In this document: positions 1 through 64,000 of the stretch, in pieces
Layout: the number at the start of each line of letters is the position of its first letter
How positions within the stretch are numbered: the first letter of the stretch is position 1
From: Bacteroidales bacterium
Lineage (GTDB): Bacteria; Bacteroidota; Bacteroidia; Bacteroidales; Bacteroidaceae
Assembly: GCA_012517855.1 (NCBI GenBank)
Contig: JAAYUD010000082.1
Coordinates: 30,361-94,360, forward strand
Direction: 5' to 3'
Length of the DNA stretch: 64,000 nucleotides
Notes under the pieces: generated by a model
Told to the model about the DNA's origin: nothing
Database searches by the model: none
The model's input: only the letters and a program-made list of their open reading frames with translations
Translations under genes and position numbers: made by a program

Positions 1-1565
1 GCTTCACAATACTCGGGACAATTGTGAGGGACACTCATCAGTATGGGTTCTACATGCATCCTTAATACTGCCAATTCAAAGAATAGAGCCGAATTGAACA
101 TGACATCGGCATTCTCTTGATAAGGAAATATCCACTTATCTTCGCCCGCTCTGACACTCGGCCAACGCGAAATAGTTTCTTGTGCCGAATAGCCGCGATA
201 ATTGAAATCTCGAATAATGCGACGCAACAAGCGATTGTCGGTGGTTGGAATCCAATTGTGATTATCAAGCGAAATGGAAGTCAACGCCGAAACGTATATT
301 TTAAATTTACTTTCCTCGGGTATATCAGGGGTTAATTCCGGATTCAGTCCATGAATTCCTTCCAATATCAATACGGTGTGATCGTCTATCTTGAGTTTAT
401 CTCCTTTGTACTCTTTCCTTCCTTGTTGAAAATTGAAAGAAGGCAACTCTACTTCTTCACCATTCAGCAACATATTCATCTGGCGGTTGAAAAGTTTCAA
501 ATCAAGAGCATATAAAGACTCATAATCATAGTCGCCATTCTTATCACGAGGAGTCTGTTCACGATCTACAAAATAATTGTCGAGAGAAATGGCTCTAGGC
601 ATTATTCCGTTTGTCATTAACTGAACACAGAGACGTTTGCTGAAAGTGGTTTTACCCGAAGAAGAAGGTCCGGCAATAAGCACTAACTTTACCTTGCTAC
701 CATTAATATCGCGATGATATATCATATCGGCTATCTGGGCAATCTTTTTCTCTTGCAACGCCTCGGATATCTGAATAGCATCTGTGGCATACCCCTTTAG
801 GCATAACTCGTTGAAATCTCCGACTGTCTGAACCCCCATGATATTTTCCCAACGCCGATATTCGTTATACACATCAAGCATTTTCTCTTGTTTAATAACT
901 TCTTCCAATTGCTCGGGGTTATCTTTGTTGGGAACTCGGAGCAGAAAGCCATCATAGTATTTTATCACATCAAAGACTTTCAAAAAGCCCGTACTAGGCA
1001 CTAAATTGCCATAATAGTAATCGATGGTTTCGCCTAAGGTATAGTAATAAGTATAGAGAGTGCCGGAGGTCTGAAGCAGTTTAGCCTTATCGTTCATGCT
1101 ATGCTCATTGAATATGCGAACAGCATCTTCTGTATGGCACTCGATACGGTGAAACGGAATGTTTTCGGCAATCAGTTCTTCCATACGAGTTTTGATACGA
1201 GCAATATCTTCATCGGTTATTGCTCTGCCATGACTCAAATTGCAGTAATATCCTCTCGATACCGGATGTTCCAGAAATAGCTGACTCTCCGGGAACAACT
1301 CGCTGGTAGCTTTGTATAAGACAAAACAAAGGGAACGGACATAAGTCCGCATACCCGATGGATCGCGTACATCCAGGAACTCTACATCTTTGTTATTATA
1401 TACTCTATAATTAAGTCCTTCAGACTTATTATTCACCTTGGCGCTGACCACCGGATAAGGAAATTTCAAGTCAAACCCATAATAAATATCCAAAAGTGAG
1501 GAACCTATGGGAAAATCTTTATAATAATTATTATTTTTGCAGTAAATTTGTACTGTCTGTTTCAT
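1..1565 (-). CDS. Nucleoside (uridine) kinase with N-terminal TGS-like region, 3' end cut by window
   Basis: The reading frame begins at ATG 1565-1563 (MKQTVQIYCK) and runs open to the window edge, giving about 521 codons without a stop. The N-terminal ~60 residues look like a TGS-type domain. They are followed by a region resembling the second additional domain of threonyl-tRNA synthetase (HPVSRGYYC, then IPFHRIECH), and then by a phosphoribulokinase/uridine kinase domain with the P-loop GPSSSGKTT. This architecture is known in Bacteroidetes and Firmicutes proteins annotated as nucleoside kinases, which phosphorylate uridine/cytidine or related nucleosides in salvage; the substrate here is inferred. 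The gene is divergent from the phosphate symporter at 1655 and has its own promoter. The C-terminus lies outside the window. Confidence 0.85.
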   Translation of the reverse strand, partial: MKQTVQIYCKNNNYYKDFPIGSSLLDIYYGFDLKFPYPVVSAKVNNKSEGLNYRVYNNKDVEFLDVRDPSGMRTYVRSLCFVLYKATSELFPESQLFLEHPVSRGYYCNLSHGRAITDEDIARIKTRMEELIAENIPFHRIECHTEDAVRIFNEHSMNDKAKLLQTSGTLYTYYYTLGETIDYYYGNLVPSTGFLKVFDVIKYYDGFLLRVPNKDNPEQLEEVIKQEKMLDVYNEYRRWENIMGVQTVGDFNELCLKGYATDAIQISEALQEKKIAQIADMIYHRDINGSKVKLVLIAGPSSSGKTTFSKRLCVQLMTNGIMPRAISLDNYFVDREQTPRDKNGDYDYESLYALDLKLFNRQMNMLLNGEEVELPSFNFQQGRKEYKGDKLKIDDHTVLILEGIHGLNPELTPDIPEESKFKIYVSALTSISLDNHNWIPTTDNRLLRRIIRDFNYRGYSAQETISRWPSVRAGEDKWIFPYQENADVMFNSALFFELAVLRMHVEPILMSVPHNCPEYCE

Positions 1566-1596
1566 TGTACGCAACTATATTAAGTTAATCTTGATA

Positions 1597-1628
1597 TAAA
1601 TATACACCATAAAAAGACAATGAACAAA
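1597..1628 (-). promoter_or_regulatory. Bacteroides-type promoter for the nucleoside kinase
   Basis: On the minus strand, TTTG (1628-1625) is followed after 20 bases by TATATTTA (1604-1597), one mismatch from the TAnnTTTG -7 consensus. Transcription would start near 1590, about 25 bases before the ATG. Confidence 0.6.
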
Positions 1629-1654
1629 AGAAAATACATTTAATAAAGCATAAT

Positions 1655-3364
1655 ATGTCAATTTTCGCTATTTTTAAGCTTTTGGGATGTCTCGCTCTGC
1701 TTATGTTCGGGATGAAGACGATGAGCGAAGCCTTGCAAAAGCTGACGGGAGACAAGCTACGCAAGATATTGGGAGCTATGACGACCAACAGCTTCACAGG
1801 ACTGCTAACGGGAGCGCTCGTTACAGCAACCATCCAATCATCTACTGCTACAACTGTGATGGTTGTAAGCTTTGTGAATGCAGGCCTCCTGACTTTGGCA
1901 CAAGCTATCAGTGTGATTATGGGAGCCAACATCGGAACGACAGTCACGGCATGGCTTATGTCGATATTTGGTTTCCAGATCAATCTGGGTGATTATGTCT
2001 TTTGTTTATTTGCGATAGCTATCCCTTTCTTTTTCTCAAAGAAAGGGGACAAAAAATCTTTTGGCGAATTTCTATTCGGTTTCTCGTTCATGTTTTTGGG
2101 GCTTCTCACATTACGCCAAACAGGTTCTGACATGCATTTGGAAACAAACCCTGCTATTCTCTCATTCATCGATCATTGCAAAAACTGGGGAGATCTATCC
2201 ATTCTGATGTTTTTGCTCATTGGAGGCTTTCTCACCATGTGTATTCAATCGTCGGCGGCTGTCATGGCTATCACGATGATATTATGTTCTGCTCATCCCG
2301 AAAGCCTGGATTTGGGTATCGCACTGGTAATGGGTGAAAATATAGGCACGACTGTTACTTCGAATATTGCTGCCCTAACCGGTAATTCGCAAGCCCGACG
2401 TGCCGCCTTGTCGCATCTCATGTTCAACATGTTTGGTGTATTCTGGGTATTGTGTGTGTTTCATCCCTTTATCAGTTTGGATAAGTATCTTGTCAACCTC
2501 ATCGCCCCCAACGTAGATGAACATATCAAAGTCACTTTCTATTTGTCTGCGTTCCATACGATGTTCAATGTTTGCAACGTGCTGATATTAATCTGGTTCA
2601 TTAAACCATTCGAAAGAATTGTTTGCCAACTCATCAAAGAGAAAGAAGAGGATGAAGACTTCAGGCTTCGATATATTTCTTCGGGCATGCTATCGACGGC
2701 AGAACTTTCGATTCTCCAGGCTCACAAAGAAATCATCCTTTTCAGCCAACGTATTCAACGCATGTTTGGAATGGTACGATCCTTGCTTCAGACGACTAAA
2801 GATGAAGAATTCGCCAAACTTTTCTCCCGAATAGAAAAATATGAAAACATTAGCGACCATATGGAAATTGAAATAGCCGATTATCTCAATCATGTATCCG
2901 AAGGCCGACTAAGTTCCACAAGCAAACTGGCCATTCGAGGCATGCTTCGTGAAGTAACCGAAATAGAAAGTATTGGCGATAGTTGCTATAATTTAGCACG
3001 TACCATAAGTAGAAAAAAACAATCAAATACAGACTTCACCGAACAACAATACGAACATATCCATTTCATGATGAAACTGGATGAAGACGCTTTGAACCAG
3101 ATGCTGGTAATACTCGAAAAAGGAGACCAACAGGAATTGGAAATCAATAAAACCTATAATATAGAAAATGAAATAAACAATTATCGCAACCAATTAAAAA
3201 CTCAAAACATTTTGGATGTGAACAACAAGCAATACGACTATCAGATGGGCGTCTATTATATGGACATTATCAGTGAATGCGAGAAATTGGGCGATTACAC
3301 ACTCAATGTCGTTGAAGCAAGCGTTGATGTCAAAGACAAAAATTACTCTAACAATTATCACTAA
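1655..3364 (+). CDS. Na+/phosphate symporter family protein (NptA/YjbB type) with C-terminal PhoU-like domain
   Basis: 569 residues. The N-terminal ~320 residues hold two inverted-repeat Na/Pi-cotransporter units. Each carries the family's QSS signature (QSSTATTVMVV near residue 69 and QSSAAVMAITM near 201), followed by MGANIGTTVTA and MGENIGTTVTS. Hydrophobic helices surround these motifs. The C-terminal ~220 residues are charged and helical, as in the PhoU-like tail of bacterial NptA-type proteins. The likely role is sodium-driven phosphate transport at the inner membrane; bacterial members such as YjbB can export phosphate, so direction is uncertain. It is followed after 15 bp by the Ca2+ ATPase in the same direction. 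A Pit/DUF47 phosphate system sits at 43.6-45.3 kb. Confidence 0.9.
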   Translation: MSIFAIFKLLGCLALLMFGMKTMSEALQKLTGDKLRKILGAMTTNSFTGLLTGALVTATIQSSTATTVMVVSFVNAGLLTLAQAISVIMGANIGTTVTAWLMSIFGFQINLGDYVFCLFAIAIPFFFSKKGDKKSFGEFLFGFSFMFLGLLTLRQTGSDMHLETNPAILSFIDHCKNWGDLSILMFLLIGGFLTMCIQSSAAVMAITMILCSAHPESLDLGIALVMGENIGTTVTSNIAALTGNSQARRAALSHLMFNMFGVFWVLCVFHPFISLDKYLVNLIAPNVDEHIKVTFYLSAFHTMFNVCNVLILIWFIKPFERIVCQLIKEKEEDEDFRLRYISSGMLSTAELSILQAHKEIILFSQRIQRMFGMVRSLLQTTKDEEFAKLFSRIEKYENISDHMEIEIADYLNHVSEGRLSSTSKLAIRGMLREVTEIESIGDSCYNLARTISRKKQSNTDFTEQQYEHIHFMMKLDEDALNQMLVILEKGDQQELEINKTYNIENEINNYRNQLKTQNILDVNNKQYDYQMGVYYMDIISECEKLGDYTLNVVEASVDVKDKNYSNNYH

Positions 3365-3379
3365 TACACAACTAATTAA

Positions 3380-6061
3380 ATGAACACAGATCAGAAAAAT
3401 TTATTTGGCCTGACCGAAAAAGAAGTTATCGAACGCCGGGAAAGAGATGGATACAATCTACTCTCTCCTCCCAAGCGCATTTCTCCTTGGATTCTTTATT
3501 TAGAAAAGTTCAAGGATCCCGTGATACGTATCCTTGTTTTTGCCGCCTTCTTGTCGCTTATCATTTCTATTTTAGAAAACCAATACGCTGAAACGATCGG
3601 TATTATTACAGCTATACTACTAGCAACCGGCATCGGTTTCTTTTTTGAATATAATGCCAAACGGAAATTCGACTTGCTCAATACGATCAATGACGACATG
3701 CTTGTCAAAGTGATGCGAAGCGGACAGGTTTGCGAAATCCCTCGGAAAGATATTGTTGTCGACGATATTGTGATCTTAGGGACAGGAGATGAAGTTCCTG
3801 CCGACGGGACGTTACTAAAAGCGGTATCCGTACAAGTCAACGAATCGTCACTCACCGGAGAACCGATAGTGAACAAAACCATTTACGAAGATCGGTTCGA
3901 CAAAGAAGCGACTTATGCTTCGAACCGAATGATGCGCAGCACTACGATAGTAGAAGGCTACGGAACAATGATCGTTACTGCGATTGGCGATAATACCGAA
4001 ATAGGACACGTAGCCCGACAGAGCACAGAAGAAAGTGGAGTAAAAACACCGCTCAACATCCAATTGGAACATTTTGCCAAACTCATAAGTAAAATAGGTT
4101 TTATTATTGCAGGACTGGCCTTTTGCATCTTTGTCACGCGTGATTTAATTGTATTCTTCTCGGAACACGATATAAAGGGGTGGCACGACTATATAGATAT
4201 AGCCCGAATCTGCCTCAACTACTTCATGATGGCCGTCACGCTTATTGTAGTGGCTGTTCCCGAAGGATTGCCAATGAGCGTAACCCTCAGTTTGGCTCTG
4301 AACATGCGGCGAATGCTCAAAACCAACAACTTGGTGAGGAGCATGCATGCCAGTGAAACGATGGGGGCTATCAACGTCATCTGTACTGACAAGACGGGAA
4401 CACTGACCCAAAACAGCATGCAAGTACAATATTCGCTGTTTAATGGTAAGAACGATATAGTACTTGAAAAAGATGAGGTAAGTCAACTTATAAAAGAAGG
4501 TATAGCAACTAACTCTACTGCTTATCTGGAAACAGCAAGCGCCGATGTACACGGTTTAGGGAATCCAACCGAAATAGCGCTGTTACTCTGGTTGCACAAG
4601 CAAAAGATAAACTACTTGGATATACGTGAGGCAGCTACTCCCATCAGTGAAATAACCTTCTCGACCGAGCGGAAATACATGGCCATGCTTACTGACTCAA
4701 GCCTTCTACCAGGCAAACGCATACTTTACATGAAAGGTGCTCCGGAGATTGTAGGAAATCATTGCGATACGATTTTACAACTTTCAGCGACGGAAGACAT
4801 TGAACCTCATCGCTCCCAATTGAAAGAATGGCTTCTCGGGGCACAGAACAAAGCAATGAGAACACTTGCTTTTGCCTACAAGATAGTAGACAATGACGCA
4901 ACAAATTGCCAACAACTGATCAAAGAAAAAGGATTTACCCTTGTCGGGATGGTAGCCATAGCCGACCCTATCCGCGAAGGTATTAGCCAAGCAATAAACG
5001 AATGCCGTTCGGCTGGAATCAATATTAAGATAGTCACCGGCGACACAATAGGTACTGCAACAGAAATAGCCCGTCAGATAGGATTATGGAATGACAAAGA
5101 AGATACGGAGATAAACAGAATAACCGGACCGGAATTTGCAGCACTAAGCGACGAGAAGGCACTTGAAAGAGTCGGCAAACTCAAAATCATTTCGCGCGCG
5201 CGTCCTACCGACAAACAACGTCTAGTACAACTGCTTCAGAAGCAAGGAGCTATAGTCGCCGTCACCGGAGATGGAACAAATGATGCGCCGGCCCTCAACC
5301 ACGCACAAGTGGGACTTTCGATGGGTTCGGGCACATCGGTTGCCAAAGAAGCCAGCGATATTACATTGCTCGACGATTCTTTTGCCAGTATCAGCACTGC
5401 CGTAATGTGGGGACGGTCGCTCTATAAGAATATCCAACGGTTTATAGTCTTCCAACTGACTATTAACTTAGTCGCTCTTGGTATCGAATTGCTAGGATCG
5501 TTTGTAGGGACCCAATTGCCCCTCACCGTTACCCAGATGTTGTGGGTGAATCTTATTATGGATACTTTTGCATCTCTGGCGCTATCGTCCATTCCGCCAT
5601 CAAAAGCCGTAATGAAAGAAAAACCACGCCGCCTCAACGACTTCATCATTACCCGCCCCATGTACCTTAATATATTTACCACAGGTGCCATATTCTTATC
5701 AATACTGATGGGATTGATTATTTACTTTACAGCAAGCGATATTACCATCTCGGATTATCATCTTACGGTATTCTTCACCATCTTCGTCATGCTGCAATTC
5801 TGGAATCTATTCAATATCCGAGTATTCGGAAGTACAAGCTCAGCATGGAAAGGTTTAATACATTCGCCCAGTTTCTTGGCAGTGGGCGGTATCATCCTGA
5901 TAGGGCAAATTATCATTGTGCAATTTGGTGGAGCGGTATTTCGAACAACTCCCCTAGACATATACACCTGGCTAAGTATTATCGGAGCAACCTCTTTTAT
6001 TCTCTGGATAGGAGAGCTAAAACGTTTAAAACAACGAAATAAGAAAGAAAACAATGAATGA
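3380..6061 (+). CDS. Calcium-translocating P-type ATPase, PMCA/SERCA-like (type II)
   Basis: 893 residues with all P-type landmarks: an N-terminal cation-ATPase domain, actuator motif SLTGEP near residue 156 (TGES in many relatives), M4 VPEGLP, phosphorylation motif DKTGTLT with the acceptor Asp at about residue 337, the KGAPE nucleotide-binding motif, hinge GDGTNDAP near 629, and a C-terminal set of membrane helices. M6 has NLIMDT, giving the Asn and Asp of one Ca2+ site, and M4 supplies the Glu; this fits a one-Ca2+ PMCA-like pump. It would expel Ca2+ from the cytoplasm. Its end overlaps the next gene by 8 bp, so the two are probably translationally coupled. Confidence 0.92.
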   Translation: MNTDQKNLFGLTEKEVIERRERDGYNLLSPPKRISPWILYLEKFKDPVIRILVFAAFLSLIISILENQYAETIGIITAILLATGIGFFFEYNAKRKFDLLNTINDDMLVKVMRSGQVCEIPRKDIVVDDIVILGTGDEVPADGTLLKAVSVQVNESSLTGEPIVNKTIYEDRFDKEATYASNRMMRSTTIVEGYGTMIVTAIGDNTEIGHVARQSTEESGVKTPLNIQLEHFAKLISKIGFIIAGLAFCIFVTRDLIVFFSEHDIKGWHDYIDIARICLNYFMMAVTLIVVAVPEGLPMSVTLSLALNMRRMLKTNNLVRSMHASETMGAINVICTDKTGTLTQNSMQVQYSLFNGKNDIVLEKDEVSQLIKEGIATNSTAYLETASADVHGLGNPTEIALLLWLHKQKINYLDIREAATPISEITFSTERKYMAMLTDSSLLPGKRILYMKGAPEIVGNHCDTILQLSATEDIEPHRSQLKEWLLGAQNKAMRTLAFAYKIVDNDATNCQQLIKEKGFTLVGMVAIADPIREGISQAINECRSAGINIKIVTGDTIGTATEIARQIGLWNDKEDTEINRITGPEFAALSDEKALERVGKLKIISRARPTDKQRLVQLLQKQGAIVAVTGDGTNDAPALNHAQVGLSMGSGTSVAKEASDITLLDDSFASISTAVMWGRSLYKNIQRFIVFQLTINLVALGIELLGSFVGTQLPLTVTQMLWVNLIMDTFASLALSSIPPSKAVMKEKPRRLNDFIITRPMYLNIFTTGAIFLSILMGLIIYFTASDITISDYHLTVFFTIFVMLQFWNLFNIRVFGSTSSAWKGLIHSPSFLAVGGIILIGQIIIVQFGGAVFRTTPLDIYTWLSIIGATSFILWIGELKRLKQRNKKENNE

Positions 6062-6680
6062 GAATAACATCAAGAATTTAGTTTTTGATTTCGGTAATGT
6101 ATTGGTAAACTTAAACAAACAACGATGTGTAAAGCAGTTCGAAGAACTCGGTCTGCATAAAGTAAACGAACTTATCAGCAATTCTTTTAAAGAAGGCTTC
6201 TTCCAAAGCTACGAGCTGGGAATGATTTCTACAGAAGAATTTCGTGAACATATCCACTCGTTGACAGATAAGAGTCTGAAAGACGAGGACATAGATACCG
6301 CATGGAATAGTTTTTTAGTAGACATTCCTCCTCGCAAATTAATGCTCCTTTTAGAACTAAGAAAGAAGTACATGGTGTATCTACTGAGCAATACCAACGA
6401 ACTACATTGGCAATGGTCATGCCAGAACCTGTTTCCTTATAAAGGATTCGATGTAAACAGCTACTTTGAGAAGACTTATCTCTCATTTGAGATGAAGCTA
6501 TCAAAACCTGACGCCAAAATATTTCAGACGATGATCGAAGATTCGGGCATAGAGCCTAAAGAAACTCTTTTTATTGATGACTCGGTAGACAACTGCCTGG
6601 CAGCTGAAACACTGGGAATAAGATCGTTCGTTGCCGAATCCAATGAAGACTGGACACGTCTATTTGACAATAAAAAGTAA
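6054..6680 (+). CDS. HAD-superfamily phosphatase, YihX-like
   Basis: 208 residues. HAD motif I is VFDFGNVLV, in the YihX/haloacid-dehalogenase-like style where the second Asp of DxD is replaced (D-F-G-N). Motif II is LLSNTNE, motif III Lys lies in KLSKPDAKIF, and motif IV is LFIDDSVDN. A helical cap follows motif I. E. coli YihX hydrolyses alpha-glucose-1-phosphate, but the substrate here is unknown. The start codon lies inside the end of the Ca2+ ATPase gene and ribF begins 12 bp downstream, so it sits in the middle of an apparent operon. Confidence 0.85.
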   Translation: MNENNIKNLVFDFGNVLVNLNKQRCVKQFEELGLHKVNELISNSFKEGFFQSYELGMISTEEFREHIHSLTDKSLKDEDIDTAWNSFLVDIPPRKLMLLLELRKKYMVYLLSNTNELHWQWSCQNLFPYKGFDVNSYFEKTYLSFEMKLSKPDAKIFQTMIEDSGIEPKETLFIDDSVDNCLAAETLGIRSFVAESNEDWTRLFDNKK

Positions 6681-6692
6681 AAAGAAATAAAT

Positions 6693-7622
6693 ATGGAAGT
6701 TATCCGTTTTTCATCTGCAACTTTACATCCCATCTGCGCAGCGACTATCGGTTTCTTTGATGGAGTGCATCGCGGACATCAGTACTTGATAGATCGTGTC
6801 AGAGCTGTTGCCAAACGAGAGAACTGCCGTTCGGCTGTAATCACTTTTCCCGCTCCTCCCCAGCAAATAATAAATCCGGCATTCAAAGCACAACTTATCA
6901 GTACTTATGAAGAGAAAATTGAGATGCTTTCGGAAAAAGGTATTGACGAATGTATCATTCTGGATTTTAATAAAGAACTGTCGAGCCTTTCGGCAAAGCA
7001 ATTTATGAACGACATACTCAAAGAGCAATTTAATGTCGCCCATTTAATTGTAGGATACGACCATCGTTTCGGACACGATAGACGTGAAGGCTATAATGAC
7101 TATGTACGTTATGGAGAAGAAATAGGAATAAGCGTAGAAGCCGTACCTGCTTTCGAATGGCACGACCGTATCATTAGTTCTTCGGCAATACGCCAGTTGT
7201 TATACAAAGGTAATATTGAAGAGGCGAACGATGCACTAGGATACTCCTATTATATAAAAGGGGAGGTTATAAAAGGACACCAAATGGGTAGAAAGATGGG
7301 ATTCCCAACAGCCAACATTGCCCTAAACAGCGACGAGAAAATTGTGCCGAAAGCAGGAGTCTATGCCGTCAGAGTTCATTCCAAAGGAGAAACCTATGGT
7401 GGAATGCTTAATATAGGCCATCGACCCACTCTTGATAACGGCAATGACACAAGCATAGAAGCACATATTCTCGACTTCGACAAAGATATTTATGGCTGTC
7501 CGATCTGTATTTCGTTCATTAAATATATACGAAAAGAACAAAAGTTCCCGTCTATCGCAGCCTTAATACAACAATTGAATATTGATAAAGAGACAATAGA
7601 AAAGATACTTGAAAATGATTGA
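6693..7622 (+). CDS. ribF: Bifunctional riboflavin kinase / FAD synthetase
   Basis: 309 residues, the usual length for prokaryotic RibF. The N-terminal FMN adenylyltransferase domain has the nucleotidyl-transferase motif GFFDGVHRGH near residue 22 and ISSSAIR near 165. The C-terminal riboflavin kinase domain has GRKMGFPTANI followed by the VYAV strand. The enzyme converts riboflavin to FMN and then to FAD in the cytoplasm. It is the last gene of the + strand run that starts with the phosphate symporter, and about 860 bp without a gene follow it. Confidence 0.95.
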   Translation: MEVIRFSSATLHPICAATIGFFDGVHRGHQYLIDRVRAVAKRENCRSAVITFPAPPQQIINPAFKAQLISTYEEKIEMLSEKGIDECIILDFNKELSSLSAKQFMNDILKEQFNVAHLIVGYDHRFGHDRREGYNDYVRYGEEIGISVEAVPAFEWHDRIISSSAIRQLLYKGNIEEANDALGYSYYIKGEVIKGHQMGRKMGFPTANIALNSDEKIVPKAGVYAVRVHSKGETYGGMLNIGHRPTLDNGNDTSIEAHILDFDKDIYGCPICISFIKYIRKEQKFPSIAALIQQLNIDKETIEKILEND

Positions 7623-8482
7623 TTAACCAAACGGGGAATCATATTGCAATTTGCGCACTCTACATTCGACATCTCTGCCACGGTGGTCAATGCGCTGCCT
7701 AAAATGCTTTTAAACGCTTCGTGATATCTTTCTAAAAGGATGAAGTCTGTGAGACATACTGACGAAAGTTGGTTCACCTCAGAGAGGTTTTATCTCTTTG
7801 TCCCGAGAAGAATGTCGTTCCACATATGTGAGTTGATCGAATCACATATGTGAGTCGATCGTTCCATATATGTGATTCGATCAACTCACATATGTGGAAC
7901 GACAAAACCTTAATGAGCCAACAGAAATACCTTAAATACGACAATCCTGATTCAATAAGATGTGTACAAAAAACCTTCTCTCAGAAAAGAGCCGGATCAC
8001 TTCCATGCACGGGCAGTGAGCAAAGAAGTCATTACCTACAAGCAATTAAAAATGAGTTGAAAGGAGTTTCGGCACGGTGCACACACCACAGATGCCGGAT
8101 GATGACTTAATCGGTTGATATACGAAGTGGGCGATCCAAGTTTCATAATACGTTATCAGTAAGCAAGATAACGTCATTTCGAGGTCCCAAAAACAAGTCA
8201 CACCTGTATATGTTATTCATAGTCAACAAGATAACATGACGGATACTTCAGCAACAATAAAAAACAACAGAACTGCCATCACCTGAATAATTCATACTTG
8301 AGCCGACATAAGAAGAAAGGTAAAAGCGATTCAAATACAATAAGTGGGTGGTAATGATGGCGTTATTGCCCCTTTATCATTGTGACAGCAATGCCTCAGC
8401 GTCCGAAATATGTTTAGAAATAGGATAAGCTTTTATTCTAATGAACTATCGGGAGCAGAAATATCATTAAAGCTATAACCTT
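7623..8482. other. 860-bp gene-free gap between ribF and comF
   Basis: No credible coding sequence was found; the longest frame (86 codons from 7850) starts inside the palindrome array and matches nothing recognised. The gap holds that array (7814-7903) and two look-alike stem-loops about 60 bp apart. The first has CGTTATC 8151-8157 pairing with GATAACG 8167-8173. The second has TGTTAT 8211-8216 pairing with ATAACA 8231-8236. The flanking genes converge here, so neither promoter of ribF nor of comF is expected in the gap. Confidence 0.6.
7814..7903. repeat. Palindrome array: four 10-bp palindromes at exact 22-bp period, folding as one 36-bp inverted repeat
   Basis: The 10-mers CACATATGTG (7821), CACATATGTG (7843), CATATATGTG (7865) and CACATATGTG (7887) start exactly 22 bp apart. 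The 12-bp spacers contain GATC-centred near-palindromes (TTGATCGAA, TCGATCG, TTCGATCAA). The whole block is also a perfect inverted repeat: 7814-7849 pairs with 7868-7903 (36 bp) around an 18-bp loop. The outermost ends are GTCGTTC and GAACGAC. It lies in the convergent gap after ribF. Its function is unknown. Confidence 0.9.
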
Positions 8483-9190
8483 TTATTGAGCAGCAACGGC
8501 CAATGTGAGTAAACTGACTTTCGCCTCTTTGAGAGTGGCAAAACTTTCGATAAAAGCCAATGCTGTTGCTCCAGTAGTGACAACATCGTCAATAACTAAA
8601 ATATGTTTGCCTTCAAGACGTTCGGGGTGCTCGAGTTGAAAGATTTGCTGAACATTCTCCCATCTTTGAAAAGGTGTTTTCCGTGTTTGCGTTTCGACGT
8701 GTTTTACACGCTTCACAGCATGCATTTCGATTGGCAAATCGGTGACATGAGAAACTCCTTTGGCAATCCACTCGCTTTGATTATATCCACGAATCCGTTG
8801 CCGTTTTGGATGAAGTACAACTGGCATCAACAAATCAATTCCATCAAAGAAATTCGATTGTTGTAGCAACTCTGCCGCCATATTTCGCCCCATAACCTCT
8901 CCTATTTCCTTTTTACCACCATATTTAATTGCGTGAATAATCTTTCGCATTTCACTACCTCGATAGTAATAAAAATAAGATGTAGCCTTGATTAGGTTTA
9001 TCCGCCCCCAGAATAGACGTTCAACAGGATTTTCGGACAATAAATGATAATTCGTACGAGGCAGATTCAGAAGACAAGAGGTACATAAAAAATCCTCACC
9101 GCGCACCAGTGGAGAATCACAGACAGTGCAACAGCGAGGAAATAAAAGGTTTATCAGCGAACTGATATACGTAAAAACTTTATTCAACAT
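8483..9190 (-). CDS. ComF-family phosphoribosyltransferase-like protein
   Basis: 235 residues. The N-terminus has a CxxC zinc-finger pair (CCTVCDSPL near residue 20 and CTSCLLN near 36). The C-terminal half is a type I phosphoribosyltransferase fold with the PRPP-binding loop ILVIDDVVTTGATA near residue 205. ComF proteins are linked to natural transformation in several bacteria and are widespread in Bacteroidetes; the substrate is not known. The ATG overlaps the typA stop codon (TAATG at 9192-9188), so translation is probably coupled to typA. Confidence 0.88.
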   Translation of the reverse strand: MLNKVFTYISSLINLLFPRCCTVCDSPLVRGEDFLCTSCLLNLPRTNYHLLSENPVERLFWGRINLIKATSYFYYYRGSEMRKIIHAIKYGGKKEIGEVMGRNMAAELLQQSNFFDGIDLLMPVVLHPKRQRIRGYNQSEWIAKGVSHVTDLPIEMHAVKRVKHVETQTRKTPFQRWENVQQIFQLEHPERLEGKHILVIDDVVTTGATALAFIESFATLKEAKVSLLTLAVAAQ

Positions 9191-10986
9191 TACCGACCCG
9201 CACGTTTGCGTTCCAATTCGTCAAGAATTATTTTACGCATTCTCATGTGCTTAGGTGTAACTTCTACATATTCGTCTTCTTTGATATATTCCAACGCTTC
9301 TTCAAGCGAAAATTGAACAGGAGGAATAAGACGAGCTTTATCGTCGGCTCCCGAAGCACGCATATTGGTTAGCTTTTTGGACTTCGTTACGTTTACGACT
9401 AAATCGTTGTCTTTATTATGCTCTCCGACAACTTGACCGCCATAAACCTCTTCTTGTGGGAAAATAAAGAAACGTCCTCTATCTTGCAACTTGTCAATAG
9501 CATAAGCGAAAGCCGTTCCGCCTTCCAAAGCAACTAATGAGCCATTGAGACGACGGTTAATTTCGCCTTTATAAGGTTGATACTCTTTATATCGATGAGC
9601 CATAACAGCCTCACCCGCAGATGCAGTAAGAACATTGGTTCGCAGTCCGATGATACCACGCGAAGGAATTTCGAATTCCAAATTAACGCGTTCTCCTTGA
9701 TTAGTCATCATCAACAAATTACCTTTACGGCGGGTTACCATATCAATAATTTTACTACTATATTCTTCGGATACATTAATGGTAAGTTCCTCTACCGGTT
9801 CGCACTTAACGCCATCGATCTCTTTGTAAATAACTTGAGGTTGACCTACTTGCAACTCGTATCCCTCACGACGCATTGTCTCGACAAGTACAGAAAGATG
9901 AAGCACACCACGTCCGGAGACGATCCATTTACCTTCCACTTCACCACTTTTTACCCTAAGAGCCAAATTCTTCTCCAATTCTTTATTCAAACGGTCTTGT
10001 ATATGCCTAGAAGTAACGAATTTTCCATCCTGACCATAAAAAGGCGAGTCGTTGATAGCAAAGAGCATACTCATTGTGGGCTCGTCAATAGTAATTGGAG
10101 GTAGCGCTTCCGGATTTTCAAAATCGCATACCGTATCACCTATCTCGAAGCCATCAATACCAACCAAAGCACAAATGTCACCCGACGAAACTTCGCTCTT
10201 ACGGGCACGTCCCATGCCTTCAAAGACATGCAGTTCTTTGATTTTAGATTTTTGTTTAGTACCGTCACGCTTAACGAGTGTAATATCCATTCCTTCGCGC
10301 AGAGTTCCACGATGGACACGTCCTACCGCAATACGACCGGTATAAGAAGAAAAATCGAGCGAAGTAATCAACATCTGAGGAGTACCTTCCAATTGTGTTG
10401 GAGCGGGTATATTCTCGAGAATACTATCCAATAATGGAATAATATTGTCGGTCGGTTTTCTCCAATCGGTATTCATCCAGCCATTCTTTGCCGAACCATA
10501 AATAGTAGGGAAATTGAGCTGATCGTCTGTAGCGCTAAGATTATACATTAACTCCCAAATCATATCGCGTACTTCCTCAGGGCGGCAGTTAGGTTTATCA
10601 ACCTTGTTGATGACAACAATCGGTTTGAGACCGATTTCGAGTGCCTTCTGCAACACAAAGCGAGTTTGCGGCATAGGCCCCTCAAAAGCATCAACCAAGA
10701 GCAAACAGCCATCTGCCATATTGAGCACACGTTCTACCTCACCCCCAAAATCGCTATGTCCTGGGGTATCTATAATATTAATCTTTACATCTTTGTAATT
10801 GATCGAAACGTTTTTGGAAAGAATCGTTATCCCTCGTTCACGCTCCAAATCATTGTTATCCAGTATCAGGGTACCCTTCTCCTGATTAGCACGGAACAAA
10901 TGGCCCGCTAACAACATCTTATCTACCAGCGTGGTTTTGCCATGATCGACATGGGCAATAATTGCAATATTTCTAATATTTTGCAT
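9190..10986 (-). CDS. typA: Ribosome-associated GTPase BipA/TypA
   Basis: 598 residues, full length for the family. The G domain shows AHVDHGKTT (residues 11-19), the switch region [15 protein letters not shown] and NKVDKP. EF-G-like domain II, domains III and V and the BipA-specific C-terminal domain follow ([12 protein letters not shown], then [13 protein letters not shown]). BipA is a translational GTPase that binds the 70S ribosome and supports 50S assembly and stress adaptation. The gene is divergent from rpsO and is followed by comF with a 1-bp overlap. Confidence 0.96.
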
Positions 10987-11004
10987 ATAAAACTAATTTG
11001 ACTG

Positions 11005-11012
11005 CAAAGTTA
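11005..11012 (-). promoter_or_regulatory. -7 box of the typA promoter
   Basis: TAACTTTG on the minus strand (11012-11005) matches TAnnTTTG, about 20 bases before the typA ATG. No good -33 TTTG is visible at the usual spacing. Confidence 0.45.
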
Positions 11013-11062
11013 CTACAAAATCAGGTAAATACTAACTTTCTCTAAAAAAAATAGCATAAAGC

Positions 11063-11093
11063 ATTGAAATATAAAAGGTAATTCATACCTTTG
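11063..11093 (+). promoter_or_regulatory. Bacteroides-type promoter for rpsO
   Basis: ATTG (11063-11066), 19 bases, then TACCTTTG (11086-11093), a full match to TAnnTTTG. Transcription would start near 11100, leaving a leader of about 37 bases before the rpsO ATG. Confidence 0.7.
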
Positions 11094-11136
11094 CACCCAC
11101 GAAAATCATTTTTTATATTAAAAAAAGCAATAAATT

Positions 11137-11406
11137 ATGTATTTAGACGCTGAAACAAAAAAAGAAATCTTCGGTAAGTACGGAAAGTCCAACACTGATA
11201 CTGGCTCATCAGAAGCTCAGATTGCTTTGTTTTCATACCGTATTACCCATCTGACTGAGCACCTAAAGCTCAACAGAAAAGATTATAGCACAGAAAGAGC
11301 ATTGACCATGTTGGTTGGCAAACGTCGTCGTTTGCTAGACTATTTGAAAGACAGAGATATCGAAAGATATCGTGCTATCGTTAAAGCTCTCGGATTGCGT
11401 AGATAA
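11137..11406 (+). CDS. rpsO: 30S ribosomal protein S15
   Basis: 89 residues, the standard S15 length. The family signature is clear: [15 protein letters not shown] near residue 22, then [13 protein letters not shown], and [12 protein letters not shown] near 64. S15 binds 16S rRNA helices 20-22 early in small-subunit assembly. The gene stands alone between typA (divergent) and sufE (convergent), with its own promoter and a strong terminator. S15 autoregulates its own mRNA in other bacteria, but I did not identify such a structure here. Confidence 0.98.
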
Positions 11407-11428
11407 TTTATCTATCAGCAAAAAAATT

Positions 11429-11466
11429 AAAGGCCGCCTCATCATAAAGATGAAAGCGGCCTTTTC
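11429..11466. terminator. Bidirectional rho-independent terminator between rpsO and sufE
   Basis: AAAGGCCGC (11429-11437) pairs with GCGGCCTTT (11456-11464), and the inner TCATC/GATGA lengthens the stem. T residues follow on the + strand, and an A-rich run precedes it, giving a U-tract for minus-strand transcripts. It can serve both converging genes. Confidence 0.85.
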
Positions 11467-11515
11467 TTATTCCAATATTTCTCCTTTAACTCACTAGCAA
11501 AAGAAGGGAAAGCCT

Positions 11516-11938
11516 TTAAATACCCTTTGTTTTATAAGCCAAAGCATACATCCGCATTTGTTTTACCATAGCAAGCAAACCGTTGCTGCGAGTCGGAGAA
11601 AGATGCTCTTTCAATCCTATCTTTTCAATAAAATAGAGATCCGCATTAAGAATCTCATCGGGTGTATGTCCCGAAAGCACTCTAATCAGGAGTGTAACAA
11701 TACCTTTTACAATCAAAGCATCACTTTCTGCGGTAAAAATAAGTTTCCCGTCTTTGACATCGCATTGAAGCCATACCCGACTTTGACATCCATCAATAAG
11801 ATTTTCTTCTGTCTTATACTTTTCGTCCAAAGATTGTTGGTCATTGCCCATATCGATAAGCATCTGGTAACGATCCATCCAATCATCAAAATCACTAAAT
11901 TCGCTGACTATTTCGTCTTGTTGTTCGTTGATTGTCAT
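11516..11938 (-). CDS. sufE: SufE-family Fe-S assembly protein
   Basis: 140 residues, the normal SufE length. The active-site cysteine lies in the motif IDGCQSRVWL near residue 50, which accepts persulfide sulfur from the SufS cysteine desulfurase. The middle part (GKLIFTAESDALIVKGIVTLLI) and the C-terminal GLKEHLSPTRSNG segment match the family. It would deliver sulfur to the Suf Fe-S scaffold in the cytoplasm. No suf operon lies nearby. It starts 17 bp after the stop codon of the M28-type gene and is probably co-transcribed with it. Confidence 0.93.
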   Translation of the reverse strand: MTINEQQDEIVSEFSDFDDWMDRYQMLIDMGNDQQSLDEKYKTEENLIDGCQSRVWLQCDVKDGKLIFTAESDALIVKGIVTLLIRVLSGHTPDEILNADLYFIEKIGLKEHLSPTRSNGLLAMVKQMRMYALAYKTKGI

Positions 11939-11955
11939 TCTATTTATTTATTTTT

Positions 11956-12936
11956 CTACTTCTCATTATAAATTACTTGCATCACCGTCTGCCCTACCGC
12001 TTTAAGTGTTGCTTTATCAATATGATCCATATTATCGGCAAGTGTATGCCACGTAGGAGTGAAACTACCATCCTTACTATATGGAATAATATCTGCTGTA
12101 GGGATATTGGCCATTTGATTGATAAAGACATGATCGTCTGTAACTTGAGAGCCTTGCTCATTAACAAAATACTGACCATAGCCAAGACTCGCAGCAGCCT
12201 TCCACAACTTACGGTTGATTGCCGAAGCATACTGTTCGGAATAAACTTCTTTGTGAAACACAGACCCCTTGCCCCCTACCATATCAAGTAGTATGCCGAA
12301 ACGTGCCGTATAGCCGTCAACATGAGGATTGCGAGCCCAATACTGAGCACCTAATGCCCACGAACTTTCATCATCTTTCTTCTCGAATTGAGGAATACCA
12401 TAATCTTCGGCGTCCAGAAAAATAATATCAATACCCATTTCGGGTTGTTGTTTCTGAATGAGACGGGCAATCTCGAGCAACACACCAACACCACTTGCAC
12501 CATCATTGGCCGCCAAGATTGGTTTATGCCAATTTGCTTTATCAGGATCATTGTCTGCCCATGGACGAGAGTCCCAATGAGAAAAGAGCGCAATACGTTT
12601 CTTACTCTCCGGTTTAAATGAACCGACGATATTGACCGATTTCAAGATCGTCCCATCGTAACCGGCAAGGTCACACTTTTGCAAAGTTACCGTAGCGCCA
12701 TAACTTTTCAATTTCGCCGAAAGATAATCGGCACAATCCTTATGTGCTTTACTGTTGGGTATACGAGGTCCGAAATCAACTTGTGCCTTTACATAATGAT
12801 AAGCACTATCGGCATTGAATACCGGGACATTGACCGATGCAACCGCAACTTCTGTCGTTTTGCTTTTCCCACCACCGCAAGATACAAATCCCACAGCGCC
12901 GAGACAGACAGAAAGGAAAAGAGTAAAATTCTTCAT
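11956..12936 (-). CDS. M28-family lipoprotein, glutaminyl-peptide cyclotransferase-like
   Basis: 326 residues. An N-terminal lipoprotein signal (MKNFTLFLSVC... with cysteine after VS) is followed by a zinc-hydrolase fold. Metal-ligand motifs are visible: LFSHWDSRPWADND near residue 120, AANDGASGVGVLLE near 145 and IIFLDAEDYG near 175. The WDSRPWAD and DAEDYG versions are typical of bacterial glutaminyl cyclases, which form pyroglutamate at the N-terminus of exported proteins; in Bacteroidetes many exported proteins begin with Gln after signal cleavage. An aminopeptidase role cannot be excluded. A -7-like TATTTTTG lies upstream (12962-12955, minus strand). Confidence 0.85.
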   Translation of the reverse strand: MKNFTLFLSVCLGAVGFVSCGGGKSKTTEVAVASVNVPVFNADSAYHYVKAQVDFGPRIPNSKAHKDCADYLSAKLKSYGATVTLQKCDLAGYDGTILKSVNIVGSFKPESKKRIALFSHWDSRPWADNDPDKANWHKPILAANDGASGVGVLLEIARLIQKQQPEMGIDIIFLDAEDYGIPQFEKKDDESSWALGAQYWARNPHVDGYTARFGILLDMVGGKGSVFHKEVYSEQYASAINRKLWKAAASLGYGQYFVNEQGSQVTDDHVFINQMANIPTADIIPYSKDGSFTPTWHTLADNMDHIDKATLKAVGQTVMQVIYNEK

Positions 12937-13023
12937 AACTTTGCTATTTTGCTACAAAAATACACATTTTACCTTTAGAAGGCATTCACAATATACAAAA
13001 TTATAACATATAATAGTAGATAA

Positions 13024-13737
13024 CTAGCTCTGTCCATCCAAAAACTTTTGGAAATTAGTTTTATAACTATCACTCACGGGAATATACGTCTTTTCGAAGA
13101 CAATGCGTCCGTGATCAATAACCCGTATCTTACTCTTTTGTACAATATACGATCGATGTACTCTGATAAACCTCGAAGCAGGCAAAAGTTGCTCCATCGC
13201 TTTCATATTCATAAGAGACAATATAGGGCGAGGAACACCTTCAATATAAATTTTCACATAATCTTTGAGACCTTCTACATAGAGTATTTTGGCAAGCTCT
13301 ATCTGAATGAGTTTATATTCGCTTTTCACAAAAATACTTTGAATTTCTTTCTCTTCACCAGGACCTTTAGGCTGTGCCATTTCAAACCATTGCAATGCTT
13401 TATTGGCGGCTTCCAGGAAATCGACATAAGATATAGGTTTGAGCAAGTAATCGAGAGCATTGACTCGATAACCATCAAGCGCATATTGTCCAAAAGCCGT
13501 TGTAAATATTACTCTAGTACGAACAGGCAACATCTTCGAGAATTCCAATCCGTTCAATTCGGGCATTTGAATATCCAGGAACAACAAATCGACTTCATTA
13601 TCCGGTAATTCTTTCATAGCCAAAATAGCATTAGCATACCTTCCTGTTAACTTCAGAAAAGGAGTCTTTTCGACATAACTTTGCAATAACCCGAGCGCCA
13701 ATGGCTCGTCGTCAACGATGGCACAACGCAGTATCAT
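13024..13737 (-). CDS. LytTR-family response regulator
   Basis: 237 residues. The N-terminal receiver domain has the acidic pair at residues 9-11 (VDDE), the phosphoacceptor Asp at 55 in LLFLDIQMPE, and the conserved Lys in LLKPISY near 103. The C-terminal LytTR DNA-binding domain begins around 140 (IFVKSEYKLIQI) and includes FIRVHRSYIV. It overlaps the 3' end of the upstream histidine kinase by 26 bp, so the two proteins are a cognate pair. The operon also encodes a MacAB-TolC-like efflux system, its likely regulatory target. Confidence 0.94.
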   Translation of the reverse strand: MILRCAIVDDEPLALGLLQSYVEKTPFLKLTGRYANAILAMKELPDNEVDLLFLDIQMPELNGLEFSKMLPVRTRVIFTTAFGQYALDGYRVNALDYLLKPISYVDFLEAANKALQWFEMAQPKGPGEEKEIQSIFVKSEYKLIQIELAKILYVEGLKDYVKIYIEGVPRPILSLMNMKAMEQLLPASRFIRVHRSYIVQKSKIRVIDHGRIVFEKTYIPVSDSYKTNFQKFLDGQS

Positions 13738-14791
13738 GGTATATTATTATTTTAGAAAAATATTCTTTCCCGTCGGGCGAGATACCCTTTTCCCAATTAT
13801 AACGACCGGCATAAATCAATTCGAGACGTTTGCCCACTTGTTCCAGTCCAATACCGGAACCACTTTTATCGTTTTGCTTTTTCGGATAATTACTATTGCG
13901 TATTTCACAAGTAACATCACCATCTATCTCCGACATTTTGATATTGATATAGCTCCTTTCAGAAGGTGAAATTCCATGTTTGAAAGCATTTTCTATAAGC
14001 GAAATGAAAAGAAGCGGCGCTATCATGACCGTATCATCGGAAGGAACGTCAAAATCAACGTCGATCGTCACATTATCGGTCACTCGAATACGCATCAATT
14101 CAATGTAGTTCTTCATAAAATCCACTTCCTTACTGAGCAACACATAGTCTTGTTGATCCTCGTAAAGCACATGACGCAACAAACGGCTCAATTCTTCTAC
14201 TACCTGCTGAGCTTTGTCCGTATCAAAAGCAATCAGTGCATAAATATTATTAAGCGTATTGAGCAAAAAGTGAGGATTCAATTGATTACGCAAATTCTTC
14301 AATTCAGCTTCGGCTCTATTTTTCTCCGCTTCACGACGGGCCTCGTCAGATTTTATCCAACGTTGGCTCATCCTTATAGCCACACTAAGTCCGATAAACA
14401 AAACAGAGGTTATGAAGAACTGGAAATACATAGGCCATTTAGGAGGATGATGTCGCCAATGTTCATAAAACGTATCGGGAAACAAGACATAACAGCCATA
14501 CTGCCACAGCAATATTAGTCCTAAAGACAAAGTAACTATCAACACATTGAAAGCATAAAAGCTTTTTACCTTGTCTTTAAATAGAATCTGAGGAATCAAA
14601 AGAGAATAGTTCAGATAAAAAGGCAACATAAAAATAACCTGAACACCCAGCATCCGTAAAAGATGTCCAAAATCTTGATTCCAATTTCCCGTATGCTCAA
14701 TGAAGCAGAGGGGGAATATAATAACAATTCCCCAACAAATGACATGTATCATGAAAGAACGTCTCATCAATATACTCATTATCTGTTTCAC
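13712..14791 (-). CDS. LytS/YpdA-type sensor histidine kinase
   Basis: 359 residues. Four membrane segments occupy about residues 10-140. A short charged linker leads to the His-kinase domain with the acceptor His in LNPHFLLNTLNN near residue 193. The ATP-binding domain carries LLFISLIENAFKHG and the G-box SGIGLEQVGKRLE. The lack of a large periplasmic loop suggests that it senses a membrane or transport state rather than a soluble ligand. It overlaps the LytTR regulator gene by 26 bp and begins 76 bp after the ABC permease. Confidence 0.93.
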   Translation of the reverse strand: MKQIMSILMRRSFMIHVICWGIVIIFPLCFIEHTGNWNQDFGHLLRMLGVQVIFMLPFYLNYSLLIPQILFKDKVKSFYAFNVLIVTLSLGLILLWQYGCYVLFPDTFYEHWRHHPPKWPMYFQFFITSVLFIGLSVAIRMSQRWIKSDEARREAEKNRAEAELKNLRNQLNPHFLLNTLNNIYALIAFDTDKAQQVVEELSRLLRHVLYEDQQDYVLLSKEVDFMKNYIELMRIRVTDNVTIDVDFDVPSDDTVMIAPLLFISLIENAFKHGISPSERSYINIKMSEIDGDVTCEIRNSNYPKKQNDKSGSGIGLEQVGKRLELIYAGRYNWEKGISPDGKEYFSKIIIYHDTALCHR

Positions 14792-14867
14792 TGCAAATAT
14801 AACTAATTATTCAAAAGGATGGTTCGAACCTTCTATCTTAAATCATCCCGTCCTTTATTATTGTTAT

Positions 14868-16088
14868 TTATTCATAACGAATAGCCTCTATAGGATCCAA
14901 ATTGGCAGCCTTTTTTGCAGGATACCATCCGAAAAAGATACCTGTAAGAGTACATACAATAAACGAAAGAGCCACTGTCCAAAGTTGTATACTGATAGGC
15001 CAATGGGCTAAGAACTTAACAACAAACGAAGCACCGACACCCAACACAACCCCTATCAAACCTCCTGTGATACTAATAAGAATCGCTTCAATCAAGAACT
15101 GGCTCAAAATATCGACGCCTCTTGCACCAACGCTCATTCGAAGTCCAATCTCGCGAGTCCTTTCAGTTACAGATACGTACATGATATTCATTATTCCAAT
15201 TCCACCAACGATCAATGAGATGCCAGCGATGCAAGCCAACAACGTTGTCATCAATCCTGTTGTAGAATTCATCATAGAGCTCAACTCCTCCTGAGAACGA
15301 ATATTAAAATCGTCATTATCACTCGTTTTCAGTTTATGATCGGCCCGCAAAATATCTGTCAAATCTTTTATGGCATCCTGCGTCATATCTTCTGTGATAG
15401 CCGAAGCAAAGATTCCTTGCAAATAGGTTTGCGCCTGAATTCTTTTCATTACAGTAGTGTATGGAGCCAGAACGACATCATCTTGATCTTGCCCCATAGA
15501 ATTATAACCTTTAGATTTCAGCACTCCGACAACGCGAAAAGGGATACTGTTAAAACGTATAATTTGTCCCACGGGGTCTTCCCCATTGGGAAATAAATTC
15601 GTAGCAATCGTTTTACCGATAACACAGACCTTGGCAGCCACTTTAATATCTTGTTCGGTAAACATTTCGCCGGTTTCTACCGACAGTTGCCTTATTGTAA
15701 GATAATCTAAACTAATTCCACTGATGCTCGATGGATAATTATTGCTACCCGCAATGTATTGTCCCGAACTAGAAACGCTTGGACTCACGGCTGCCAGATA
15801 TTTCGCATCCTTACAAATATTCTCATAATCGGTCAGTTTAAGTGTTTCCATCGAACTGGCACTTTGACGAACACCACCGAACATATCGGCTCCGGGACGA
15901 ATCATAATCATATTAGACCCCATCTCTGCAATCTGAGCCTGAATACTTTGCTTCGAACCTTGACCGATGGCAAGCATCGTAATAACTGATGCCACACCGA
16001 TGATAATGCCAAGCATCGTCAAGAAAGTGCGCATCTTACTATTTGAAAGCGCTTTCAACGCTATTTTAAACAAATTAGTTCCGTTCAT
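14868..16088 (-). CDS. MacB-like ABC transporter permease
   Basis: 406 residues. One N-terminal membrane helix (MLGIIIGVASVITMLAIGQG, residues ~24-43) is followed by a long periplasmic MacB-PCD domain. Three C-terminal FtsX-type helices end with GWYPAKKAANLDPIEAIRYE. This matches the permease half of MacB. Such transporters do not pump across the inner membrane but move periplasmic substrates out through TolC by mechanotransmission. The ATPase is a separate gene 8 bp upstream, so this is a split MacB. Confidence 0.93.
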   Translation of the reverse strand: MNGTNLFKIALKALSNSKMRTFLTMLGIIIGVASVITMLAIGQGSKQSIQAQIAEMGSNMIMIRPGADMFGGVRQSASSMETLKLTDYENICKDAKYLAAVSPSVSSSGQYIAGSNNYPSSISGISLDYLTIRQLSVETGEMFTEQDIKVAAKVCVIGKTIATNLFPNGEDPVGQIIRFNSIPFRVVGVLKSKGYNSMGQDQDDVVLAPYTTVMKRIQAQTYLQGIFASAITEDMTQDAIKDLTDILRADHKLKTSDNDDFNIRSQEELSSMMNSTTGLMTTLLACIAGISLIVGGIGIMNIMYVSVTERTREIGLRMSVGARGVDILSQFLIEAILISITGGLIGVVLGVGASFVVKFLAHWPISIQLWTVALSFIVCTLTGIFFGWYPAKKAANLDPIEAIRYE

Positions 16089-16096
16089 GGCATCTA

Positions 16097-16840
16097 TTAA
16101 TTATCATCAGGAAGCGGTATGGTCGTCAGTTTGACTTTAGCATCCTGAATGTTATCATTTACTTTATCGTCTCTAATCTTCCCATCACGCAACGTAATCG
16201 TTCGACTCGAATAGAAAGCTATTTCGGGATTATGGGTGACAAAGATAATGGTTCTACCTTCGGCATGAAGCTTCTGAAAAAGCACCAAGATTTCAAAAGA
16301 TGTACGAGTATCAAGATTGCCGGTCGCTTCGTCGGCCAGAATAACAGCCGGATTATTAACCAAAGCACGAGCAATAGCCACGCGTTGCATCTGCCCGCCC
16401 GACATCTGGTTAGACTTATGATTCAAACGGTCGCCCAATCCGACAGCATCTAGTGCTTCGATAGCACGACGACGTCTTTCGGAAGCACTCACGGAGCCAT
16501 TATACATCAATGGTAATTCCACATTTTCTATCGCCGTCGTTTTGGGCAGCAAGTTATAGCTTTGAAAAACAAATCCGATCTTGCGGTTGCGAAGCACTGC
16601 TCGCTGCGGCTTAGTCATGGTGCGTACAGATATTCCATCGAGCAGATATTCTCCTTTGGTTGGAGTATCCAAGCAACCCAACAGATTGAGCAAAGTAGAT
16701 TTGCCTGAACCAGACATTCCCATGATAGTTACAAATTCTCCTTCGTTGATAGTAAATGAAACACCGCGCAAAGCATGTACTGTCTCTTCGCCAACAATGA
16801 AATTCCGGCGAATATCTTGTAATTCTATTATCGGTTTCAT
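16097..16840 (-). CDS. ABC transporter ATP-binding protein, MacB/LolD type
   Basis: 247 residues with Walker [12 protein letters not shown] (near residue 42), Q-loop [10 protein letters not shown], signature [15 protein letters not shown], Walker [13 protein letters not shown] and the switch His in FVTHNPEIA. The sequence groups with the LolD/MacB ATPases. It energises the permease encoded just downstream and lies in the order adaptor, ATPase, permease within one operon. Confidence 0.95.
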
Positions 16841-16856
16841 AATTTAATTCTCCTAC

Positions 16857-18050
16857 TTAGTTTGTACCACCGTTTCTTTTCTTACTGTTGGGATGTTTTG
16901 GCATAAAGGGTGACGAATTTTGATTGGAAGAATCGGCAGACATATCACTCTTTCCACCCGCAGCAACAGCATCAAGCACTACCTGCTGCCCTTCGTCTAT
17001 TCCGCTCAATATCTCGGTACGAATACCATTCGTGATACCTATTTGAACTGCATGGGCTGTAAACGTATTACCGTCACGAGTCCACAGTTTATGAGGCGCA
17101 TTACAATCGACTATTTTTGCATCTTTACCTACCAATGTTTGATCGGGAGTAAAACGCAGCGCTTTAGACCGTACACTCAGCACATGGCTCTTTTCACTGG
17201 TATAAATAGTGACATTAGCTGTCAGCCCGGGTTTCAACTTCATCGATTCGTTATTCGTTTTGATAATGATCTGATAGGTCACCACATTATTACTTGCACC
17301 TGCATTCAAACGGACCTGCTTTACCACACCCTCAAAAGTGTCGTCAGGAAAGGCATCGACTGTAAAAGAAACCCGTTGACCATCTACAATATTACCTATA
17401 TCGGCCTCATCGACCTTTGCTACAACTTGAAGATCTTTTAAATTTTTAGCAATGGTAAATAGCTTAGGCGTGCTATAAGTCGCTGCAACTGTTTGCCCCA
17501 CTGCAACAGAACGCGACAAGACGATGCCATCTATAGGAGAGGTAATGGTGGCATATCCCAAATTAGTCTTTGCCTTTTCATAATCTTGTTTTGCTACATC
17601 ATACGCTTGCTTTGCTTTGTCATAGCTATCAAGTGCCGTGTCATAATCAGATTGGCTTACCAATTGTTTTGCATGTAATTGTTTGTAGCGACCAAAATTT
17701 TTGGCTTGATATTGCCATTCACTCAAAGCACTCTTCATACTCGCAATCTTTGATTTCAAATCGGCTTCAAGAGTCGTTTTATCAAGTTCGGCTACAATCT
17801 GCCCCTTTTTGACTACACTATTATAATCTGCGAACACTTTAGTCACAAGCCCGGAAACTTGAGTTCCAACATTAACCGTATCGGCTTGGAGTGTACCTGT
17901 TGCCGTAATGCTCGTCGCAATATCGTTTCGAGTAACCTTTGTGTTTTCAAAAGTAACCTTGCTGGAACTTTTCTTGCCGGAACACATATAAAGTATTACC
18001 AGCAGAACAATTGCTACAACAGCAACTAGAATGATATTTTTCTTTTTCAT
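16857..18050 (-). CDS. MacA-like periplasmic adaptor (membrane fusion) protein
   Basis: 397 residues. An N-terminal membrane anchor (IILVAVVAIVLLVILYMCSG) precedes the lipoyl/barrel-sandwich region (VNVGTQVSGLVTKVFADYNS) and an alpha-helical hairpin around residues 100-165 rich in K, A and Q. Beta-barrel and membrane-proximal domains follow (TSPIDGIVLSRSVAVGQTV, then GLTANVTIYTSEKSHVL). It links the MacB-like ABC transporter to the TolC channel. The C-terminal tail (NSSPFMPKHPNSKKRNGG) is low complexity. It is the second gene of the operon, 51 bp after the TolC-like gene. Confidence 0.93.
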   Translation of the reverse strand: MKKKNIILVAVVAIVLLVILYMCSGKKSSSKVTFENTKVTRNDIATSITATGTLQADTVNVGTQVSGLVTKVFADYNSVVKKGQIVAELDKTTLEADLKSKIASMKSALSEWQYQAKNFGRYKQLHAKQLVSQSDYDTALDSYDKAKQAYDVAKQDYEKAKTNLGYATITSPIDGIVLSRSVAVGQTVAATYSTPKLFTIAKNLKDLQVVAKVDEADIGNIVDGQRVSFTVDAFPDDTFEGVVKQVRLNAGASNNVVTYQIIIKTNNESMKLKPGLTANVTIYTSEKSHVLSVRSKALRFTPDQTLVGKDAKIVDCNAPHKLWTRDGNTFTAHAVQIGITNGIRTEILSGIDEGQQVVLDAVAAGGKSDMSADSSNQNSSPFMPKHPNSKKRNGGTN

Positions 18051-18101
18051 TGAAGTATATGTTTTTTATTTTTATTCTTTCTCCGATTATAGTGCTATAG
18101 G

Positions 18102-19469
18102 CTATAATGAAATCTTATCACCCTGATAATATTTCAACAGTTGAGTATTCAATATCGCCATATATTTAGCTTGCAACATTTCTTGCTGCGAAGTATTCAA
18201 CGTATTTTTTTGAGTCAGCAGTTCTATAATATTTTTTAAACCAAGATTAAATTGCTCTTGAATCAAATCAAAACTAATCTGCGAGCTTTTCATTTTCTCT
18301 TTTGCTGCCACATATTGTTGCTGTGCACTGTTGGCATCAAGCCAAAAACCTTCTATTGTCTTATAAAGTGTCTTTTGTTGGTCTTGCAACTCCAGTTCGC
18401 TGGTCTGCTTAGCCAGTTGCGCTCTCTGTATGCTACTCTTGGTTGCACGTTTGTCGAGGATAGGAATACTTACATTGATACCAATCGTATTGCTCCAAGC
18501 ATTCTTTAGTTGTTTCATAAAGCCATAATCACTACCACTTACGTTATAGGTGCTCAAACCACCTGTCAGGCTTACCGTTGGCAAATAGGCAGCTTTGGCT
18601 ATTCTAATATTCAAATCAGAAACATCTATACTTAGTTTCTTCGATTCAATTTCGGGACGATTATTTACAGCTGCCATAAAAACCTGACTCTTCGATGGAA
18701 GTGGAGACAGCACGTCGATAGTAGCCAAATCGGGTATAGCAAGATTCATCTCTTCGTCGCCATCCAGTTCGAGCAATTGCTTTAATTGCAACTTATAGTT
18801 GGCAAGAGTAGCTTGATCGCTGACCAATTGGTATTTGTCCGTACTGACTTGCGATTCGAATTGAGCGACGTCGGCTTTATTCAAAGAACCGGCTTTGAAC
18901 ATCTGTTTTGCTCGAGAAAGCTCTGCCTCAGATAAATTCAAAGCACTCTCGTCTGTCTTTATGGTTTCAGCAGCATACAAAATCTGAACATAGATTTTGG
19001 TGATAGATTCTTCAATGCTCTTTTCGGAGGAACTCACTGACAGGTCGGCAATTTTACTATTCAACTGTTGCAATTGGATATTCTTTTGTATTTTACCACC
19101 ATTGTAAAGAGTCATCGAAGCATTCAGACCATAATTGCCGGTATACGTTGTCTTACTACTTGTCGAAACAATATTGCTCCCATTTACGGTGCTTGCCGAC
19201 TGCTGAAAAGGACGATTTGCCAGACTCTGATCTGTAGAGAACGAAAGACCAGGTTGACGTGCTGCCTTCGCTTCCAATACATCGATCTTTGTGCTGGCAG
19301 CAGTTACCCTGTTTTGCTTAATCGTGATATTCTGTTTGAGCGCATAGTCAATGCAGCTTTGCAATGTCCATTGCGATGGCTTTATTGTTTGTTTAGCATC
19401 TTGAGCCATAATACTACCAAACACTGCAAATAAACAGAATGTTGCTGTTATTAATCTCTTTAAGTTCAT
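18102..19469 (-). CDS. TolC-family outer-membrane efflux channel
   Basis: 455 residues from the chosen ATG at 19469 (MNLKRLITATF..., a signal peptide ending near MAQ). A longer frame begins at 19499 but would start within the -7 box, so the internal ATG is preferred. The body has two repeated OEP halves: WTLQSCIDYALKQNITIKQNR at the start, and the second repeat from about residue 250 (FMAAVNNRPEIESKKLSIDV). Alpha-hairpin regions rich in Q, A and S follow each. It would form the outer-membrane exit duct for the MacAB-like pump. It is the first gene of a six-gene operon ending in a two-component system. Confidence 0.93.
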   Translation of the reverse strand: MNLKRLITATFCLFAVFGSIMAQDAKQTIKPSQWTLQSCIDYALKQNITIKQNRVTAASTKIDVLEAKAARQPGLSFSTDQSLANRPFQQSASTVNGSNIVSTSSKTTYTGNYGLNASMTLYNGGKIQKNIQLQQLNSKIADLSVSSSEKSIEESITKIYVQILYAAETIKTDESALNLSEAELSRAKQMFKAGSLNKADVAQFESQVSTDKYQLVSDQATLANYKLQLKQLLELDGDEEMNLAIPDLATIDVLSPLPSKSQVFMAAVNNRPEIESKKLSIDVSDLNIRIAKAAYLPTVSLTGGLSTYNVSGSDYGFMKQLKNAWSNTIGINVSIPILDKRATKSSIQRAQLAKQTSELELQDQQKTLYKTIEGFWLDANSAQQQYVAAKEKMKSSQISFDLIQEQFNLGLKNIIELLTQKNTLNTSQQEMLQAKYMAILNTQLLKYYQGDKISL

Positions 19470-19496
19470 ATCATATATATCTATAAATTGACGATA

Positions 19497-19528
19497 CAAA
19501 AATAAGACAGACCCTTATCGTAGACAAA
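19497..19528 (-). promoter_or_regulatory. Promoter of the tolC-macAB-two-component operon
   Basis: On the minus strand TTTG (19528-19525), a 20-base spacer, then TATTTTTG (19504-19497) match the Bacteroides consensus exactly. Transcription would start near 19490, about 20 bases before the TolC ATG. AGACCCTTAT (19509-19518) lies in the spacer and a near copy, AGACCTTAT (19563-19571), lies 53 bp upstream. Confidence 0.75.
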
Positions 19529-19832
19529 AAAGATAGACAACGACAATCTTTTTGACGAAAATAGACCTTATTTTATCGATAATCTCGAAATTACAGTGTC
19601 CAACAAAGAAAAATAAAAAACAATAGTTTAGTTACTTTGATTACATACTTATGGCGCTTGCGACTCACGGGCGTGAGTCGGAAAAAACATAAGAACGAGA
19701 ATATTCTCTCCTCTATATCAACAGAAGAAAAACATTAGTCCAAAGGAATTCCACCCAATAATAAAAAGACTACCCCTCAAAATGCTACGAGAAAAAGAAA
19801 GATATAATACCTGCATAACAACCGAGAACAAA
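19529..19832. other. AT-rich gap between the efflux operon promoter and the frd terminator
   Basis: About 300 bp with no credible ORF. Besides the AGACCTTAT repeat next to the tolC promoter, the one notable feature is the 20-bp palindrome at 19661-19680. Confidence 0.5.
19661..19680. repeat. Single palindrome related to the two palindrome arrays
   Basis: CGACTCACG and CGTGAGTCG are perfect inverted arms separated by GG. The core CACG-GG-CGTG has the same outer CAC/GTG as the arrays at 7814 and 42405, and the flank GTGAGTCG is also found in the first array at 7850-7857. It occurs once only and lies in the gap upstream of tolC. Confidence 0.6.
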
Positions 19833-19868
19833 TAAAAAAAGCCTCCGACAAACATTGTTGTCAGAGGC
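19833..19868 (-). terminator. Rho-independent terminator of the frdCAB operon
   Basis: GCCTCcGACAA (19841-19851) pairs with TTGTCaGAGGC (19858-19868), and a run of seven A (19834-19840) gives the U-tract for the minus strand. It lies 44 bp after the frdB stop codon. Confidence 0.85.
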
Positions 19869-19911
19869 AATTATTAATCAAAATGTAAGTAACGTAACTT
19901 GAACTAATATA

Positions 19912-20667
19912 TTAGTCTTTTAATTTAGCTACAATGAAATCACGATTCAAGAAAGCAATGTTATCGATCGTCTCACTCTTTGGACATTCGGCCTCACATG
20001 CTCTTGTATTGGTACAGTTACCAAATCCAAGTTCATCCATCTTGGCAATCATGGCCTTCACACGACGCCCAGCTTCAACTTTTCCTTGCGGAAGTATATT
20101 GAGTTGAGCAATTTTAGAAGAGACAAACAACATCGCAGAACCATTCTTACAAGCTGCCACACAAGCTCCACAGCCAATACAAGAAGCGGCATCCATAGCC
20201 CTATCGGCGACTTTCTTAGAGATAAGTATGCCGTTGGCATCCTGAGGTGCACCGGTATTAACACTGATAAAACCGCCTGCTTGAATAATTTTATCAAAAG
20301 CGCCACGGTCTACCATCAAATCGCGAATGATAGGAAATGCAGCCGAACGCCATGGCTCTACCGTGATAACATCACCATCTTTGAAACGACGCATATAAAG
20401 TTGGCAAGTAGTAGCAGCCGTTGCAGGTCCATGTGGGTATCCGTTAATATAGAGTGAACACATACCGCAAATTCCTTCACGGCAGTCGTGGTCGAACACT
20501 ACGGGTTCTTCACCCTTATTAATCAATTCTTCATTCAGAATATCCATCATTTCGAGGAAAGAAGTATCACCGGGGATATCCTTCATCGGATATTCTTTAA
20601 AAGCGCCTGGTACTTTAGGACCTCTTTGACGCCATATCTTCAATGTAAATGATATATTTTTGTCCAT
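19912..20667 (-). CDS. frdB: Fumarate reductase / succinate dehydrogenase iron-sulfur subunit
   Basis: 251 residues. The [2Fe-2S] ligands lie in [10 protein letters not shown] with the last Cys in TAATTC near residue 76. The C-terminal ferredoxin region holds [11 protein letters not shown] (near 140) and [12 protein letters not shown] (near 200), which bind the [4Fe-4S] and [3Fe-4S] clusters. It passes electrons between the quinone-reactive membrane subunit and the flavoprotein. In Bacteroides this complex acts mainly as fumarate reductase on the succinate-forming fermentation pathway. It is the last gene of the operon. Confidence 0.95.
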
Positions 20668-20672
20668 CGTTA

Positions 20673-22616
20673 TTATACTTTATAGTTACGAGTCTTAACC
20701 TCAGTGAATTCATATTTCAACGGCTCTTTGATAAGTTCCGGTTCAGAATCCTCGCCAGTATACTTCCAGCAGGCCACATACATATAATCTTTATCGTCAC
20801 GAAGAGCTTCACCCTCCGGAGTCTGATATTCTTCACGGAAATGTCCACCGCAAGACTCGTTACGATTTAACGCGTCAATAGCCATCAACCGACCGACTTC
20901 AATAAAATCTGCCAAACGAATAGCCTTGTCAAGTTCCACATTCAAATCGTCAGCATTACCGGGAATACGTACACTTGAATAGAATTCCTTCTTCACTTTA
21001 TCAATTTCGAGAACTGCCTTTTCAAGAGACTCTTTGGTACGTCCCATTCCGACACATTCCCACATTACACGACCAAGTTCTTTGTGAATCGAATCAACAG
21101 AGTGTTCACCCTTAATTGACATCAATTTTTCAATTTTATCGGTAACTTCCTTTTCTGCAGCCACAAACTCAGGCATATCAACAGAAAAACGAGGAACCTG
21201 AATCTGGTCAGATAAGTAATTCTGAATAGTATAAGGCAATACAAAATAACCGTCAGCCAAACCTTGCATCAAAGCAGAAGCACCCAAACGGTTAGCACCA
21301 TGATCGGAGAAGTTGCATTCGCCAATAGCAAAAAGGCCGGAAATAGAAGTCTGCAATTCGTAATCTACCCAAATACCACCCATTGTATAATGAATAGCAG
21401 GGAAAATCATCATCGGGTTATTATAAGGATTGACATCGGTGATTTCTTCGTACATATCGAATAAATTACCGTAACGGGCACGAACAACATCTTCGCCCAA
21501 ACGATCAATCGCATATTTAAAATCCAAGAATACAGCTAAACCGGTATTGTTTACACCATAACCTTTATCGCAACGTTCCTTGGCTGCACGAGACGCTACA
21601 TCACGAGGAACTAGATTACCAAAAGCTGGATAACGACGTTCCAAATAGAAATCGCGTTGATCATCTGGTATATCATTTGGATTGAGTTTGCCTTCTTGAA
21701 GTGCTTTGGCATCTTCAATGCGTTTCGGAACCCAAATACGTCCATCATTACGAAGAGACTCAGACATCAACGTCAACTTCGACTGCTTATCACCATGCAC
21801 AGGGATACACGTTGGGTGAATCTGAGCGTAACAAGGATTAGCAAAGTAAGCGCCTTTTTTATAACATTGTATAGCTACCGAACCGTTAGAGGCCATCGCA
21901 TTGGTCGAAAGGAAATAAGCATTCCCATAACCACCGGTAGCAATAACAACAGCATGAGCCGAATAGCGTTCAATCTTACCATTAACAAGATTGCGGGTAA
22001 TAATACCACGAGCACGGCCTTCAACAATAACTAGGTTGAGCATTTCATGACGTGCATAAAGCTTAACGGTACCTTTACCAATTTGACGACTCAATGCAGA
22101 GTAAGCGCCCAACAGCAATTGCTGGCCAGTCTGTCCTTTAGCATAAAAAGTACGTGAAACCTGAGCACCACCGAAAGAACGGTTGTCTAATGTGCCACCA
22201 TAATCGCGGGCAAAAGGAACGCCCTGAGCTACACATTGGTCGATGATATTATTCGAAACTTCTGCCAAACGATAAACATTGGCTTCGCGAGAACGATAAT
22301 CACCACCTTTAATAGTATCATAATACAGACGATAGATAGAGTCACCGTCATTCTGATAATTTTTTGCAGCATTGATACCACCTTGAGCTGCAATAGAGTG
22401 AGCACGACGAGGTGAATCCTGAATACAGAAATTAAGTACATTGAAGCCCAATTCGCCAAGAGAAGCAGCAGCCGAAGCACCAGCAAGACCCGTTCCGACA
22501 ACGATAATATCAAGACGACGTTTATTGGCAGGGTTTACAAGCTTTTGGTGAGCCTTATAATTGCTCCATTTCTCCGCTAAAAGGCCTTCGGGAATTTTAG
22601 AATCTATGTTAGCCAT
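20673..22616 (-). CDS. frdA: Fumarate reductase / succinate dehydrogenase flavoprotein subunit
   Basis: 647 residues. The FAD-binding Rossmann motif [16 protein letters not shown] starts near residue 40. The [10 protein letters not shown] motif carries the His (residue 73) that covalently binds FAD in this family. Active-site segments HPTCIPVHG and the catalytic Arg region of the capping domain are present, and [18 protein letters not shown] marks the C-terminal FAD site. The length and sequence match the Bacteroidetes type B (two-haem, single membrane subunit) enzymes. It is encoded between frdC and frdB with gaps of 5 and 23 bp. Confidence 0.96.
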
Positions 22617-22639
22617 AATTGTATATACTTTTATTGAAA

Positions 22640-23332
22640 TTAAATGCTCGCGCCTAAAAAGGTGACTTTAATGAAAAAGAAAATAACTACCAAAGCGAAG
22701 CAAGCCATAAGAATAGTAGTATAAATATTGGAAATACACTTCCAACGTTTAATCCAAATCTGGTTGTTCCAGCCCAATGTTTGAAGAGCACTCCAGAAAC
22801 CATGAGTAAGATGGAACCAGATAGCACCGAACCAAACGAGATAAAGCAATACAAAAACAGGGTTCTTGAATGTGATCTTCATCAAAGCGATACCGTCTGC
22901 CGGATCACCTCCGGGTGCCAATACCATATCATTTGCTATTTCGGCAAACTGCATATGATACCAAAAATCTGTAAGATGCAGAATAATACCGAGAACAACA
23001 ATCAGACCCAGCACAAACATGTTTTGTGAGGCCCATTCGACAGTTGTCGGACGTACCGTTACAGCATAACGTTCCGAACCACGTGCTTTGCGATTCAACA
23101 AGGTGAGCCAAACAGCGTAAATGATGTGAATAAGAAACAAAGCTGCCAAACCCATCGAACCGACGAGGGCATACCAGTTAGCTCCCAAAAATTCACAAAT
23201 CGCATTATACCCTCTCTCAGAGAAGACAGCTACCAAGTTCATCGCCATGTGAAATGTCAGAAAGAGGATAAGAGCAATACCTGTGACACTCATTACCACT
23301 TTCCTTCCTACGGATGAATTAACTAACCACAT
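22640..23332 (-). CDS. frdC: Fumarate reductase / succinate dehydrogenase cytochrome b subunit
   Basis: 230 residues with five predicted membrane helices, starting with [27 protein letters not shown]. Histidines in the helices ([30 protein letters not shown]) are candidates for the two b-type haem ligands, as in the Wolinella fumarate reductase type. It anchors the complex in the inner membrane and exchanges electrons with menaquinone. It is the first gene of the operon and has a strong promoter upstream. Confidence 0.93.
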
Positions 23333-23405
23333 AAATGATTCAATTTTTAAGATTATTATTGTTTAGAATTAAATTAATTTTTAATTATTACAGCCCATAC
23401 AGGCA

Positions 23406-23437
23406 CAAAATTAAGACAAATAGATTGATTGAGCAAA
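23406..23437 (-). promoter_or_regulatory. Promoter of the frdCAB operon
   Basis: Minus strand TTTG (23437-23434), 20 bases, TAATTTTG (23413-23406): a full match to the Bacteroides sigma consensus. Transcription would start near 23399, giving a leader of about 67 bases. Confidence 0.75.
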
Positions 23438-23502
23438 CAATTAAAGAAATAAATCTTTAATATGCTTATTATTACAGCCCTATCAATCTATGGCACATTT
23501 CC

Positions 23503-25098
23503 CTACTTTCTTTTCTTAACGGGCTTTGCGATCTCTTTCTTGTGCATAATAGACAGCGCTTTCTGCAAACTCTCGTTTGTTTCATTAATAACCTGAAAAT
23601 ATTCGTTCATATCCCAAAGGTCGCGTGCTACCAAAGCTTTCAGCTGAAGTTTGATAAAAGGCAACGATGTCTGATACTGCTTTTCGTTGAACTTTATTCC
23701 AGCCTTGTCTGCTTTGCTACGCACTTCATCAAGCATCGTGGTCTTGGTTACATCGAATGATGTTCTATACTTTTCGAAAGTAGGATATTGGGCTTTCAAT
23801 GCTGCTCTATTTTTTTCGACATACTGTGCCGTTTCTTGCAAAATGATGCCCCTATTACTTAATTCACGAAGATAATCGCTATAATCGGTAGTGTCGACAG
23901 GTACAAAATAATCGGGCATAATACCACCGCCACCATAAACAACACGACCAAGCTTCAACGTTTTACATTTCAAAGAATCGGGAAAATGAATACTATCGGC
24001 ACTCTGCATCTCACCACGAGCATATCTCTTTATAATATCTGCAGCATAGTCAATCTTGCCACCATAAGGTTTCTGGATGCACCGTCCGGAAGGTGTATAA
24101 TAATGAGCGATGGTTAAGCGAATCATCGAACCATCAGGTAACTCTATAGGACGTTGAACAAGTCCTTTACCAAAGGTACGCCGACCAACCACGGTAGCAC
24201 GATCCCAATCCTGAACAGCACCGGTTACGATCTCACTTGCCGAAGCTGTAAACTCGTCAACCAACACAAATACCCGTCCTGTCTTGAATATTCCATTACC
24301 AGTGGCCAAGAAATCACTTCGCGTAGAATTACGCCCTTCGGTATAAACGATAAGTTGTTTATTATCCAAAAATTGATTTGCCAATTCTGTCGCTGCTTGC
24401 AGATAACCGCCACCATTGCCCTGTAGATCCAACACAAGATCGACCATCCCTTGTTGTTTAAGTTTCTTTAATGAAGCAATCACTTCTTCACCGGTTGTTG
24501 CAGCAAACTGACTGATCCGAATATAACCTACTTTCGGCTCCACCATATAGCATGCATCAATACTATAAATAGGAATTGTATTGCGTTTTACATTAAAATA
24601 CAGCAATCCTTTTTCACCACGGCGAACGATAGAGAGCTTCACTACCGTTCCTTTGGGGCCACGAAGACGTTGCATTATTTTCTCTGTACTCATTTTCACT
24701 CCGGCAATTGCCGTATCATTGACAGCAACAATACGATCGCCGGCAAGAATACCGACTTTCTCGGAAGGCCCATTCGTAACAGGCTGAATGACAAACAACG
24801 AATCCTCTATCATTTGGAATTGAACACCGATGCCATCAAAATTGCCCTGCAATGGAGCATTCATCAACTTCACTTCTTCTGCATTGGAGTAAGTAGAATG
24901 AGGATCGAGTTTTGACAGCATACCCTCTATGGCATCCTCCACAAGTTTGTTCTCATTGATTTTGTTCACATACAGATTATTTATTGCCATTTCGGCAATC
25001 TGCAATTTACGCATGGCATCTTTATTAAAGTCCTGAGCCGTAATGTCGGCAACAGCAACAAATGCCAAAAGACACACAGTGATTAGTTTTCTCATCAT
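23503..25098 (-). CDS. S41-family C-terminal processing peptidase
   Basis: 531 residues with a signal peptide (MMRKLITVCLLAFVAVADITAQ). A PDZ domain at about residues 90-170 (NGPSEKVGILAGDRIVAVND) is followed by the tail-specific protease domain. The nucleophile Ser lies in FTASASEIV near residue 288 and the general-base Lys in TFGKGLVQ. The C-terminal ~150 residues have the helical tail seen in Bacteroidetes CtpA-like proteins. It would cleave periplasmic or exported proteins. Six bp separate its start from the coaD stop codon, so it is probably in an operon with coaD and parE. Confidence 0.93.
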   Translation of the reverse strand: MMRKLITVCLLAFVAVADITAQDFNKDAMRKLQIAEMAINNLYVNKINENKLVEDAIEGMLSKLDPHSTYSNAEEVKLMNAPLQGNFDGIGVQFQMIEDSLFVIQPVTNGPSEKVGILAGDRIVAVNDTAIAGVKMSTEKIMQRLRGPKGTVVKLSIVRRGEKGLLYFNVKRNTIPIYSIDACYMVEPKVGYIRISQFAATTGEEVIASLKKLKQQGMVDLVLDLQGNGGGYLQAATELANQFLDNKQLIVYTEGRNSTRSDFLATGNGIFKTGRVFVLVDEFTASASEIVTGAVQDWDRATVVGRRTFGKGLVQRPIELPDGSMIRLTIAHYYTPSGRCIQKPYGGKIDYAADIIKRYARGEMQSADSIHFPDSLKCKTLKLGRVVYGGGGIMPDYFVPVDTTDYSDYLRELSNRGIILQETAQYVEKNRAALKAQYPTFEKYRTSFDVTKTTMLDEVRSKADKAGIKFNEKQYQTSLPFIKLQLKALVARDLWDMNEYFQVINETNESLQKALSIMHKKEIAKPVKKRK

Positions 25099-25104
25099 TT
25101 CTTT

Positions 25105-25560
25105 TTAAATTTCCATCCCTTCCGGAATAAACCGGCTAATATCCTTATGGTACATTAATAATTCTCTGACAATAGTAGAACTGACGCCGGTCAACTCAGG
25201 CTCGGTAAACAATAAAATCGTTTCAATACCCGACATCTTACGATTTACATCAGCAATAGTTTCTTCATATTCAAAATCACTCACTGTACGGATACCTCTT
25301 ATAATAAAGTCTGCCCCGATCTGTTGTGCAAAATCCATTGTCAAACCTTCGTAAGATTCAACTTTGATACGCGGCTCATCACGATACAATTTCCGAATAA
25401 TATCAACTCGCTTTTCTAATGGAAAGTAAGTATTCTTTTGATCATTAATCCCAATGCTGACAACTACTTCGTCCATAAAAGTCAAAGCCCGTTTCACTAT
25501 CGAAAAATGCCCGATAGTAAAAGGATCGAACGTTCCTGGGAATATTGCTTTTCTTTCCAT
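25105..25560 (-). CDS. coaD: Pantetheine-phosphate adenylyltransferase
   Basis: 151 residues, typical for CoaD. It shows the nucleotidyl-transferase motif [14 protein letters not shown] (residues 9-22) with the HxGH-like T-x-G-H, the [12 protein letters not shown] segment near 90 and the C-terminal SSTIVRELL. It makes dephospho-CoA from ATP and phosphopantetheine. It is encoded between parE and the S41 peptidase with gaps of 12 and 6 bp. Confidence 0.95.
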
Positions 25561-25572
25561 CGTTTATTTAAG

Positions 25573-27468
25573 TTATGCTATGTCGCTAATTAAATTCTCC
25601 GGTCTATCCTCTTCTATTACCAAATTATCAATAATGAAATTCTGACGTTCCATCGTATTCTTGCCCATATAGAAAGCCAATAGATCTTTCACCGCATCTG
25701 TCTTGCGCAATTTGACCTGATCAAGGCGTATATCCTTGCCGATAAAATGCACAAACTCTTCTGGAGATATTTCTCCCAATCCTTTGAATCGAGTGATTTC
25801 AGGCGAAGGTTTTAATGCTCTTATAGCATTCACTCTCTCTTCCTCAGAATAACAGTAGCGCGTTTCTTTCTTATTCCGAACTCTAAATAATGGTGTCTGA
25901 AGAATATAGACATGCCCTTTCTTTATCAAATCGGGAAAGAATTGCAAAAAGAAAGTGATCATTAACAACCGAATATGCATGCCATCGACATCGGCATCAG
26001 TTGCAACGATTACCTTATTGTATCTAAGTGCTTCAATACCATCTTCTATATTAAGTGCAGCCTGCAACAAATTGAATTCCTCATTTTCATAGACAACCTT
26101 CTTGGTCAACCCGAATGAATTAAGAGGTTTACCACGCAAACTAAACACAGCCTGAGTATTGACATCACGGCTCTTCGTAATAGAGCCACTCGCCGAATCA
26201 CCCTCCGTAATAAAGATACACGACTCCTCTTGACGGTCTCCTTTAGAATCATTCAGATGAATACGGCAATCGCGTAATTTCCGATTATGAAGATTGGCTT
26301 TTTTAGCTCGTTCTCGAGCCAATTTCGTCACCCCGGCAATTGCTTTGCGTTCTTTCTCCGACTCTTGAACTTTCTGGAGCATCACTTCAGCAATATCGGA
26401 GTTCTTGTGGAGAAAATTATCCAATTGCTCCTCTATAAAATTACCTACAAATTTGTTTACCGAAACCGCATCTTTTTTAAGAGAGATAGTGTTAGAGCCA
26501 AGCTTTATCTTTGTCTGACTTTCAAAAATAGGATCCTCCACATTGATGGCAATAGCTCCTACAAGACCGTTTCGGATATCATTGAATTCAAAGTTTTTAT
26601 TATAAAAATCTTTGATTGTATGAGCCACATGTTCTTTAAAGGCTGACAAATGTGTACCACCCTGCGTCGTATTCTGTCCATTAACGAAAGAGTAGTATTC
26701 TTCACCATATTGATTGGTATGAGTAAAAGCAATTTCAATGTCATCGCTCTTGAAATGAATAATCGGATATAATCCCGGCGAAGTCATGTTATCATTGAGC
26801 AGATCTTCCAAACCATTTCGAGAGATAATGCGTTGTCCATTGAATATGATAGAAAGCCCAGTATTAAGATAGGTATAATTTCGAAGCTTCGTTTCAATGA
26901 ATTCTGACTGAAACGAGTAATTTACAAACAAAGTATTATCCGGTTCAAAGAACATATAAGTTCCATCTTCCTCATCAGTATCTTTCGTTTCGTCCGACAG
27001 TAATAGTCCTTTGGCAAAAGTAATAATCCTCACTTTGCCGTCACGATAACTGCGAACTTCGAAAAAAGAGCTTAACGCATTGACAGCTTTGGCACCAACT
27101 CCATTAAGTCCAACACTTTTCTTGAAAACGGCATTATCATACTTGGCACCCGTATTAAGTAGACTGACCGCCTCAACAAGAGCCCCCTGGGGAATTCCTC
27201 TACCGTAATCTCGCACACTAACACGTAGATTATCCTCCAGATCGATTTCGAGCCGTTTACCGAATCCCATTCGGAATTCATCAATACTATTATCTATAAC
27301 CTCTTTCAACAAGACATAAATACCATCTTCAGGATGAGAACCATCTCCCAAACGACCAATATACATACCCGGTCGCGTACGGACATGCTCCATATCACTC
27401 AGATGCCTTATACTGTCATCAGTATAATTTGTCTTGAATTCGTTTTCCTCAATGATATTTTCTTCCAT
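25573..27468 (-). CDS. parE: DNA topoisomerase IV subunit B (GyrB/ParE family)
   Basis: 631 residues, shorter than the usual GyrB of about 650 or more. The GHKL ATPase domain has [19 protein letters not shown] and [13 protein letters not shown]. The transducer domain follows. The TOPRIM domain carries [10 protein letters not shown] and [12 protein letters not shown], and the C-terminal [10 protein letters not shown] motif is present. Topo IV decatenates daughter chromosomes. The ParE assignment rather than GyrB rests on sequence style and on its place in a housekeeping cluster. A parC partner is not in the window. Confidence 0.88.
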
Positions 27469-27471
27469 ATT

Positions 27472-28605
27472 TTATTTAATGCTCCTGATAAAAGCACGAC
27501 GACGTTTGTGCTGTTCACATTTAAAATAGTCCCATTGCGACTGAACTTTACCATTCAATTCTAATTCGGGATTACTTTCAGCATATACAAACCCCATCTT
27601 TTTATAGACCGGTATTAAATCATAAAACAATAATGCATTGACGCCTTTATTTTGATATTCAGGTTTCACTGCGATAAGCAGCAGTTCCAACACTTTAGCA
27701 TGTTTAATAAAAAGCGATTTCAACAAATGGTACCAACCGAAAGGCAGTAATCTCCCATGGGCTTTCTGCAAAGCCCTAGCAAGCGAAGGCATCGATATAC
27801 CCACTCCCACTAAAGTGCCGTCATCTTTGGTAATCAAAGTCAACATATGCAGATCAACAATATGCAAATACATCTTTATATATTGCTTGATTTGCCTGGG
27901 GGTTAGTGGAGAGTAGCCATAGAGAGGACTATAAGCCTCATTCATTAGTTCAAATATAGCCTCTCCATATTCTTTTGATATTTTCCTTGCAGAAGTACAT
28001 TTCGTGATATGCAGACCATATTTCTTCATCACGATTTCCGAAATGCGCTTATGTTTTTCGGGAATCGCATCGGGAATATATATTTTGTATTCCACCCAAT
28101 CGGCATCTTTTTCAAAGCCCAATTTGACCATGTGATCCACATAATAAGGATAATTATATATTGTGGCGATCGTACTTAATTGATCATAACCTTCAACTAA
28201 CATACCTTCAGCATCAAAATCTGTAAAACCGAGCGGTCCTTGTACGTCATTCATTCCACGTTCCCTGCCCCATTGTTCTACAGTATCAATCAGTGCTTTT
28301 GAGACTTCTATATCATCTATAAAATCTATCCAACCAAAACGGACTGTCTTTTTATCCCATTTTTCGTTTGCTCTATTATTTATGATAGCAGCAACGCGGC
28401 CCACAATTTTTCCGCCTTTATATGCCAAGAAATAATCGGCCTCGCAAAATTCAAAAGCTGCATTCTTTTTCTTATTGAAAGTATTGAGCATATCATCAAA
28501 CAAATCGGGTACCGAATATGGGTTATCCTTATACATGAAATAATTAAAGCGGATAAATTTCTTTAACTCCCGCTTTGTAGAGACCTTTTTGATTATTACA
28601 GACAT
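27472..28605 (-). CDS. Large GNAT-like protein of unknown substrate
   Basis: 377 residues. The middle and C-terminal part look like a GNAT fold: DGTLVGVGISMPSLARAL, then VKPEYQNKGVNALLFYDL as the acetyl-CoA-binding loop, then YAESNPELELN. The N-terminal part (FIRFNYFMYKDNPYSVPDLFDD) is typical of a conserved family of large cytosolic GNAT-like proteins in Bacteroidetes. The substrate is not known. It starts 137 bp downstream of transcription landmarks and lies 3 bp before parE, so it is the likely first gene of the parE-coaD-S41 operon. Confidence 0.75.
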   Translation of the reverse strand: MSVIIKKVSTKRELKKFIRFNYFMYKDNPYSVPDLFDDMLNTFNKKKNAAFEFCEADYFLAYKGGKIVGRVAAIINNRANEKWDKKTVRFGWIDFIDDIEVSKALIDTVEQWGRERGMNDVQGPLGFTDFDAEGMLVEGYDQLSTIATIYNYPYYVDHMVKLGFEKDADWVEYKIYIPDAIPEKHKRISEIVMKKYGLHITKCTSARKISKEYGEAIFELMNEAYSPLYGYSPLTPRQIKQYIKMYLHIVDLHMLTLITKDDGTLVGVGISMPSLARALQKAHGRLLPFGWYHLLKSLFIKHAKVLELLLIAVKPEYQNKGVNALLFYDLIPVYKKMGFVYAESNPELELNGKVQSQWDYFKCEQHKRRRAFIRSIK

Positions 28606-28968
28606 ACCTTGCTAATATATATTTGGAGCAAAGATACAAAGAAAAAATGAAAGGCACAGAATAATAAATAAATATAGTTATAAATAAACAATTCAAGAAA
28701 TAATGACCGTTAATAAATAATAGCAAAGAATGTAGAAACAATAATTAGAGCTAAGAATACGGTTTCCTTAGTTAGAAGATATTGAAAAGAGATACTAAAA
28801 AAACTATTCCAAACTGGAATACTCTCATCTCTATTTAAGGTTCTGAATAGCCAAGGAGAAAGAGATGAAACTCTTTGTTATACATATATACTAAATTCGC
28901 CTCTATGCCATCTTCTACTAAAGAGAAAATTTGCATCAAGGCGAATTATTTTTGCAAAACAGAAACTG
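28606..28968. other. 363-bp intergenic region: promoter of the GNAT-parE operon and a weak hairpin
   Basis: TATCTTTG on the minus strand (28636-28629) is a good -7 box for the gene starting at 28605; no clean -33 is visible. Nearer the metallophosphoesterase gene, AATTCGCCT (28894-28902) pairs with AGGCGAATT (28939-28947) across a 36-base loop. This may end its transcript, though the T-tract is poor. A TTCCA-AAC-TGGAA palindrome lies near 28808. No ORF is supported. Confidence 0.5.
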
Positions 28969-30330
28969 TTATAAGTCCACTTCTTTATTATTCACTAATA
29001 AATGCGTACCATATTTATATTGATACAATGCAACCTGCAGTTTCTTCTTGTCAGAATTCATAGGAAGAATCACCACAAAATGCATATTCTTAGCGTCTTG
29101 GTCTATCACCTTATTCTTATCACGCGTCTTCTCATCTTCCCAAGTACCGGTATTGGCATAAACACAAGATTTATTTTCACTATTGGTATAAGATTTAATC
29201 ATCGGCAAATGGGTATGGCCGAAAACTACGAGACGGACAAAAGAACGAATAGGGACAAGAAAATATTGTAAGTATGATTGGTCATCAATAAAACCCGTAT
29301 GCAAGCTCCCTGATATAGCATCGTCAATATTTGTCGAAACAAGAGCATGATTATACCTTTCGCGATCATCCCAATTGGCCTGAGTAAATAAACCATCATA
29401 TAGATTCATCTCTATATGACCATCTGTTGCATTATTTCGAGGTAAAATATCATTAATAGAATAAGCCTTCGTATAATTCCCCACATTCGTAGTGATAATC
29501 TTGTCATCGAAATTATCTTTCACATAAATCAAACCTGACAACACTTGATTCCATAAATAATAGTAATTATATTTACTATTCTGCTCCTCATTATTCGGAT
29601 CATTCAGCTTTACATTGGGCACTTTTGTAGCAGCTTCTGGAGTAGTAGGATCTATAAACGAATTAGCAGCGATACGAGCAAAAAAGTAACCGGGAGGCAA
29701 TATAGAACCCGGAGCTTCAGACTCATTGGCGCCAGGAGTCATTGCACAGAAGAAATCATAGCGGTGACCATGTTCTATAGCAATCTGCGGATAGCCGTCT
29801 GGATAATAAGTACCAACTGCGAGTCTGTCTTTATCACGGGCTTGATTTACCCCAGGCATTGCAACATCAACATTTTCCGGGGAGATACCCATATCGTGGT
29901 TTCCAGGAATATAAGTAACCTTTACATTACGATCTTTAATAATACCGTTCAACACATCAAAGATACGTTGATTTGCCACTACCGTCTTTCTGACAAAATC
30001 GGTCTGAGAGCCATTCCCATAAGTATTCACTCTTGTCGGAATATACCATTCGTCGAACATATCGCCCGCTATGACGAGTTCTTTAATAGTGTTCGAAGAG
30101 CGTACCTCATTAAGGAATTGCTCCAGCCGTTTTAAGTGCTTCACATTTTCAGAGTACGCCAAATCGTTTCCCAAATGTAAATCACTAATCACAATAATTT
30201 TGTCGCGTTCTACATTGCTACTCGCACTGATAGTGTCAAATGGATTATCAGCGGAATCTTTGTCACTGTTGCACGATACCAAACCAAAAGCAGATGCAAC
30301 AAACAAAAGGATAAAACTAATTTTCTTCAT
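28969..30330 (-). CDS. Metallophosphoesterase lipoprotein
   Basis: 453 residues with a lipoprotein signal (MKKISFILLFVASAFGLVSC). Calcineurin-like phosphoesterase motifs are visible: ISDLHLGND near residue 49, AGDMFDEW near 88, IPGNHD near 142, IEHGHRYD and VFGHTHLP. These supply the two-metal ligands D-x-H, GD, GNHD, H and GHxH. The lipid anchor puts it in the periplasm or at the cell surface. The substrate is unknown. It is divergent from a membrane-bound AraC-type regulator. Confidence 0.85.
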   Translation of the reverse strand: MKKISFILLFVASAFGLVSCNSDKDSADNPFDTISASSNVERDKIIVISDLHLGNDLAYSENVKHLKRLEQFLNEVRSSNTIKELVIAGDMFDEWYIPTRVNTYGNGSQTDFVRKTVVANQRIFDVLNGIIKDRNVKVTYIPGNHDMGISPENVDVAMPGVNQARDKDRLAVGTYYPDGYPQIAIEHGHRYDFFCAMTPGANESEAPGSILPPGYFFARIAANSFIDPTTPEAATKVPNVKLNDPNNEEQNSKYNYYYLWNQVLSGLIYVKDNFDDKIITTNVGNYTKAYSINDILPRNNATDGHIEMNLYDGLFTQANWDDRERYNHALVSTNIDDAISGSLHTGFIDDQSYLQYFLVPIRSFVRLVVFGHTHLPMIKSYTNSENKSCVYANTGTWEDEKTRDKNKVIDQDAKNMHFVVILPMNSDKKKLQVALYQYKYGTHLLVNNKEVDL

Positions 30331-30421
30331 AAATGTAACAAATATTAGGGATAAATTAAGATAATCCTATGCCAATAAAAAATAATCTGAATCTACCAGT
30401 GTAGCGTCAATATAGCTTGGA

Positions 30422-30450
30422 CAAAGGTAGTCAACATTTAGCCGACCAAA
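30422..30450 (-). promoter_or_regulatory. Probable promoter of the metallophosphoesterase gene
   Basis: Minus strand TTTG (30450-30447), 17 bases, TACCTTTG (30429-30422). The -7 box is a full match; the spacing is a little short. The predicted leader is about 85 bases. Confidence 0.5.
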
Positions 30451-30460
30451 GTCTCATATT

Positions 30461-30490
30461 TACAAAACCGACGTATCATAAATACAAAAC
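30461..30490. promoter_or_regulatory. Direct repeat TACAAAAC x2 in a divergent regulator promoter region
   Basis: TACAAAAC occurs at 30461-30468 and 30483-30490, exactly 22 bp apart, between the divergent promoters of the metallophosphoesterase and the AraC-type regulator. The spacing equals two helical turns, as expected for a direct-repeat AraC operator; this is inference. Confidence 0.35.
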
Positions 30491-30555
30491 ATTGCGATTT
30501 TAAGACAAAAAAGACGATTTGATTACCAAATTATTTGTTAAATTTGCACCTTGTT

Positions 30556-31647
30556 ATGCAAAGCCTATATTTAGCTACTATATTTGCGGCTGCAATTGCC
30601 TGCTTGCTCACATCGTTGTTGATCTTTGCCCGCAGAAAAAGTGGAGAACGCTCACGCGTGATCCTAGCATGGATCGTTTTATTTTCTGTAGCAAACTATA
30701 TAACACGATTTTATGCCCTATGCCATGGCAAGGAACCTAGTCAGATCATTTCGGTACCCATGTTGCTACTTGCTCTTTTCATGGTAATTTGCTACATCAT
30801 GTACCCTATTGAGGTGATATCACCCGGTTATCTTAATTTCAGACGTATCCTCAAACTCTACAGTCCGCTCATCGTATTAATCGGTATTTATGTTCTTTTG
30901 TTAAATACAGGAACAACTTTTCCTCCTTATCATTCGTTGCTCCACATGTTACCCGACATCGCACAATTCCACGTATGGTTTCGGCTTATACTTTCCATTC
31001 TGATCTTTACTCCTGTACTTTTCATATTCATTATTCCCTACACAAGGCGTTACAACAATACAGACAGAACATGGATACTGAAATATACACTTTGTTTTGC
31101 AATCAACACACTAGCCTATATGATTGTATTGATGTCCGATTTGTTAGTGATCAAAACTTTATATTATTATGTAAGTGCAGGCTGTAGCATCTATATCGCC
31201 TATATGGAATTGTTTGAAAGATTGATAGAACCACGCTCGACACTTGTGAATAAAATTAAAAACATAAAAATCGAAGACCTCGGTCATAAGGAAACATTAA
31301 TTGCTAAAGAAAATCCGTTGTGCAAAAAGATTATTGTTTACATGAACCAGTCGTACGATTATAGAGACCCCGATATTTCGCTGAACAAATTGGCCGCCTC
31401 GCTTTGCACCAACCGCACTACGCTTTCAAATGCTTTGCACAAACTAGGATACACCAATTTCAATACCTATATTAATACATTGCGTATCGAGGACTTTATT
31501 CGGCGTATCCAAGCCAAAGAATCTGCCAACTATCAAGAAGCGTTCTATGATGCAGGCTTCCGTTCACGAGCCACAGCTTTTAGGAATTTCAAACAATATA
31601 CAGGAAAAACACCTTCAGAGTATTTCTTACATCAAACCGTTGATTGA
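30556..31647 (+). CDS. AraC-family transcriptional regulator with N-terminal membrane domain
   Basis: 363 residues from ATG 30556 (MQSLYLATIFAAAIACLL). A TTG seven codons upstream keeps the frame open but is less likely. About six or seven hydrophobic helices occupy residues 1-225. The C-terminal AraC HTH domain has two helix-turn-helix units: LNKLAASLCTNRTTLSNALHK, then the second recognition region with FYDAGFRSRATAFRNFKQYTG and the family end TPSEYF. Membrane-bound AraC regulators of this form are common in Bacteroidetes. It is divergent from the metallophosphoesterase gene, a candidate target. A promoter-like TTTG-N17-TAAATTTG (30518-30546) would leave an almost leaderless mRNA. Confidence 0.85.
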   Translation: MQSLYLATIFAAAIACLLTSLLIFARRKSGERSRVILAWIVLFSVANYITRFYALCHGKEPSQIISVPMLLLALFMVICYIMYPIEVISPGYLNFRRILKLYSPLIVLIGIYVLLLNTGTTFPPYHSLLHMLPDIAQFHVWFRLILSILIFTPVLFIFIIPYTRRYNNTDRTWILKYTLCFAINTLAYMIVLMSDLLVIKTLYYYVSAGCSIYIAYMELFERLIEPRSTLVNKIKNIKIEDLGHKETLIAKENPLCKKIIVYMNQSYDYRDPDISLNKLAASLCTNRTTLSNALHKLGYTNFNTYINTLRIEDFIRRIQAKESANYQEAFYDAGFRSRATAFRNFKQYTGKTPSEYFLHQTVD

Positions 31648-31717
31648 ATTTTCATTCGACTAATTGCAAATAAAATTAAGGAAGCTTTGACAAACCTACA
31701 AAATTTTCATAAATATA

Positions 31718-32923
31718 TCAGTCGCTTCTGAGAGCAGAAGACATTACAATTTTTTCTCCCCGAATGATCACATGCTGACCATTCTGAAGCGTCGTTGCAA
31801 ATAGGAAATCATTACCACCGTCCGAAAGATGAAAGCGTTTATGAAGTTCAGCAGCTGCTACAGGGAAATTACGAACACAAATATTTGCCTTCTTCATCCC
31901 TTTAAGGAATAAGTTCAAATCCTTCTTATTAAAAGAGCTGTATCCGCAAATTTTAAAAACCTTTCCTGGAAAGTCTGATACCAATTTGTCTGACGTATAT
32001 AAATGGCTATTAGGATGAAGTTTTTCTATTCCAAATCGCACTGCCAACACTTTAAAAGCTCCTGCTTTAAGTACCGACGCATTAGGCTCGTATAAATAAT
32101 GACTTAAAACGGAAGTAAAATAACAAACAGACGACAGTTCTTCATCACGATGAAATACAAATGACTGAGAAGAAATCTTATTTAGATTAACACAATGAAT
32201 AGAAACCGAATCGCAATTATTCCTATCAAGCAGCAATAGCAGTTCCTTGCACTCTCCCCCAACAGAAACGATATGCACTTCCCACGGGTATTTTAATTGT
32301 TGCATGGCAGCATATACATCAAGCATTGGCGAAAGCTTAACCAAAATCTTATGAGCCTTGGACAAGAGTAAATCATTTATGACCACTATATCAGGCTCAC
32401 AATCACTAACGGCAAAGACCTTCCCACCTTGACTATCCCTACGCGCCGGATCTACATAAATAACATCTACCGGATTCATTTTCTGCACATATTCAATAGC
32501 ATCGGCATTAACCGTTTCAATATTATGCAATCCCAATGCCACAAAATTATGAGCAGCCAACTGACACAATCTTTCTTGCCGCTCCACATAAACAACATGA
32601 TCGAACTGTTTGGCAAAACAAGAACTATCCACGCCGAGTCCCCCTGTTAAGTCTACCAGTGTATTGCCACCAACAAGCTCTGCTTTGTAAGCAGCCGTTG
32701 TCTCACTGGAGCACTGTTCCAAAGCCAAATGCGGGGGATATACGACATCAGGGTTGCTATACCATGAAGGCAACTTACTTTTTGCTTTTTGCCGACCTTC
32801 TATCTGAACGACAGCGGTAGGCATGTCTATTTCGGGATAACGCGAAGCACGAAAGCCCAATGTAAATACATCGTCATCAATATGGTCAAGAATAAATTTC
32901 TTTGTTTCTTTCGAAATAAACAT
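31718..32923 (-). CDS. Class I SAM-dependent methyltransferase with THUMP-like domain
   Basis: 401 residues. The SAM-binding motif I is LVDLTGGLGVDSS near residue 88, followed by the acidic strand VVYVERQ. A catalytic-type motif YVDPARRDSQGGKVF near 155 replaces the DPP(F/Y) seen in RNA methyltransferases. The C-terminal part (FKICGYSSFNKKDLNLFLKG, then CVRNFPVAAAELHKRFHL) is the THUMP-like region found with this family. An RNA substrate is likely but unproven. It converges on the AraC gene and is divergent from the DPP-IV-type peptidase. Confidence 0.85.
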   Translation of the reverse strand: MFISKETKKFILDHIDDDVFTLGFRASRYPEIDMPTAVVQIEGRQKAKSKLPSWYSNPDVVYPPHLALEQCSSETTAAYKAELVGGNTLVDLTGGLGVDSSCFAKQFDHVVYVERQERLCQLAAHNFVALGLHNIETVNADAIEYVQKMNPVDVIYVDPARRDSQGGKVFAVSDCEPDIVVINDLLLSKAHKILVKLSPMLDVYAAMQQLKYPWEVHIVSVGGECKELLLLLDRNNCDSVSIHCVNLNKISSQSFVFHRDEELSSVCYFTSVLSHYLYEPNASVLKAGAFKVLAVRFGIEKLHPNSHLYTSDKLVSDFPGKVFKICGYSSFNKKDLNLFLKGMKKANICVRNFPVAAAELHKRFHLSDGGNDFLFATTLQNGQHVIIRGEKIVMSSALRSD

Positions 32924-32964
32924 TTGGTACGTTTCCTCTTTAATATAGTTACTTTAGCAGTATG

Positions 32965-32996
32965 CAAATATAGATATTATATTGACATTTCGCAAA
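32965..32996 (-). promoter_or_regulatory. Promoter of the THUMP-like methyltransferase gene
   Basis: Minus strand TTTG (32996-32993), 20 bases, TATATTTG (32972-32965): an exact consensus match. The leader would be about 35 bases. Confidence 0.75.
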
Positions 32997-33090
32997 TTAT
33001 AAACATTCGGTTCGACTATAGACGGCTACCATTTCACCATGAAAAGTGAGTAAAAAGATGGTAATATTCAGCTAAATAAACTGAATGATT

Positions 33091-33122
33091 TTTGTATATG
33101 AGAACTGCTTACACTATCTTTG
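33091..33122 (+). promoter_or_regulatory. Promoter of the DPP-IV-type peptidase and lipA
   Basis: TTTG (33091-33094), 20 bases, TATCTTTG (33115-33122): an exact consensus match. Transcription would start near 33129, 22 bases before the start codon. Confidence 0.75.
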
Positions 33123-33150
33123 CCATCTAAATCAATACTAACAATTTGGT

Positions 33151-35373
33151 ATGAATATGAAAAAGTTAGGCATACTTTTGTTTTTGTGCACTTGCTATAT
33201 GTCATTTATAGGAGCACAAGGCACTAAATCTCTTGATCTGAAAGAGATTGTAGATGGTAAATTCTATCCCAAAACGGTACGCAATGTAATGCCGATGAGC
33301 GAAGGAGAATTTTACACTCAAATGAACGAAGATGGTACCAAAATTATCAAATATTCGTTTCGGACAGGACAACAAGTCGAAGTTCTTTTCGACGTCTCGA
33401 CAGCACGCGATTGCCCTTTCAAAAACTTCGACAGCTATAGTTTTTCGCCAGATGGCTCCACTTTATTGATCGCCACAAACAAAAAGCGTATTTATCGCCG
33501 TTCTTTCACAGCCGACTATTATTTATATCAACTCAACAAGAATGCGGACGGCGTTACAACCCGCAACAAAATAGAGAAGCTTTCAGAAGGAGGGGCACAA
33601 CAATCACCGGTATTCTCTCCCGACGGAAATATGGTAGCTTTCGTACGCGACAATAATATTTTTCTGGTCAAGCGTCTCTATAATAATAGTGAAAGCCAGG
33701 TAACAAAAGACGGAAAACGCAATTCGATCATCAACGGTCTTGCCGATTGGGTTTACGAGGAAGAATTTTCGATGACAACCGCTCTTAGTTTCAGTGCAGA
33801 CAACAGAATGCTCGCCTTTATTCGCTTTGATGAATCAAAGGTCCCTACTTACTCTTTCCCAATGTATAAAGGTTCAAACCCTACCTTCGACCAATTTGCC
33901 GATTATCCGGGAGAATACGTTTACAAATACCCAAAAGCCGGCTATCCCAACTCGAAAGTTTCGGTTTGTTCTTTCAATATCCAATCCAAAGTAATCCGCA
34001 CGTTGCAATTACCGCTTGATGCAGACGGATACATTCCCCGCATTGAGTTCACTAACGATCCCAACAAATTGGCAGTGGTTACACTGAATCGCCACCAAAA
34101 CAGAATGGATCTATATATGGCTGATCCCAAAAGTACTGTTTGCAAGTTGGCGCTACGCGATGAAGATAAATATTATATTCAAGAAGAAGAGTACTTGGAT
34201 ATGCAATTTATTGATAATAATTTCTGCCTGAAAAGTGAACGAGATGGGCACAGTCACTTATATTGGTACAATTTAAACGGCGAATTAATAAAAAAACTCA
34301 CACCCGGTTCCATAGAAGTAAGCGATTTCTTAGGTTACAATGCAAAAGAAAGAGCTTTTTATTATCTTTCAAATGAAGGAAACCCTCTTTGTTCTTATGT
34401 TTGTAAAGTCGACTTGAAAGGACGTCAAACAAAATTAAGCCAAAAAGAAGGAATTAATAGCGCTATTTTCAGCAAAGATGCTCAATACTATATTAATATC
34501 TTCTCAAATGTCACCACCCCTCCTATCGTTACTATAAACGACAATAACGGTAAGGTTTTAAAAACGATAGAGACAAATGAAGAGCTGAAAAAGACAATGG
34601 CAGAATATGCTATTCCGCACAAAGAATTCTTCTCTTTCACGACAACAAGAGGCACCAAACTGAACGGATGGATGATAAAGCCGACCGACTTCGATGCTTC
34701 TCGCAAATATCCGGTAATATTGTACCAATACAGTGGTCCCGGTTCGCAAGAGGTAAAAAATCAATTCGGCATTTCTTGGGAAACTTATATGGCATCTCGC
34801 GGCTACATATTAGTATGTGTTGACGGAAGAGGAACCGGAGGACGAGGTGAAGAGTTTGAGAAATGTACTTATATGAATATCGGAGTAAAAGAAGCTCAAG
34901 ACCAAGTTGCTACAGCGCAATACATGGCACAACAATCTTATGTCGACAAAGACAAAATAGGTATTTGGGGCTGGAGCTATGGTGGATATATGACTCTAAT
35001 GAGTATGAGCGAAGGCACACCTATATTTAAAGCTGGCGTAGCTGTTGCCCCAGTAACGGATTATCGTTTTTACGACACGGTATACACCGAACGCTATATG
35101 CGCACTCCAAAAGAAAATGACGAAGGCTATCGTTCTACTTCCGCTATCGAGAGAGCCGATAAACTGCATGGCAACCTATTGTTGATACACGGCCTTGCCG
35201 ACGATAATGTACATTATCAAAACACAGCCGAATACATGGAACGATTGGTACAACTGGGTATACCATTCTATGCTATACCATACAATAACAGAAATCACAG
35301 CATATATGGAGGCAATACCCGTTGTCATTTATATTCTAGTATTACCAACTTCTTTGACAGTAATCTGAAATAA
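33151..35373 (+). CDS. Dipeptidyl peptidase IV-like S9 serine peptidase
   Basis: 740 residues with a signal peptide (MKKLGILLFLCTCYMSFIGAQ; the start may be either of two Met codons 6 bp apart). An eight-bladed propeller of the DPP-IV N-terminal type (residues ~40-480, with DWVYEEEF near 200, including the Glu pair that binds the substrate amino terminus) precedes the alpha/beta-hydrolase domain. The catalytic triad is visible as GWSYGG (Ser about 609), HGLADDNV (Asp about 685) and the His in NRNHSIYGG. It removes N-terminal X-Pro or similar dipeptides in the periplasm. The stop overlaps the lipA start (TAATG). Confidence 0.93.
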   Translation: MNMKKLGILLFLCTCYMSFIGAQGTKSLDLKEIVDGKFYPKTVRNVMPMSEGEFYTQMNEDGTKIIKYSFRTGQQVEVLFDVSTARDCPFKNFDSYSFSPDGSTLLIATNKKRIYRRSFTADYYLYQLNKNADGVTTRNKIEKLSEGGAQQSPVFSPDGNMVAFVRDNNIFLVKRLYNNSESQVTKDGKRNSIINGLADWVYEEEFSMTTALSFSADNRMLAFIRFDESKVPTYSFPMYKGSNPTFDQFADYPGEYVYKYPKAGYPNSKVSVCSFNIQSKVIRTLQLPLDADGYIPRIEFTNDPNKLAVVTLNRHQNRMDLYMADPKSTVCKLALRDEDKYYIQEEEYLDMQFIDNNFCLKSERDGHSHLYWYNLNGELIKKLTPGSIEVSDFLGYNAKERAFYYLSNEGNPLCSYVCKVDLKGRQTKLSQKEGINSAIFSKDAQYYINIFSNVTTPPIVTINDNNGKVLKTIETNEELKKTMAEYAIPHKEFFSFTTTRGTKLNGWMIKPTDFDASRKYPVILYQYSGPGSQEVKNQFGISWETYMASRGYILVCVDGRGTGGRGEEFEKCTYMNIGVKEAQDQVATAQYMAQQSYVDKDKIGIWGWSYGGYMTLMSMSEGTPIFKAGVAVAPVTDYRFYDTVYTERYMRTPKENDEGYRSTSAIERADKLHGNLLLIHGLADDNVHYQNTAEYMERLVQLGIPFYAIPYNNRNHSIYGGNTRCHLYSSITNFFDSNLK

Positions 35374-36224
35374 TGGAAAGAGTACGCAAACCGGATTGGT
35401 TAAAAATTAAAATAGGAGTTACCGAGCGCTCGGCACAAACTCACCATATTGTCTCTAGCAATAAACTGCATACAATATGCAGCAGTGGCCGTTGTCCAAA
35501 CCAAGGAGAATGTTGGAGCCGCGGCACTGCAAGCATCATGATAGGAGGGGATATTTGTACCCGTTGCTGTAAATTCTGCAATACAAAATCAGGCCATCCT
35601 CTCCCACTGGATGAAGACGAACCGCAACATGTTGCCGAATCAGTAAAACAAATGCAACTGAAATATGCAGTAATCACTTCGGTAGATCGCGATGACTTGT
35701 CTGATTTGGGGGCCAACCATTGGGTGAAGACTATCCGGGAAATAAAGAGGCAGAGTCCTGAAACTAAAATAGAAGTGTTGATTCCCGATTTTCAAGGACG
35801 CATGGAATTAGTAGATCAGATAATAGAGGCTCAGCCGGAAGTGATCTCTCACAATATGGAAACAGTAAAAAGGCTGACTCCTCAAGTACGAAGTGTAGCG
35901 ACCTATCAAAACAGCCTTAAAGTTCTCAAACGAATCAGTGAGAAAGGAAGCAGAGCCAAGACAGGGATTATGGTAGGACTCGGAGAAACAGTACAGGAAG
36001 TAGAACAATTGATGGACGATTTGATATCAATCGGTTGTCGCATCATCACTATCGGACAATATTTGCAACCGTCGCACAAGCATTATCCTGTAGCGGCGTA
36101 CATAACTCCCCAGCAATTCGACGACTACAAACAAACAGCACTACAAAAAGGATTCACGGATGTAGAAAGTGCGCCATTGGTAAGATCATCATATCATGCC
36201 GAAAGGATACTCGAGAGGCATTAA
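35373..36224 (+). CDS. lipA: Lipoyl synthase (radical SAM)
   Basis: 283 residues. The auxiliary cluster cysteines are in CSSGRCPNQGECW near residue 32, and the radical-SAM motif is CTRCCKFC near 63. Further family motifs include TSVDRDDL and the C-terminal R-S-S-Y (VRSSYHAE). It inserts two sulfur atoms into octanoyl groups on lipoyl-dependent enzymes. The start codon overlaps the DPP-IV stop by one base, so expression is coupled. No lipB lies next to it. Confidence 0.95.
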   Translation: MERVRKPDWLKIKIGVTERSAQTHHIVSSNKLHTICSSGRCPNQGECWSRGTASIMIGGDICTRCCKFCNTKSGHPLPLDEDEPQHVAESVKQMQLKYAVITSVDRDDLSDLGANHWVKTIREIKRQSPETKIEVLIPDFQGRMELVDQIIEAQPEVISHNMETVKRLTPQVRSVATYQNSLKVLKRISEKGSRAKTGIMVGLGETVQEVEQLMDDLISIGCRIITIGQYLQPSHKHYPVAAYITPQQFDDYKQTALQKGFTDVESAPLVRSSYHAERILERH

Positions 36225-36243
36225 ATTTTACAACAGATAATTT

Positions 36244-36290
36244 AAATACCCGGCTAATACATCACTGTATAGAGTCGGGTATTTCTTTTA
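36244..36290 (+). terminator. Rho-independent terminator after lipA
   Basis: AAATACCCGGCT (36244-36255) pairs with AGTCGGGTATTT (36273-36284), a 12-bp stem with one G-U pair, followed by CTTTTA. It lies 20 bp after the lipA stop codon. Confidence 0.8.
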
Positions 36291-36309
36291 AGAGAGAGAG
36301 TTTTATTTT

Positions 36310-37047
36310 TTACTTTTTACGGGTTACTATTTTACTGCCGTCATTCAATATCACTGCATCTTGGTCATCAATATCGACGCTAAAATCTTTCAAACCTTTA
36401 CCGATCTTCTGCATTCGCATATCCATTCCTTTCATTTCTTTCTCAACATTCTTCATCTGTTCTTTGAAAGACGACCAATCATAATCCTTCAAGACTTGAA
36501 GTCCAGAGGCATCCCAATCAATATTGTTTAAGGCTTCCAATTCTTTGCCATCCCATTTAAAGGAGGATATGCTGGGTATGTCTATAAATTTTCCTCCAAA
36601 GAAGATCGACGAATCTCCGTCATTCTGAGGTATCGATTTATCTCGAGAAATAATACTTACTATAACCTGAGGCTGCGACTCTTTACCTTGTATAATCAAA
36701 TTATAGAGAAACGTCTTTTTACCTAATTTAAAACTAAGCATCGTATTTCTATAAGTATTACGTCGGTTAGTATTAACGCTCGAGGCATTTTCGCTATCCT
36801 TATCAAACGCTTGCTGCAATTGACGGGCATAGTTGCCATCTTTACTGTAGAAACTCAACGTCTTAATCATTGTATAGACCTGCTTGGTCTTAGCGTTACG
36901 CTTAACAACCGTATTAACATCCACCCCTTTGTCCTCTAGTTCTTTTACCAATCGGTCAATATTGTTTTGGGCAGCTGCGGGAACACAACTCCACACATTT
37001 ATCAGTACTACTGACAAAAAAGCCATTAATAAATGTTTCCTTTTCAT
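36310..37047 (-). CDS. Secreted protein encoded with a sigma/anti-sigma pair (DUF5024/DUF4252-like)
   Basis: 245 residues with a signal peptide ending near PAAAQ. The N-terminal half (NIDRLVKELEDKGVDVNTVV) resembles small Bacteroidetes families of unknown function (DUF5024 or DUF4252 in style); I cannot choose with certainty. A Ser/Asp-rich middle is followed by a charged C-terminal helix (LKDYDWSSFKEQMKNVEKEMKG). It lies 35 bp downstream of the anti-sigma-like gene and is probably a target or component of that envelope-stress module. The function is not known. Confidence 0.6.
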   Translation of the reverse strand: MKRKHLLMAFLSVVLINVWSCVPAAAQNNIDRLVKELEDKGVDVNTVVKRNAKTKQVYTMIKTLSFYSKDGNYARQLQQAFDKDSENASSVNTNRRNTYRNTMLSFKLGKKTFLYNLIIQGKESQPQVIVSIISRDKSIPQNDGDSSIFFGGKFIDIPSISSFKWDGKELEALNNIDWDASGLQVLKDYDWSSFKEQMKNVEKEMKGMDMRMQKIGKGLKDFSVDIDDQDAVILNDGSKIVTRKK

Positions 37048-37082
37048 TGCTGTTCGTTATTAAATATTTCACTTATCGTTTT

Positions 37083-37607
37083 CTAAATCACCGGCAGTTC
37101 GTCTTGCTGCCCCTTTTGTTTATCACAATCCGACTTCAATCCTTTTACATATTCTTCGGGAGTCATTTTCAATGTTCTATCGACCTCCCTTTCTTGCCGT
37201 TGTGCCATTTGAGTCGTCTTTTGCAATTCCGGCAATATCTGTTTTACGTCAGAAATCTTTTCTCCATTACGAATGATATAGCTACCTTCATAACACTCAT
37301 ATTCCTCCTGCATTTTTTGATAATGCTTATAAAATCCCGTTCCAACGCCACAAACCAAAACTACAGATGCCGCCACACTTATCCGAGAGATAAACCCTTG
37401 TTTCCAAAAGATACGCCGAGGCGGTAAATAGGATTCTTGCATCCCGTTGGCATACCAATCAAACATTGGTTTGTATTTCTTCAATCGCCGAGGAATATTA
37501 TCCGAGCAGAAAAACTTGTAAAGAGCTTGTTCCTCCTCATTATCGGTTTCTCCATCAAGGAACTTCCCAATCCATTCTTCTGCATTCTGTTTGTCAATAT
37601 CCATCAT
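37083..37607 (-). CDS. Putative anti-sigma factor paired with the ECF sigma upstream
   Basis: 174 residues. The cytoplasmic N-terminus (EEWIGKFLDGETDNEEEQALYKFF) matches the short sigma-binding region of Bacteroidetes anti-sigma factors. One membrane helix follows (ISVAASVVLVCGVGTGFYKHY, about residues 95-115), and the periplasmic tail has YIIRNGEKISDVKQI. It starts 6 bp after the sigma gene's stop codon. The protein at 53290-53727 has the same layout and a matching INGEKSTDV motif, so the two are paralogues. Confidence 0.75.
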   Translation of the reverse strand: MMDIDKQNAEEWIGKFLDGETDNEEEQALYKFFCSDNIPRRLKKYKPMFDWYANGMQESYLPPRRIFWKQGFISRISVAASVVLVCGVGTGFYKHYQKMQEEYECYEGSYIIRNGEKISDVKQILPELQKTTQMAQRQEREVDRTLKMTPEEYVKGLKSDCDKQKGQQDELPVI

Positions 37608-37613
37608 AGTCTC

Positions 37614-38105
37614 CTATTTATTAATACCAAAATAGTTCATCATTTTTTTTCGTGCCCGCGACAAATTTGTACGTACCGCCACTTCACTGCTGCCTATAAT
37701 ACGGGCTATCTCGGCAACTTCCAACCCATCAATATGTTTCATCCTCAGAGTAGCTTGTTGAATATCGGGAAGAGTCTTTATCATTTCCTCAATACGCCCG
37801 GCTTCCTCTTTAGTAATATAAACATCTTCGGGCGTTGTTTCATCCGTAATATTCTCTTTACTCCAATCACACATCTGATAGGTGACCTTCCTGAGCCGAT
37901 TGAAACACAAGTGCTTCGTTATAACCAAAGCCAAAGCTTCTACCAAACGGTATTCTTCCAGCTGCCGACGTATAGACCACAGTTTGATAAGCACCTCTTG
38001 AGCGACATCATCTGCATCATCACTATTATTCAAATAATGCAATGCTTGCCGATACAACTGAGGACGAATTCGTTTGGCTTCTATTTCGAAATCCTTTTGT
38101 TCCAT
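37614..38105 (-). CDS. ECF-type RNA polymerase sigma factor
   Basis: 163 residues. Region 2 includes YLNNSDDADDVAQEVLIKLW (residues ~26-45) and region 4 has LPDIQQATLRMKHIDGLEVAEIARIIGSSEVAVRTNLSRARKK with a clear helix-turn-helix. It pairs with the anti-sigma-like gene just downstream. It shares the region 4 pattern (TLRMK, NLSRARKK) with the sigma factor at 52781. A -7 box lies upstream at 38153-38146. Confidence 0.93.
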   Translation of the reverse strand: MEQKDFEIEAKRIRPQLYRQALHYLNNSDDADDVAQEVLIKLWSIRRQLEEYRLVEALALVITKHLCFNRLRKVTYQMCDWSKENITDETTPEDVYITKEEAGRIEEMIKTLPDIQQATLRMKHIDGLEVAEIARIIGSSEVAVRTNLSRARKKMMNYFGINK

Positions 38106-38145
38106 ATTCAGTAAGTAGACACAGAAAAAGCTAAAATGTTACATG

Positions 38146-38153
38146 CAAAAATA
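38146..38153 (-). promoter_or_regulatory. -7 box upstream of the ECF sigma gene
   Basis: TATTTTTG on the minus strand (38153-38146), a match to TAnnTTTG. No -33 TTTG is visible at the expected distance, so the gene may be read by another sigma as well. Confidence 0.4.
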
Positions 38154-38365
38154 GAAAATATTTGCATTGGCTCGTTTTTTAACACCTGTTATCTTTTAAA
38201 TCGATCTTATATATTATTATCAGAACCCTGATTCTGTTGCTATTTTCTTAGAAAGTTGAAACCAAAAGTTTACCCTCCACTTACTATTAATTGGCTATAT
38301 AACTTGCATTGTTCTAAACTTATCCCAAACTGAGATATGATTTTATTAAGAGCTCTCTTGTGCCC

Positions 38366-38842
38366 TCATTTTGACGCATCATCTTTGATAATCGATCTGT
38401 TATAATCTACATTTATCGTTTTTGTTAGTATTACATTAACATTCTTGCCATTATACTTTCCTGCCTCCCAACTTTGAAGCAATGCTAATGCTTTTAATCC
38501 CGATTTTTCAAATTTTGTTAGAATTTTAGTCCTTTTATTGTAAATTCTTGCTCCAATTAAATGTCCTTTGGTGTCAATAACAAACTGAACTTCAAATTTT
38601 GTTTGAACATCTTCATTCGGTTGAAAATTATAATGAAAATATTTAGCAAAATCAGTCACTAAAGCAATATCACCACCTTTGTAATTGGGCATTTGCTCAA
38701 CAAAAGTATATACATATCTTCTAGTTAAATTATCGTATTGCACAAGCTTACTTTCCTGTTGATTTTTTAGAGAAGAACAAGAGAATGCCGAAAACATGAT
38801 AATAATCAACAGATTATACTCATTTATTACCAATCGGTACAT
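38366..38842 (-). CDS. TonB C-terminal-domain lipoprotein
   Basis: About 158 residues from ATG 38842; the frame is open further upstream (to 38938), and ATG 38869 is another possible start. A hydrophobic stretch ends in the lipobox-like AFSCSS. The body is a TonB C-terminal-like fold: VQFVIDTKGHLIGARIYNK, then LLQSWEAGKYNGKNVNVILT. TonB-CTD lipoproteins of this kind are common in Bacteroidetes without a known energy-transducing role. It lies at the edge of the AT-rich island with small secreted proteins. Confidence 0.65.
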   Translation of the reverse strand: MYRLVINEYNLLIIIMFSAFSCSSLKNQQESKLVQYDNLTRRYVYTFVEQMPNYKGGDIALVTDFAKYFHYNFQPNEDVQTKFEVQFVIDTKGHLIGARIYNKRTKILTKFEKSGLKALALLQSWEAGKYNGKNVNVILTKTINVDYNRSIIKDDASK

Positions 38843-38916
38843 CGGGAGGATTAAGCCAACAGTTTTCATAATATTGTTTGTATAAATTAGCATTTTGCTA
38901 ATGGGATAAAGTTTGA

Positions 38917-39093
38917 TTATATTTTGGTCGAGAACCAAACTTCTTTTGTAAATTTATCTTCATTATAATAAAGTTTAATTGTTATATGCCTATTTGAATC
39001 TATAATAAAAGTCCATTCCATAACATCTTTATCCATACTGTTTACGGTCTGCAGCGCAAACTTTTCTTTTTGTGGTGGAAAATGGAGTATTGG
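38917..39093 (-). pseudogene. C-terminal fragment of a small protein, or a 39-aa ORF
   Basis: An open frame ends at TAA 38919-38917 and includes MDKDVMEWTFIIDSNRHITI and KLYYNEDKFTKEVWFSTKI. It has no start codon before an upstream stop except the internal ATG at 39036, which would give 39 residues. The alternating hydrophobic pattern looks like a real protein end, so this may be the remnant of a gene whose 5' part is lost. The surroundings to 39373 are AT-rich and otherwise without an ORF. Confidence 0.3.
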
Positions 39094-39373
39094 TTATCAC
39101 AAGTTTCATCAGTAAAGTTAATGAATTGTAAACGATATTGCTAATCTATTTATTCAAATATTTTTGCTTAATAAATTAAACATACACAACAAAATGACAA
39201 TTTTCTTATAATATTTTCGTTTTTATTTTCGATCAAAATCTTTGTCGATTACTTGTTATTCGTATGCAAAGCTAAAAAGAGGCCAAAAGAATCCGAAACA
39301 GTTTCTAAATCAAATACATAAATTTTACTCATGAAATATACCCCTTTCAAATCAGTATCATGAATGTCCTTAT

Positions 39374-39886
39374 TTAACGAACACTAATATTCTTGTATAT
39401 CAAACAATTTGATACTATATCATCATGAAAATAATTTTTAAAGACAGATTCAATATCTACTTCTTTTAAGCGGATTTCTAATAAAACACGATATAAATTA
39501 TTGACTTTTAAATAAGGTGAAAAGTTTTTCTTCAATAGTTTTATGCTAATTACTTTCTTTCCCATCGGAGGTAATATTACACAGTTCTTGTAATTCAATT
39601 TAATAGGTTTTAAATCAGCAATCCAATTACAAGGGAAATAAATATGTATGGTAGAGTCTTTACTTGAAATGAATTTAATTGTAAATATATTCCTACAAAT
39701 ATCTAAATAGTTTGGAACATATACAGCCATATCTTTATCAGATTGGTTACAAAGCTCAAATTTTATTTTAATCTCGTTTTTAATTGAACGAACATATAAA
39801 AAATTAAAAGATAATAGATTCTCTTGGGATTCTATCTTTAAAATAAATAAGAATAATAGCCCTATTATAATGAGTACTTTTTTCAT
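39374..39886 (-). CDS. Small secreted protein, paralogue of the next gene upstream
   Basis: 170 residues with a signal peptide (MKKVLIIIGLLFLFILKIES). The body is beta-rich, including CNQSDKDMAVYVPNYLDIC, then HIYFPCNW, then LPPMGKKVISIKLLKK. It aligns along its length with the protein at 39933-40439: both have a YVPN/YIPK, a DIC and a FYPC/YFPC motif and a similar basic segment. The two are tandem paralogues 46 bp apart. The function is unknown; as neighbours of a broken RHS gene they might be immunity-type proteins, which is inference only. Confidence 0.65.
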   Translation of the reverse strand: MKKVLIIIGLLFLFILKIESQENLLSFNFLYVRSIKNEIKIKFELCNQSDKDMAVYVPNYLDICRNIFTIKFISSKDSTIHIYFPCNWIADLKPIKLNYKNCVILPPMGKKVISIKLLKKNFSPYLKVNNLYRVLLEIRLKEVDIESVFKNYFHDDIVSNCLIYKNISVR

Positions 39887-39932
39887 ACGTTTTTTAATTT
39901 ATTGCCTATTCCATTCGAACAAATGATATGTT

Positions 39933-40439
39933 CTATTTATTTCGGAAGTCAATTTTATTTGAGCTAACATCTTCTTGAAGCAGATTTTTTAAATTAGTTT
40001 TAAAACAGACTCCTTTCAAATACCATTCCACAAAAAGTTTATAACTCTTCCCTCTTTTTAAGTGCGAATAAATATGTTTCTTATGTAATTTAAATTTCTG
40101 AATAGACGTTTCATTCGGTTTTAAAAACAAGGTGTTATGACAATCGAGAGTAATGCAGTCTAAATCAGCGGCATTAAAAGTACATGGATAAAATTCATGT
40201 ACCTTATCATTCTGCATATCAACAATAGTTATCTTTATAAGTCCGTAACAAATATCATCTTGCTTCGGTATGTAAGTTACAATTGGCTGATTCGATATAT
40301 TCTTAATTGCAAGACTAAAACTTATGTTAGTCTCCGTTGAGATGCAATCAATAATCTCAAGCTTGATTCTTTTTTCTTGCCCAAAGAGAGTAGAATTGAG
40401 AACCACTAATAATCCTAATATTGCCATGTATTTTTTCAT
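39933..40439 (-). CDS. Small secreted protein, tandem paralogue
   Basis: 168 residues with a signal peptide (MKKYMAILGLLVVLNSTLFGQ). Shared motifs with the downstream protein at 39374 are YIPKQDDICYGLIKITI, then EFYPCTFNAADLDCITLD, then LFLKPNETSIQKFKLHKKH. The conserved Cys pair (DIC, FYPC) may form a disulfide in the periplasm. No known family is recognised. Nothing like it is seen elsewhere in the window. Confidence 0.65.
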   Translation of the reverse strand: MKKYMAILGLLVVLNSTLFGQEKRIKLEIIDCISTETNISFSLAIKNISNQPIVTYIPKQDDICYGLIKITIVDMQNDKVHEFYPCTFNAADLDCITLDCHNTLFLKPNETSIQKFKLHKKHIYSHLKRGKSYKLFVEWYLKGVCFKTNLKNLLQEDVSSNKIDFRNK

Positions 40440-40625
40440 AATGTCGATTTTTAGTAATTAAATATTGGTTGTAGAGTGAGAAGTGCCCGAGTTTGGAATG
40501 TTGGAGTTGCGACTGGCAGGATAGATTGAGGTTGAATTGATTGCCAATAAACATTTACATCGGTTTTGAGACTACTGGAAAAACTGATCAGCACGCCTAT
40601 TCCTTTACAAAATCCTATTTTAATA

Positions 40626-41198
40626 TTACATATCACTTTCTTTTTCTACAAATTCTTTTATATTAAAGTCTCCACTATCAGACACAATCAAATTAAACCA
40701 ATAACAGATATCCGTCTCTGGCATACAAATATTAATAGAAAATTTAATATATGATGTCGTTACATCTGTCATCTTAAAATTGGATATACAATATTTAGAT
40801 ATTTCATTTTTAGGTATAAACGCCCTAAAATCATCTATTTGAATTCTTTTGTTAATAAATCTCTTTTGACCATCTTTAGCTACATCTAAGACAACGTCTT
40901 GACATGCATAATAAATCGTATCATTTCCTTTCCCATCGGTAATTGGATGTGTTATAATCATCTTTCCATTCTCCTGTGACTTATATTGAATATGATAATT
41001 TCCTACAATGGAATCTACGCTAAACAAATCATAATGGATCACTTTATGTTTGCTTTTGATATTTTTGTCTTTCTTAAGTACATTTAGACTCACAGAATCA
41101 GCAGTTTTTCTTTCGGTGACTTTATTTTGACGTATATTGCAGGATGTCTCCATTAAACCTACAATAAAAATCCAAAAGAATAAATGTTTTCTATTCAT
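40626..41198 (-). CDS. Lipoprotein of unknown function (DUF4738-like style)
   Basis: 190 residues with a lipoprotein signal (MNRKHLFFWIFIVGLMETSC). The body has a repeated beta pattern: GNYHIQYKSQENGKMIITHP, then YYACQDVVLDVAKDGQKRFI. This style resembles the Bacteroidetes DUF4738 lipoproteins, but I am not certain. It starts 3 bp after the stop of a 39-residue secreted ORF and is probably translated from the same message. Confidence 0.6.
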   Translation of the reverse strand: MNRKHLFFWIFIVGLMETSCNIRQNKVTERKTADSVSLNVLKKDKNIKSKHKVIHYDLFSVDSIVGNYHIQYKSQENGKMIITHPITDGKGNDTIYYACQDVVLDVAKDGQKRFINKRIQIDDFRAFIPKNEISKYCISNFKMTDVTTSYIKFSINICMPETDICYWFNLIVSDSGDFNIKEFVEKESDM

Positions 41199-41201
41199 AA
41201 T

Positions 41202-41321
41202 TTAAAAGTTGGTTGGTTTAATTTCAGGTACTTTCCCACTATTATAAAACTCACCATAAACAACTTGTTGTACCCAAGAAACGACAAGGAATAAAAGCAT
41301 ATATATTAAATTTCGTTTCAT
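41202..41321 (-). CDS. 39-residue secreted/membrane ORF
   Basis: ATG 41321-41319 to TAA 41204-41202. The N-terminus is a signal-like segment (MKRNLIYMLLFLVVSWVQQ), followed by a short tail ending KPTNF. It begins 33 bp after the stop of the RHS remnant and ends 3 bp before the lipoprotein at 41198, so the spacing suits an operon. The size makes it easy to overlook. It may be a truncated leftover, since only 20 residues would remain after signal cleavage. Confidence 0.5.
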   Translation of the reverse strand: MKRNLIYMLLFLVVSWVQQVVYGEFYNSGKVPEIKPTNF

Positions 41322-41354
41322 CTCTTGTAAATTATAGTAAGTAAGGTTTTTAAA

Positions 41355-41695
41355 TCAAAAACTGGCAGGAAGATTTCTAATAGCTGCATTTCCAGGGAAC
41401 GCCCTTATAAAATCAGCCTTTGTTGAATTTATATTGAGTCCCCCTTCCCCTATATTGGCAAAACCACCTGGTGCATAAGGTTGTGCTCCTGTGATGTAGT
41501 AATACCCTGTACCCATGCTTGTGTAATGCCACCAAAAGAATTTGCTATTGCCAACGTCATCGGCAAATTTAATAAATTATAAGCAATATCGCTAATTCCT
41601 GTGTTCAAATATTTTATTATATGTCCATTGACGCCATCATAGTATTCCACTGGGAGTAAGTCCGCTCCCGAAATCAAGGGCTCAATATATTCCAT
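41355..41695 (-). pseudogene. Remnant of an RHS-repeat (polymorphic toxin) protein, frameshifted
   Basis: The first frame, from ATG 41695, contains EYYDGVNGHIIKYLNTGISD followed by IAYNLLNLPMTLAIANSFGG, a pattern of Bacteroidetes RHS proteins (NGNxxKDxNKGIxxIxYNxLNLP). It stops at 41454-41452. A second frame overlapping it continues with SMGTGYYYITGAQPYAPGG and FIRAFPGNAAIRNLPASF to the stop at 41357-41355. The large RHS core and any N-terminal secretion region are missing. The gene is therefore a truncated, frameshifted end of a toxin-type protein. Small secreted genes follow it on the same strand. Confidence 0.6.
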
Positions 41696-41700
41696 AAGAA

Positions 41701-41742
41701 AAAATGAAGCCGTTCTTAGAGTAACAGAGCGGCTTCATTTTT
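41701..41742. terminator. Strong symmetric hairpin, bidirectional terminator-like
   Basis: AAAATGAAGCCG (41701-41712) pairs with CGGCTTCATTTT (41730-41741), with TCT/AGA lengthening the inner stem. T runs follow on the + strand and A residues precede. It sits 6 bp before the start of the RHS remnant. Confidence 0.75.
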
Positions 41743-42241
41743 ATATATTTTAAAGAGAACAATCGCATCAAACAAAGAATTGAAGTTCTTTGAGGTAATC
41801 CTCCGAACGGCGATTAGGATAATAGGGAGAGTCCAATCTTTATACTTTACAAATAGCAGACATACAAAAGGAAGAATCAGGACTAAAAATGACCAAGGAT
41901 GCATATTTCAAAAGATTTATCATTACACCTTTGCCACCTCCGTATGACACCATTACGCACTATCACACAACAGGTTAACGATGCACCGTATACAACGCCA
42001 GCGAAAAGGGGTCCAAAAATCGGCCCAAGAGCATATTATGGGCACCTTATTTTCGGCGGACCTCTGCTTAGAACGATTCTAAATGATAGCCTACAGATAG
42101 CTGATAAGCAGTTTATGCCAAACGAGTAGCTACACTTTTTTTGATAAGTACCCTATTACCAGTGAAAGGCGACGGACAAACAGATATAAAAACTTCTTAA
42201 CAATAGTCTTTACATTTACCTCCGCCTAAATCGATGTTTTT

Positions 42242-42391
42242 TCAAACTCCTTGCATACTTTTTAGAACTTCGTCGTTGTCACTTTCAATATTTGCCCAAT
42301 GATATAGCCTCCACTTTTCTTTCGAAACGGGCGTATGATAACGGCTGTAATTGATTGTTCCCATAAGTTGTTCACATAATGAGACGTTCAT
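42242..42391 (-). CDS. 49-residue hypothetical ORF
   Basis: ATG 42391 to TGA 42244-42242. The product contains MGTINYSRYHTPVSKEKWRL and SDNDEVLKSMQGV. Composition looks protein-like, but no family is recognised and it may be a gene fragment. It starts 13 bp beside the palindrome array at 42405. Confidence 0.25.
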   Translation of the reverse strand: MNVSLCEQLMGTINYSRYHTPVSKEKWRLYHWANIESDNDEVLKSMQGV

Positions 42392-42404
42392 AATTAAGAT
42401 TCGT

Positions 42405-42492
42405 AAGTATCACACGTGTGAGACATCTGTATCACACACGTGAGACACTTGTCGCACAGCTGTGAGACGTACGTCGCACACGTGTGATACTT
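42405..42492. repeat. Second palindrome array: four 10-mers at exact 22-bp period
   Basis: CACACGTGTG (42411), CACACACGTG (42433), CACAGCTGTG (42455) and CACACGTGTG (42477) start exactly 22 bp apart. Between them sit 10-mers of the form GACA-NN-TGTC (GACATCTGTA, GACACTTGTC, GACGTACGTC), each separated by one base, so the true rhythm is 11 bp. The outer flanks AAGTAT (42405) and ATACTT (42487) extend the end palindromes into 16-bp perfect inverted arms. It lies about 100 bp downstream of the rluA-family stop codon. Confidence 0.9.
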
Positions 42493-42591
42493 CCATTATT
42501 TTCCCAAGCTTTTAATAATGAACACTATGGAGCTTATGAGACACAAGAGAAAAAAGGTACAGGAATAAAAGGCAAAACGGCTTATTCACAA

Positions 42592-43488
42592 TTACCGACG
42601 AGCCAACCGCACAAATTTCTCCGGATAAGGAGTTTCAAAGCGCATGAGTTGGTGCGTAACGGGATGATAAAAATAAAGTCTGAAAGCATGAAGCGCCAAC
42701 CGTCCGATAGGATTTTCGTTGCATCCATACTTAAGATCACCGACGACAGGATGTTGCAAATCTTGCATGTGGACGCGAATCTGGTTTTTGCGTCCCGTTT
42801 GTAGTTTGAGCTCAACAAGCGAATATTGTTTGCCCGATTCGATAGTATGATAATCTGTAATAGCATACTTGCCACCATTGTCAACAGGGCTACTATAGGT
42901 CAAAAAGAACTTATTTTCCATCAACCAATTAGCCACCTGACCATCATGAGGTTGTATCTCCCCACAGACCACAGCAATATAGCGACGATCTACAATCGTT
43001 TCTTTCCAAGTATGCTCCAAATCCTGTTGCACATCTACAGACTTGGCATAAATGATGAGACCGGAGGTCCCACGGTCAAGACGATGGACAACATGAGCCG
43101 TACAGTTTTGCCCACTTTGATAGAGATAGTCATCAAGCAAGGTTTTAATATTCGTGCTTTTCTTACCCACCCCCATAGAGAGCACATTGGGTTCCTTATC
43201 GATTACAATGATCCAACGATCTTCGTATACAATATGATAATACGGATTTTTGCGTTCAGCCGACTTCTCCGGATGTTTACTGACTTCAACCGTCATGCCC
43301 GGCTTAAGTTGAAAATCAAAATGCGATTCCAACTTGCCATTAACCCGAACACCGTTGCCCGAAAGAATAGCTTTTGCCTTAGTCCGACTAATGCCGTCCA
43401 ACTTCTGCATCAGAAGTTCAAGCAATCCTTTCTCTTCAGCCACCTTGAATGTCATAAAACGCGCCGCCTTATTTCCTGAATTTCTCAT
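42592..43488 (-). CDS. RluA-family 23S rRNA/tRNA pseudouridine synthase
   Basis: 298 residues. An N-terminal S4 RNA-binding domain (GISRTKAKAILSGNGVRVNG) precedes the catalytic domain with the RluA signature HVVHRLDRGTSGL, whose Asp is the catalytic residue, and GRKNQIRVHM near the end. It converts specific uridines in rRNA or tRNA to pseudouridine; RluA, RluC and RluD classes cannot be told apart here. It stands alone between the palindrome array and the phosphate transport genes. Confidence 0.92.
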   Translation of the reverse strand: MRNSGNKAARFMTFKVAEEKGLLELLMQKLDGISRTKAKAILSGNGVRVNGKLESHFDFQLKPGMTVEVSKHPEKSAERKNPYYHIVYEDRWIIVIDKEPNVLSMGVGKKSTNIKTLLDDYLYQSGQNCTAHVVHRLDRGTSGLIIYAKSVDVQQDLEHTWKETIVDRRYIAVVCGEIQPHDGQVANWLMENKFFLTYSSPVDNGGKYAITDYHTIESGKQYSLVELKLQTGRKNQIRVHMQDLQHPVVGDLKYGCNENPIGRLALHAFRLYFYHPVTHQLMRFETPYPEKFVRLARR

Positions 43489-43574
43489 ATCGTTTCAATT
43501 ATTGTACAAAGATAGAGTAAGCCCAAGACAATAGAAAATAAATCTCTATTTATTAACTATTAATTAGCCCTATA

Positions 43575-44591
43575 CTACAAGAATAATGAGCAAATAAGAT
43601 AGATTCCTGCACCTAACAAACCACTGACTGGTATAGTAAGTACCCACGCCACCATCAAATTCTTGGTAATACCCCACCTAACAGCTGATAAACGTTTGCT
43701 GGCACCCACCCCAACAATAGAACCGGCTATGGTATGAGTAGTACTGACAGGTATCTTAAGATACTCGGTGATATAGAGAGTAATGGCTCCTGCCGTTTCG
43801 GCAACGACACCTTCAAAAGGTGTCACCTTTGTTATCTTCGAGCCCATCGTCTTAACGATACGCCAACCACCGGACATCGTGCCGATAGAAATAGCCACGA
43901 AACATGCAAAAGCAACCCAATCGGGCACATCGTCGATCGTCTCAACTCCCATACCGATACCTAACGGATGAGCGGCAATCATAGCGGCAGCAATAATACC
44001 CATCACTTTTTGCGAGTCATTGAGACCGTGTCCGGTACTAAACAATGCAGAAGAGACTAATTGTAAACGCTTAAACCAAACTTCGGCACGTAAATGCGAT
44101 ACCCTTCTACATGCATATAACACAATGTATGAAAGAATAAGAGCGATAAGCATACCGATAAAAGGGGCAAGGAAAATAAAAGCTGCAATCTTAAGAATAA
44201 TGGCAGAATGAATGGCCTGCCAACCGTTTGCCATAATAGCTGAGCCGGCAAAACCACCTATCAGCGTATGAGAGGAAGAAGAGGGTATACCCCGCCACCA
44301 AGTAAACAGATTCCATATAATGGCAGCAATAACACCGGCCAATATAATAGGCAAAGTGATATATTGTTGATACACTGTCTTGGACACCGTATTGGCAATA
44401 CCGAAATCTCCTATTAAATATTTGGAAATAAAAAAGGCCACAAAATTAAAAAAGGCCGCCCAAAGAACAGCTTGAAAAGGCGTCAGCACCTTAGTAGAGA
44501 CAATAGTGGCAATAGAATTTGCCGCATCATGGAAGCCGTTGATATAATCAAACAGCAAACCAAGAATAATAATTGCGATAAGAATAATCAT
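43575..44591 (-). CDS. PiT-family inorganic phosphate transporter
   Basis: 338 residues. Both PiT signature repeats are present: FDYINGFHDAANSIATIVST near residue 14 and SHTLIGGFAGSAIMA in the first half, then GGWRIVKTMGSKI and STTHTIAGSIVGVGASK in the second. About ten membrane helices are predicted. It takes up phosphate with protons or sodium. It follows the DUF47 gene by 13 bp, the usual pairing, in which the DUF47 protein regulates or supports the transporter. Confidence 0.95.
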   Translation of the reverse strand: MIILIAIIILGLLFDYINGFHDAANSIATIVSTKVLTPFQAVLWAAFFNFVAFFISKYLIGDFGIANTVSKTVYQQYITLPIILAGVIAAIIWNLFTWWRGIPSSSSHTLIGGFAGSAIMANGWQAIHSAIILKIAAFIFLAPFIGMLIALILSYIVLYACRRVSHLRAEVWFKRLQLVSSALFSTGHGLNDSQKVMGIIAAAMIAAHPLGIGMGVETIDDVPDWVAFACFVAISIGTMSGGWRIVKTMGSKITKVTPFEGVVAETAGAITLYITEYLKIPVSTTHTIAGSIVGVGASKRLSAVRWGITKNLMVAWVLTIPVSGLLGAGIYLICSLFL

Positions 44592-44604
44592 AAACTAAGC
44601 AACG

Positions 44605-45252
44605 TTAAGCATATTTCACGATAATCGTCTTCAGAGCCTTCCCCACACGTTCGCCAGCATCAGTGGCTTTCTCCAACTCATAAAGAATATCTTTAGTTTT
44701 GATTATTTCGATACCGTCTTTTTCGTCTTCAAAAAGATGAATTATAGCTAATTCATAAACATCATCTGCCTGGTTTTCCAGGTCATGCAACTCTTTGCAA
44801 CGGGCTTTCAGATGGATAGCATTCTTTCGGAGAGCTTCAAGTTCTTCCATTGCCGTAGCAATACACTCTGCATCTTTTTTCACTAAACCGGCAAGATCGG
44901 AAGCTTCTTTTACGTTCTTTTTAGGATTGTAGATTGCGATACGCTTAGCGCAACTGTTGATGCGATCAATAACATCATCAAGATAATCAGCAAGTACATG
45001 GATATCCTCTCTGTCAAAAGGAGTAATAAACGAAGTGCTCAATTCCTCGAAAACACGATGTGATAATTGGTCACCTTTACGTTCTTGTTCCTTAATCTTA
45101 CGGTAATAGTCCATCCGTTCTTCTTGTTCAACACACAAGATGGTTTTTGTCAGCAGATCAGAAGCTACAAGCAATACATCAGAAAGCTGTTTCAACAAAT
45201 CAAAGAATTTAGGTTCTTTAGGCGTGAAACGACTAAAAAATGAATTGTTCAT
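44605..45252 (-). CDS. DUF47-family PhoU-like protein (Pit accessory)
   Basis: 215 residues, entirely helical. It has the PhoU-like pattern with acidic repeats: FDREDIHVLADYLDDVIDRI near residue 78 and CKELHDLENQADDVYEL near 150. These E/D-x-x-x-D motifs bind metal in PhoU relatives. It is encoded directly before the PiT transporter and is probably co-transcribed. DUF47 proteins are needed for Pit function in several bacteria. Confidence 0.93.
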   Translation of the reverse strand: MNNSFFSRFTPKEPKFFDLLKQLSDVLLVASDLLTKTILCVEQEERMDYYRKIKEQERKGDQLSHRVFEELSTSFITPFDREDIHVLADYLDDVIDRINSCAKRIAIYNPKKNVKEASDLAGLVKKDAECIATAMEELEALRKNAIHLKARCKELHDLENQADDVYELAIIHLFEDEKDGIEIIKTKDILYELEKATDAGERVGKALKTIIVKYA

Positions 45253-45409
45253 TGAAGTAAGTTTTAAATTGTAAGTATATTAATTCCATTTCATTGCAAA
45301 GGTAAAAAGCGGATATTACAAAGTTGTTACAAATGCTGTTTTTTATTAAAAAACTTTTCGCCCATCTGCATTATTATCTAAATTTTCATAGCGTTTCAAT
45401 AATTATCTT

Positions 45410-45417
45410 TATTTTTG
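45410..45417 (+). promoter_or_regulatory. -7 box for the arabinofuranosidase gene
   Basis: TATTTTTG (45410-45417) matches TAnnTTTG and places transcription start near 45424, supporting the ATG at 45439 as translation start. The -33 region is poor. Confidence 0.5.
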
Positions 45418-45438
45418 TTACATCAAAATTTAGTATAT

Positions 45439-46977
45439 ATGAAAAAGATTTTAATCATTTTTTGTTGCTTGCTATCAGCCTCAACATATACATTTGCCCA
45501 ACACACATCAATAACGATACACGCCGATCAAGGGTTCCGTATTATTCCTAAAGAAATCTATGGACAATTTTCAGAACATCTCGGTTCTTGCATATATGGT
45601 GGTTTATGGGTTGGAGAAAATTCAGACATTCCCAACATAAAAGGATATAGAACTGATGTATTCAATGCATTGAAAGAACTGCATATCCCTGTATTGCGCT
45701 GGCCTGGCGGATGTTTTGCCGACGAGTACCACTGGATGGATGGTATCGGCCCAAAGAACAAACGCCCTAAGATGCTAAATGATAATTGGGGTGGTACACT
45801 GGAAGACAACAGTTTCGGCACAAATGAATTTCTCAATCTATGCGAAATGTTGGGTTGCGAACCATACGTCAGCGGAAACGTAGGAAGCGGTACCGTAGAA
45901 GAACTGGCAAAATGGATCGAATATATGACATCGGACGGCGACTCTCCGATGGCCAATTTGAGACGTGCCAATGGAAGAGAGAAGCCATGGAAAGTGAAAT
46001 ATATAGGTATTGGCAACGAAAGTTGGGGATGTGGAGGCAATATGCGCCCCGAATATTATTCGGATCTATATCGACGCTACTCCAAATTCTGTTGGGATTA
46101 TAGCGGCAATAAACTTTTCAAAATAGCCAGCGGTGCTAGCGACTACGACTACCATTGGACAGATGTGTTGATGAATAATGTAGGTGAGCGCATGAATGGA
46201 CTTTCTCTGCATTACTATACTATAAGAGACTGGAATCACAAAGGCAGAGCAGCAAATTTTTCCGACAATGATTATTATGCAACACTGGGTAAATGCAGAG
46301 ACATTGAAACCGTAATCAAAAAGCATTGCGAAGTGATGGACAAATACGATAAAGAGAAGCATATATCATTGATGCTGGATGAATGGGGAACTTGGTGGGA
46401 TGAAGAACCGGGAACTATTGCGGGACATTTGTTCCAACAAAACACCATGCGAGATGCGATGGTTGCTTCACTGACTTTCGACATATTCCACAAATACACA
46501 GATCGTTTGAAAATGGCAAACATTGCACAAATAGCCAATGTGTTGCAGGCAATGGTACTAACAAAGGGAAAATCAATGATACTAACTCCTACCTATTATG
46601 TATTTAAAATGTACCGTGTACATCAGGATGCAACCTTCTTACCCCTCGATGTGACTTGCGACAGCATTAAAGCGGATAATTACACAATACCTCTGATCAG
46701 TGCCACAGCTTCGAAAGACAGTAAAGGGGTGATCCATATTTCTCTTTCGAATATTGATCTAAGAAATACAAAAGAAGTGACAATCAATCTTCCCGAAATA
46801 CATGCAAAAAAGATTACCGGTGAGATTTTGACTTCTGAAAACATCTCTGACCATAATACGTTTGAAAAGCCCGATGTTGTAAAACCGAGAACTTTCAACG
46901 ACGCCAAACTAAATAAAGAAGTACTAAAGGTGAAGATTCCATCCAAATCAATCGTCACATTAACGCTACAGAATTAA
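45439..46977 (+). CDS. GH51 alpha-L-arabinofuranosidase, secreted
   Basis: 512 residues from ATG 45439, with a signal peptide (MKKILIIFCCLLSASTYTFAQ); the frame is open to a TTG at 45415, which would overlap the -7 box. The (beta/alpha)8 domain carries VLRWPGGCFADEYHW near residue 84, the acid/base Glu in IGIGNESWG and the nucleophile Glu in MLDEWGTWW. A C-terminal beta-domain follows. It releases arabinose from arabinan or arabinoxylan side chains in the periplasm. It stands alone, without SusCD or other glycosidases nearby, and is followed by a nucleoside deaminase with its own promoter. Confidence 0.93.
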   Translation: MKKILIIFCCLLSASTYTFAQHTSITIHADQGFRIIPKEIYGQFSEHLGSCIYGGLWVGENSDIPNIKGYRTDVFNALKELHIPVLRWPGGCFADEYHWMDGIGPKNKRPKMLNDNWGGTLEDNSFGTNEFLNLCEMLGCEPYVSGNVGSGTVEELAKWIEYMTSDGDSPMANLRRANGREKPWKVKYIGIGNESWGCGGNMRPEYYSDLYRRYSKFCWDYSGNKLFKIASGASDYDYHWTDVLMNNVGERMNGLSLHYYTIRDWNHKGRAANFSDNDYYATLGKCRDIETVIKKHCEVMDKYDKEKHISLMLDEWGTWWDEEPGTIAGHLFQQNTMRDAMVASLTFDIFHKYTDRLKMANIAQIANVLQAMVLTKGKSMILTPTYYVFKMYRVHQDATFLPLDVTCDSIKADNYTIPLISATASKDSKGVIHISLSNIDLRNTKEVTINLPEIHAKKITGEILTSENISDHNTFEKPDVVKPRTFNDAKLNKEVLKVKIPSKSIVTLTLQN

Positions 46978-47069
46978 CTAGATATTAACTTTCTTCGAAA
47001 GGGAGGCTGGAGAACGAGAAAGCGCCCCCATGCCAAACCTGTTTGACCAAACGAAAATCTACTTGCCTC

Positions 47070-47100
47070 ATTGTTCACAAGAATTATTTTACTAACTTTG
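47070..47100 (+). promoter_or_regulatory. Promoter of the nucleoside deaminase gene
   Basis: ATTG (47070-47073), 19 bases, TAACTTTG (47093-47100). The start site near 47107 means translation begins at ATG 47151 rather than at the ATG 47043, which lies upstream of the promoter. Confidence 0.7.
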
Positions 47101-47150
47101 CAGTTACGTCGAATAGAAAAAGACAACAACTGAAAAAGATAGAACGTAAT

Positions 47151-47621
47151 ATGACGAGTGAAGAATTGATGAAAGAAGCCATCCGATTGGCAAACGAAAA
47201 TATAAAAAATGGCGGCGGCCCTTTTGGAGCATTGATTGCCGATAGAGATGGCAATATAGTATCTACTGGAGTGAATCGAGTAACTGCCGACAATGATCCG
47301 ACAGCCCATGCCGAAGTCAGTGCTATTCGGAGTGCCTCAGAAAAACTAAAGACATTCAGTTTGGAAGGATATGTCATTTATACATCTTGCGAACCATGCC
47401 CTATGTGTTTGGGAGCCATATATTGGGCACATTTGGATAAAATATATTATGGCAATACAAAATCCGATGCTAAAGATATCAACTTCGACGATTCGTTCAT
47501 CTACGATGAACTATCGTTGAACCCTGCCGAGCGCAAACTGGCTTCGCAACAATTACTACACAGCGAAGCAATTAAAACTTTTGAACGTTGGGCAAACAAA
47601 ACAGACAAAACTCCCTATTAG
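47151..47621 (+). CDS. Nucleoside/guanine deaminase (CDA superfamily)
   Basis: 156 residues from ATG 47151 (MTSEELMKEAIRLAN). The zinc-binding cytidine-deaminase signature is HAEVSAIR near residue 53 with the catalytic Glu, then PCPMCLGAI near 82 supplying two Cys ligands. The overall form (GGGPFGALIADRDG at the start and DDSFIYDEL later) is closest to GuaD-type guanine deaminases, which make xanthine from guanine; a tRNA adenosine deaminase is less likely. It converges with a GNAT gene six bases away. Confidence 0.88.
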   Translation: MTSEELMKEAIRLANENIKNGGGPFGALIADRDGNIVSTGVNRVTADNDPTAHAEVSAIRSASEKLKTFSLEGYVIYTSCEPCPMCLGAIYWAHLDKIYYGNTKSDAKDINFDDSFIYDELSLNPAERKLASQQLLHSEAIKTFERWANKTDKTPY

Positions 47622-47627
47622 AGAGCA

Positions 47628-48155
47628 TCAAACCCCATAAACCTCTCTATAAATAGTATTTCGAACATCTTTAAAATCAGTAGCGTTTTGCAAGTCGCCA
47701 TAAGCCATGAGCGACATCGGATAGAAGTCATCACCTGAACGATAAGGAGGTTGCTCATAATAATTGTTCCACAATTTAAAACCTTGTCGTGTATAAAATT
47801 TCACGCGTCGAGAAGCTTGAGTATTGAGAGGAAGCTCCACTTCGAGTATAATAGGACCACTGATTATATTCTTCAATAGATATAAGGAAAAGGCTCCGTA
47901 ACCCTTACCTTGCACAGACTTCTCAATAGCGAAATGCTCTATATATGTAAATTTTGGAAAACGCCAATAAGTAATAAAACCAAGCAACTGATCTTTCTCA
48001 AGAATAATATTATTATGAAATAAAGGATTGGAATCGGTATAATCACGAAAGTCGCATAAGTCCCGATATTCATTCTTTGGGAAAGAGTCAACCAAGAGTG
48101 TCTCTACAAAGGAATAATATTGGGAATCTCGAGTATTAATCTGTTTCAACTCCAT
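47628..48155 (-). CDS. GNAT-family N-acetyltransferase
   Basis: 175 residues from ATG 48155 (MELKQINTRDSQYYSF). A -7 box at 48186-48179 lies downstream of the longer start at 48209, so the shorter start is used. The acetyl-CoA-binding motif A is FAIEKSVQGKGYGAFSLYLL near residue 90, with the Q-x-x-G-x-G/A loop. The C-terminal FYTRQGFKLWNNYY is the usual motif B region. The substrate is unknown. Confidence 0.82.
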   Translation of the reverse strand: MELKQINTRDSQYYSFVETLLVDSFPKNEYRDLCDFRDYTDSNPLFHNNIILEKDQLLGFITYWRFPKFTYIEHFAIEKSVQGKGYGAFSLYLLKNIISGPIILEVELPLNTQASRRVKFYTRQGFKLWNNYYEQPPYRSGDDFYPMSLMAYGDLQNATDFKDVRNTIYREVYGV

Positions 48156-48178
48156 CTTTTGTGTTTTTTTGATTATTG

Positions 48179-48186
48179 CAAAGATA
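48179..48186 (-). promoter_or_regulatory. -7 box for the GNAT gene
   Basis: TATCTTTG on the minus strand (48186-48179), with the ATG at 48155 about 24 bases downstream. It fixes the translation start. Confidence 0.5.
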
Positions 48187-48269
48187 AGGATAAGCAATAG
48201 ACCGTCCAAGAATCTCGCCCACCATTATTATTAATAACAGGCATTTCTTTCAAGAAAAATAAATGCAAA

Positions 48270-48306
48270 ATCCCCACTAGCATATACTTAAATAGTTAGC
48301 GGGGAT
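48270..48306 (-). terminator. Terminator after the YfhO-family gene
   Basis: ATCCCCACTAGC (48270-48281) pairs with GTTAGCGGGGAT (48295-48306) with one mismatch and one wobble. On the minus strand it is followed by TTTTGCATTTATTTTT. It lies 39 bp after the YfhO stop codon. Confidence 0.75.
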
Positions 48307-48344
48307 AATGATAAGTAAATATTGTCTATTTCTAAAAGAAATAC

Positions 48345-50852
48345 CTATTTTTTAATATCCAGATTCTCTTTTTGTGGGTTTCTGAATTCCCTAATAATAA
48401 ACATGATAATTGCAGCGACCAACAGACCTACGGCAAAAAAGGCAATAGACTCTGTTATTTGCAAACTTTCAGGATTAAAAGTCATCTCTATCTGATGTTT
48501 ACCCGCAGGAATATTCATGGCACGAAGAATATAATCGGCACGAGCAATCTTAGCGGGTTGTCCATCGATGGTGGCTTTCCAACCAGGATAATATATTTCA
48601 GAGAAGACAGCTACTCCAGCTTTTGGCGTGGACGCATGATAGATCAGTTTATTGGGAGCATAAGATACCAAATCAATTTTTGAGAGTGTATCTTTATGGC
48701 AAGCTGTTATACCGCCAAAGACATCTTTAAACGTAGCATCTACAACAGCTGTCTGAGTAGGCAACTCTTTTCCGGTATTCTGAATCTCTTCATCGGCATT
48801 GTTCACATAATGCACCTTATCCACAAACCACGCATTACCATAAGCATAAGGATTCTCGACAGGTACGGTCTGGTTCTGAGAAACAGGAAGAATAAAATAC
48901 TTCGTATTAAGCATATTCAATACAGGGTACTTGTTGCCATCAACTAGATTCATCTGTCCCTTGGCTTTATATATTTCCTGTCCGGCGATGTTCATCTCAG
49001 GAGAAATATGATGTTCTATCATCTCCTGATAACGACGAAGCTTAGCGGCATGATAACCACCTACACTTTTGTGCCAGTAAGCCGTGCCATTCTCATTAAA
49101 GGTATCACCCGCAAAGTTCAGCACTCTATAATCGAGTGACTTGTCTTTTAAGATTTGCTGATCTGTCGGCGATTTTTCAAATTTCGTCACCGTCTGATCT
49201 TTAGGAACGAACTCGTTGTCATACAAATAGCGTTTGTTAACGCCCCACATATCAATCAAGCAAAGCAAAACAATACCAACGACAGTATATGTGGCATTGA
49301 GTTTTTTCTTGATAAAGAGGTACAATAAAGCACATCCCACCAATATATATATCAAACTACGCCATGCATCTGAAGATACCATGGAACTACGGACATCTGA
49401 AATATTCGTCAAAATAGGAGCCAATTGAGCACCCGGTATTGCTTTCTGCAATGCCTGCATTTCTTGGGCCGGAACAAACGAATCGGTTATCATCCCAGGG
49501 AAGAGTGCCAACAGCAAGGCAAATCCCGCAGTAAGACAAAAGCTGATAATAACACCACGGCGGTTCTTTTGGATAACTTCCGGTTCTTCTATAATCTTTT
49601 TCAAAGCAAACACAGCCAATAGAGGTATTGTAAATTCGGCAATGACCAATATGGAAGATACCGCACGAAATTTATCGTAAAAAGGCATGTAGTCAATAAA
49701 TATATTCGTCAACCCCATGAAATTCTTACCCCAAGCCAAAACGATAGAGAAAATGGTACCTATAACAAGTGCCCATTTCATTGAACCTTTCACAACAAAG
49801 CAACCGACGAAGAACAAGAACAGAATAAAGGCACCCACATATACAGGCCCGGCAGTCCCCGGTTGATCTCCAAAGTATTGCGGTAACTGTTGATAAAGTT
49901 GTGCATAGTTGGAATCAGCCTTTTGCATCGCCTTTTCATTCTGAGCAATTGGCACAGTTGCGCCACCTTTGGCATTAGGCACCAACAATGTTGCCGTTTC
50001 GGTGATACCGTAACTCCATTGAGTGATATAGTCTCTATCAAGCCCACTCTTTGTCTTATTGGTTTGATCGCCCGTCTGAGTCAACTCAGACTTACCGCGC
50101 ATCGTTTGTTTAGAGTACTCATAAGTATGGTACAAATTAGACAGATTGATACAAACGCCCAACAAAACTGCGGCAACCAACACCCCCGTCGACTTGAAAA
50201 AAGACTTCCACTCTTTCGATTTATAAGCTTGTTCCAGATAAGCCAAAAACATAAAGAAGATGAGAAACATAAAATAATAACTCATCTGCACATGGTTCGA
50301 CTTAATTTGCAGAGCGACGAAAAGAGTTGTGAGTATACCACCCAGCAAATACTTCTTACGATAAGCGAGTACCATACCCGCTATCGTTGGTGGTATATAC
50401 GCCAAGGTATAAAATTTCCAAATATGACCGGCAGCAATCAATATAAAGAAATAGGACGAGAATGCCCACACTATTCCTCCTAAACCGGATAGCCATACCG
50501 AAACGCCAAATGCTCGAAGCAATATATAGAAGCCAAGCATCATAACAAATGCCAACCGTATATAATCGGGCAAATAAAGATGATAGATATTCTCGATAAC
50601 ACCCAACGAATTGGAAGAGTTATACGAAGGAGATATCTGATAGGTAGGCATACCGCCGAAGATGGAGTTTGTCCAACGGGTATGCTCGCCTGTCTTCTCG
50701 TAATAATCTTTAGCCTCTTGCCCTGCTCCTACACCGGCAGAAGTGTCTTGCTGGAAAATAACCCTATTCTCTATGTCTGCCGGAAAGAAATAGGAGAACG
50801 AAAGCAGCACGAAGATCAGAATGGCTATCAGATCTGGAAGAATCTTTTTCAT
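48345..50852 (-). CDS. YfhO-family integral membrane protein
   Basis: 835 residues. At least twelve hydrophobic helices cover residues ~5-540 (for example LPDLIAILIFVLLSFSYFF, then IRLAFVMMLGFYILLRAF). A large soluble region around 560-790 contains GWKATIDGQPAKIARADY and LRAMNIPAGKHQIEMTF, and a last helix is near the C-terminus. This matches the YfhO family of putative polyprenyl-phosphate-dependent glycosyltransferases, linked in Firmicutes to lipoteichoic-acid glycosylation; the Bacteroidetes role is not established. It is preceded by ahcY 8 bp away on the same strand. Confidence 0.85.
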   Translation of the reverse strand: MKKILPDLIAILIFVLLSFSYFFPADIENRVIFQQDTSAGVGAGQEAKDYYEKTGEHTRWTNSIFGGMPTYQISPSYNSSNSLGVIENIYHLYLPDYIRLAFVMMLGFYILLRAFGVSVWLSGLGGIVWAFSSYFFILIAAGHIWKFYTLAYIPPTIAGMVLAYRKKYLLGGILTTLFVALQIKSNHVQMSYYFMFLIFFMFLAYLEQAYKSKEWKSFFKSTGVLVAAVLLGVCINLSNLYHTYEYSKQTMRGKSELTQTGDQTNKTKSGLDRDYITQWSYGITETATLLVPNAKGGATVPIAQNEKAMQKADSNYAQLYQQLPQYFGDQPGTAGPVYVGAFILFLFFVGCFVVKGSMKWALVIGTIFSIVLAWGKNFMGLTNIFIDYMPFYDKFRAVSSILVIAEFTIPLLAVFALKKIIEEPEVIQKNRRGVIISFCLTAGFALLLALFPGMITDSFVPAQEMQALQKAIPGAQLAPILTNISDVRSSMVSSDAWRSLIYILVGCALLYLFIKKKLNATYTVVGIVLLCLIDMWGVNKRYLYDNEFVPKDQTVTKFEKSPTDQQILKDKSLDYRVLNFAGDTFNENGTAYWHKSVGGYHAAKLRRYQEMIEHHISPEMNIAGQEIYKAKGQMNLVDGNKYPVLNMLNTKYFILPVSQNQTVPVENPYAYGNAWFVDKVHYVNNADEEIQNTGKELPTQTAVVDATFKDVFGGITACHKDTLSKIDLVSYAPNKLIYHASTPKAGVAVFSEIYYPGWKATIDGQPAKIARADYILRAMNIPAGKHQIEMTFNPESLQITESIAFFAVGLLVAAIIMFIIREFRNPQKENLDIKK

Positions 50853-50860
50853 AACTATTA

Positions 50861-52279
50861 TTAATATCTGTAATGTTCAGCTTTGTAAGGGCCATCAACA
50901 CTGACACCAATATAAGCAGCCTGTTCCGAGGTCAGTTTGGAAAGTTTCACGCCAATTTTCTCAAGATGTAAGCGAGCTACTTCCTCGTCCAAATGTTTCG
51001 GTAAACGATAAACATCAACATCATACTTTTTGTTGAACAATTCTATCTGAGCCAATGTTTGATTAGTAAAAGAATTGCTCATAACAAACGAAGGATGACC
51101 CGTTGCACAACCCAGATTAACTAAACGACCATCTGCAAGCAAAATGATGCTATGCCCGTCAGGGAAATAATAACGGTCTACTTGCGGTTTGATATTGACA
51201 CAACGAATTCCAGGATATGTTTTCAATGCATCCACCTGAATTTCATTATCAAAATGACCGATATTACAAACAATCGCTTGATCCTTCATCTTAGCAATAT
51301 GATCAACACGAATAACGTCAATATTTCCGGTTGTAGTCACAAAAATATTGCCTTGTGTACAAGCGTCTTCCATTGTCGTTACCTCAAAGCCTTCCATGGC
51401 AGCCTGTAAGGCACAAATCGGATCTATTTCTGTTACCATAACACGAGCGCCATAAGAGCGCATCGATTGTGCACAGCCTTTGCCTACTTCACCATAGCCG
51501 GCAACAACAACCGTTTTACCGGCAATCATCACATCCGTTGCGCGTTTGATACCATCGGCAAGAGACTCACGGCAACCATATAAATTATCGAACTTAGATT
51601 TAGTAACAGAGTCGTTTACATTGAAAGCGGGAAACAGTAGTTCTCCCTGCTCTTGCATCTGATACAAGCGATGAACACCCGTTGTCGTTTCTTCCGAAAC
51701 GCCACGCATTCCTGCAGCTACACGATGCCAACGATCTTTGTCGGCAGACAGAACTTTCTTCAATATATCATTCAAGGCAATTTCATCGCCAGCTTTCACT
51801 TCGGCGTCAAGAACTGATGCATCTTTCTCTGCATGATACCCTTGATGAATCATCAATGTAGCATCTCCGCCATCATCAACAATCGTATCGGGTCCTTTTC
51901 CTCCGGGGAAATTCAACGCTTGCAGTGTGCACCACCAATAATCGTCGAGCGACTCGCCTTTCCATGCAAAAACAGCCACCCCCATATCGGCTATAGCCGC
52001 AGCAGCATGATCTTGAGTAGAATAAATGTTGCAAGAACACCAACGGACTTCGGCGCCAAGAGCCACCAATGTTTTAATGAGAACAGCAGTCTGAATGGTC
52101 ATGTGCAAAGAGCCCATGATGCGAGCACCTTTTAAAGGTTTCGATTCTCCATACTTTTCGCGAAGAGCCATAAGGCCGGGCATTTCTTTTTCAGCCATAT
52201 CGATTTCCTTGCGTCCAAATTCTGCAAGGTTAATGTCTGCCACTTTATAAGGCAGGGTAGAGAATAATTCTTGTGACAT
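50861..52279 (-). CDS. ahcY: Adenosylhomocysteinase
   Basis: 472 residues from ATG 52279 ([20 protein letters not shown]). The longer frame from 52330 would begin upstream of the -7 box at 52313-52306. NAD-binding motif [17 protein letters not shown], catalytic segments ([15 protein letters not shown], then [14 protein letters not shown]) and the C-terminal KAEHYRY tail are present. It hydrolyses S-adenosylhomocysteine to adenosine and homocysteine, removing the by-product of methylation. It is the first gene of an apparent two-gene unit with YfhO. Confidence 0.97.
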
Positions 52280-52305
52280 ATAAATATTTGTATTAAAAGA
52301 TACTG

Positions 52306-52313
52306 CAAAGATA
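52306..52313 (-). promoter_or_regulatory. -7 box of ahcY
   Basis: TATCTTTG on the minus strand (52313-52306), a full match, about 27 bases before the ATG at 52279. It excludes the longer in-frame start at 52330. Confidence 0.55.
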
Positions 52314-52535
52314 GTGCAAGCTAAAGACAATAGAAAATAAATTCATTTATTTTTGTGATAGAGAACAACCTACCGTTATCCAATAAAGTCATTGGTACTG
52401 ACATAGAAAGGTAGACATATCATGCCGATTCTTATACGATCCTAATAAGGATATTATATCCCGTGTAACACACAATTATGAGTCGAAGTTGTCGTATGTT
52501 CCTTTTTTCGGTGACGTCCTTAAGTTTTTTTGAAA

Positions 52536-52569
52536 ACGTATGGACCTAAAACTTTTTAGGAGCATACGT
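52536..52569. repeat. 34-bp near-perfect palindrome in the ahcY-sigma intergenic region
   Basis: ACGTATGGACCTAAAA (52536-52551) and TTTTAGGAGCATACGT (52554-52569) match as inverted arms at 14 of 16 positions around CT. T-rich sequence precedes it on the + strand. It lies well away from both promoters. Confidence 0.75.
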
Positions 52570-52705
52570 CGTTTTGAAGAGTGAAAGATACATTTTTTTA
52601 GCTCATATAAGCACATATAAATATCATATATCCAGTATTTTCTTTTGCTGTCGCCCTATCTTAAGCGACCCAAAGTTGGGGCATTCATATATTACTCTAA
52701 ACACA

Positions 52706-52739
52706 GTTGCCGAATATTTCATTAAAAAAATTATCTTTG
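52706..52739 (+). promoter_or_regulatory. Promoter of the second ECF sigma module
   Basis: GTTG (52706-52709), 22 bases, TATCTTTG (52732-52739). The -7 box is exact; the spacing is a little long. Transcription would begin near 52746, leaving a leader of about 35 bases. Confidence 0.5.
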
Positions 52740-52780
52740 TCGTGTTATGTTTGCGTTTCTCATTCGTCTTAATAGTATAG

Positions 52781-53293
52781 ATGGAACTAAAAGAATTTAA
52801 AATAGAAGTTCTTCCATTGCGTGGTAAAATGAGCGGGCTTGCCCGAAAGATACTTTCCGACCCTACCGATGCGGAAGATGCAGTGCAAGAAGTGATGATG
52901 AAGCTTTGGGACAAACGGCAGCAACTCGATGATTGCCGTAATGTTGAAGCATTTGTCATGACGATGACTCACCATACTTGTATTGATATGGAAAGAGTAA
53001 AGAAGACAGGAGCCATGAGCACTGATGATTTACAACTGGCAGATACAGGAAATTCGGTAGATCAGCTATATGAGCTAAAGGATGAAGTAGAAATTATTCG
53101 GCATATTATAGACACGTTACCGGAATTGCAACGCAACACCATCCGAATGAAAGATATTGAAGGTTACGAGAATGAGGAGATCGCTGAAATAACAGGCAGC
53201 AATGTCGAAACAGTACGAAGTAACCTTTCGAGAGCACGAAAGAAAGTGAAGACTATTTATCTGATGACAATAAAGAAAAGAAATAATATATGA
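52781..53293 (+). CDS. ECF-type RNA polymerase sigma factor (second module)
   Basis: 170 residues. Region 2 has LSDPTDAEDAVQEVMMKLWDKR (residues ~25-46), and region 4 has TLPELQRNTIRMKDIEGYEN and AEITGSNVETVRSNLSRARKK. It shares pattern and length with the sigma factor at 37614. The stop overlaps the start of the next gene by 4 bp (ATGA), so the two are coupled, as sigma and anti-sigma genes usually are. Confidence 0.93.
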   Translation: MELKEFKIEVLPLRGKMSGLARKILSDPTDAEDAVQEVMMKLWDKRQQLDDCRNVEAFVMTMTHHTCIDMERVKKTGAMSTDDLQLADTGNSVDQLYELKDEVEIIRHIIDTLPELQRNTIRMKDIEGYENEEIAEITGSNVETVRSNLSRARKKVKTIYLMTIKKRNNI

Positions 53294-53727
53294 AAAAAGT
53301 AAAGAACATCAAAGTATTGTTGGACAAGTATCTTGAAGGAGAAACTTCACATACCGAAGAGCTTGAACTACGGCGATTCTTTGCTACGGCTAAGCACCTT
53401 CCCGAAGAGATAGCCGCTTACAAGCCGCTCTTTGCCTATTTTGACAAAGAAGCGATGACAGAAAGACAGCCTCACTCTTCACGTAAACTATACTTCCGAT
53501 ATACTTGGAGCGCTATCGCCGCATCTATATTCCTATTTTTAAGTATAGCCGGATATACCGGTTACTCACATCAAAACAAGGACTATGTTATTATTAATGG
53601 AGAAAAGTCGACAGACGTACGTTTGGCAAAAGAACAAGCAAGAAAGGCTTTTGCCGAAGTAAGCTTCTCTAAAGAGGATATTGCTGATGATTTGATTCCA
53701 CAAGATATGAAGGAGACAGTACAATGA
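53290..53727 (+). CDS. Putative anti-sigma factor (second module)
   Basis: 145 residues. The N-terminal region (LLDKYLEGETSHTEELELRRFF) matches the same region in the protein at 37083 (FLDGETDNEEEQALYKFF), followed by A-YKP-F in both. A single membrane helix lies around residues 73-92 (YTWSAIAASIFLFLSIAGYTG), and the outer part has YVIINGEKSTDVR. Its stop overlaps the next gene start by 4 bp. The topology, cytoplasmic domain, helix and periplasmic tail, is that of a sigma-sequestering sensor. Confidence 0.78.
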   Translation: MKKVKNIKVLLDKYLEGETSHTEELELRRFFATAKHLPEEIAAYKPLFAYFDKEAMTERQPHSSRKLYFRYTWSAIAASIFLFLSIAGYTGYSHQNKDYVIINGEKSTDVRLAKEQARKAFAEVSFSKEDIADDLIPQDMKETVQ

Positions 53728-54179
53728 AACAAAAAATGAGATATATTTTAAGCGCCTTACTATTAATGGTGACAATAAGTATTTCAGCTCAGGAAGGACT
53801 ATATATTGGAGACATCTTCGCGCACTACGGCAAACGGCATGGCTCTACTATGGTGCAACTCTCGGCCGACGTACTAAAGGCTTACGATATTACTCTATAC
53901 AAAAGCCTATCATTTCGGCCCGATGCGTCAGGGCCTTACAACTGGACATGGATTATGGCCTGTGTTGACCAAGACAAACATCGGGCAAAAAAAATTAAAG
54001 AGACGGTATTCGACGGCAATCTAAAGTCCGGGTATTATCAACTGCCGCAAGTAAAGAAAGGCATTAACCGATTTATCTTATTCAAAACAGACGATAAAAG
54101 AAAGCGTGCTACATTAATTTATATCGAAGGTACACTCAATTCAGCAGAATTAGTGTCAATGTTATTCTCTAAAAAATAA
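53724..54179 (+). CDS. Small secreted protein (DUF6108-like) in the sigma module
   Basis: 151 residues with a signal peptide (MRYILSALLLMVTISISAQ). The body, with SADVLKAYDITLYKSLSF and RATLIYIEGTLNSAELVSML, resembles Bacteroides families of unknown function (DUF6108 or DUF4252 in style; not certain). The four-gene arrangement implies that it is produced with the sigma factor. A comparable secreted protein occupies the same place in the 36.3-38.1 kb module. Confidence 0.6.
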   Translation: MKQKMRYILSALLLMVTISISAQEGLYIGDIFAHYGKRHGSTMVQLSADVLKAYDITLYKSLSFRPDASGPYNWTWIMACVDQDKHRAKKIKETVFDGNLKSGYYQLPQVKKGINRFILFKTDDKRKRATLIYIEGTLNSAELVSMLFSKK

Positions 54180-54202
54180 AGTAATATAAAACGAAAAACA
54201 AT

Positions 54203-55099
54203 ATGAAAAAGCAACTCATTATTTTATCATTAGCATTGCTACCTATTATCGGCATTGCTCAAAACAACGACAATGAGAATTCACTGCCAGCTGATACGAC
54301 AGTTGTTATCAAAGGCAGAAAGTACGTTATCCACGAAGCCGAAAAGAAGCTGAATATCAAAGTTTATGGTAAGACACAACGAGGTGACACCATTAAAGAT
54401 GATATGATTTATGAGGCGACGTTCAATGACGAACAAACGACAGAAAGAAGATTTGAATTTTCAATGCCATTCCAAAAGAAGACATACCACAAAAGACATT
54501 ATGCCGCATTCCTTACAGGAATCTACATGGGATATAGCCAATTGAATAATGATTTTGGATTTGCAGGTAGTGATGCGGCAGATTTGAAAGCATCAAGATC
54601 TTGGGAAATAGGTATCGGCATTACCAAAAGTCATTTCCAATTAGATAACGAAGGGCATTGGTCTTTTACTACAGGACTTGACTGGGGATATCGCTCTTTC
54701 CGTTTGCAAGGCAATTATGCATTCCGCATGGATAATAATATTACCGGCATTAAACCGGGAACAGATAGCAATGTCTATTCTGTCAGTCGCTTACGTTACA
54801 ATTTTCTTCGCCTACCCATTATGCTCAATTGGAAAACTCGGATAGGAAGGGATCTTTATATATCGGCAGGATTTGAACCGGAATGGCGCTATGGGATCAA
54901 ATCAAAAGCTAAAGTAAATGGAAGAGACGAGACTCTTGAATCCGACTTAAACGTTAACCCCATTGGGCTAAATGCAGTAGCAGAAGCTCGCTACGGCAAT
55001 ATAGGCTTCTATGGGCGTTGTGGCATGACGAAGTTGTTTGAGAGCAACAAAGGTCCCAAAATGTATCCGTCTTCTTTTGGTATTATATGGCATTGGTAG
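54203..55099 (+). CDS. Outer-membrane beta-barrel protein (PorT/OmpA-barrel style)
   Basis: 298 residues with a signal peptide (MKKQLIILSLALLPIIGIAQ). A charged linker is followed by a beta-barrel of about eight strands with alternating aromatic pattern (WSFTTGLDWGYRSFRLQGNY, then LRYNFLRLPIMLNWKTRIG). The C-terminus ends in an aromatic residue (IIWHW), typical of outer-membrane barrels. It is the last gene of the sigma module and may be the regulated envelope product. The ligand is unknown. Confidence 0.75.
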   Translation: MKKQLIILSLALLPIIGIAQNNDNENSLPADTTVVIKGRKYVIHEAEKKLNIKVYGKTQRGDTIKDDMIYEATFNDEQTTERRFEFSMPFQKKTYHKRHYAAFLTGIYMGYSQLNNDFGFAGSDAADLKASRSWEIGIGITKSHFQLDNEGHWSFTTGLDWGYRSFRLQGNYAFRMDNNITGIKPGTDSNVYSVSRLRYNFLRLPIMLNWKTRIGRDLYISAGFEPEWRYGIKSKAKVNGRDETLESDLNVNPIGLNAVAEARYGNIGFYGRCGMTKLFESNKGPKMYPSSFGIIWHW

Positions 55100-55160
55100 C
55101 CCTGTATGAGACATTATAAGAAATTCTTAAAAGTTAGTATCTTTTTATCAATGAATTGAC

Positions 55161-55168
55161 TACTTTTG
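55161..55168 (+). promoter_or_regulatory. -7 box immediately before the MutS-like gene
   Basis: TACTTTTG (55161-55168) lies 6 bases before ATG 55175. If functional, transcription would begin at or next to the start codon and the mRNA would be leaderless. Confidence 0.4.
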
Positions 55169-55174
55169 TAGCCG

Positions 55175-56980
55175 ATGGATAAACTGCAAAACAGAATAGA
55201 TTATTATCAGTCTCAAGTAGAGAAAATCAAACACGCCTTATCTGTTGAAACCAACAGAATATATAAAATAGGTACATTACGCCTACTTCTATTCATCATT
55301 GGTACGATGGGAGTTGTTTACTTTCGTCACAAATGGATAGAAGCAGGTGTTATCTTTATTGTTTTTATGGTACTATACCTACTACTCGTCAAGGTACATA
55401 GTCGGATGTTTCATCGTAAAGCCTATTTAGAAAAAGCAAAGCTAGTGAACGAACAAGAGTTGAAAGCGATAAATTACGTCGCTTCTGACTTTGATGCAGG
55501 TACAGACTTAATAGATCCTTCTCACCCTTTCTCTTTCGACATCGATATCTTTGGAAACAAATCTCTATTCCAATATACTAATCGGACAGTAACCTCTCTT
55601 GGCAGGCGTTTACTCGCAGGTTATTTCATCAAGCCATTAGATACCAAAAGCGATATATTAGCAAGACAACAGGCCATTGAAGAATTAACGGAGAAAGTAG
55701 ACTTCCGGCAACAATATCGCATCTCTGGATTACTCAATGAGAACACCTTCGATAATGATGATGAGAAGCTTAAACAGTGGAGCGAATCCATCAACTACTT
55801 CAGCAGCCACACTTACTATTCTTATATCAAGTGGCTAGTTCCTGCTGTCAATGCGCTATTTATCTTTTTGTATATCATAGACATAGTGCCACTCTCGGTA
55901 CCGATTTTCTTTGTTGTCTTCTTCTTGCTCTGCAGTATCATATTGGGTAAATACATTACTAAAGAACAAGAGACATCAAATAAACAGTTGCAAATGCTTA
56001 AGACCTACGTGTGCCTCATCTCATCTATTGAACAAGAATCTTTCGAAAGCGACGAACTTATAAAAATCCAAAAACAACTTTATTGCAATGGGCTAAAAGC
56101 ATCTGATGTTGTCAAACAATTAAATCACTTAATCAGTGCACTCGATCAACGAAACAATATCTTCGTTACGGCTATACTTAACGGACTCTTCTTCTGGGAA
56201 CTTCACCGTATCATAAAAATAGAGCAATGGAAAGATCATTATAGTAAGTATCTACCTACATGGTTGGAAAGTATTGCCAGAATGGATTCTTTTTGTTCTC
56301 TAGCCACTTATGCCTATAACAACCCCTCATTCAATTATCCAGAAATATCCGAAACGCCACAATATAAAGCCGAAGCACTAAAACACCCCTTAATGAACCG
56401 CAGCATATGCGTGCCGAATAATATTGAGATGGAAGGAGCTCCCTGCTTTTCAATCATTACAGGAGCCAATATGGCAGGGAAAAGCACTTATCTCCGCACC
56501 GTGGCGATAAACCACCTTCTTGCTTGTATAGGTATGCCAGTCGATGCTCTCCGAATGACTATCTATCCGGCTCACTTAGTAACAAGTTTGCGCACTACCG
56601 ACTCGCTCACCGATAACGAATCTTATTTCTTCGCAGAGCTGAAACGCCTGAAAATGATTATTGACAAACTCAACAGCGGAGAGAAACTTTTCATTATTCT
56701 TGACGAAATACTACGAGGCACTAATTCCTTAGATAAGCAAAAAGGTTCTTATTCTTTCATTAAACAGTTGGTTCTTAGTGGCGCTACCGGTCTTATTGCT
56801 ACCCACGACCTGCAATTGGCAACTCTGAACAAATATTTTCCGCAATATATATCAACTCAATGTTTCGAGGCCGATATTGTCCATGAGGAATTAACTTTCT
56901 CATATAAGTTGCGCAATGGAGTAGCACAAAACATGAATGCCTGTTTTCTGATGAAAAAGATGGGAATCAATATCGAATAA
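55175..56980 (+). CDS. MutS-like ATPase with N-terminal membrane segments
   Basis: 601 residues. Two hydrophobic helices near residues 30-75 (LRLLLFIIGTMGVVYF, then AGVIFIVFMVLYLLLV) and two more around 215-260 suggest membrane attachment. A lever/clamp-like region with SLGRRLLAGYFIKPLDTKSD precedes the MutS ATPase domain, with Walker A GANMAGKSTYLRT near residue 430, SYFFAELKRLK, Walker B FIILDEILRGTNS and ATHDLQL. The mismatch-recognition domain of MutS is absent. It belongs to the family annotated as MutS-related or DNA mismatch repair proteins in Bacteroidetes, whose role is not known. Confidence 0.85.
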   Translation: MDKLQNRIDYYQSQVEKIKHALSVETNRIYKIGTLRLLLFIIGTMGVVYFRHKWIEAGVIFIVFMVLYLLLVKVHSRMFHRKAYLEKAKLVNEQELKAINYVASDFDAGTDLIDPSHPFSFDIDIFGNKSLFQYTNRTVTSLGRRLLAGYFIKPLDTKSDILARQQAIEELTEKVDFRQQYRISGLLNENTFDNDDEKLKQWSESINYFSSHTYYSYIKWLVPAVNALFIFLYIIDIVPLSVPIFFVVFFLLCSIILGKYITKEQETSNKQLQMLKTYVCLISSIEQESFESDELIKIQKQLYCNGLKASDVVKQLNHLISALDQRNNIFVTAILNGLFFWELHRIIKIEQWKDHYSKYLPTWLESIARMDSFCSLATYAYNNPSFNYPEISETPQYKAEALKHPLMNRSICVPNNIEMEGAPCFSIITGANMAGKSTYLRTVAINHLLACIGMPVDALRMTIYPAHLVTSLRTTDSLTDNESYFFAELKRLKMIIDKLNSGEKLFIILDEILRGTNSLDKQKGSYSFIKQLVLSGATGLIATHDLQLATLNKYFPQYISTQCFEADIVHEELTFSYKLRNGVAQNMNACFLMKKMGINIE

Positions 56981-56997
56981 TTTCTTTCGATACACAA

Positions 56998-57558
56998 TCA
57001 GTGAATATACAGAATAGTAAGGAATGAGACAATAGCCAAATTATCATTCAATTCCTTTTTCAATAACTCAATAGCCCTCTGTTTGTATCTATTCACTGAC
57101 TTGATACTAATATCAAGTTCTTGAGATATTTCGCTTCGGTTCTTCCCTTCAAAAAAACTTTTCACAAATACACTACGATAATTGGAGGGAAGCTTATCCA
57201 ATGTTTCATACAACATTTGATACATCTCGTCAAGCGAATAAACGCTATCGGGTTTTTCATTATAAATAGGAGCTGACTTAAAAAAATGCTCTTCATAATC
57301 ACGCTCGTAATCAACATGTTTCAAATAGTTTAAACAACTATTATGCACGCACATCTTAATATAGGCCAACACTGTATCAGAGCGAAGAATAAAATCATCT
57401 TTTTTATCCCACAACATAGCAAAAACATCAGATACTATATCCTTACACACATCTTCATCATCAATGAAGCGGTGAGCGTAAAGACAGAACGGGCCGTAAT
57501 ATTGTCCGAATAGCTTTTCGTAGTTTGCTTTAAGGTCTAATTGAGCTTCGATATTCAT
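56998..57558 (-). CDS. ECF sigma factor of the Bacteroides expansion type (orphan)
   Basis: 186 residues. Region 2 is AHRFIDDEDVCKDIVSDVFAML and region 4 is LPSNYRSVFVKSFFEGKNRS followed by SIKSVNRYKQRAIELLKK. This is the type that usually pairs with a FecR anti-sigma factor and controls a SusC/SusD pair. Here no fecR follows; the downstream neighbour on the other strand is the MutS-like gene. The hydrophobic C-terminal tail (LAIVSFLTILYIH) is also common in this group. A -7 box (TACCTTTG, 57598-57591) lies upstream. Confidence 0.9.
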   Translation of the reverse strand: MNIEAQLDLKANYEKLFGQYYGPFCLYAHRFIDDEDVCKDIVSDVFAMLWDKKDDFILRSDTVLAYIKMCVHNSCLNYLKHVDYERDYEEHFFKSAPIYNEKPDSVYSLDEMYQMLYETLDKLPSNYRSVFVKSFFEGKNRSEISQELDISIKSVNRYKQRAIELLKKELNDNLAIVSFLTILYIH

Positions 57559-57590
57559 TTTATTCTTTCATACAGCGGGACAAAGGTAAT

Positions 57591-57598
57591 TATTTGTC
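57591..57598 (-). promoter_or_regulatory. -7 box for the orphan ECF sigma gene
   Basis: TACCTTTG on the minus strand (57598-57591) matches TAnnTTTG, 33 bases before the ATG. No -33 element at normal spacing is evident. Confidence 0.45.
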
Positions 57599-57849
57599 AG
57601 TCAATAAGCAATACAAAATATCAATTATTCGCTAAACTTGTTTTTTGCTTCCAGAATACAATTAATTGAATAATAGGTTATTATACTACAATAAATGAAT
57701 ATAAAAGCCGTACACCAAAATCTTTTATTCTGCTGTACGACTAAAAGACTATTATAAGTCTGTTGAGAATTTGTTGAAATATTTTTTTAAAGAAGTTTCC
57801 GTATCAGCCGGATAGTCCCTTTCTTTGAAGTGACTAAACCAAAAGAAAA

Positions 57850-58432
57850 ATGTACCAAACTGATTTAACGGAAACCGAGTGGCAATTATAACAAAAGTGT
57901 TGAACCTGCAAGAAAGAAAGCGGAAAGATGATTTACGCATGATCTGGAATGCCATTTTTTATTTGGTAAAGACTAGTTGCCAGTGGCGTATGTTGCCCAA
58001 GGAATTTCCTAAATGAGAATCGATTTATTACTATTATCGCAAATAGACTTCACTTGAAGAATTTGACTTATTATTGGAACGTTTACGTGGGCGTGTGTGC
58101 GCGTTGGTCGTAATCAGGACATGGAACCTAGTGTTGGAATCATTAATAACCAAAGTGTCAAGTGGGGAATAATCGTTCATTGAACAGCATTGACGGGAAC
58201 AAGAAAGTGGAAGGGATCAAACGTCATGTCGTTGTCGATAAGAACGGATTTCTTATTGCCGTAAGTGACCGTTTATGATGGTAAAGCCGCTTATCTGCTC
58301 ATGCGGGTTTTAAAAGAACTTTGTTCGGGCGTGAAAGTCATATTGGCTGACGGAGGATATCGGAGAGAATTGATCGAAAACATCAAAAGCAAGTTCGGTT
58401 ATATAATACTTGAATTCGGGATAAAAGAATAA
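57850..58432 (+). pseudogene. Dead IS5-type transposase (IS427-like), truncated
   Basis: From ATG 57850 the frames together read as an IS5-family transposase: MYQTDLTETEWQL, then LNLQERKRKDDLRMIWNAIF, CQWRMLPKEFPK, EFDLLLERLRGR, KVEGIKRHVVVDKNGFLIAV and VILADGGYRRELI. The coding is broken by frameshifts and by in-frame stops where Trp is expected (PK-stop-ES and RK-stop-TS). The sequence ends after KSKFGYIILE, before the C-terminal Glu region of the DDE domain. Clear terminal inverted repeats were not found. It lies between susD and an orphan sigma factor. Confidence 0.8.
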
Positions 58433-58483
58433 AATCTTACTGAAGAGAATTCTCTATTTTGAGAATAACACTACAGTAAGATT
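58433..58483 (-). terminator. Terminator-like hairpin after susD
   Basis: AATCTTACTG (58433-58442) and CAGTAAGATT (58474-58483) are perfect inverted 10-mers, with a nested GAGAAT/ATTCTC stem inside. On the minus strand the hairpin is followed by TTATTCTTTTAT. It lies 42 bp after the susD stop codon. Confidence 0.65.
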
Positions 58484-58524
58484 ACCTAAAATTATAAGTA
58501 TCAACAATCAATATTCAATAATAA

Positions 58525-60204
58525 TCATTCTTGAATGGAAGTACGGGCATCCCACCACATACGCGAAATTGTTTTATCTCCGCCACTAAGACGAGAAACT
58601 GCAGCATTATAATTTACGGCATTTACAATTTGCTCCTGAGCAGGATAAATAAGACGCCGCAAAGAACCTTTCCAATCGGTTGCGCCCTTTTCAATAACAT
58701 AACCGGATTCGGGCATTGCAAAAGGGTCAAGCGTCGGTAATCCTAAGCGACGATAATCAGCCCAAGCCTCCCAACCATTATCTGGGAAATTGGCTAAATA
58801 TTTTTGGGTCATAATTTTAGCTAATTGAGAATTATGGACGCCTGTAACGTTATCATTAAAAGGGACTGTTGTACCATATAAATTCGGCATTGTAGAAGTG
58901 ATATACTGATTTATTACATCGTCTGAAATTTCCACTTCTTTCATCGAAGCTCGAATTCCAGCATTATAAAAAACTTCCGCATCAACCTTAGAACCTCCAT
59001 CTCCCATATTCCATCCCCGAAGAGCACCCTCTGCTCTCAAAAAGCAAATTTCCGCATAATACATAAGAGTCTGATCTCTATCAAAATTCACTTCAAAAGG
59101 AACATCTGTCTCCTTAGTACTACCAACAAAGTACACACCCACCCTCGAGTTGTTCTTCACAGCATTATTCGGTTCTAATGCAACAGCCTTGGTATATCCT
59201 GCAGGCACCCCTTTCCAACGCCCTCGATATGCCTCAGCGGCACCATTATACTCACTGGTTACATTAAAATATATTGGGCCACGAGGATCACAATAGTCAG
59301 GGACATCCTTGTAAGTAGTTTTTTTAGGGAAAGCAATACCACCCAGATTAGTCAATAATTTTTGCATCGAATAACTCATTGTCATACGACCGCCATTAAA
59401 AAGATGAGATACCCCATTATAAAATCCATAATCAACCTGATAATAATTATTTTTCCGTTTGATCTTTACATCCTGATCAATACTTGAAATGAGTCCACCA
59501 TCAGCCTTGACAGCAGCTTCGGCTTCAACTTTAGCCTTATTTGGATCCACCTCAGTCATTCTCATAGCCAAGCGCAATCTCAAACTATTAGCAAATAATT
59601 TCCATTTAGTAATATCTCCCCCAAAAATCAAATCACCGCTTCCAACTTTATCACCACTCACATTTAATGTGGCAGAAGCTTCTGCTAATTCATTCAACAT
59701 ATCATAATAAATGTCCTTTTGGGTATCATAACTCGCAGCATCTCCTGAATCATCGCATGCTTTCGAATAAGGGATATCCCCAAACAAGTCTGTAGCCCTA
59801 TTAAAGACCCATACACGCCATATACGGGCAATTTGGACAAGATTAGTATACTTAGAATTGTTTTGATAATTTCGAATTATCTCATTCAAGTCGGCAACCC
59901 ACGCCCAATGAGCGTCCCAATATGATTGAGACCAATCATTATTAGGGACACAATTATTAGATGTATATTTATCATTAGCAAAATATTGAGCATAAGTATC
60001 TACATATAAATTATGAATACGCTGATACATATCTACATTTAATGTACTGCGAATAAATACTGGTGATAACAGATAAATAGGATCTATTTTATCAGGAGTA
60101 GGGTCGTTAGGATTCTCATTTAAAGAGTCAAAATTTTGACAGGATGTCAATAGCAAACCAATTGCCATTACCCCACCAAAAAAATATTTAATTATTGCTT
60201 TCAT
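58525..60204 (-). CDS. SusD/RagB-family outer-membrane nutrient-binding lipoprotein
   Basis: 559 residues with a lipoprotein signal (MKAIIKYFFGGVMAIGLLLTSC). The N-terminal ENPNDPTPDKIDP and helical TPR-like repeats (ARIWRVWVFNRATDLFGDIP) match the SusD_2 subgroup, which is often found with SusC proteins for non-starch or peptide-like ligands. It lies 12 bp after susC. It forms the lid of the SusCD outer-membrane transporter. The substrate is unknown, and no glycosidase is encoded nearby. Confidence 0.94.
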   Translation of the reverse strand: MKAIIKYFFGGVMAIGLLLTSCQNFDSLNENPNDPTPDKIDPIYLLSPVFIRSTLNVDMYQRIHNLYVDTYAQYFANDKYTSNNCVPNNDWSQSYWDAHWAWVADLNEIIRNYQNNSKYTNLVQIARIWRVWVFNRATDLFGDIPYSKACDDSGDAASYDTQKDIYYDMLNELAEASATLNVSGDKVGSGDLIFGGDITKWKLFANSLRLRLAMRMTEVDPNKAKVEAEAAVKADGGLISSIDQDVKIKRKNNYYQVDYGFYNGVSHLFNGGRMTMSYSMQKLLTNLGGIAFPKKTTYKDVPDYCDPRGPIYFNVTSEYNGAAEAYRGRWKGVPAGYTKAVALEPNNAVKNNSRVGVYFVGSTKETDVPFEVNFDRDQTLMYYAEICFLRAEGALRGWNMGDGGSKVDAEVFYNAGIRASMKEVEISDDVINQYITSTMPNLYGTTVPFNDNVTGVHNSQLAKIMTQKYLANFPDNGWEAWADYRRLGLPTLDPFAMPESGYVIEKGATDWKGSLRRLIYPAQEQIVNAVNYNAAVSRLSGGDKTISRMWWDARTSIQE

Positions 60205-60216
60205 CTCATATATTTT

Positions 60217-63200
60217 TTAAAATGAAACATTTATGTTAAATCCGAGGCTTCGCATAGAAGGAAATGATGCATATTCAATTCCCTGTCCATTACCTGTACT
60301 ATACGAGCATTCCGGATCATATCCTGGTATACTTTTCTTAATCAGCCATAAATTGCGCCCTACAAAACTACATTTCAAATTAGTAAAAGGAGTTTTTGAC
60401 AAAACACTTTTGGGGAAAGTATAACCAAAAGTTAGCTCGCGCAATCGTAAATTTGTCCCACTATAAATAAATTTTTCACCAGCGCGAGAGACCCTGGACC
60501 AATATTCTTGTGGATTCACAGCAGTAGTATTTATATTTCCAGCCTCAGTAACTCCATCAACAACGATCCCTCCCTTACCAGAATACCATTCATCACGCCC
60601 ACTCAAAGACATTTTTGTAGTACCATACTCTGAACCTCGAGCTAATGAATTCATATAAATATCACCACCGACACGAATATCTAGCATAAAACTCAAAGAA
60701 AAATTCTTATACATAAATAGATTAGTAAGGCTTCCCATCCATTTCGGAAGATAATTACCTATTGGATGATCAGTATCCATATTTGCCTCTAACATAGGCA
60801 ACCCCTCACCGTCAACAACAATCTTATTAGTCGCATCACGCTTATAACGATAGCCAACAATATCGCCATATTTGCCACCTTCACGAGCAACAACTTTCAC
60901 AAAACTTGTTGATGCAAGTTCATAAGTTGAAAGATCAGGATGCAATTTTTTAATTTTATTTGTATTTTTCGAATAATTAAGAGTTACGTCCCATTCAAAT
61001 TTATTCACTCTGACAGGTATTGCGTTTACTACAAATTCAACTCCTTTATTTTCTATGTTACCGGCATTAATCAACCGATAAGATTTACCAGTTGTAGATG
61101 ATATAGGAAGAGTAAGAATTTGGTTTGTAGCTTTTTTCTGATACCAAGTAAAATCTAAATTTAAACGGCTATCCAGAAAGCGCAAATCAAAGCCAAATTC
61201 AGTAGATTTAATATTTTCCGGTTTCAAATTGGATAACGGTATCGTATTATTAACCTCAGAACCTTTAATGTCAGAAGTGACATTAAATATAGCATATGTG
61301 GTGGTCAAACGATAAGGATCTGTATCATTTCCGACTTCAGCATAAGATGCTCTCAATTTAGCAAATGAAATCCACTTAGGAAAATTTACATCATAAGACC
61401 CCAACATATCTGAGACTACCCATCCAATACCTACTGAAGGATAAAAAAATGAACGGTTTTTCTTGGGCAAAGTCGACGACCAGTCATTTCGTGCAGTCAA
61501 ATCTAAATAAGCCCAATTACCATAATTCAATTGAGCTAATCCATAGACAGAATTAACAGCTTTTTCGCTAGTATAATGAGTCATAGTTTGATTTTGACCA
61601 TTACTAATCGAGAAGAAGTCAGGGATAGCCAATGGGCCAGAATTCTCACCCATCGTTTCGGTTTTCGTATACATCAAATTTCCCCCTACACTAAGACTGC
61701 CAGAAAATTTCGAACCCCACCAATTATCTTTTGTAAAAGTAACCAGAGCATCAGTATTCGATTCGCGGAAATTAGAAGAGCCTATATAATAATTTCCATG
61801 TCCCTTATAGTCTGTAGCATAAGGTGTAGCAGCGCAAGTTTTATTTTCATTTCCAGACCAATATATATCTTCTCCATGGCGTAGCATAATATTCATCCAG
61901 CTCATTGGTTTATAATTAATTGACACAAATCCAATAAAGCGATCGCGATGATTTTGATTTTTATTTAATGCGGTAAAATAAGGATTCAAAACATAGTTTG
62001 TTTCCTTTGAAGTCCATTGCTTAATCGTTCCATTCTCATTTAAAGGATTTTCCAAATCAGAGAAATGAACACTTCTAGGCATCATTAGGTAATTAGCCAT
62101 CACACTTGTCGGATCAGCTGTCAACGCAGGCAAATTCTGCATCTTTTGTTTTATGTAATTAACCTTTATATCCAAAGATAATTTACTACTCAAATTTACC
62201 GCATTACGAAGATTAAAAACATACTTATCTTGATTATTATGAGGGACAACGCCATTAATTCTTTGATAAGATACAGTACCAAAAAAAGAATATTTATCAG
62301 TAGATAATGATGCACCCAAAGTATTAGTAGCTGTAAGACCCGTTTGAAGATAATCTGTAATACTATTATCATATGGTTTAAATGCACGAGTTTGTCCTGT
62401 CCAATCAGTCAACTGTTGACCTGCCATTTTTGGTCCCCAGCTATAGTTACCATCAGCATCAAACGAGCCATTTGTTCCTTGCCCATATTGATTTTGCATT
62501 TCAGGCTTGACCATCGCATTTTCAAATTGCACATTTGAATTAAAAGTAACACCCAAACCTTTTTGATGATGGCTTCCTTTTTTTGTAGTAACCATTAATA
62601 CGCCATTACCAGCTCTTGTCCCGTAAAGTGCTGCAGCGGCTGCCCCTTTTAATATCGAAATAGACTCTATATCATCAGGATCCAAATCCGATAATCCATT
62701 ACCAGAGTCTGACCCACTCCATTCACTATTAGAAGTACCGCCATTAAAATTATTAATTGGCACACCATCAACAACGACTAAAGGTTCATTGTTTCCACCC
62801 AAAGAATTGTTTCCACGTATAATAATACGGCTTGACCCCATGGCACCATTTCCAGAGCCACTAACTTGAACGCCAGCAATCTTACCACTCAAACTATTCA
62901 TCAAATTACTTTCGCGAGCCTCAGTCAAAGAAGATCCTTTTAGTTCTTGAACAGAATACCCCAACGCTTTTGCTTGCCGTTTTATACCCAGTGCCGTAAC
63001 AACTACTTCATTAAGTACCTTGTTGTCTTCATGAAGTGTAACCTTCATACCCGATGAAGCCTTCAGCACTTTAGAAGTATATCCTACATACGAAAATTCC
63101 AATTGTTCCGAATTGCTTGCTTGGAGAGAGAATTGTCCGTTAATATCGGTAATGACACCAACGGCAGAGCCTTTGACCTTTACATTGACACCGATAAGCG

Positions 63201-63654
63201 GTTCGCCCTTTGTATCTACGACTGTTCCCTTAATTATATTTTTGGCTTGTTGCGACTGCTGTCTGTTTTCCATCTTTTCCTTATGGCTGGTAGAAAGTAT
63301 TATTTGCTTGTTCACAACAGTATAGGTAATATTGGTGTTTCTGAACAGTTTGTCAAGAACAACTGGTATTTCCTTAGAAGAGCTTTCAACAGAAACGATT
63401 CGATTAGAATTGATTGTTTTGTTGTTGTATAAGAAGACATAGTCCGAAGCCTGTTCGATACGGCTAAGTACTTCTCCTAGTGTTACATTTCTCATTGCAA
63501 TAGGTTGCCTCATTCTTTGCCCAAAGACATTGGCAGCAGACAATTGCAACACAACGGAAAAAAGTAAAATTAAACTGATCCTCATAAACAAAGGTAATTT
63601 AAGATTTGGAGCAATTTTATGGACAATTGCACCCAATGTTTGATTATTTTTCAT
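60217..63654 (-). CDS. SusC/RagA-family TonB-linked outer-membrane transporter with STN domain
   Basis: 1145 residues. A long signal region (KLPLFMRISLILLFSVVLQL then NVFGQ) leads to an STN/secretin domain at about residues 50-125 (VTLGEVLSRIEQASDYVFLY). A carboxypeptidase-regulatory domain (IKGTVVDTKGEPLIGVNV, about 142-225) and the TonB-dependent plug with the SusC signature (GAAAAALYGTRAGNGVLMVTT) follow, and then the 22-strand barrel ends FNINVSF. The STN domain is the contact for a FecR-type anti-sigma factor, and a fecR end lies directly upstream. The operon is therefore predicted to be induced through trans-envelope signalling when substrate binds. Confidence 0.96.
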   Translation of the reverse strand: MKNNQTLGAIVHKIAPNLKLPLFMRISLILLFSVVLQLSAANVFGQRMRQPIAMRNVTLGEVLSRIEQASDYVFLYNNKTINSNRIVSVESSSKEIPVVLDKLFRNTNITYTVVNKQIILSTSHKEKMENRQQSQQAKNIIKGTVVDTKGEPLIGVNVKVKGSAVGVITDINGQFSLQASNSEQLEFSYVGYTSKVLKASSGMKVTLHEDNKVLNEVVVTALGIKRQAKALGYSVQELKGSSLTEARESNLMNSLSGKIAGVQVSGSGNGAMGSSRIIIRGNNSLGGNNEPLVVVDGVPINNFNGGTSNSEWSGSDSGNGLSDLDPDDIESISILKGAAAAALYGTRAGNGVLMVTTKKGSHHQKGLGVTFNSNVQFENAMVKPEMQNQYGQGTNGSFDADGNYSWGPKMAGQQLTDWTGQTRAFKPYDNSITDYLQTGLTATNTLGASLSTDKYSFFGTVSYQRINGVVPHNNQDKYVFNLRNAVNLSSKLSLDIKVNYIKQKMQNLPALTADPTSVMANYLMMPRSVHFSDLENPLNENGTIKQWTSKETNYVLNPYFTALNKNQNHRDRFIGFVSINYKPMSWMNIMLRHGEDIYWSGNENKTCAATPYATDYKGHGNYYIGSSNFRESNTDALVTFTKDNWWGSKFSGSLSVGGNLMYTKTETMGENSGPLAIPDFFSISNGQNQTMTHYTSEKAVNSVYGLAQLNYGNWAYLDLTARNDWSSTLPKKNRSFFYPSVGIGWVVSDMLGSYDVNFPKWISFAKLRASYAEVGNDTDPYRLTTTYAIFNVTSDIKGSEVNNTIPLSNLKPENIKSTEFGFDLRFLDSRLNLDFTWYQKKATNQILTLPISSTTGKSYRLINAGNIENKGVEFVVNAIPVRVNKFEWDVTLNYSKNTNKIKKLHPDLSTYELASTSFVKVVAREGGKYGDIVGYRYKRDATNKIVVDGEGLPMLEANMDTDHPIGNYLPKWMGSLTNLFMYKNFSLSFMLDIRVGGDIYMNSLARGSEYGTTKMSLSGRDEWYSGKGGIVVDGVTEAGNINTTAVNPQEYWSRVSRAGEKFIYSGTNLRLRELTFGYTFPKSVLSKTPFTNLKCSFVGRNLWLIKKSIPGYDPECSYSTGNGQGIEYASFPSMRSLGFNINVSF

Positions 63655-63661
63655 ACATTTG
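63654..63661 (+). promoter_or_regulatory. -7 box on the + strand, opposite the susC start codon
   Basis: TACATTTG (63654-63661) matches TAnnTTTG. An ATTG lies 24 bases upstream (63626-63629), rather far, and TTTG at 63639-63642 is too near, so the -33 is uncertain. It would start a transcript near 63668 that runs antisense to the susC leader. Confidence 0.4.
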
Positions 63662-63667
63662 TGGCTA

Positions 63668-63792
63668 ACTGATGTTTATTATTGATAATGAACTATTAGT
63701 TTATTCACGGCTGATTTCTACAATATTTCAGCGCCGTGAGCAATGTTACTGGGAAGCGAACTGTTGACGCAGTTCCTTCCTTTTTTATTTTT
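63668..63792 (+). ncRNA. Predicted antisense sRNA opposite the susC leader (DonS-like)
   Basis: The fecR-susC gap on the + strand has a -7 box at 63654, a stem TCACGGC (63705-63711)/GCCGTGA (63733-63739), and a strong terminator hairpin followed by TTTTTTATTTTT. The product would be about 120 bases and fully complementary to the 5' leader of the susC mRNA. Cis-antisense RNAs of this kind (DonS) have been reported between anti-sigma and susC genes in Bacteroides fragilis, where they repress the operon. The assignment here is by position and signals only; the boundaries are estimates. Confidence 0.45.
63752..63792 (+). terminator. Strong + strand terminator in the fecR-susC gap
   Basis: GGAAG-C-GAACTG (63752-63763) pairs with CAGTTC-CTTCC (63770-63780) with a single bulged base, followed directly by TTTTTTATTTTT. 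No + strand gene precedes it, so it implies an antisense transcript. On the minus strand it lacks a U-tract. Confidence 0.8.
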
Positions 63793-63840
63793 CAGGTAAA
63801 ATTCAAGTACTGTCTGGCATAGGCATTTTTCTTTTTTAGG

Positions 63841-64000
63841 TTAATATAAATCAATTACTATTTTTTGTCTTGTCAATGTATCATCATCCTGCTGCATGCT
63901 TTCTACATTCTGCCACTTCATTGCGACCGACTTGCTAAGATAATTCAATATCTGCGGCAATGTTTCATCGCGGAAAGTAGCATGATACTGATATTCGCGA
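63841..64000 (-). CDS. FecR-family anti-sigma factor, C-terminal end only
   Basis: 53 codons from the window edge to TAA 63843-63841. The sequence starts REYQYHATFRDETLPQIL and continues NYLSKSVAMKW, ending TRQKIVIDLY. This is the C-terminal DUF4974 region of Bacteroides FecR proteins (a secretin/STN-like domain). FecR proteins hold an ECF sigma factor at the membrane until the partner SusC signals. It is encoded 186 bp upstream of susC on the same strand. The rest of the gene, and probably its sigma factor, lie beyond the window. Confidence 0.85.
   Translation of the reverse strand, partial: REYQYHATFRDETLPQILNYLSKSVAMKWQNVESMQQDDDTLTRQKIVIDLY

What the first reader, a model, noticed from the sequence alone, without database searches (positions are those of the whole stretch)
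7814..42492. The two arrays share architecture rather than sequence: CACA-NN-TGTG with a varying, mostly self-complementary centre
Both arrays have exactly four palindromes, three 12-bp spacers and a 22-bp period. The centres are TA, CG and GC (one degenerate), so the bases changed while self-complementarity was kept. That is the signature of selection on dyad symmetry or on paired RNA or cruciform structure. Spacers differ entirely (GATC-type against GACA-NN-TGTC type). The combination looks like an undescribed family of phased palindromic elements in intergenic space.
Basis: partly seen in the sequence, partly recalled or inferred. Interest (0 to 1): 0.78.

Follow-up and report, generated by a model that had tools for sequence, protein, structure and literature searches.

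The report
Orphaned address arrays of HU genes
The two repeat arrays are the front ends of two broken copies of genes for HU-type DNA-binding proteins; most genes of this family that we examined in related bacteria carry their own differently spelled, 22-bp-phased palindromic array in the same place, which is likely the private site where each protein would bind and regulate itself.

Summary
Observation confirmed: the window has two strong 22-bp-phased arrays of four palindromes. They are not free-standing. Both sit at the 5' end of a decayed, internally deleted copy of an HU-HIG gene (PF18291, HU domain plus winged helix): window 7740-8243 (+) matches this genome's C44 copy, window 42496-41927 (-) its C66 copy. 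The architecture is general: 39 of 46 full-length HU-HIG genes have a lag-22 array within 330 bp upstream (32 of 38 without those found through the arrays), against 5 of 98 other ORFs, three of which share an HU gene's array; the palindrome differs from gene to gene. Four units dominate. Centres are self-complementary within units (152 of 248), not between hairpin partners, so the main signal is local dyads; only the outermost 6-mers covary. In Bacteroides sp. 214 an integrase-core insertion element lies 2-3, 24-25 or 44-46 bp from such arrays (11 of 14 ends), as if a 22-bp protein lattice were there. Best reading: private operator arrays of HU-HIG proteins, orphaned when gene copies decay. 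Binding and autoregulation are inferred. The searched papers held no description.

The parts
7815..7902 (+). Array 1: four 22-bp units (CACATATGTG dialect)
7637..8246 (+). Type-1 unit: broken HU-HIG gene copy with its leader array; at least 30 related loci in the genome, many alignments to the window copy ending near 7637 and 8243-8246
7793..7800 (+). Remnant of the -7 promoter box (TCTCTTTG; TATCTTTG in the C44 copy), 33 bp before the first dyad centre
   Evidence: sequence; spacing as
7917..8051 (+). HU-HIG N-terminal remnant with a premature stop (46 aa, 70% identical to the C44 reading frame, E 1e-13)
8063..8243 (+). 3' region that follows directly on the HU-HIG match in the C44 copy; about 480 bp of the gene are missing before it
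42405..42492 (-). Array 2: four 22-bp units (CACA-NN-TGTG alternating with GACA-NN-TGTC-like dyads)
42163..42364 (-). HU-HIG N-terminal remnant, frameshifted (pieces of 22 aa, 64%, and 44 aa, 43%, E 7e-10)
41927..42103 (-). 3' module (last 18 nt of the HU gene plus 159 nt downstream in the C66 copy); 98 first-look candidates in the genome, 40 of them scored

Best explanation
The two arrays are the 5' leader arrays of two decayed, internally deleted copies of HU-HIG DNA-binding protein genes, and each intact gene's 22-bp-phased array is likely the private operator to which its own HU-HIG protein would bind as a row of dimers. Shown: most HU-HIG genes examined carry such an array just upstream, the palindrome is gene-specific, a -7 box stands 32-34 bp before the first dyad centre in 7 of 8 HU-linked CACANNTGTG arrays, and in these genomes the loose arrays have the spelling of the array beside the HU gene (by eye). 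Inferred: the dimers would stack along one face at two helical turns per site, next to the transcription start, and shut down their own promoter; private spelling would keep the many paralogues from cross-regulating each other. When gene copies multiply and decay, the array outlives the gene and stays as an orphan site that the surviving protein could still occupy.
For: Window elements align to this genome's HU-HIG copies on both sides of an internal deletion. 39 of 46 full-length HU-HIG genes reach 34 of 66 at lag 22 within 330 bp upstream, 40 of 46 within 420 bp; other ORFs 5 of 98 and 8 of 93, part of which share an HU gene's or the window's array. Without the 8 genes found through CACANNTGTG arrays: 32 of 38, and 22 is the single best lag in 26 of 33. 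All 5 records fetched afterwards (of 17 that matched; B. finegoldii twice, P. distasonis, Bacteroides sp. CACC 737, one phage-collection contig) have best lag 22. TAnnTTTG 32-34 bp before the first dyad centre: 7 of 8 HU-linked arrays, 0 of the other 69. Dyads are local. HU fold plus winged helix. Units decay less than flanks: type 1, 6.8% mismatch to consensus against 15.7% and 17.9%. IS spacing beside arrays is quantised (Rayleigh R 0.971 at 22 bp).
Against: No binding, footprint or expression data. Six of 46 full-length genes had no array within 420 bp. Short HU-HIG genes were mixed (best lag 22 in 4 of 11, 23 in 3 of 11), so which domain reads the array is unknown. Only 20 of 40 arrays have an exact TAnnTTTG 5-35 nt before the array stretch. 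Outer-end covariation is not expected of fully independent sites. Some HU genes are near-identical between genomes (L230, L236, L237), so counts are not fully independent. Unit conservation in type 1 could be gene conversion. 8 of 14 type-2 and 4 of 20 type-1 loci gave no recognisable HU remnant. IS spacing fits 21 bp (R 0.984) slightly better than 22, 10.5 bp also well (0.937), and comes from one genome.
Confidence: 0.62

Rival explanations
1. Array plus HU-HIG gene plus 3' module is a mobile unit; arrays and 3' modules are its cis-acting ends and loose copies are non-autonomous (MITE-like) derivatives moved in trans.
For: In G000 and in G054 deleted copies keep both ends and lose the gene's middle. 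In G000 copies share deletion junctions (about 416|753: L122, L130, L131, L135, L066, L082; about 231|751: L127, L133, L136), so deleted forms multiplied. Shared alignment ends; terminal-repeat-like CAGAGTTTTTTTGC in G054, read by eye.
Against: No transposase gene in the unit as read here; no Y1 transposase in G000 or G054. No empty site or target duplication could be shown: no near relative in the samples. It does not explain the place of the array in intact HU leaders.
Confidence: 0.3
2. The array works as a long RNA hairpin in the HU mRNA leader (attenuator or protein-binding RNA).
For: Array 1 folds as RNA at -68.5 kcal/mol (z -13.45), array 2 at -44.6 (z -5.16); arrays lie just downstream of a -7 box where one is found; outermost 6-mers covary.
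Against: Centres are self-complementary within units, where a 2-nt loop cannot form, and much less between hairpin partners; no hairpin-specific excess in HU-linked arrays; no Rfam match at gathering score.
Confidence: 0.12
3. REP/BIME-like selfish palindromes, bound by abundant nucleoid proteins and hit by insertion elements.
For: Many dispersed palindromes; an integrase-core insertion element lies beside them in one genome, as IS elements are reported to do at REPs (PMC1525189, title and start of abstract in the listing).
Against: No Y1 (RAYT-type) transposase in G000 or G054; anchored to HU-HIG leaders; four-unit 22-bp geometry.
Confidence: 0.08
4. Iteron-like replication origin of a satellite element, with a VapE-like helicase and an HU-HIG initiator on either side.
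For: A divergent VapE-like gene (PF05272 plus DUF3874) flanks the array in several CACANNTGTG loci; a divergent DUF3874 gene stands by an HU gene in B. finegoldii.
Against: VapE found beside only 2 of 47 HU loci scanned (flanks of at most 1.5 kb, E 1e-8); many HU genes keep arrays without it.
Confidence: 0.06

Closest known systems
HU-HIG clade of HU/IHF proteins (PF18291; Burroughs et al. 2017, recalled, paper not held)
   Same: The linked proteins match PF18291 and carry a winged helix; recalled as strongly expanded in Bacteroidetes
   Different: I recall no description there of a private phased array in each leader, nor of orphan arrays; could not be checked
Large inverted repeats at hupA of E. 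coli and upstream of the P. gingivalis capsule operon, bound by HU PG0121 (PMC3969353; outline, abstract and passages seen)
   Same: A large inverted repeat near a promoter and an HU protein that binds it better than an unrelated 77-mer
   Different: No four-unit 22-bp lattice is described in the passages seen; PG0121 is a ~10 kDa HU. 2 x 77 bp equals 7 x 22 bp, but I did not have that sequence
REP/BIME elements, RAYTs and REP-targeting IS (PMC1525189, PMC2817692, PMC3116915; listing and start of abstract only)
   Same: Dispersed palindromes, protein sites, IS landing places
   Different: No RAYT found; anchored to a protein gene; spelling differs with each HU gene
MetJ/Arc-type tandem palindromic operators (recalled)
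   Same: Rows of short dyads that bind several dimers cooperatively next to the repressor's own promoter
   Different: Unrelated protein fold; one operator consensus rather than a private one per paralogue

Membership tests
HU-HIG gene units (files the window elements as decayed members) | HU-HIG coding sequence next to the array | tested here: met
   tblastn remnants in both window elements, E 1e-13 and 7e-10; intact relatives match PF18291
HU-HIG gene units (files the window elements as decayed members) | 22-bp-phased array in the leader | tested here: met
   39 of 46 full-length genes against 5 of 98 other ORFs; short HU-HIG genes 4 of 11
Autoregulatory operator array | The protein binds the array and represses its own gene | not testable with these tools
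   only geometry, dyad symmetry and IS spacing point to it
REP/BIME with RAYT | Y1 (RAYT-type) transposase in the genome | tested here: not met
   PF01797: none in G000 or G054; 5 of 14 control genomes ring
Mobile element (MITE/transposon) | Precise ends with target duplication or an empty site | tested here: inconclusive
   shared alignment ends and deletion junctions but no near relative for an empty site
Known RNA family | Rfam match at gathering score | tested here: not met
   none in the window; 20 sub-threshold look-alikes, mostly microRNA hairpins, in 7000-9000
Known anti-phage defence system | PADLOC model match of HU-HIG or VapE protein | tested here: not met
   no match for four proteins at E 0.001

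The most novel reading that the evidence does not exclude
HU-HIG proteins form a barcoded chromatin system of Bacteroidales: each paralogue owns a privately spelled four-site array, nucleates a 22-bp nucleoprotein lattice there, and its array multiplies with gene copies into dozens of genomic addresses that persist after the gene is gone and that insertion elements read as docking marks.
Probability: 0.3. Interest if true: 0.9.

Novelty: new variant of a known kind. Interest (0 to 1): 0.74.

Why it matters
If true, a large and little-understood protein family of gut-type bacteria gains predicted DNA target sites that can be read straight from the leader of each gene. This makes paralogue specificity testable: the nine genomes scanned hold 6 to 21 HU-HIG matches each, many with their own natural test sequence. 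It would also explain a class of repeated intergenic palindromes at which assemblies break, and offer insertion-element spacing as a natural footprint of protein-bound DNA.

Tried and rejected
RAYT/REP: rejected for lack of a Y1 transposase. RNA family: nothing at gathering score in Rfam. Long-hairpin selection: tested twice and not supported inside the array, supported only at the outermost 6 nt. Empty sites: none possible; G000 is the only genome of its genus in the samples and no relative of G054 matched across that locus. Z-DNA reading: the winged helix resembles Zalpha domains (4lb5 by profile, 4kmf by fold) and some units alternate purine and pyrimidine, but many dialects do not, and a phmmer search with the C-terminal part alone found nothing; left as a lead. 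VapE as an obligatory partner: not general. Defence system: no PADLOC match. Other recurrent neighbours (a 14-member cluster in 7 genomes, a 7-member cluster in 6, an ECF-sigma cluster in 5 and a FecR cluster in 4 genomes) were not pursued: they are not at a fixed place beside the array. Literature: searches listed no description of these arrays; the only listed paper with the string HU-HIG names it in a gene table; most subscription papers are not held.

Mended on checking: a first count of intact units in Bacteroides sp. 214 (0 of 288) left out array L192, which has one mismatch, and used arrays found by an exact pattern; arrays found through the insertion element instead show 4 mismatches of 352. 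Flank divergence was against one copy; one search gives it against the consensus.

Rows dropped before counts: 26 loci of a direct-repeat class chosen by eye and 6 duplicate loci; arrays under three units are not counted there; L231 (short upstream); 8 of 36 HU arrays below score 17 or cut short; L029. L223's record title was not printed; I assigned it to Parabacteroides sp. RGIG9024 by its flanks.
Full report
Observation. The window holds two arrays of four palindromes at 22-bp period with 12-bp spacers. Six exact CACANNTGTG stand against 0.57 expected, and the two arrays are the only places in the window with a lag-22 self-match of 38 or more of 66. Array 1 is also a 92-bp inverted repeat as a whole. 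The spacers are largely dyads too, so the lattice is an 11-bp half-site in alternating orientation (sequence).

Distribution. In the own genome (G000, 3.64 Mb) the two-unit pattern with up to three mismatches gives 146 matches per strand against 3 for the reversed control. In the same family 15 of 121 genomes match with at most one mismatch: G000 118, G054 24, the rest one to three; the reversed control gives one match in two genomes. A scan of GTDB genomes for three exact units gave 81 stretches; of the 80 rows printed, 78 are Bacteroidales by title and two are not (Acidimicrobium, Natronomonas). Spacers form a dialect in each genome, seen by eye. One viral-collection contig carries an array.

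The linked genes. Clustering ORFs around the arrays of many genomes found a ~200-aa protein beside an array in 7 genomes and a ~400-480-aa protein on the other side in 6, one of them the viral contig, where the frame is cut short. Other clusters recurred as well, but not at a fixed place. The two are HU-HIG proteins (PF18291, HU domain plus a C-terminal winged helix) and VapE-like ATPases (PF05272 plus DUF3874). In five loci the array lies between the two, divergent genes (in L182 it reaches the VapE frame).

What the window elements are. The intact copy at C66 (locus L132) matches the window at 42496-42164 (array plus 5' part of the HU gene, 74%) and at 42103-41927 (gene end plus downstream, 86%), with the middle missing. 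The copy at C44 (L252) matches at 7740-7830 (90%), 7887-8059 (84%) and 8063-8243 (75%), with about 480 bp of the gene missing. Protein remnants are found in both, with a stop or a frameshift. So both arrays are orphans of broken HU-HIG genes. In C44 itself the array is a single unit. Among 34 other array loci of the genome, 16 of 20 type-1 and 6 of 14 type-2 loci show a protein remnant.

The rule. Of 41 HU-HIG genes with enough upstream sequence, 22 is the best self-match lag in 33 (two more 21, one 23); in 541 random pieces of the same loci 22 is not among the twelve commonest best lags. Eight of the 41 were found through CACANNTGTG arrays; among the other 33 it is 26. With five later records added, 39 of 46 genes reach 34 of 66 within 330 bp and 40 of 46 within 420 bp; without the eight it is 32 of 38. 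Other ORFs of at least 150 aa in the same loci and the window reach it in 5 of 98 (330 bp) and 8 of 93 (420 bp). Of the five, three lie divergent to an HU gene and share its array, and two are one spot in the window (30433-30523); the three added at 420 bp are another divergent neighbour, one ORF downstream of an HU gene, and one ORF beyond array 2 of the window. All five records fetched afterwards, of 17 that matched, have best lag 22. Eleven short HU-HIG genes gave best lag 22 in four and 23 in three. The palindromes differ: CACANNTGTG, CCCACCTAGGTGGG, GACACTCTAGTGTC, CTCACCATGGTGGG, CCACTGGAGTGG and others. A TAnnTTTG box starts 32-34 bp before the first dyad centre in 7 of 8 HU-linked CACANNTGTG arrays and in none of the other 69; over all 40 HU arrays an exact box stands 5-35 nt before the array stretch in 20. 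In array 1 of the window a one-mismatch remnant of the box stands at 33 bp (7793-7800). That TAnnTTTG is the Bacteroidetes -7 box is recalled.

Local dyads or hairpin. In 62 four-unit arrays (16 genome groups, so not independent) centres are self-complementary in 152 of 248 units; between hairpin partners they match in 24 of 62 (units 1 and 4) and 13 of 62 (units 2 and 3). In 28 HU-linked arrays mirrored complementarity is about the same for all unit pairs. The outermost 6-mers are the exception: 0.81 against 0.51-0.65 for other pairs, and 0.817 against 0.686 for partners from the same genome; at 7-12 and 13-18 nt the own partner is no better (0.464 against 0.527, 0.330 against 0.404). In the HU-linked set the outer excess is weak (0.70 against 0.51-0.67). 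This favours dimer sites in double-stranded DNA, with some added two-fold symmetry of the whole array.

Signs of occupancy. Type-1 units differ from CACATATGTG at 57 of 840 positions (6.8%), while the flanks differ from their consensus at 15.7% and 17.9%. Arrays of Bacteroides sp. 214 found through the insertion element have 4 mismatches of 352 CACA/TGTG positions. In that genome 14 ends of one insertion element were found, with the same sequence running inward, so they look like the same end of many copies. Eleven lie 2, 3, 3, 24, 24, 24, 24, 25, 44, 45 and 46 bp from a CACANNTGTG array; the other three, with a one-base variant of the end, lie beside an array of another spelling, seen by eye. 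Rayleigh R is 0.971 at 22 bp, 0.984 at 21 and 0.937 at 10.5. The element has an integrase core (PF13683); calling it IS3-like is my reading of its ORFs.

Multiplication. Deleted copies in G000 share junctions, so they multiplied after deletion. The same form, array plus 3' module without the gene's middle, is found in G054 without sequence similarity of the flanks to G000; there the module holds a 42-bp perfect palindrome in most copies and ends sharply. Whether this is transposition or another kind of duplication is open.

Protein. The AlphaFold2 model of the Bacteroides sp. 214 protein (11 sequences, mean pLDDT 85.5, pTM 0.54) shows an HU-like domain and a winged helix; Foldseek finds HU proteins, BVU_2165 of Bacteroides vulgatus and, lower down, a Zalpha domain.

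Conclusion. Shown: identity of the window elements, the leader-array rule in the genes examined, gene-specific spelling, local dyads, IS spacing in one genome. Inferred: binding by the adjacent protein, stacking of four dimers, autorepression, and use of orphan arrays by surviving proteins.

Noticed in passing
window 30433-30523: Weaker 22-bp self-match (36 of 66) between divergent ORFs that start at 30330 (-) and 30535 (+).
   Followed up: no
window 42386-42397 and 42512-42523: 12-bp inverted repeat (92%) just outside array 2, terminal-repeat-like; not seen by eye in the other copies printed.
   Followed up: partly
L162, L172, L173, L199, L204, L211 and similar: A second class: 3 to 12 direct units CACANNTGTG, many with tagccggcta-like spacers, in Tannerellaceae, Prevotella and other records; it may be something else.
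   Followed up: no
L145, L157, L171, L178, L184, L191, L192, L198, L214, L315-L328: An integrase-core insertion element in Bacteroides sp. 214 lies at 22-bp-quantised distances from the arrays.
   Followed up: yes
P. gingivalis capsule locus (PMC3969353): A published 77-bp inverted repeat bound by HU PG0121; 2 x 77 equals 7 x 22, so it might be a phased array. Sequence not examined.
   Followed up: no
L109-L116 (G054): A 42-bp palindrome in the 3' module of the HU-HIG units, identical in several copies.
   Followed up: partly
G000 contig ends C41, C71, C109, C110, C114: Assembly breaks lie at or next to type-1 arrays, so array copy numbers here may be lower bounds.
   Followed up: no
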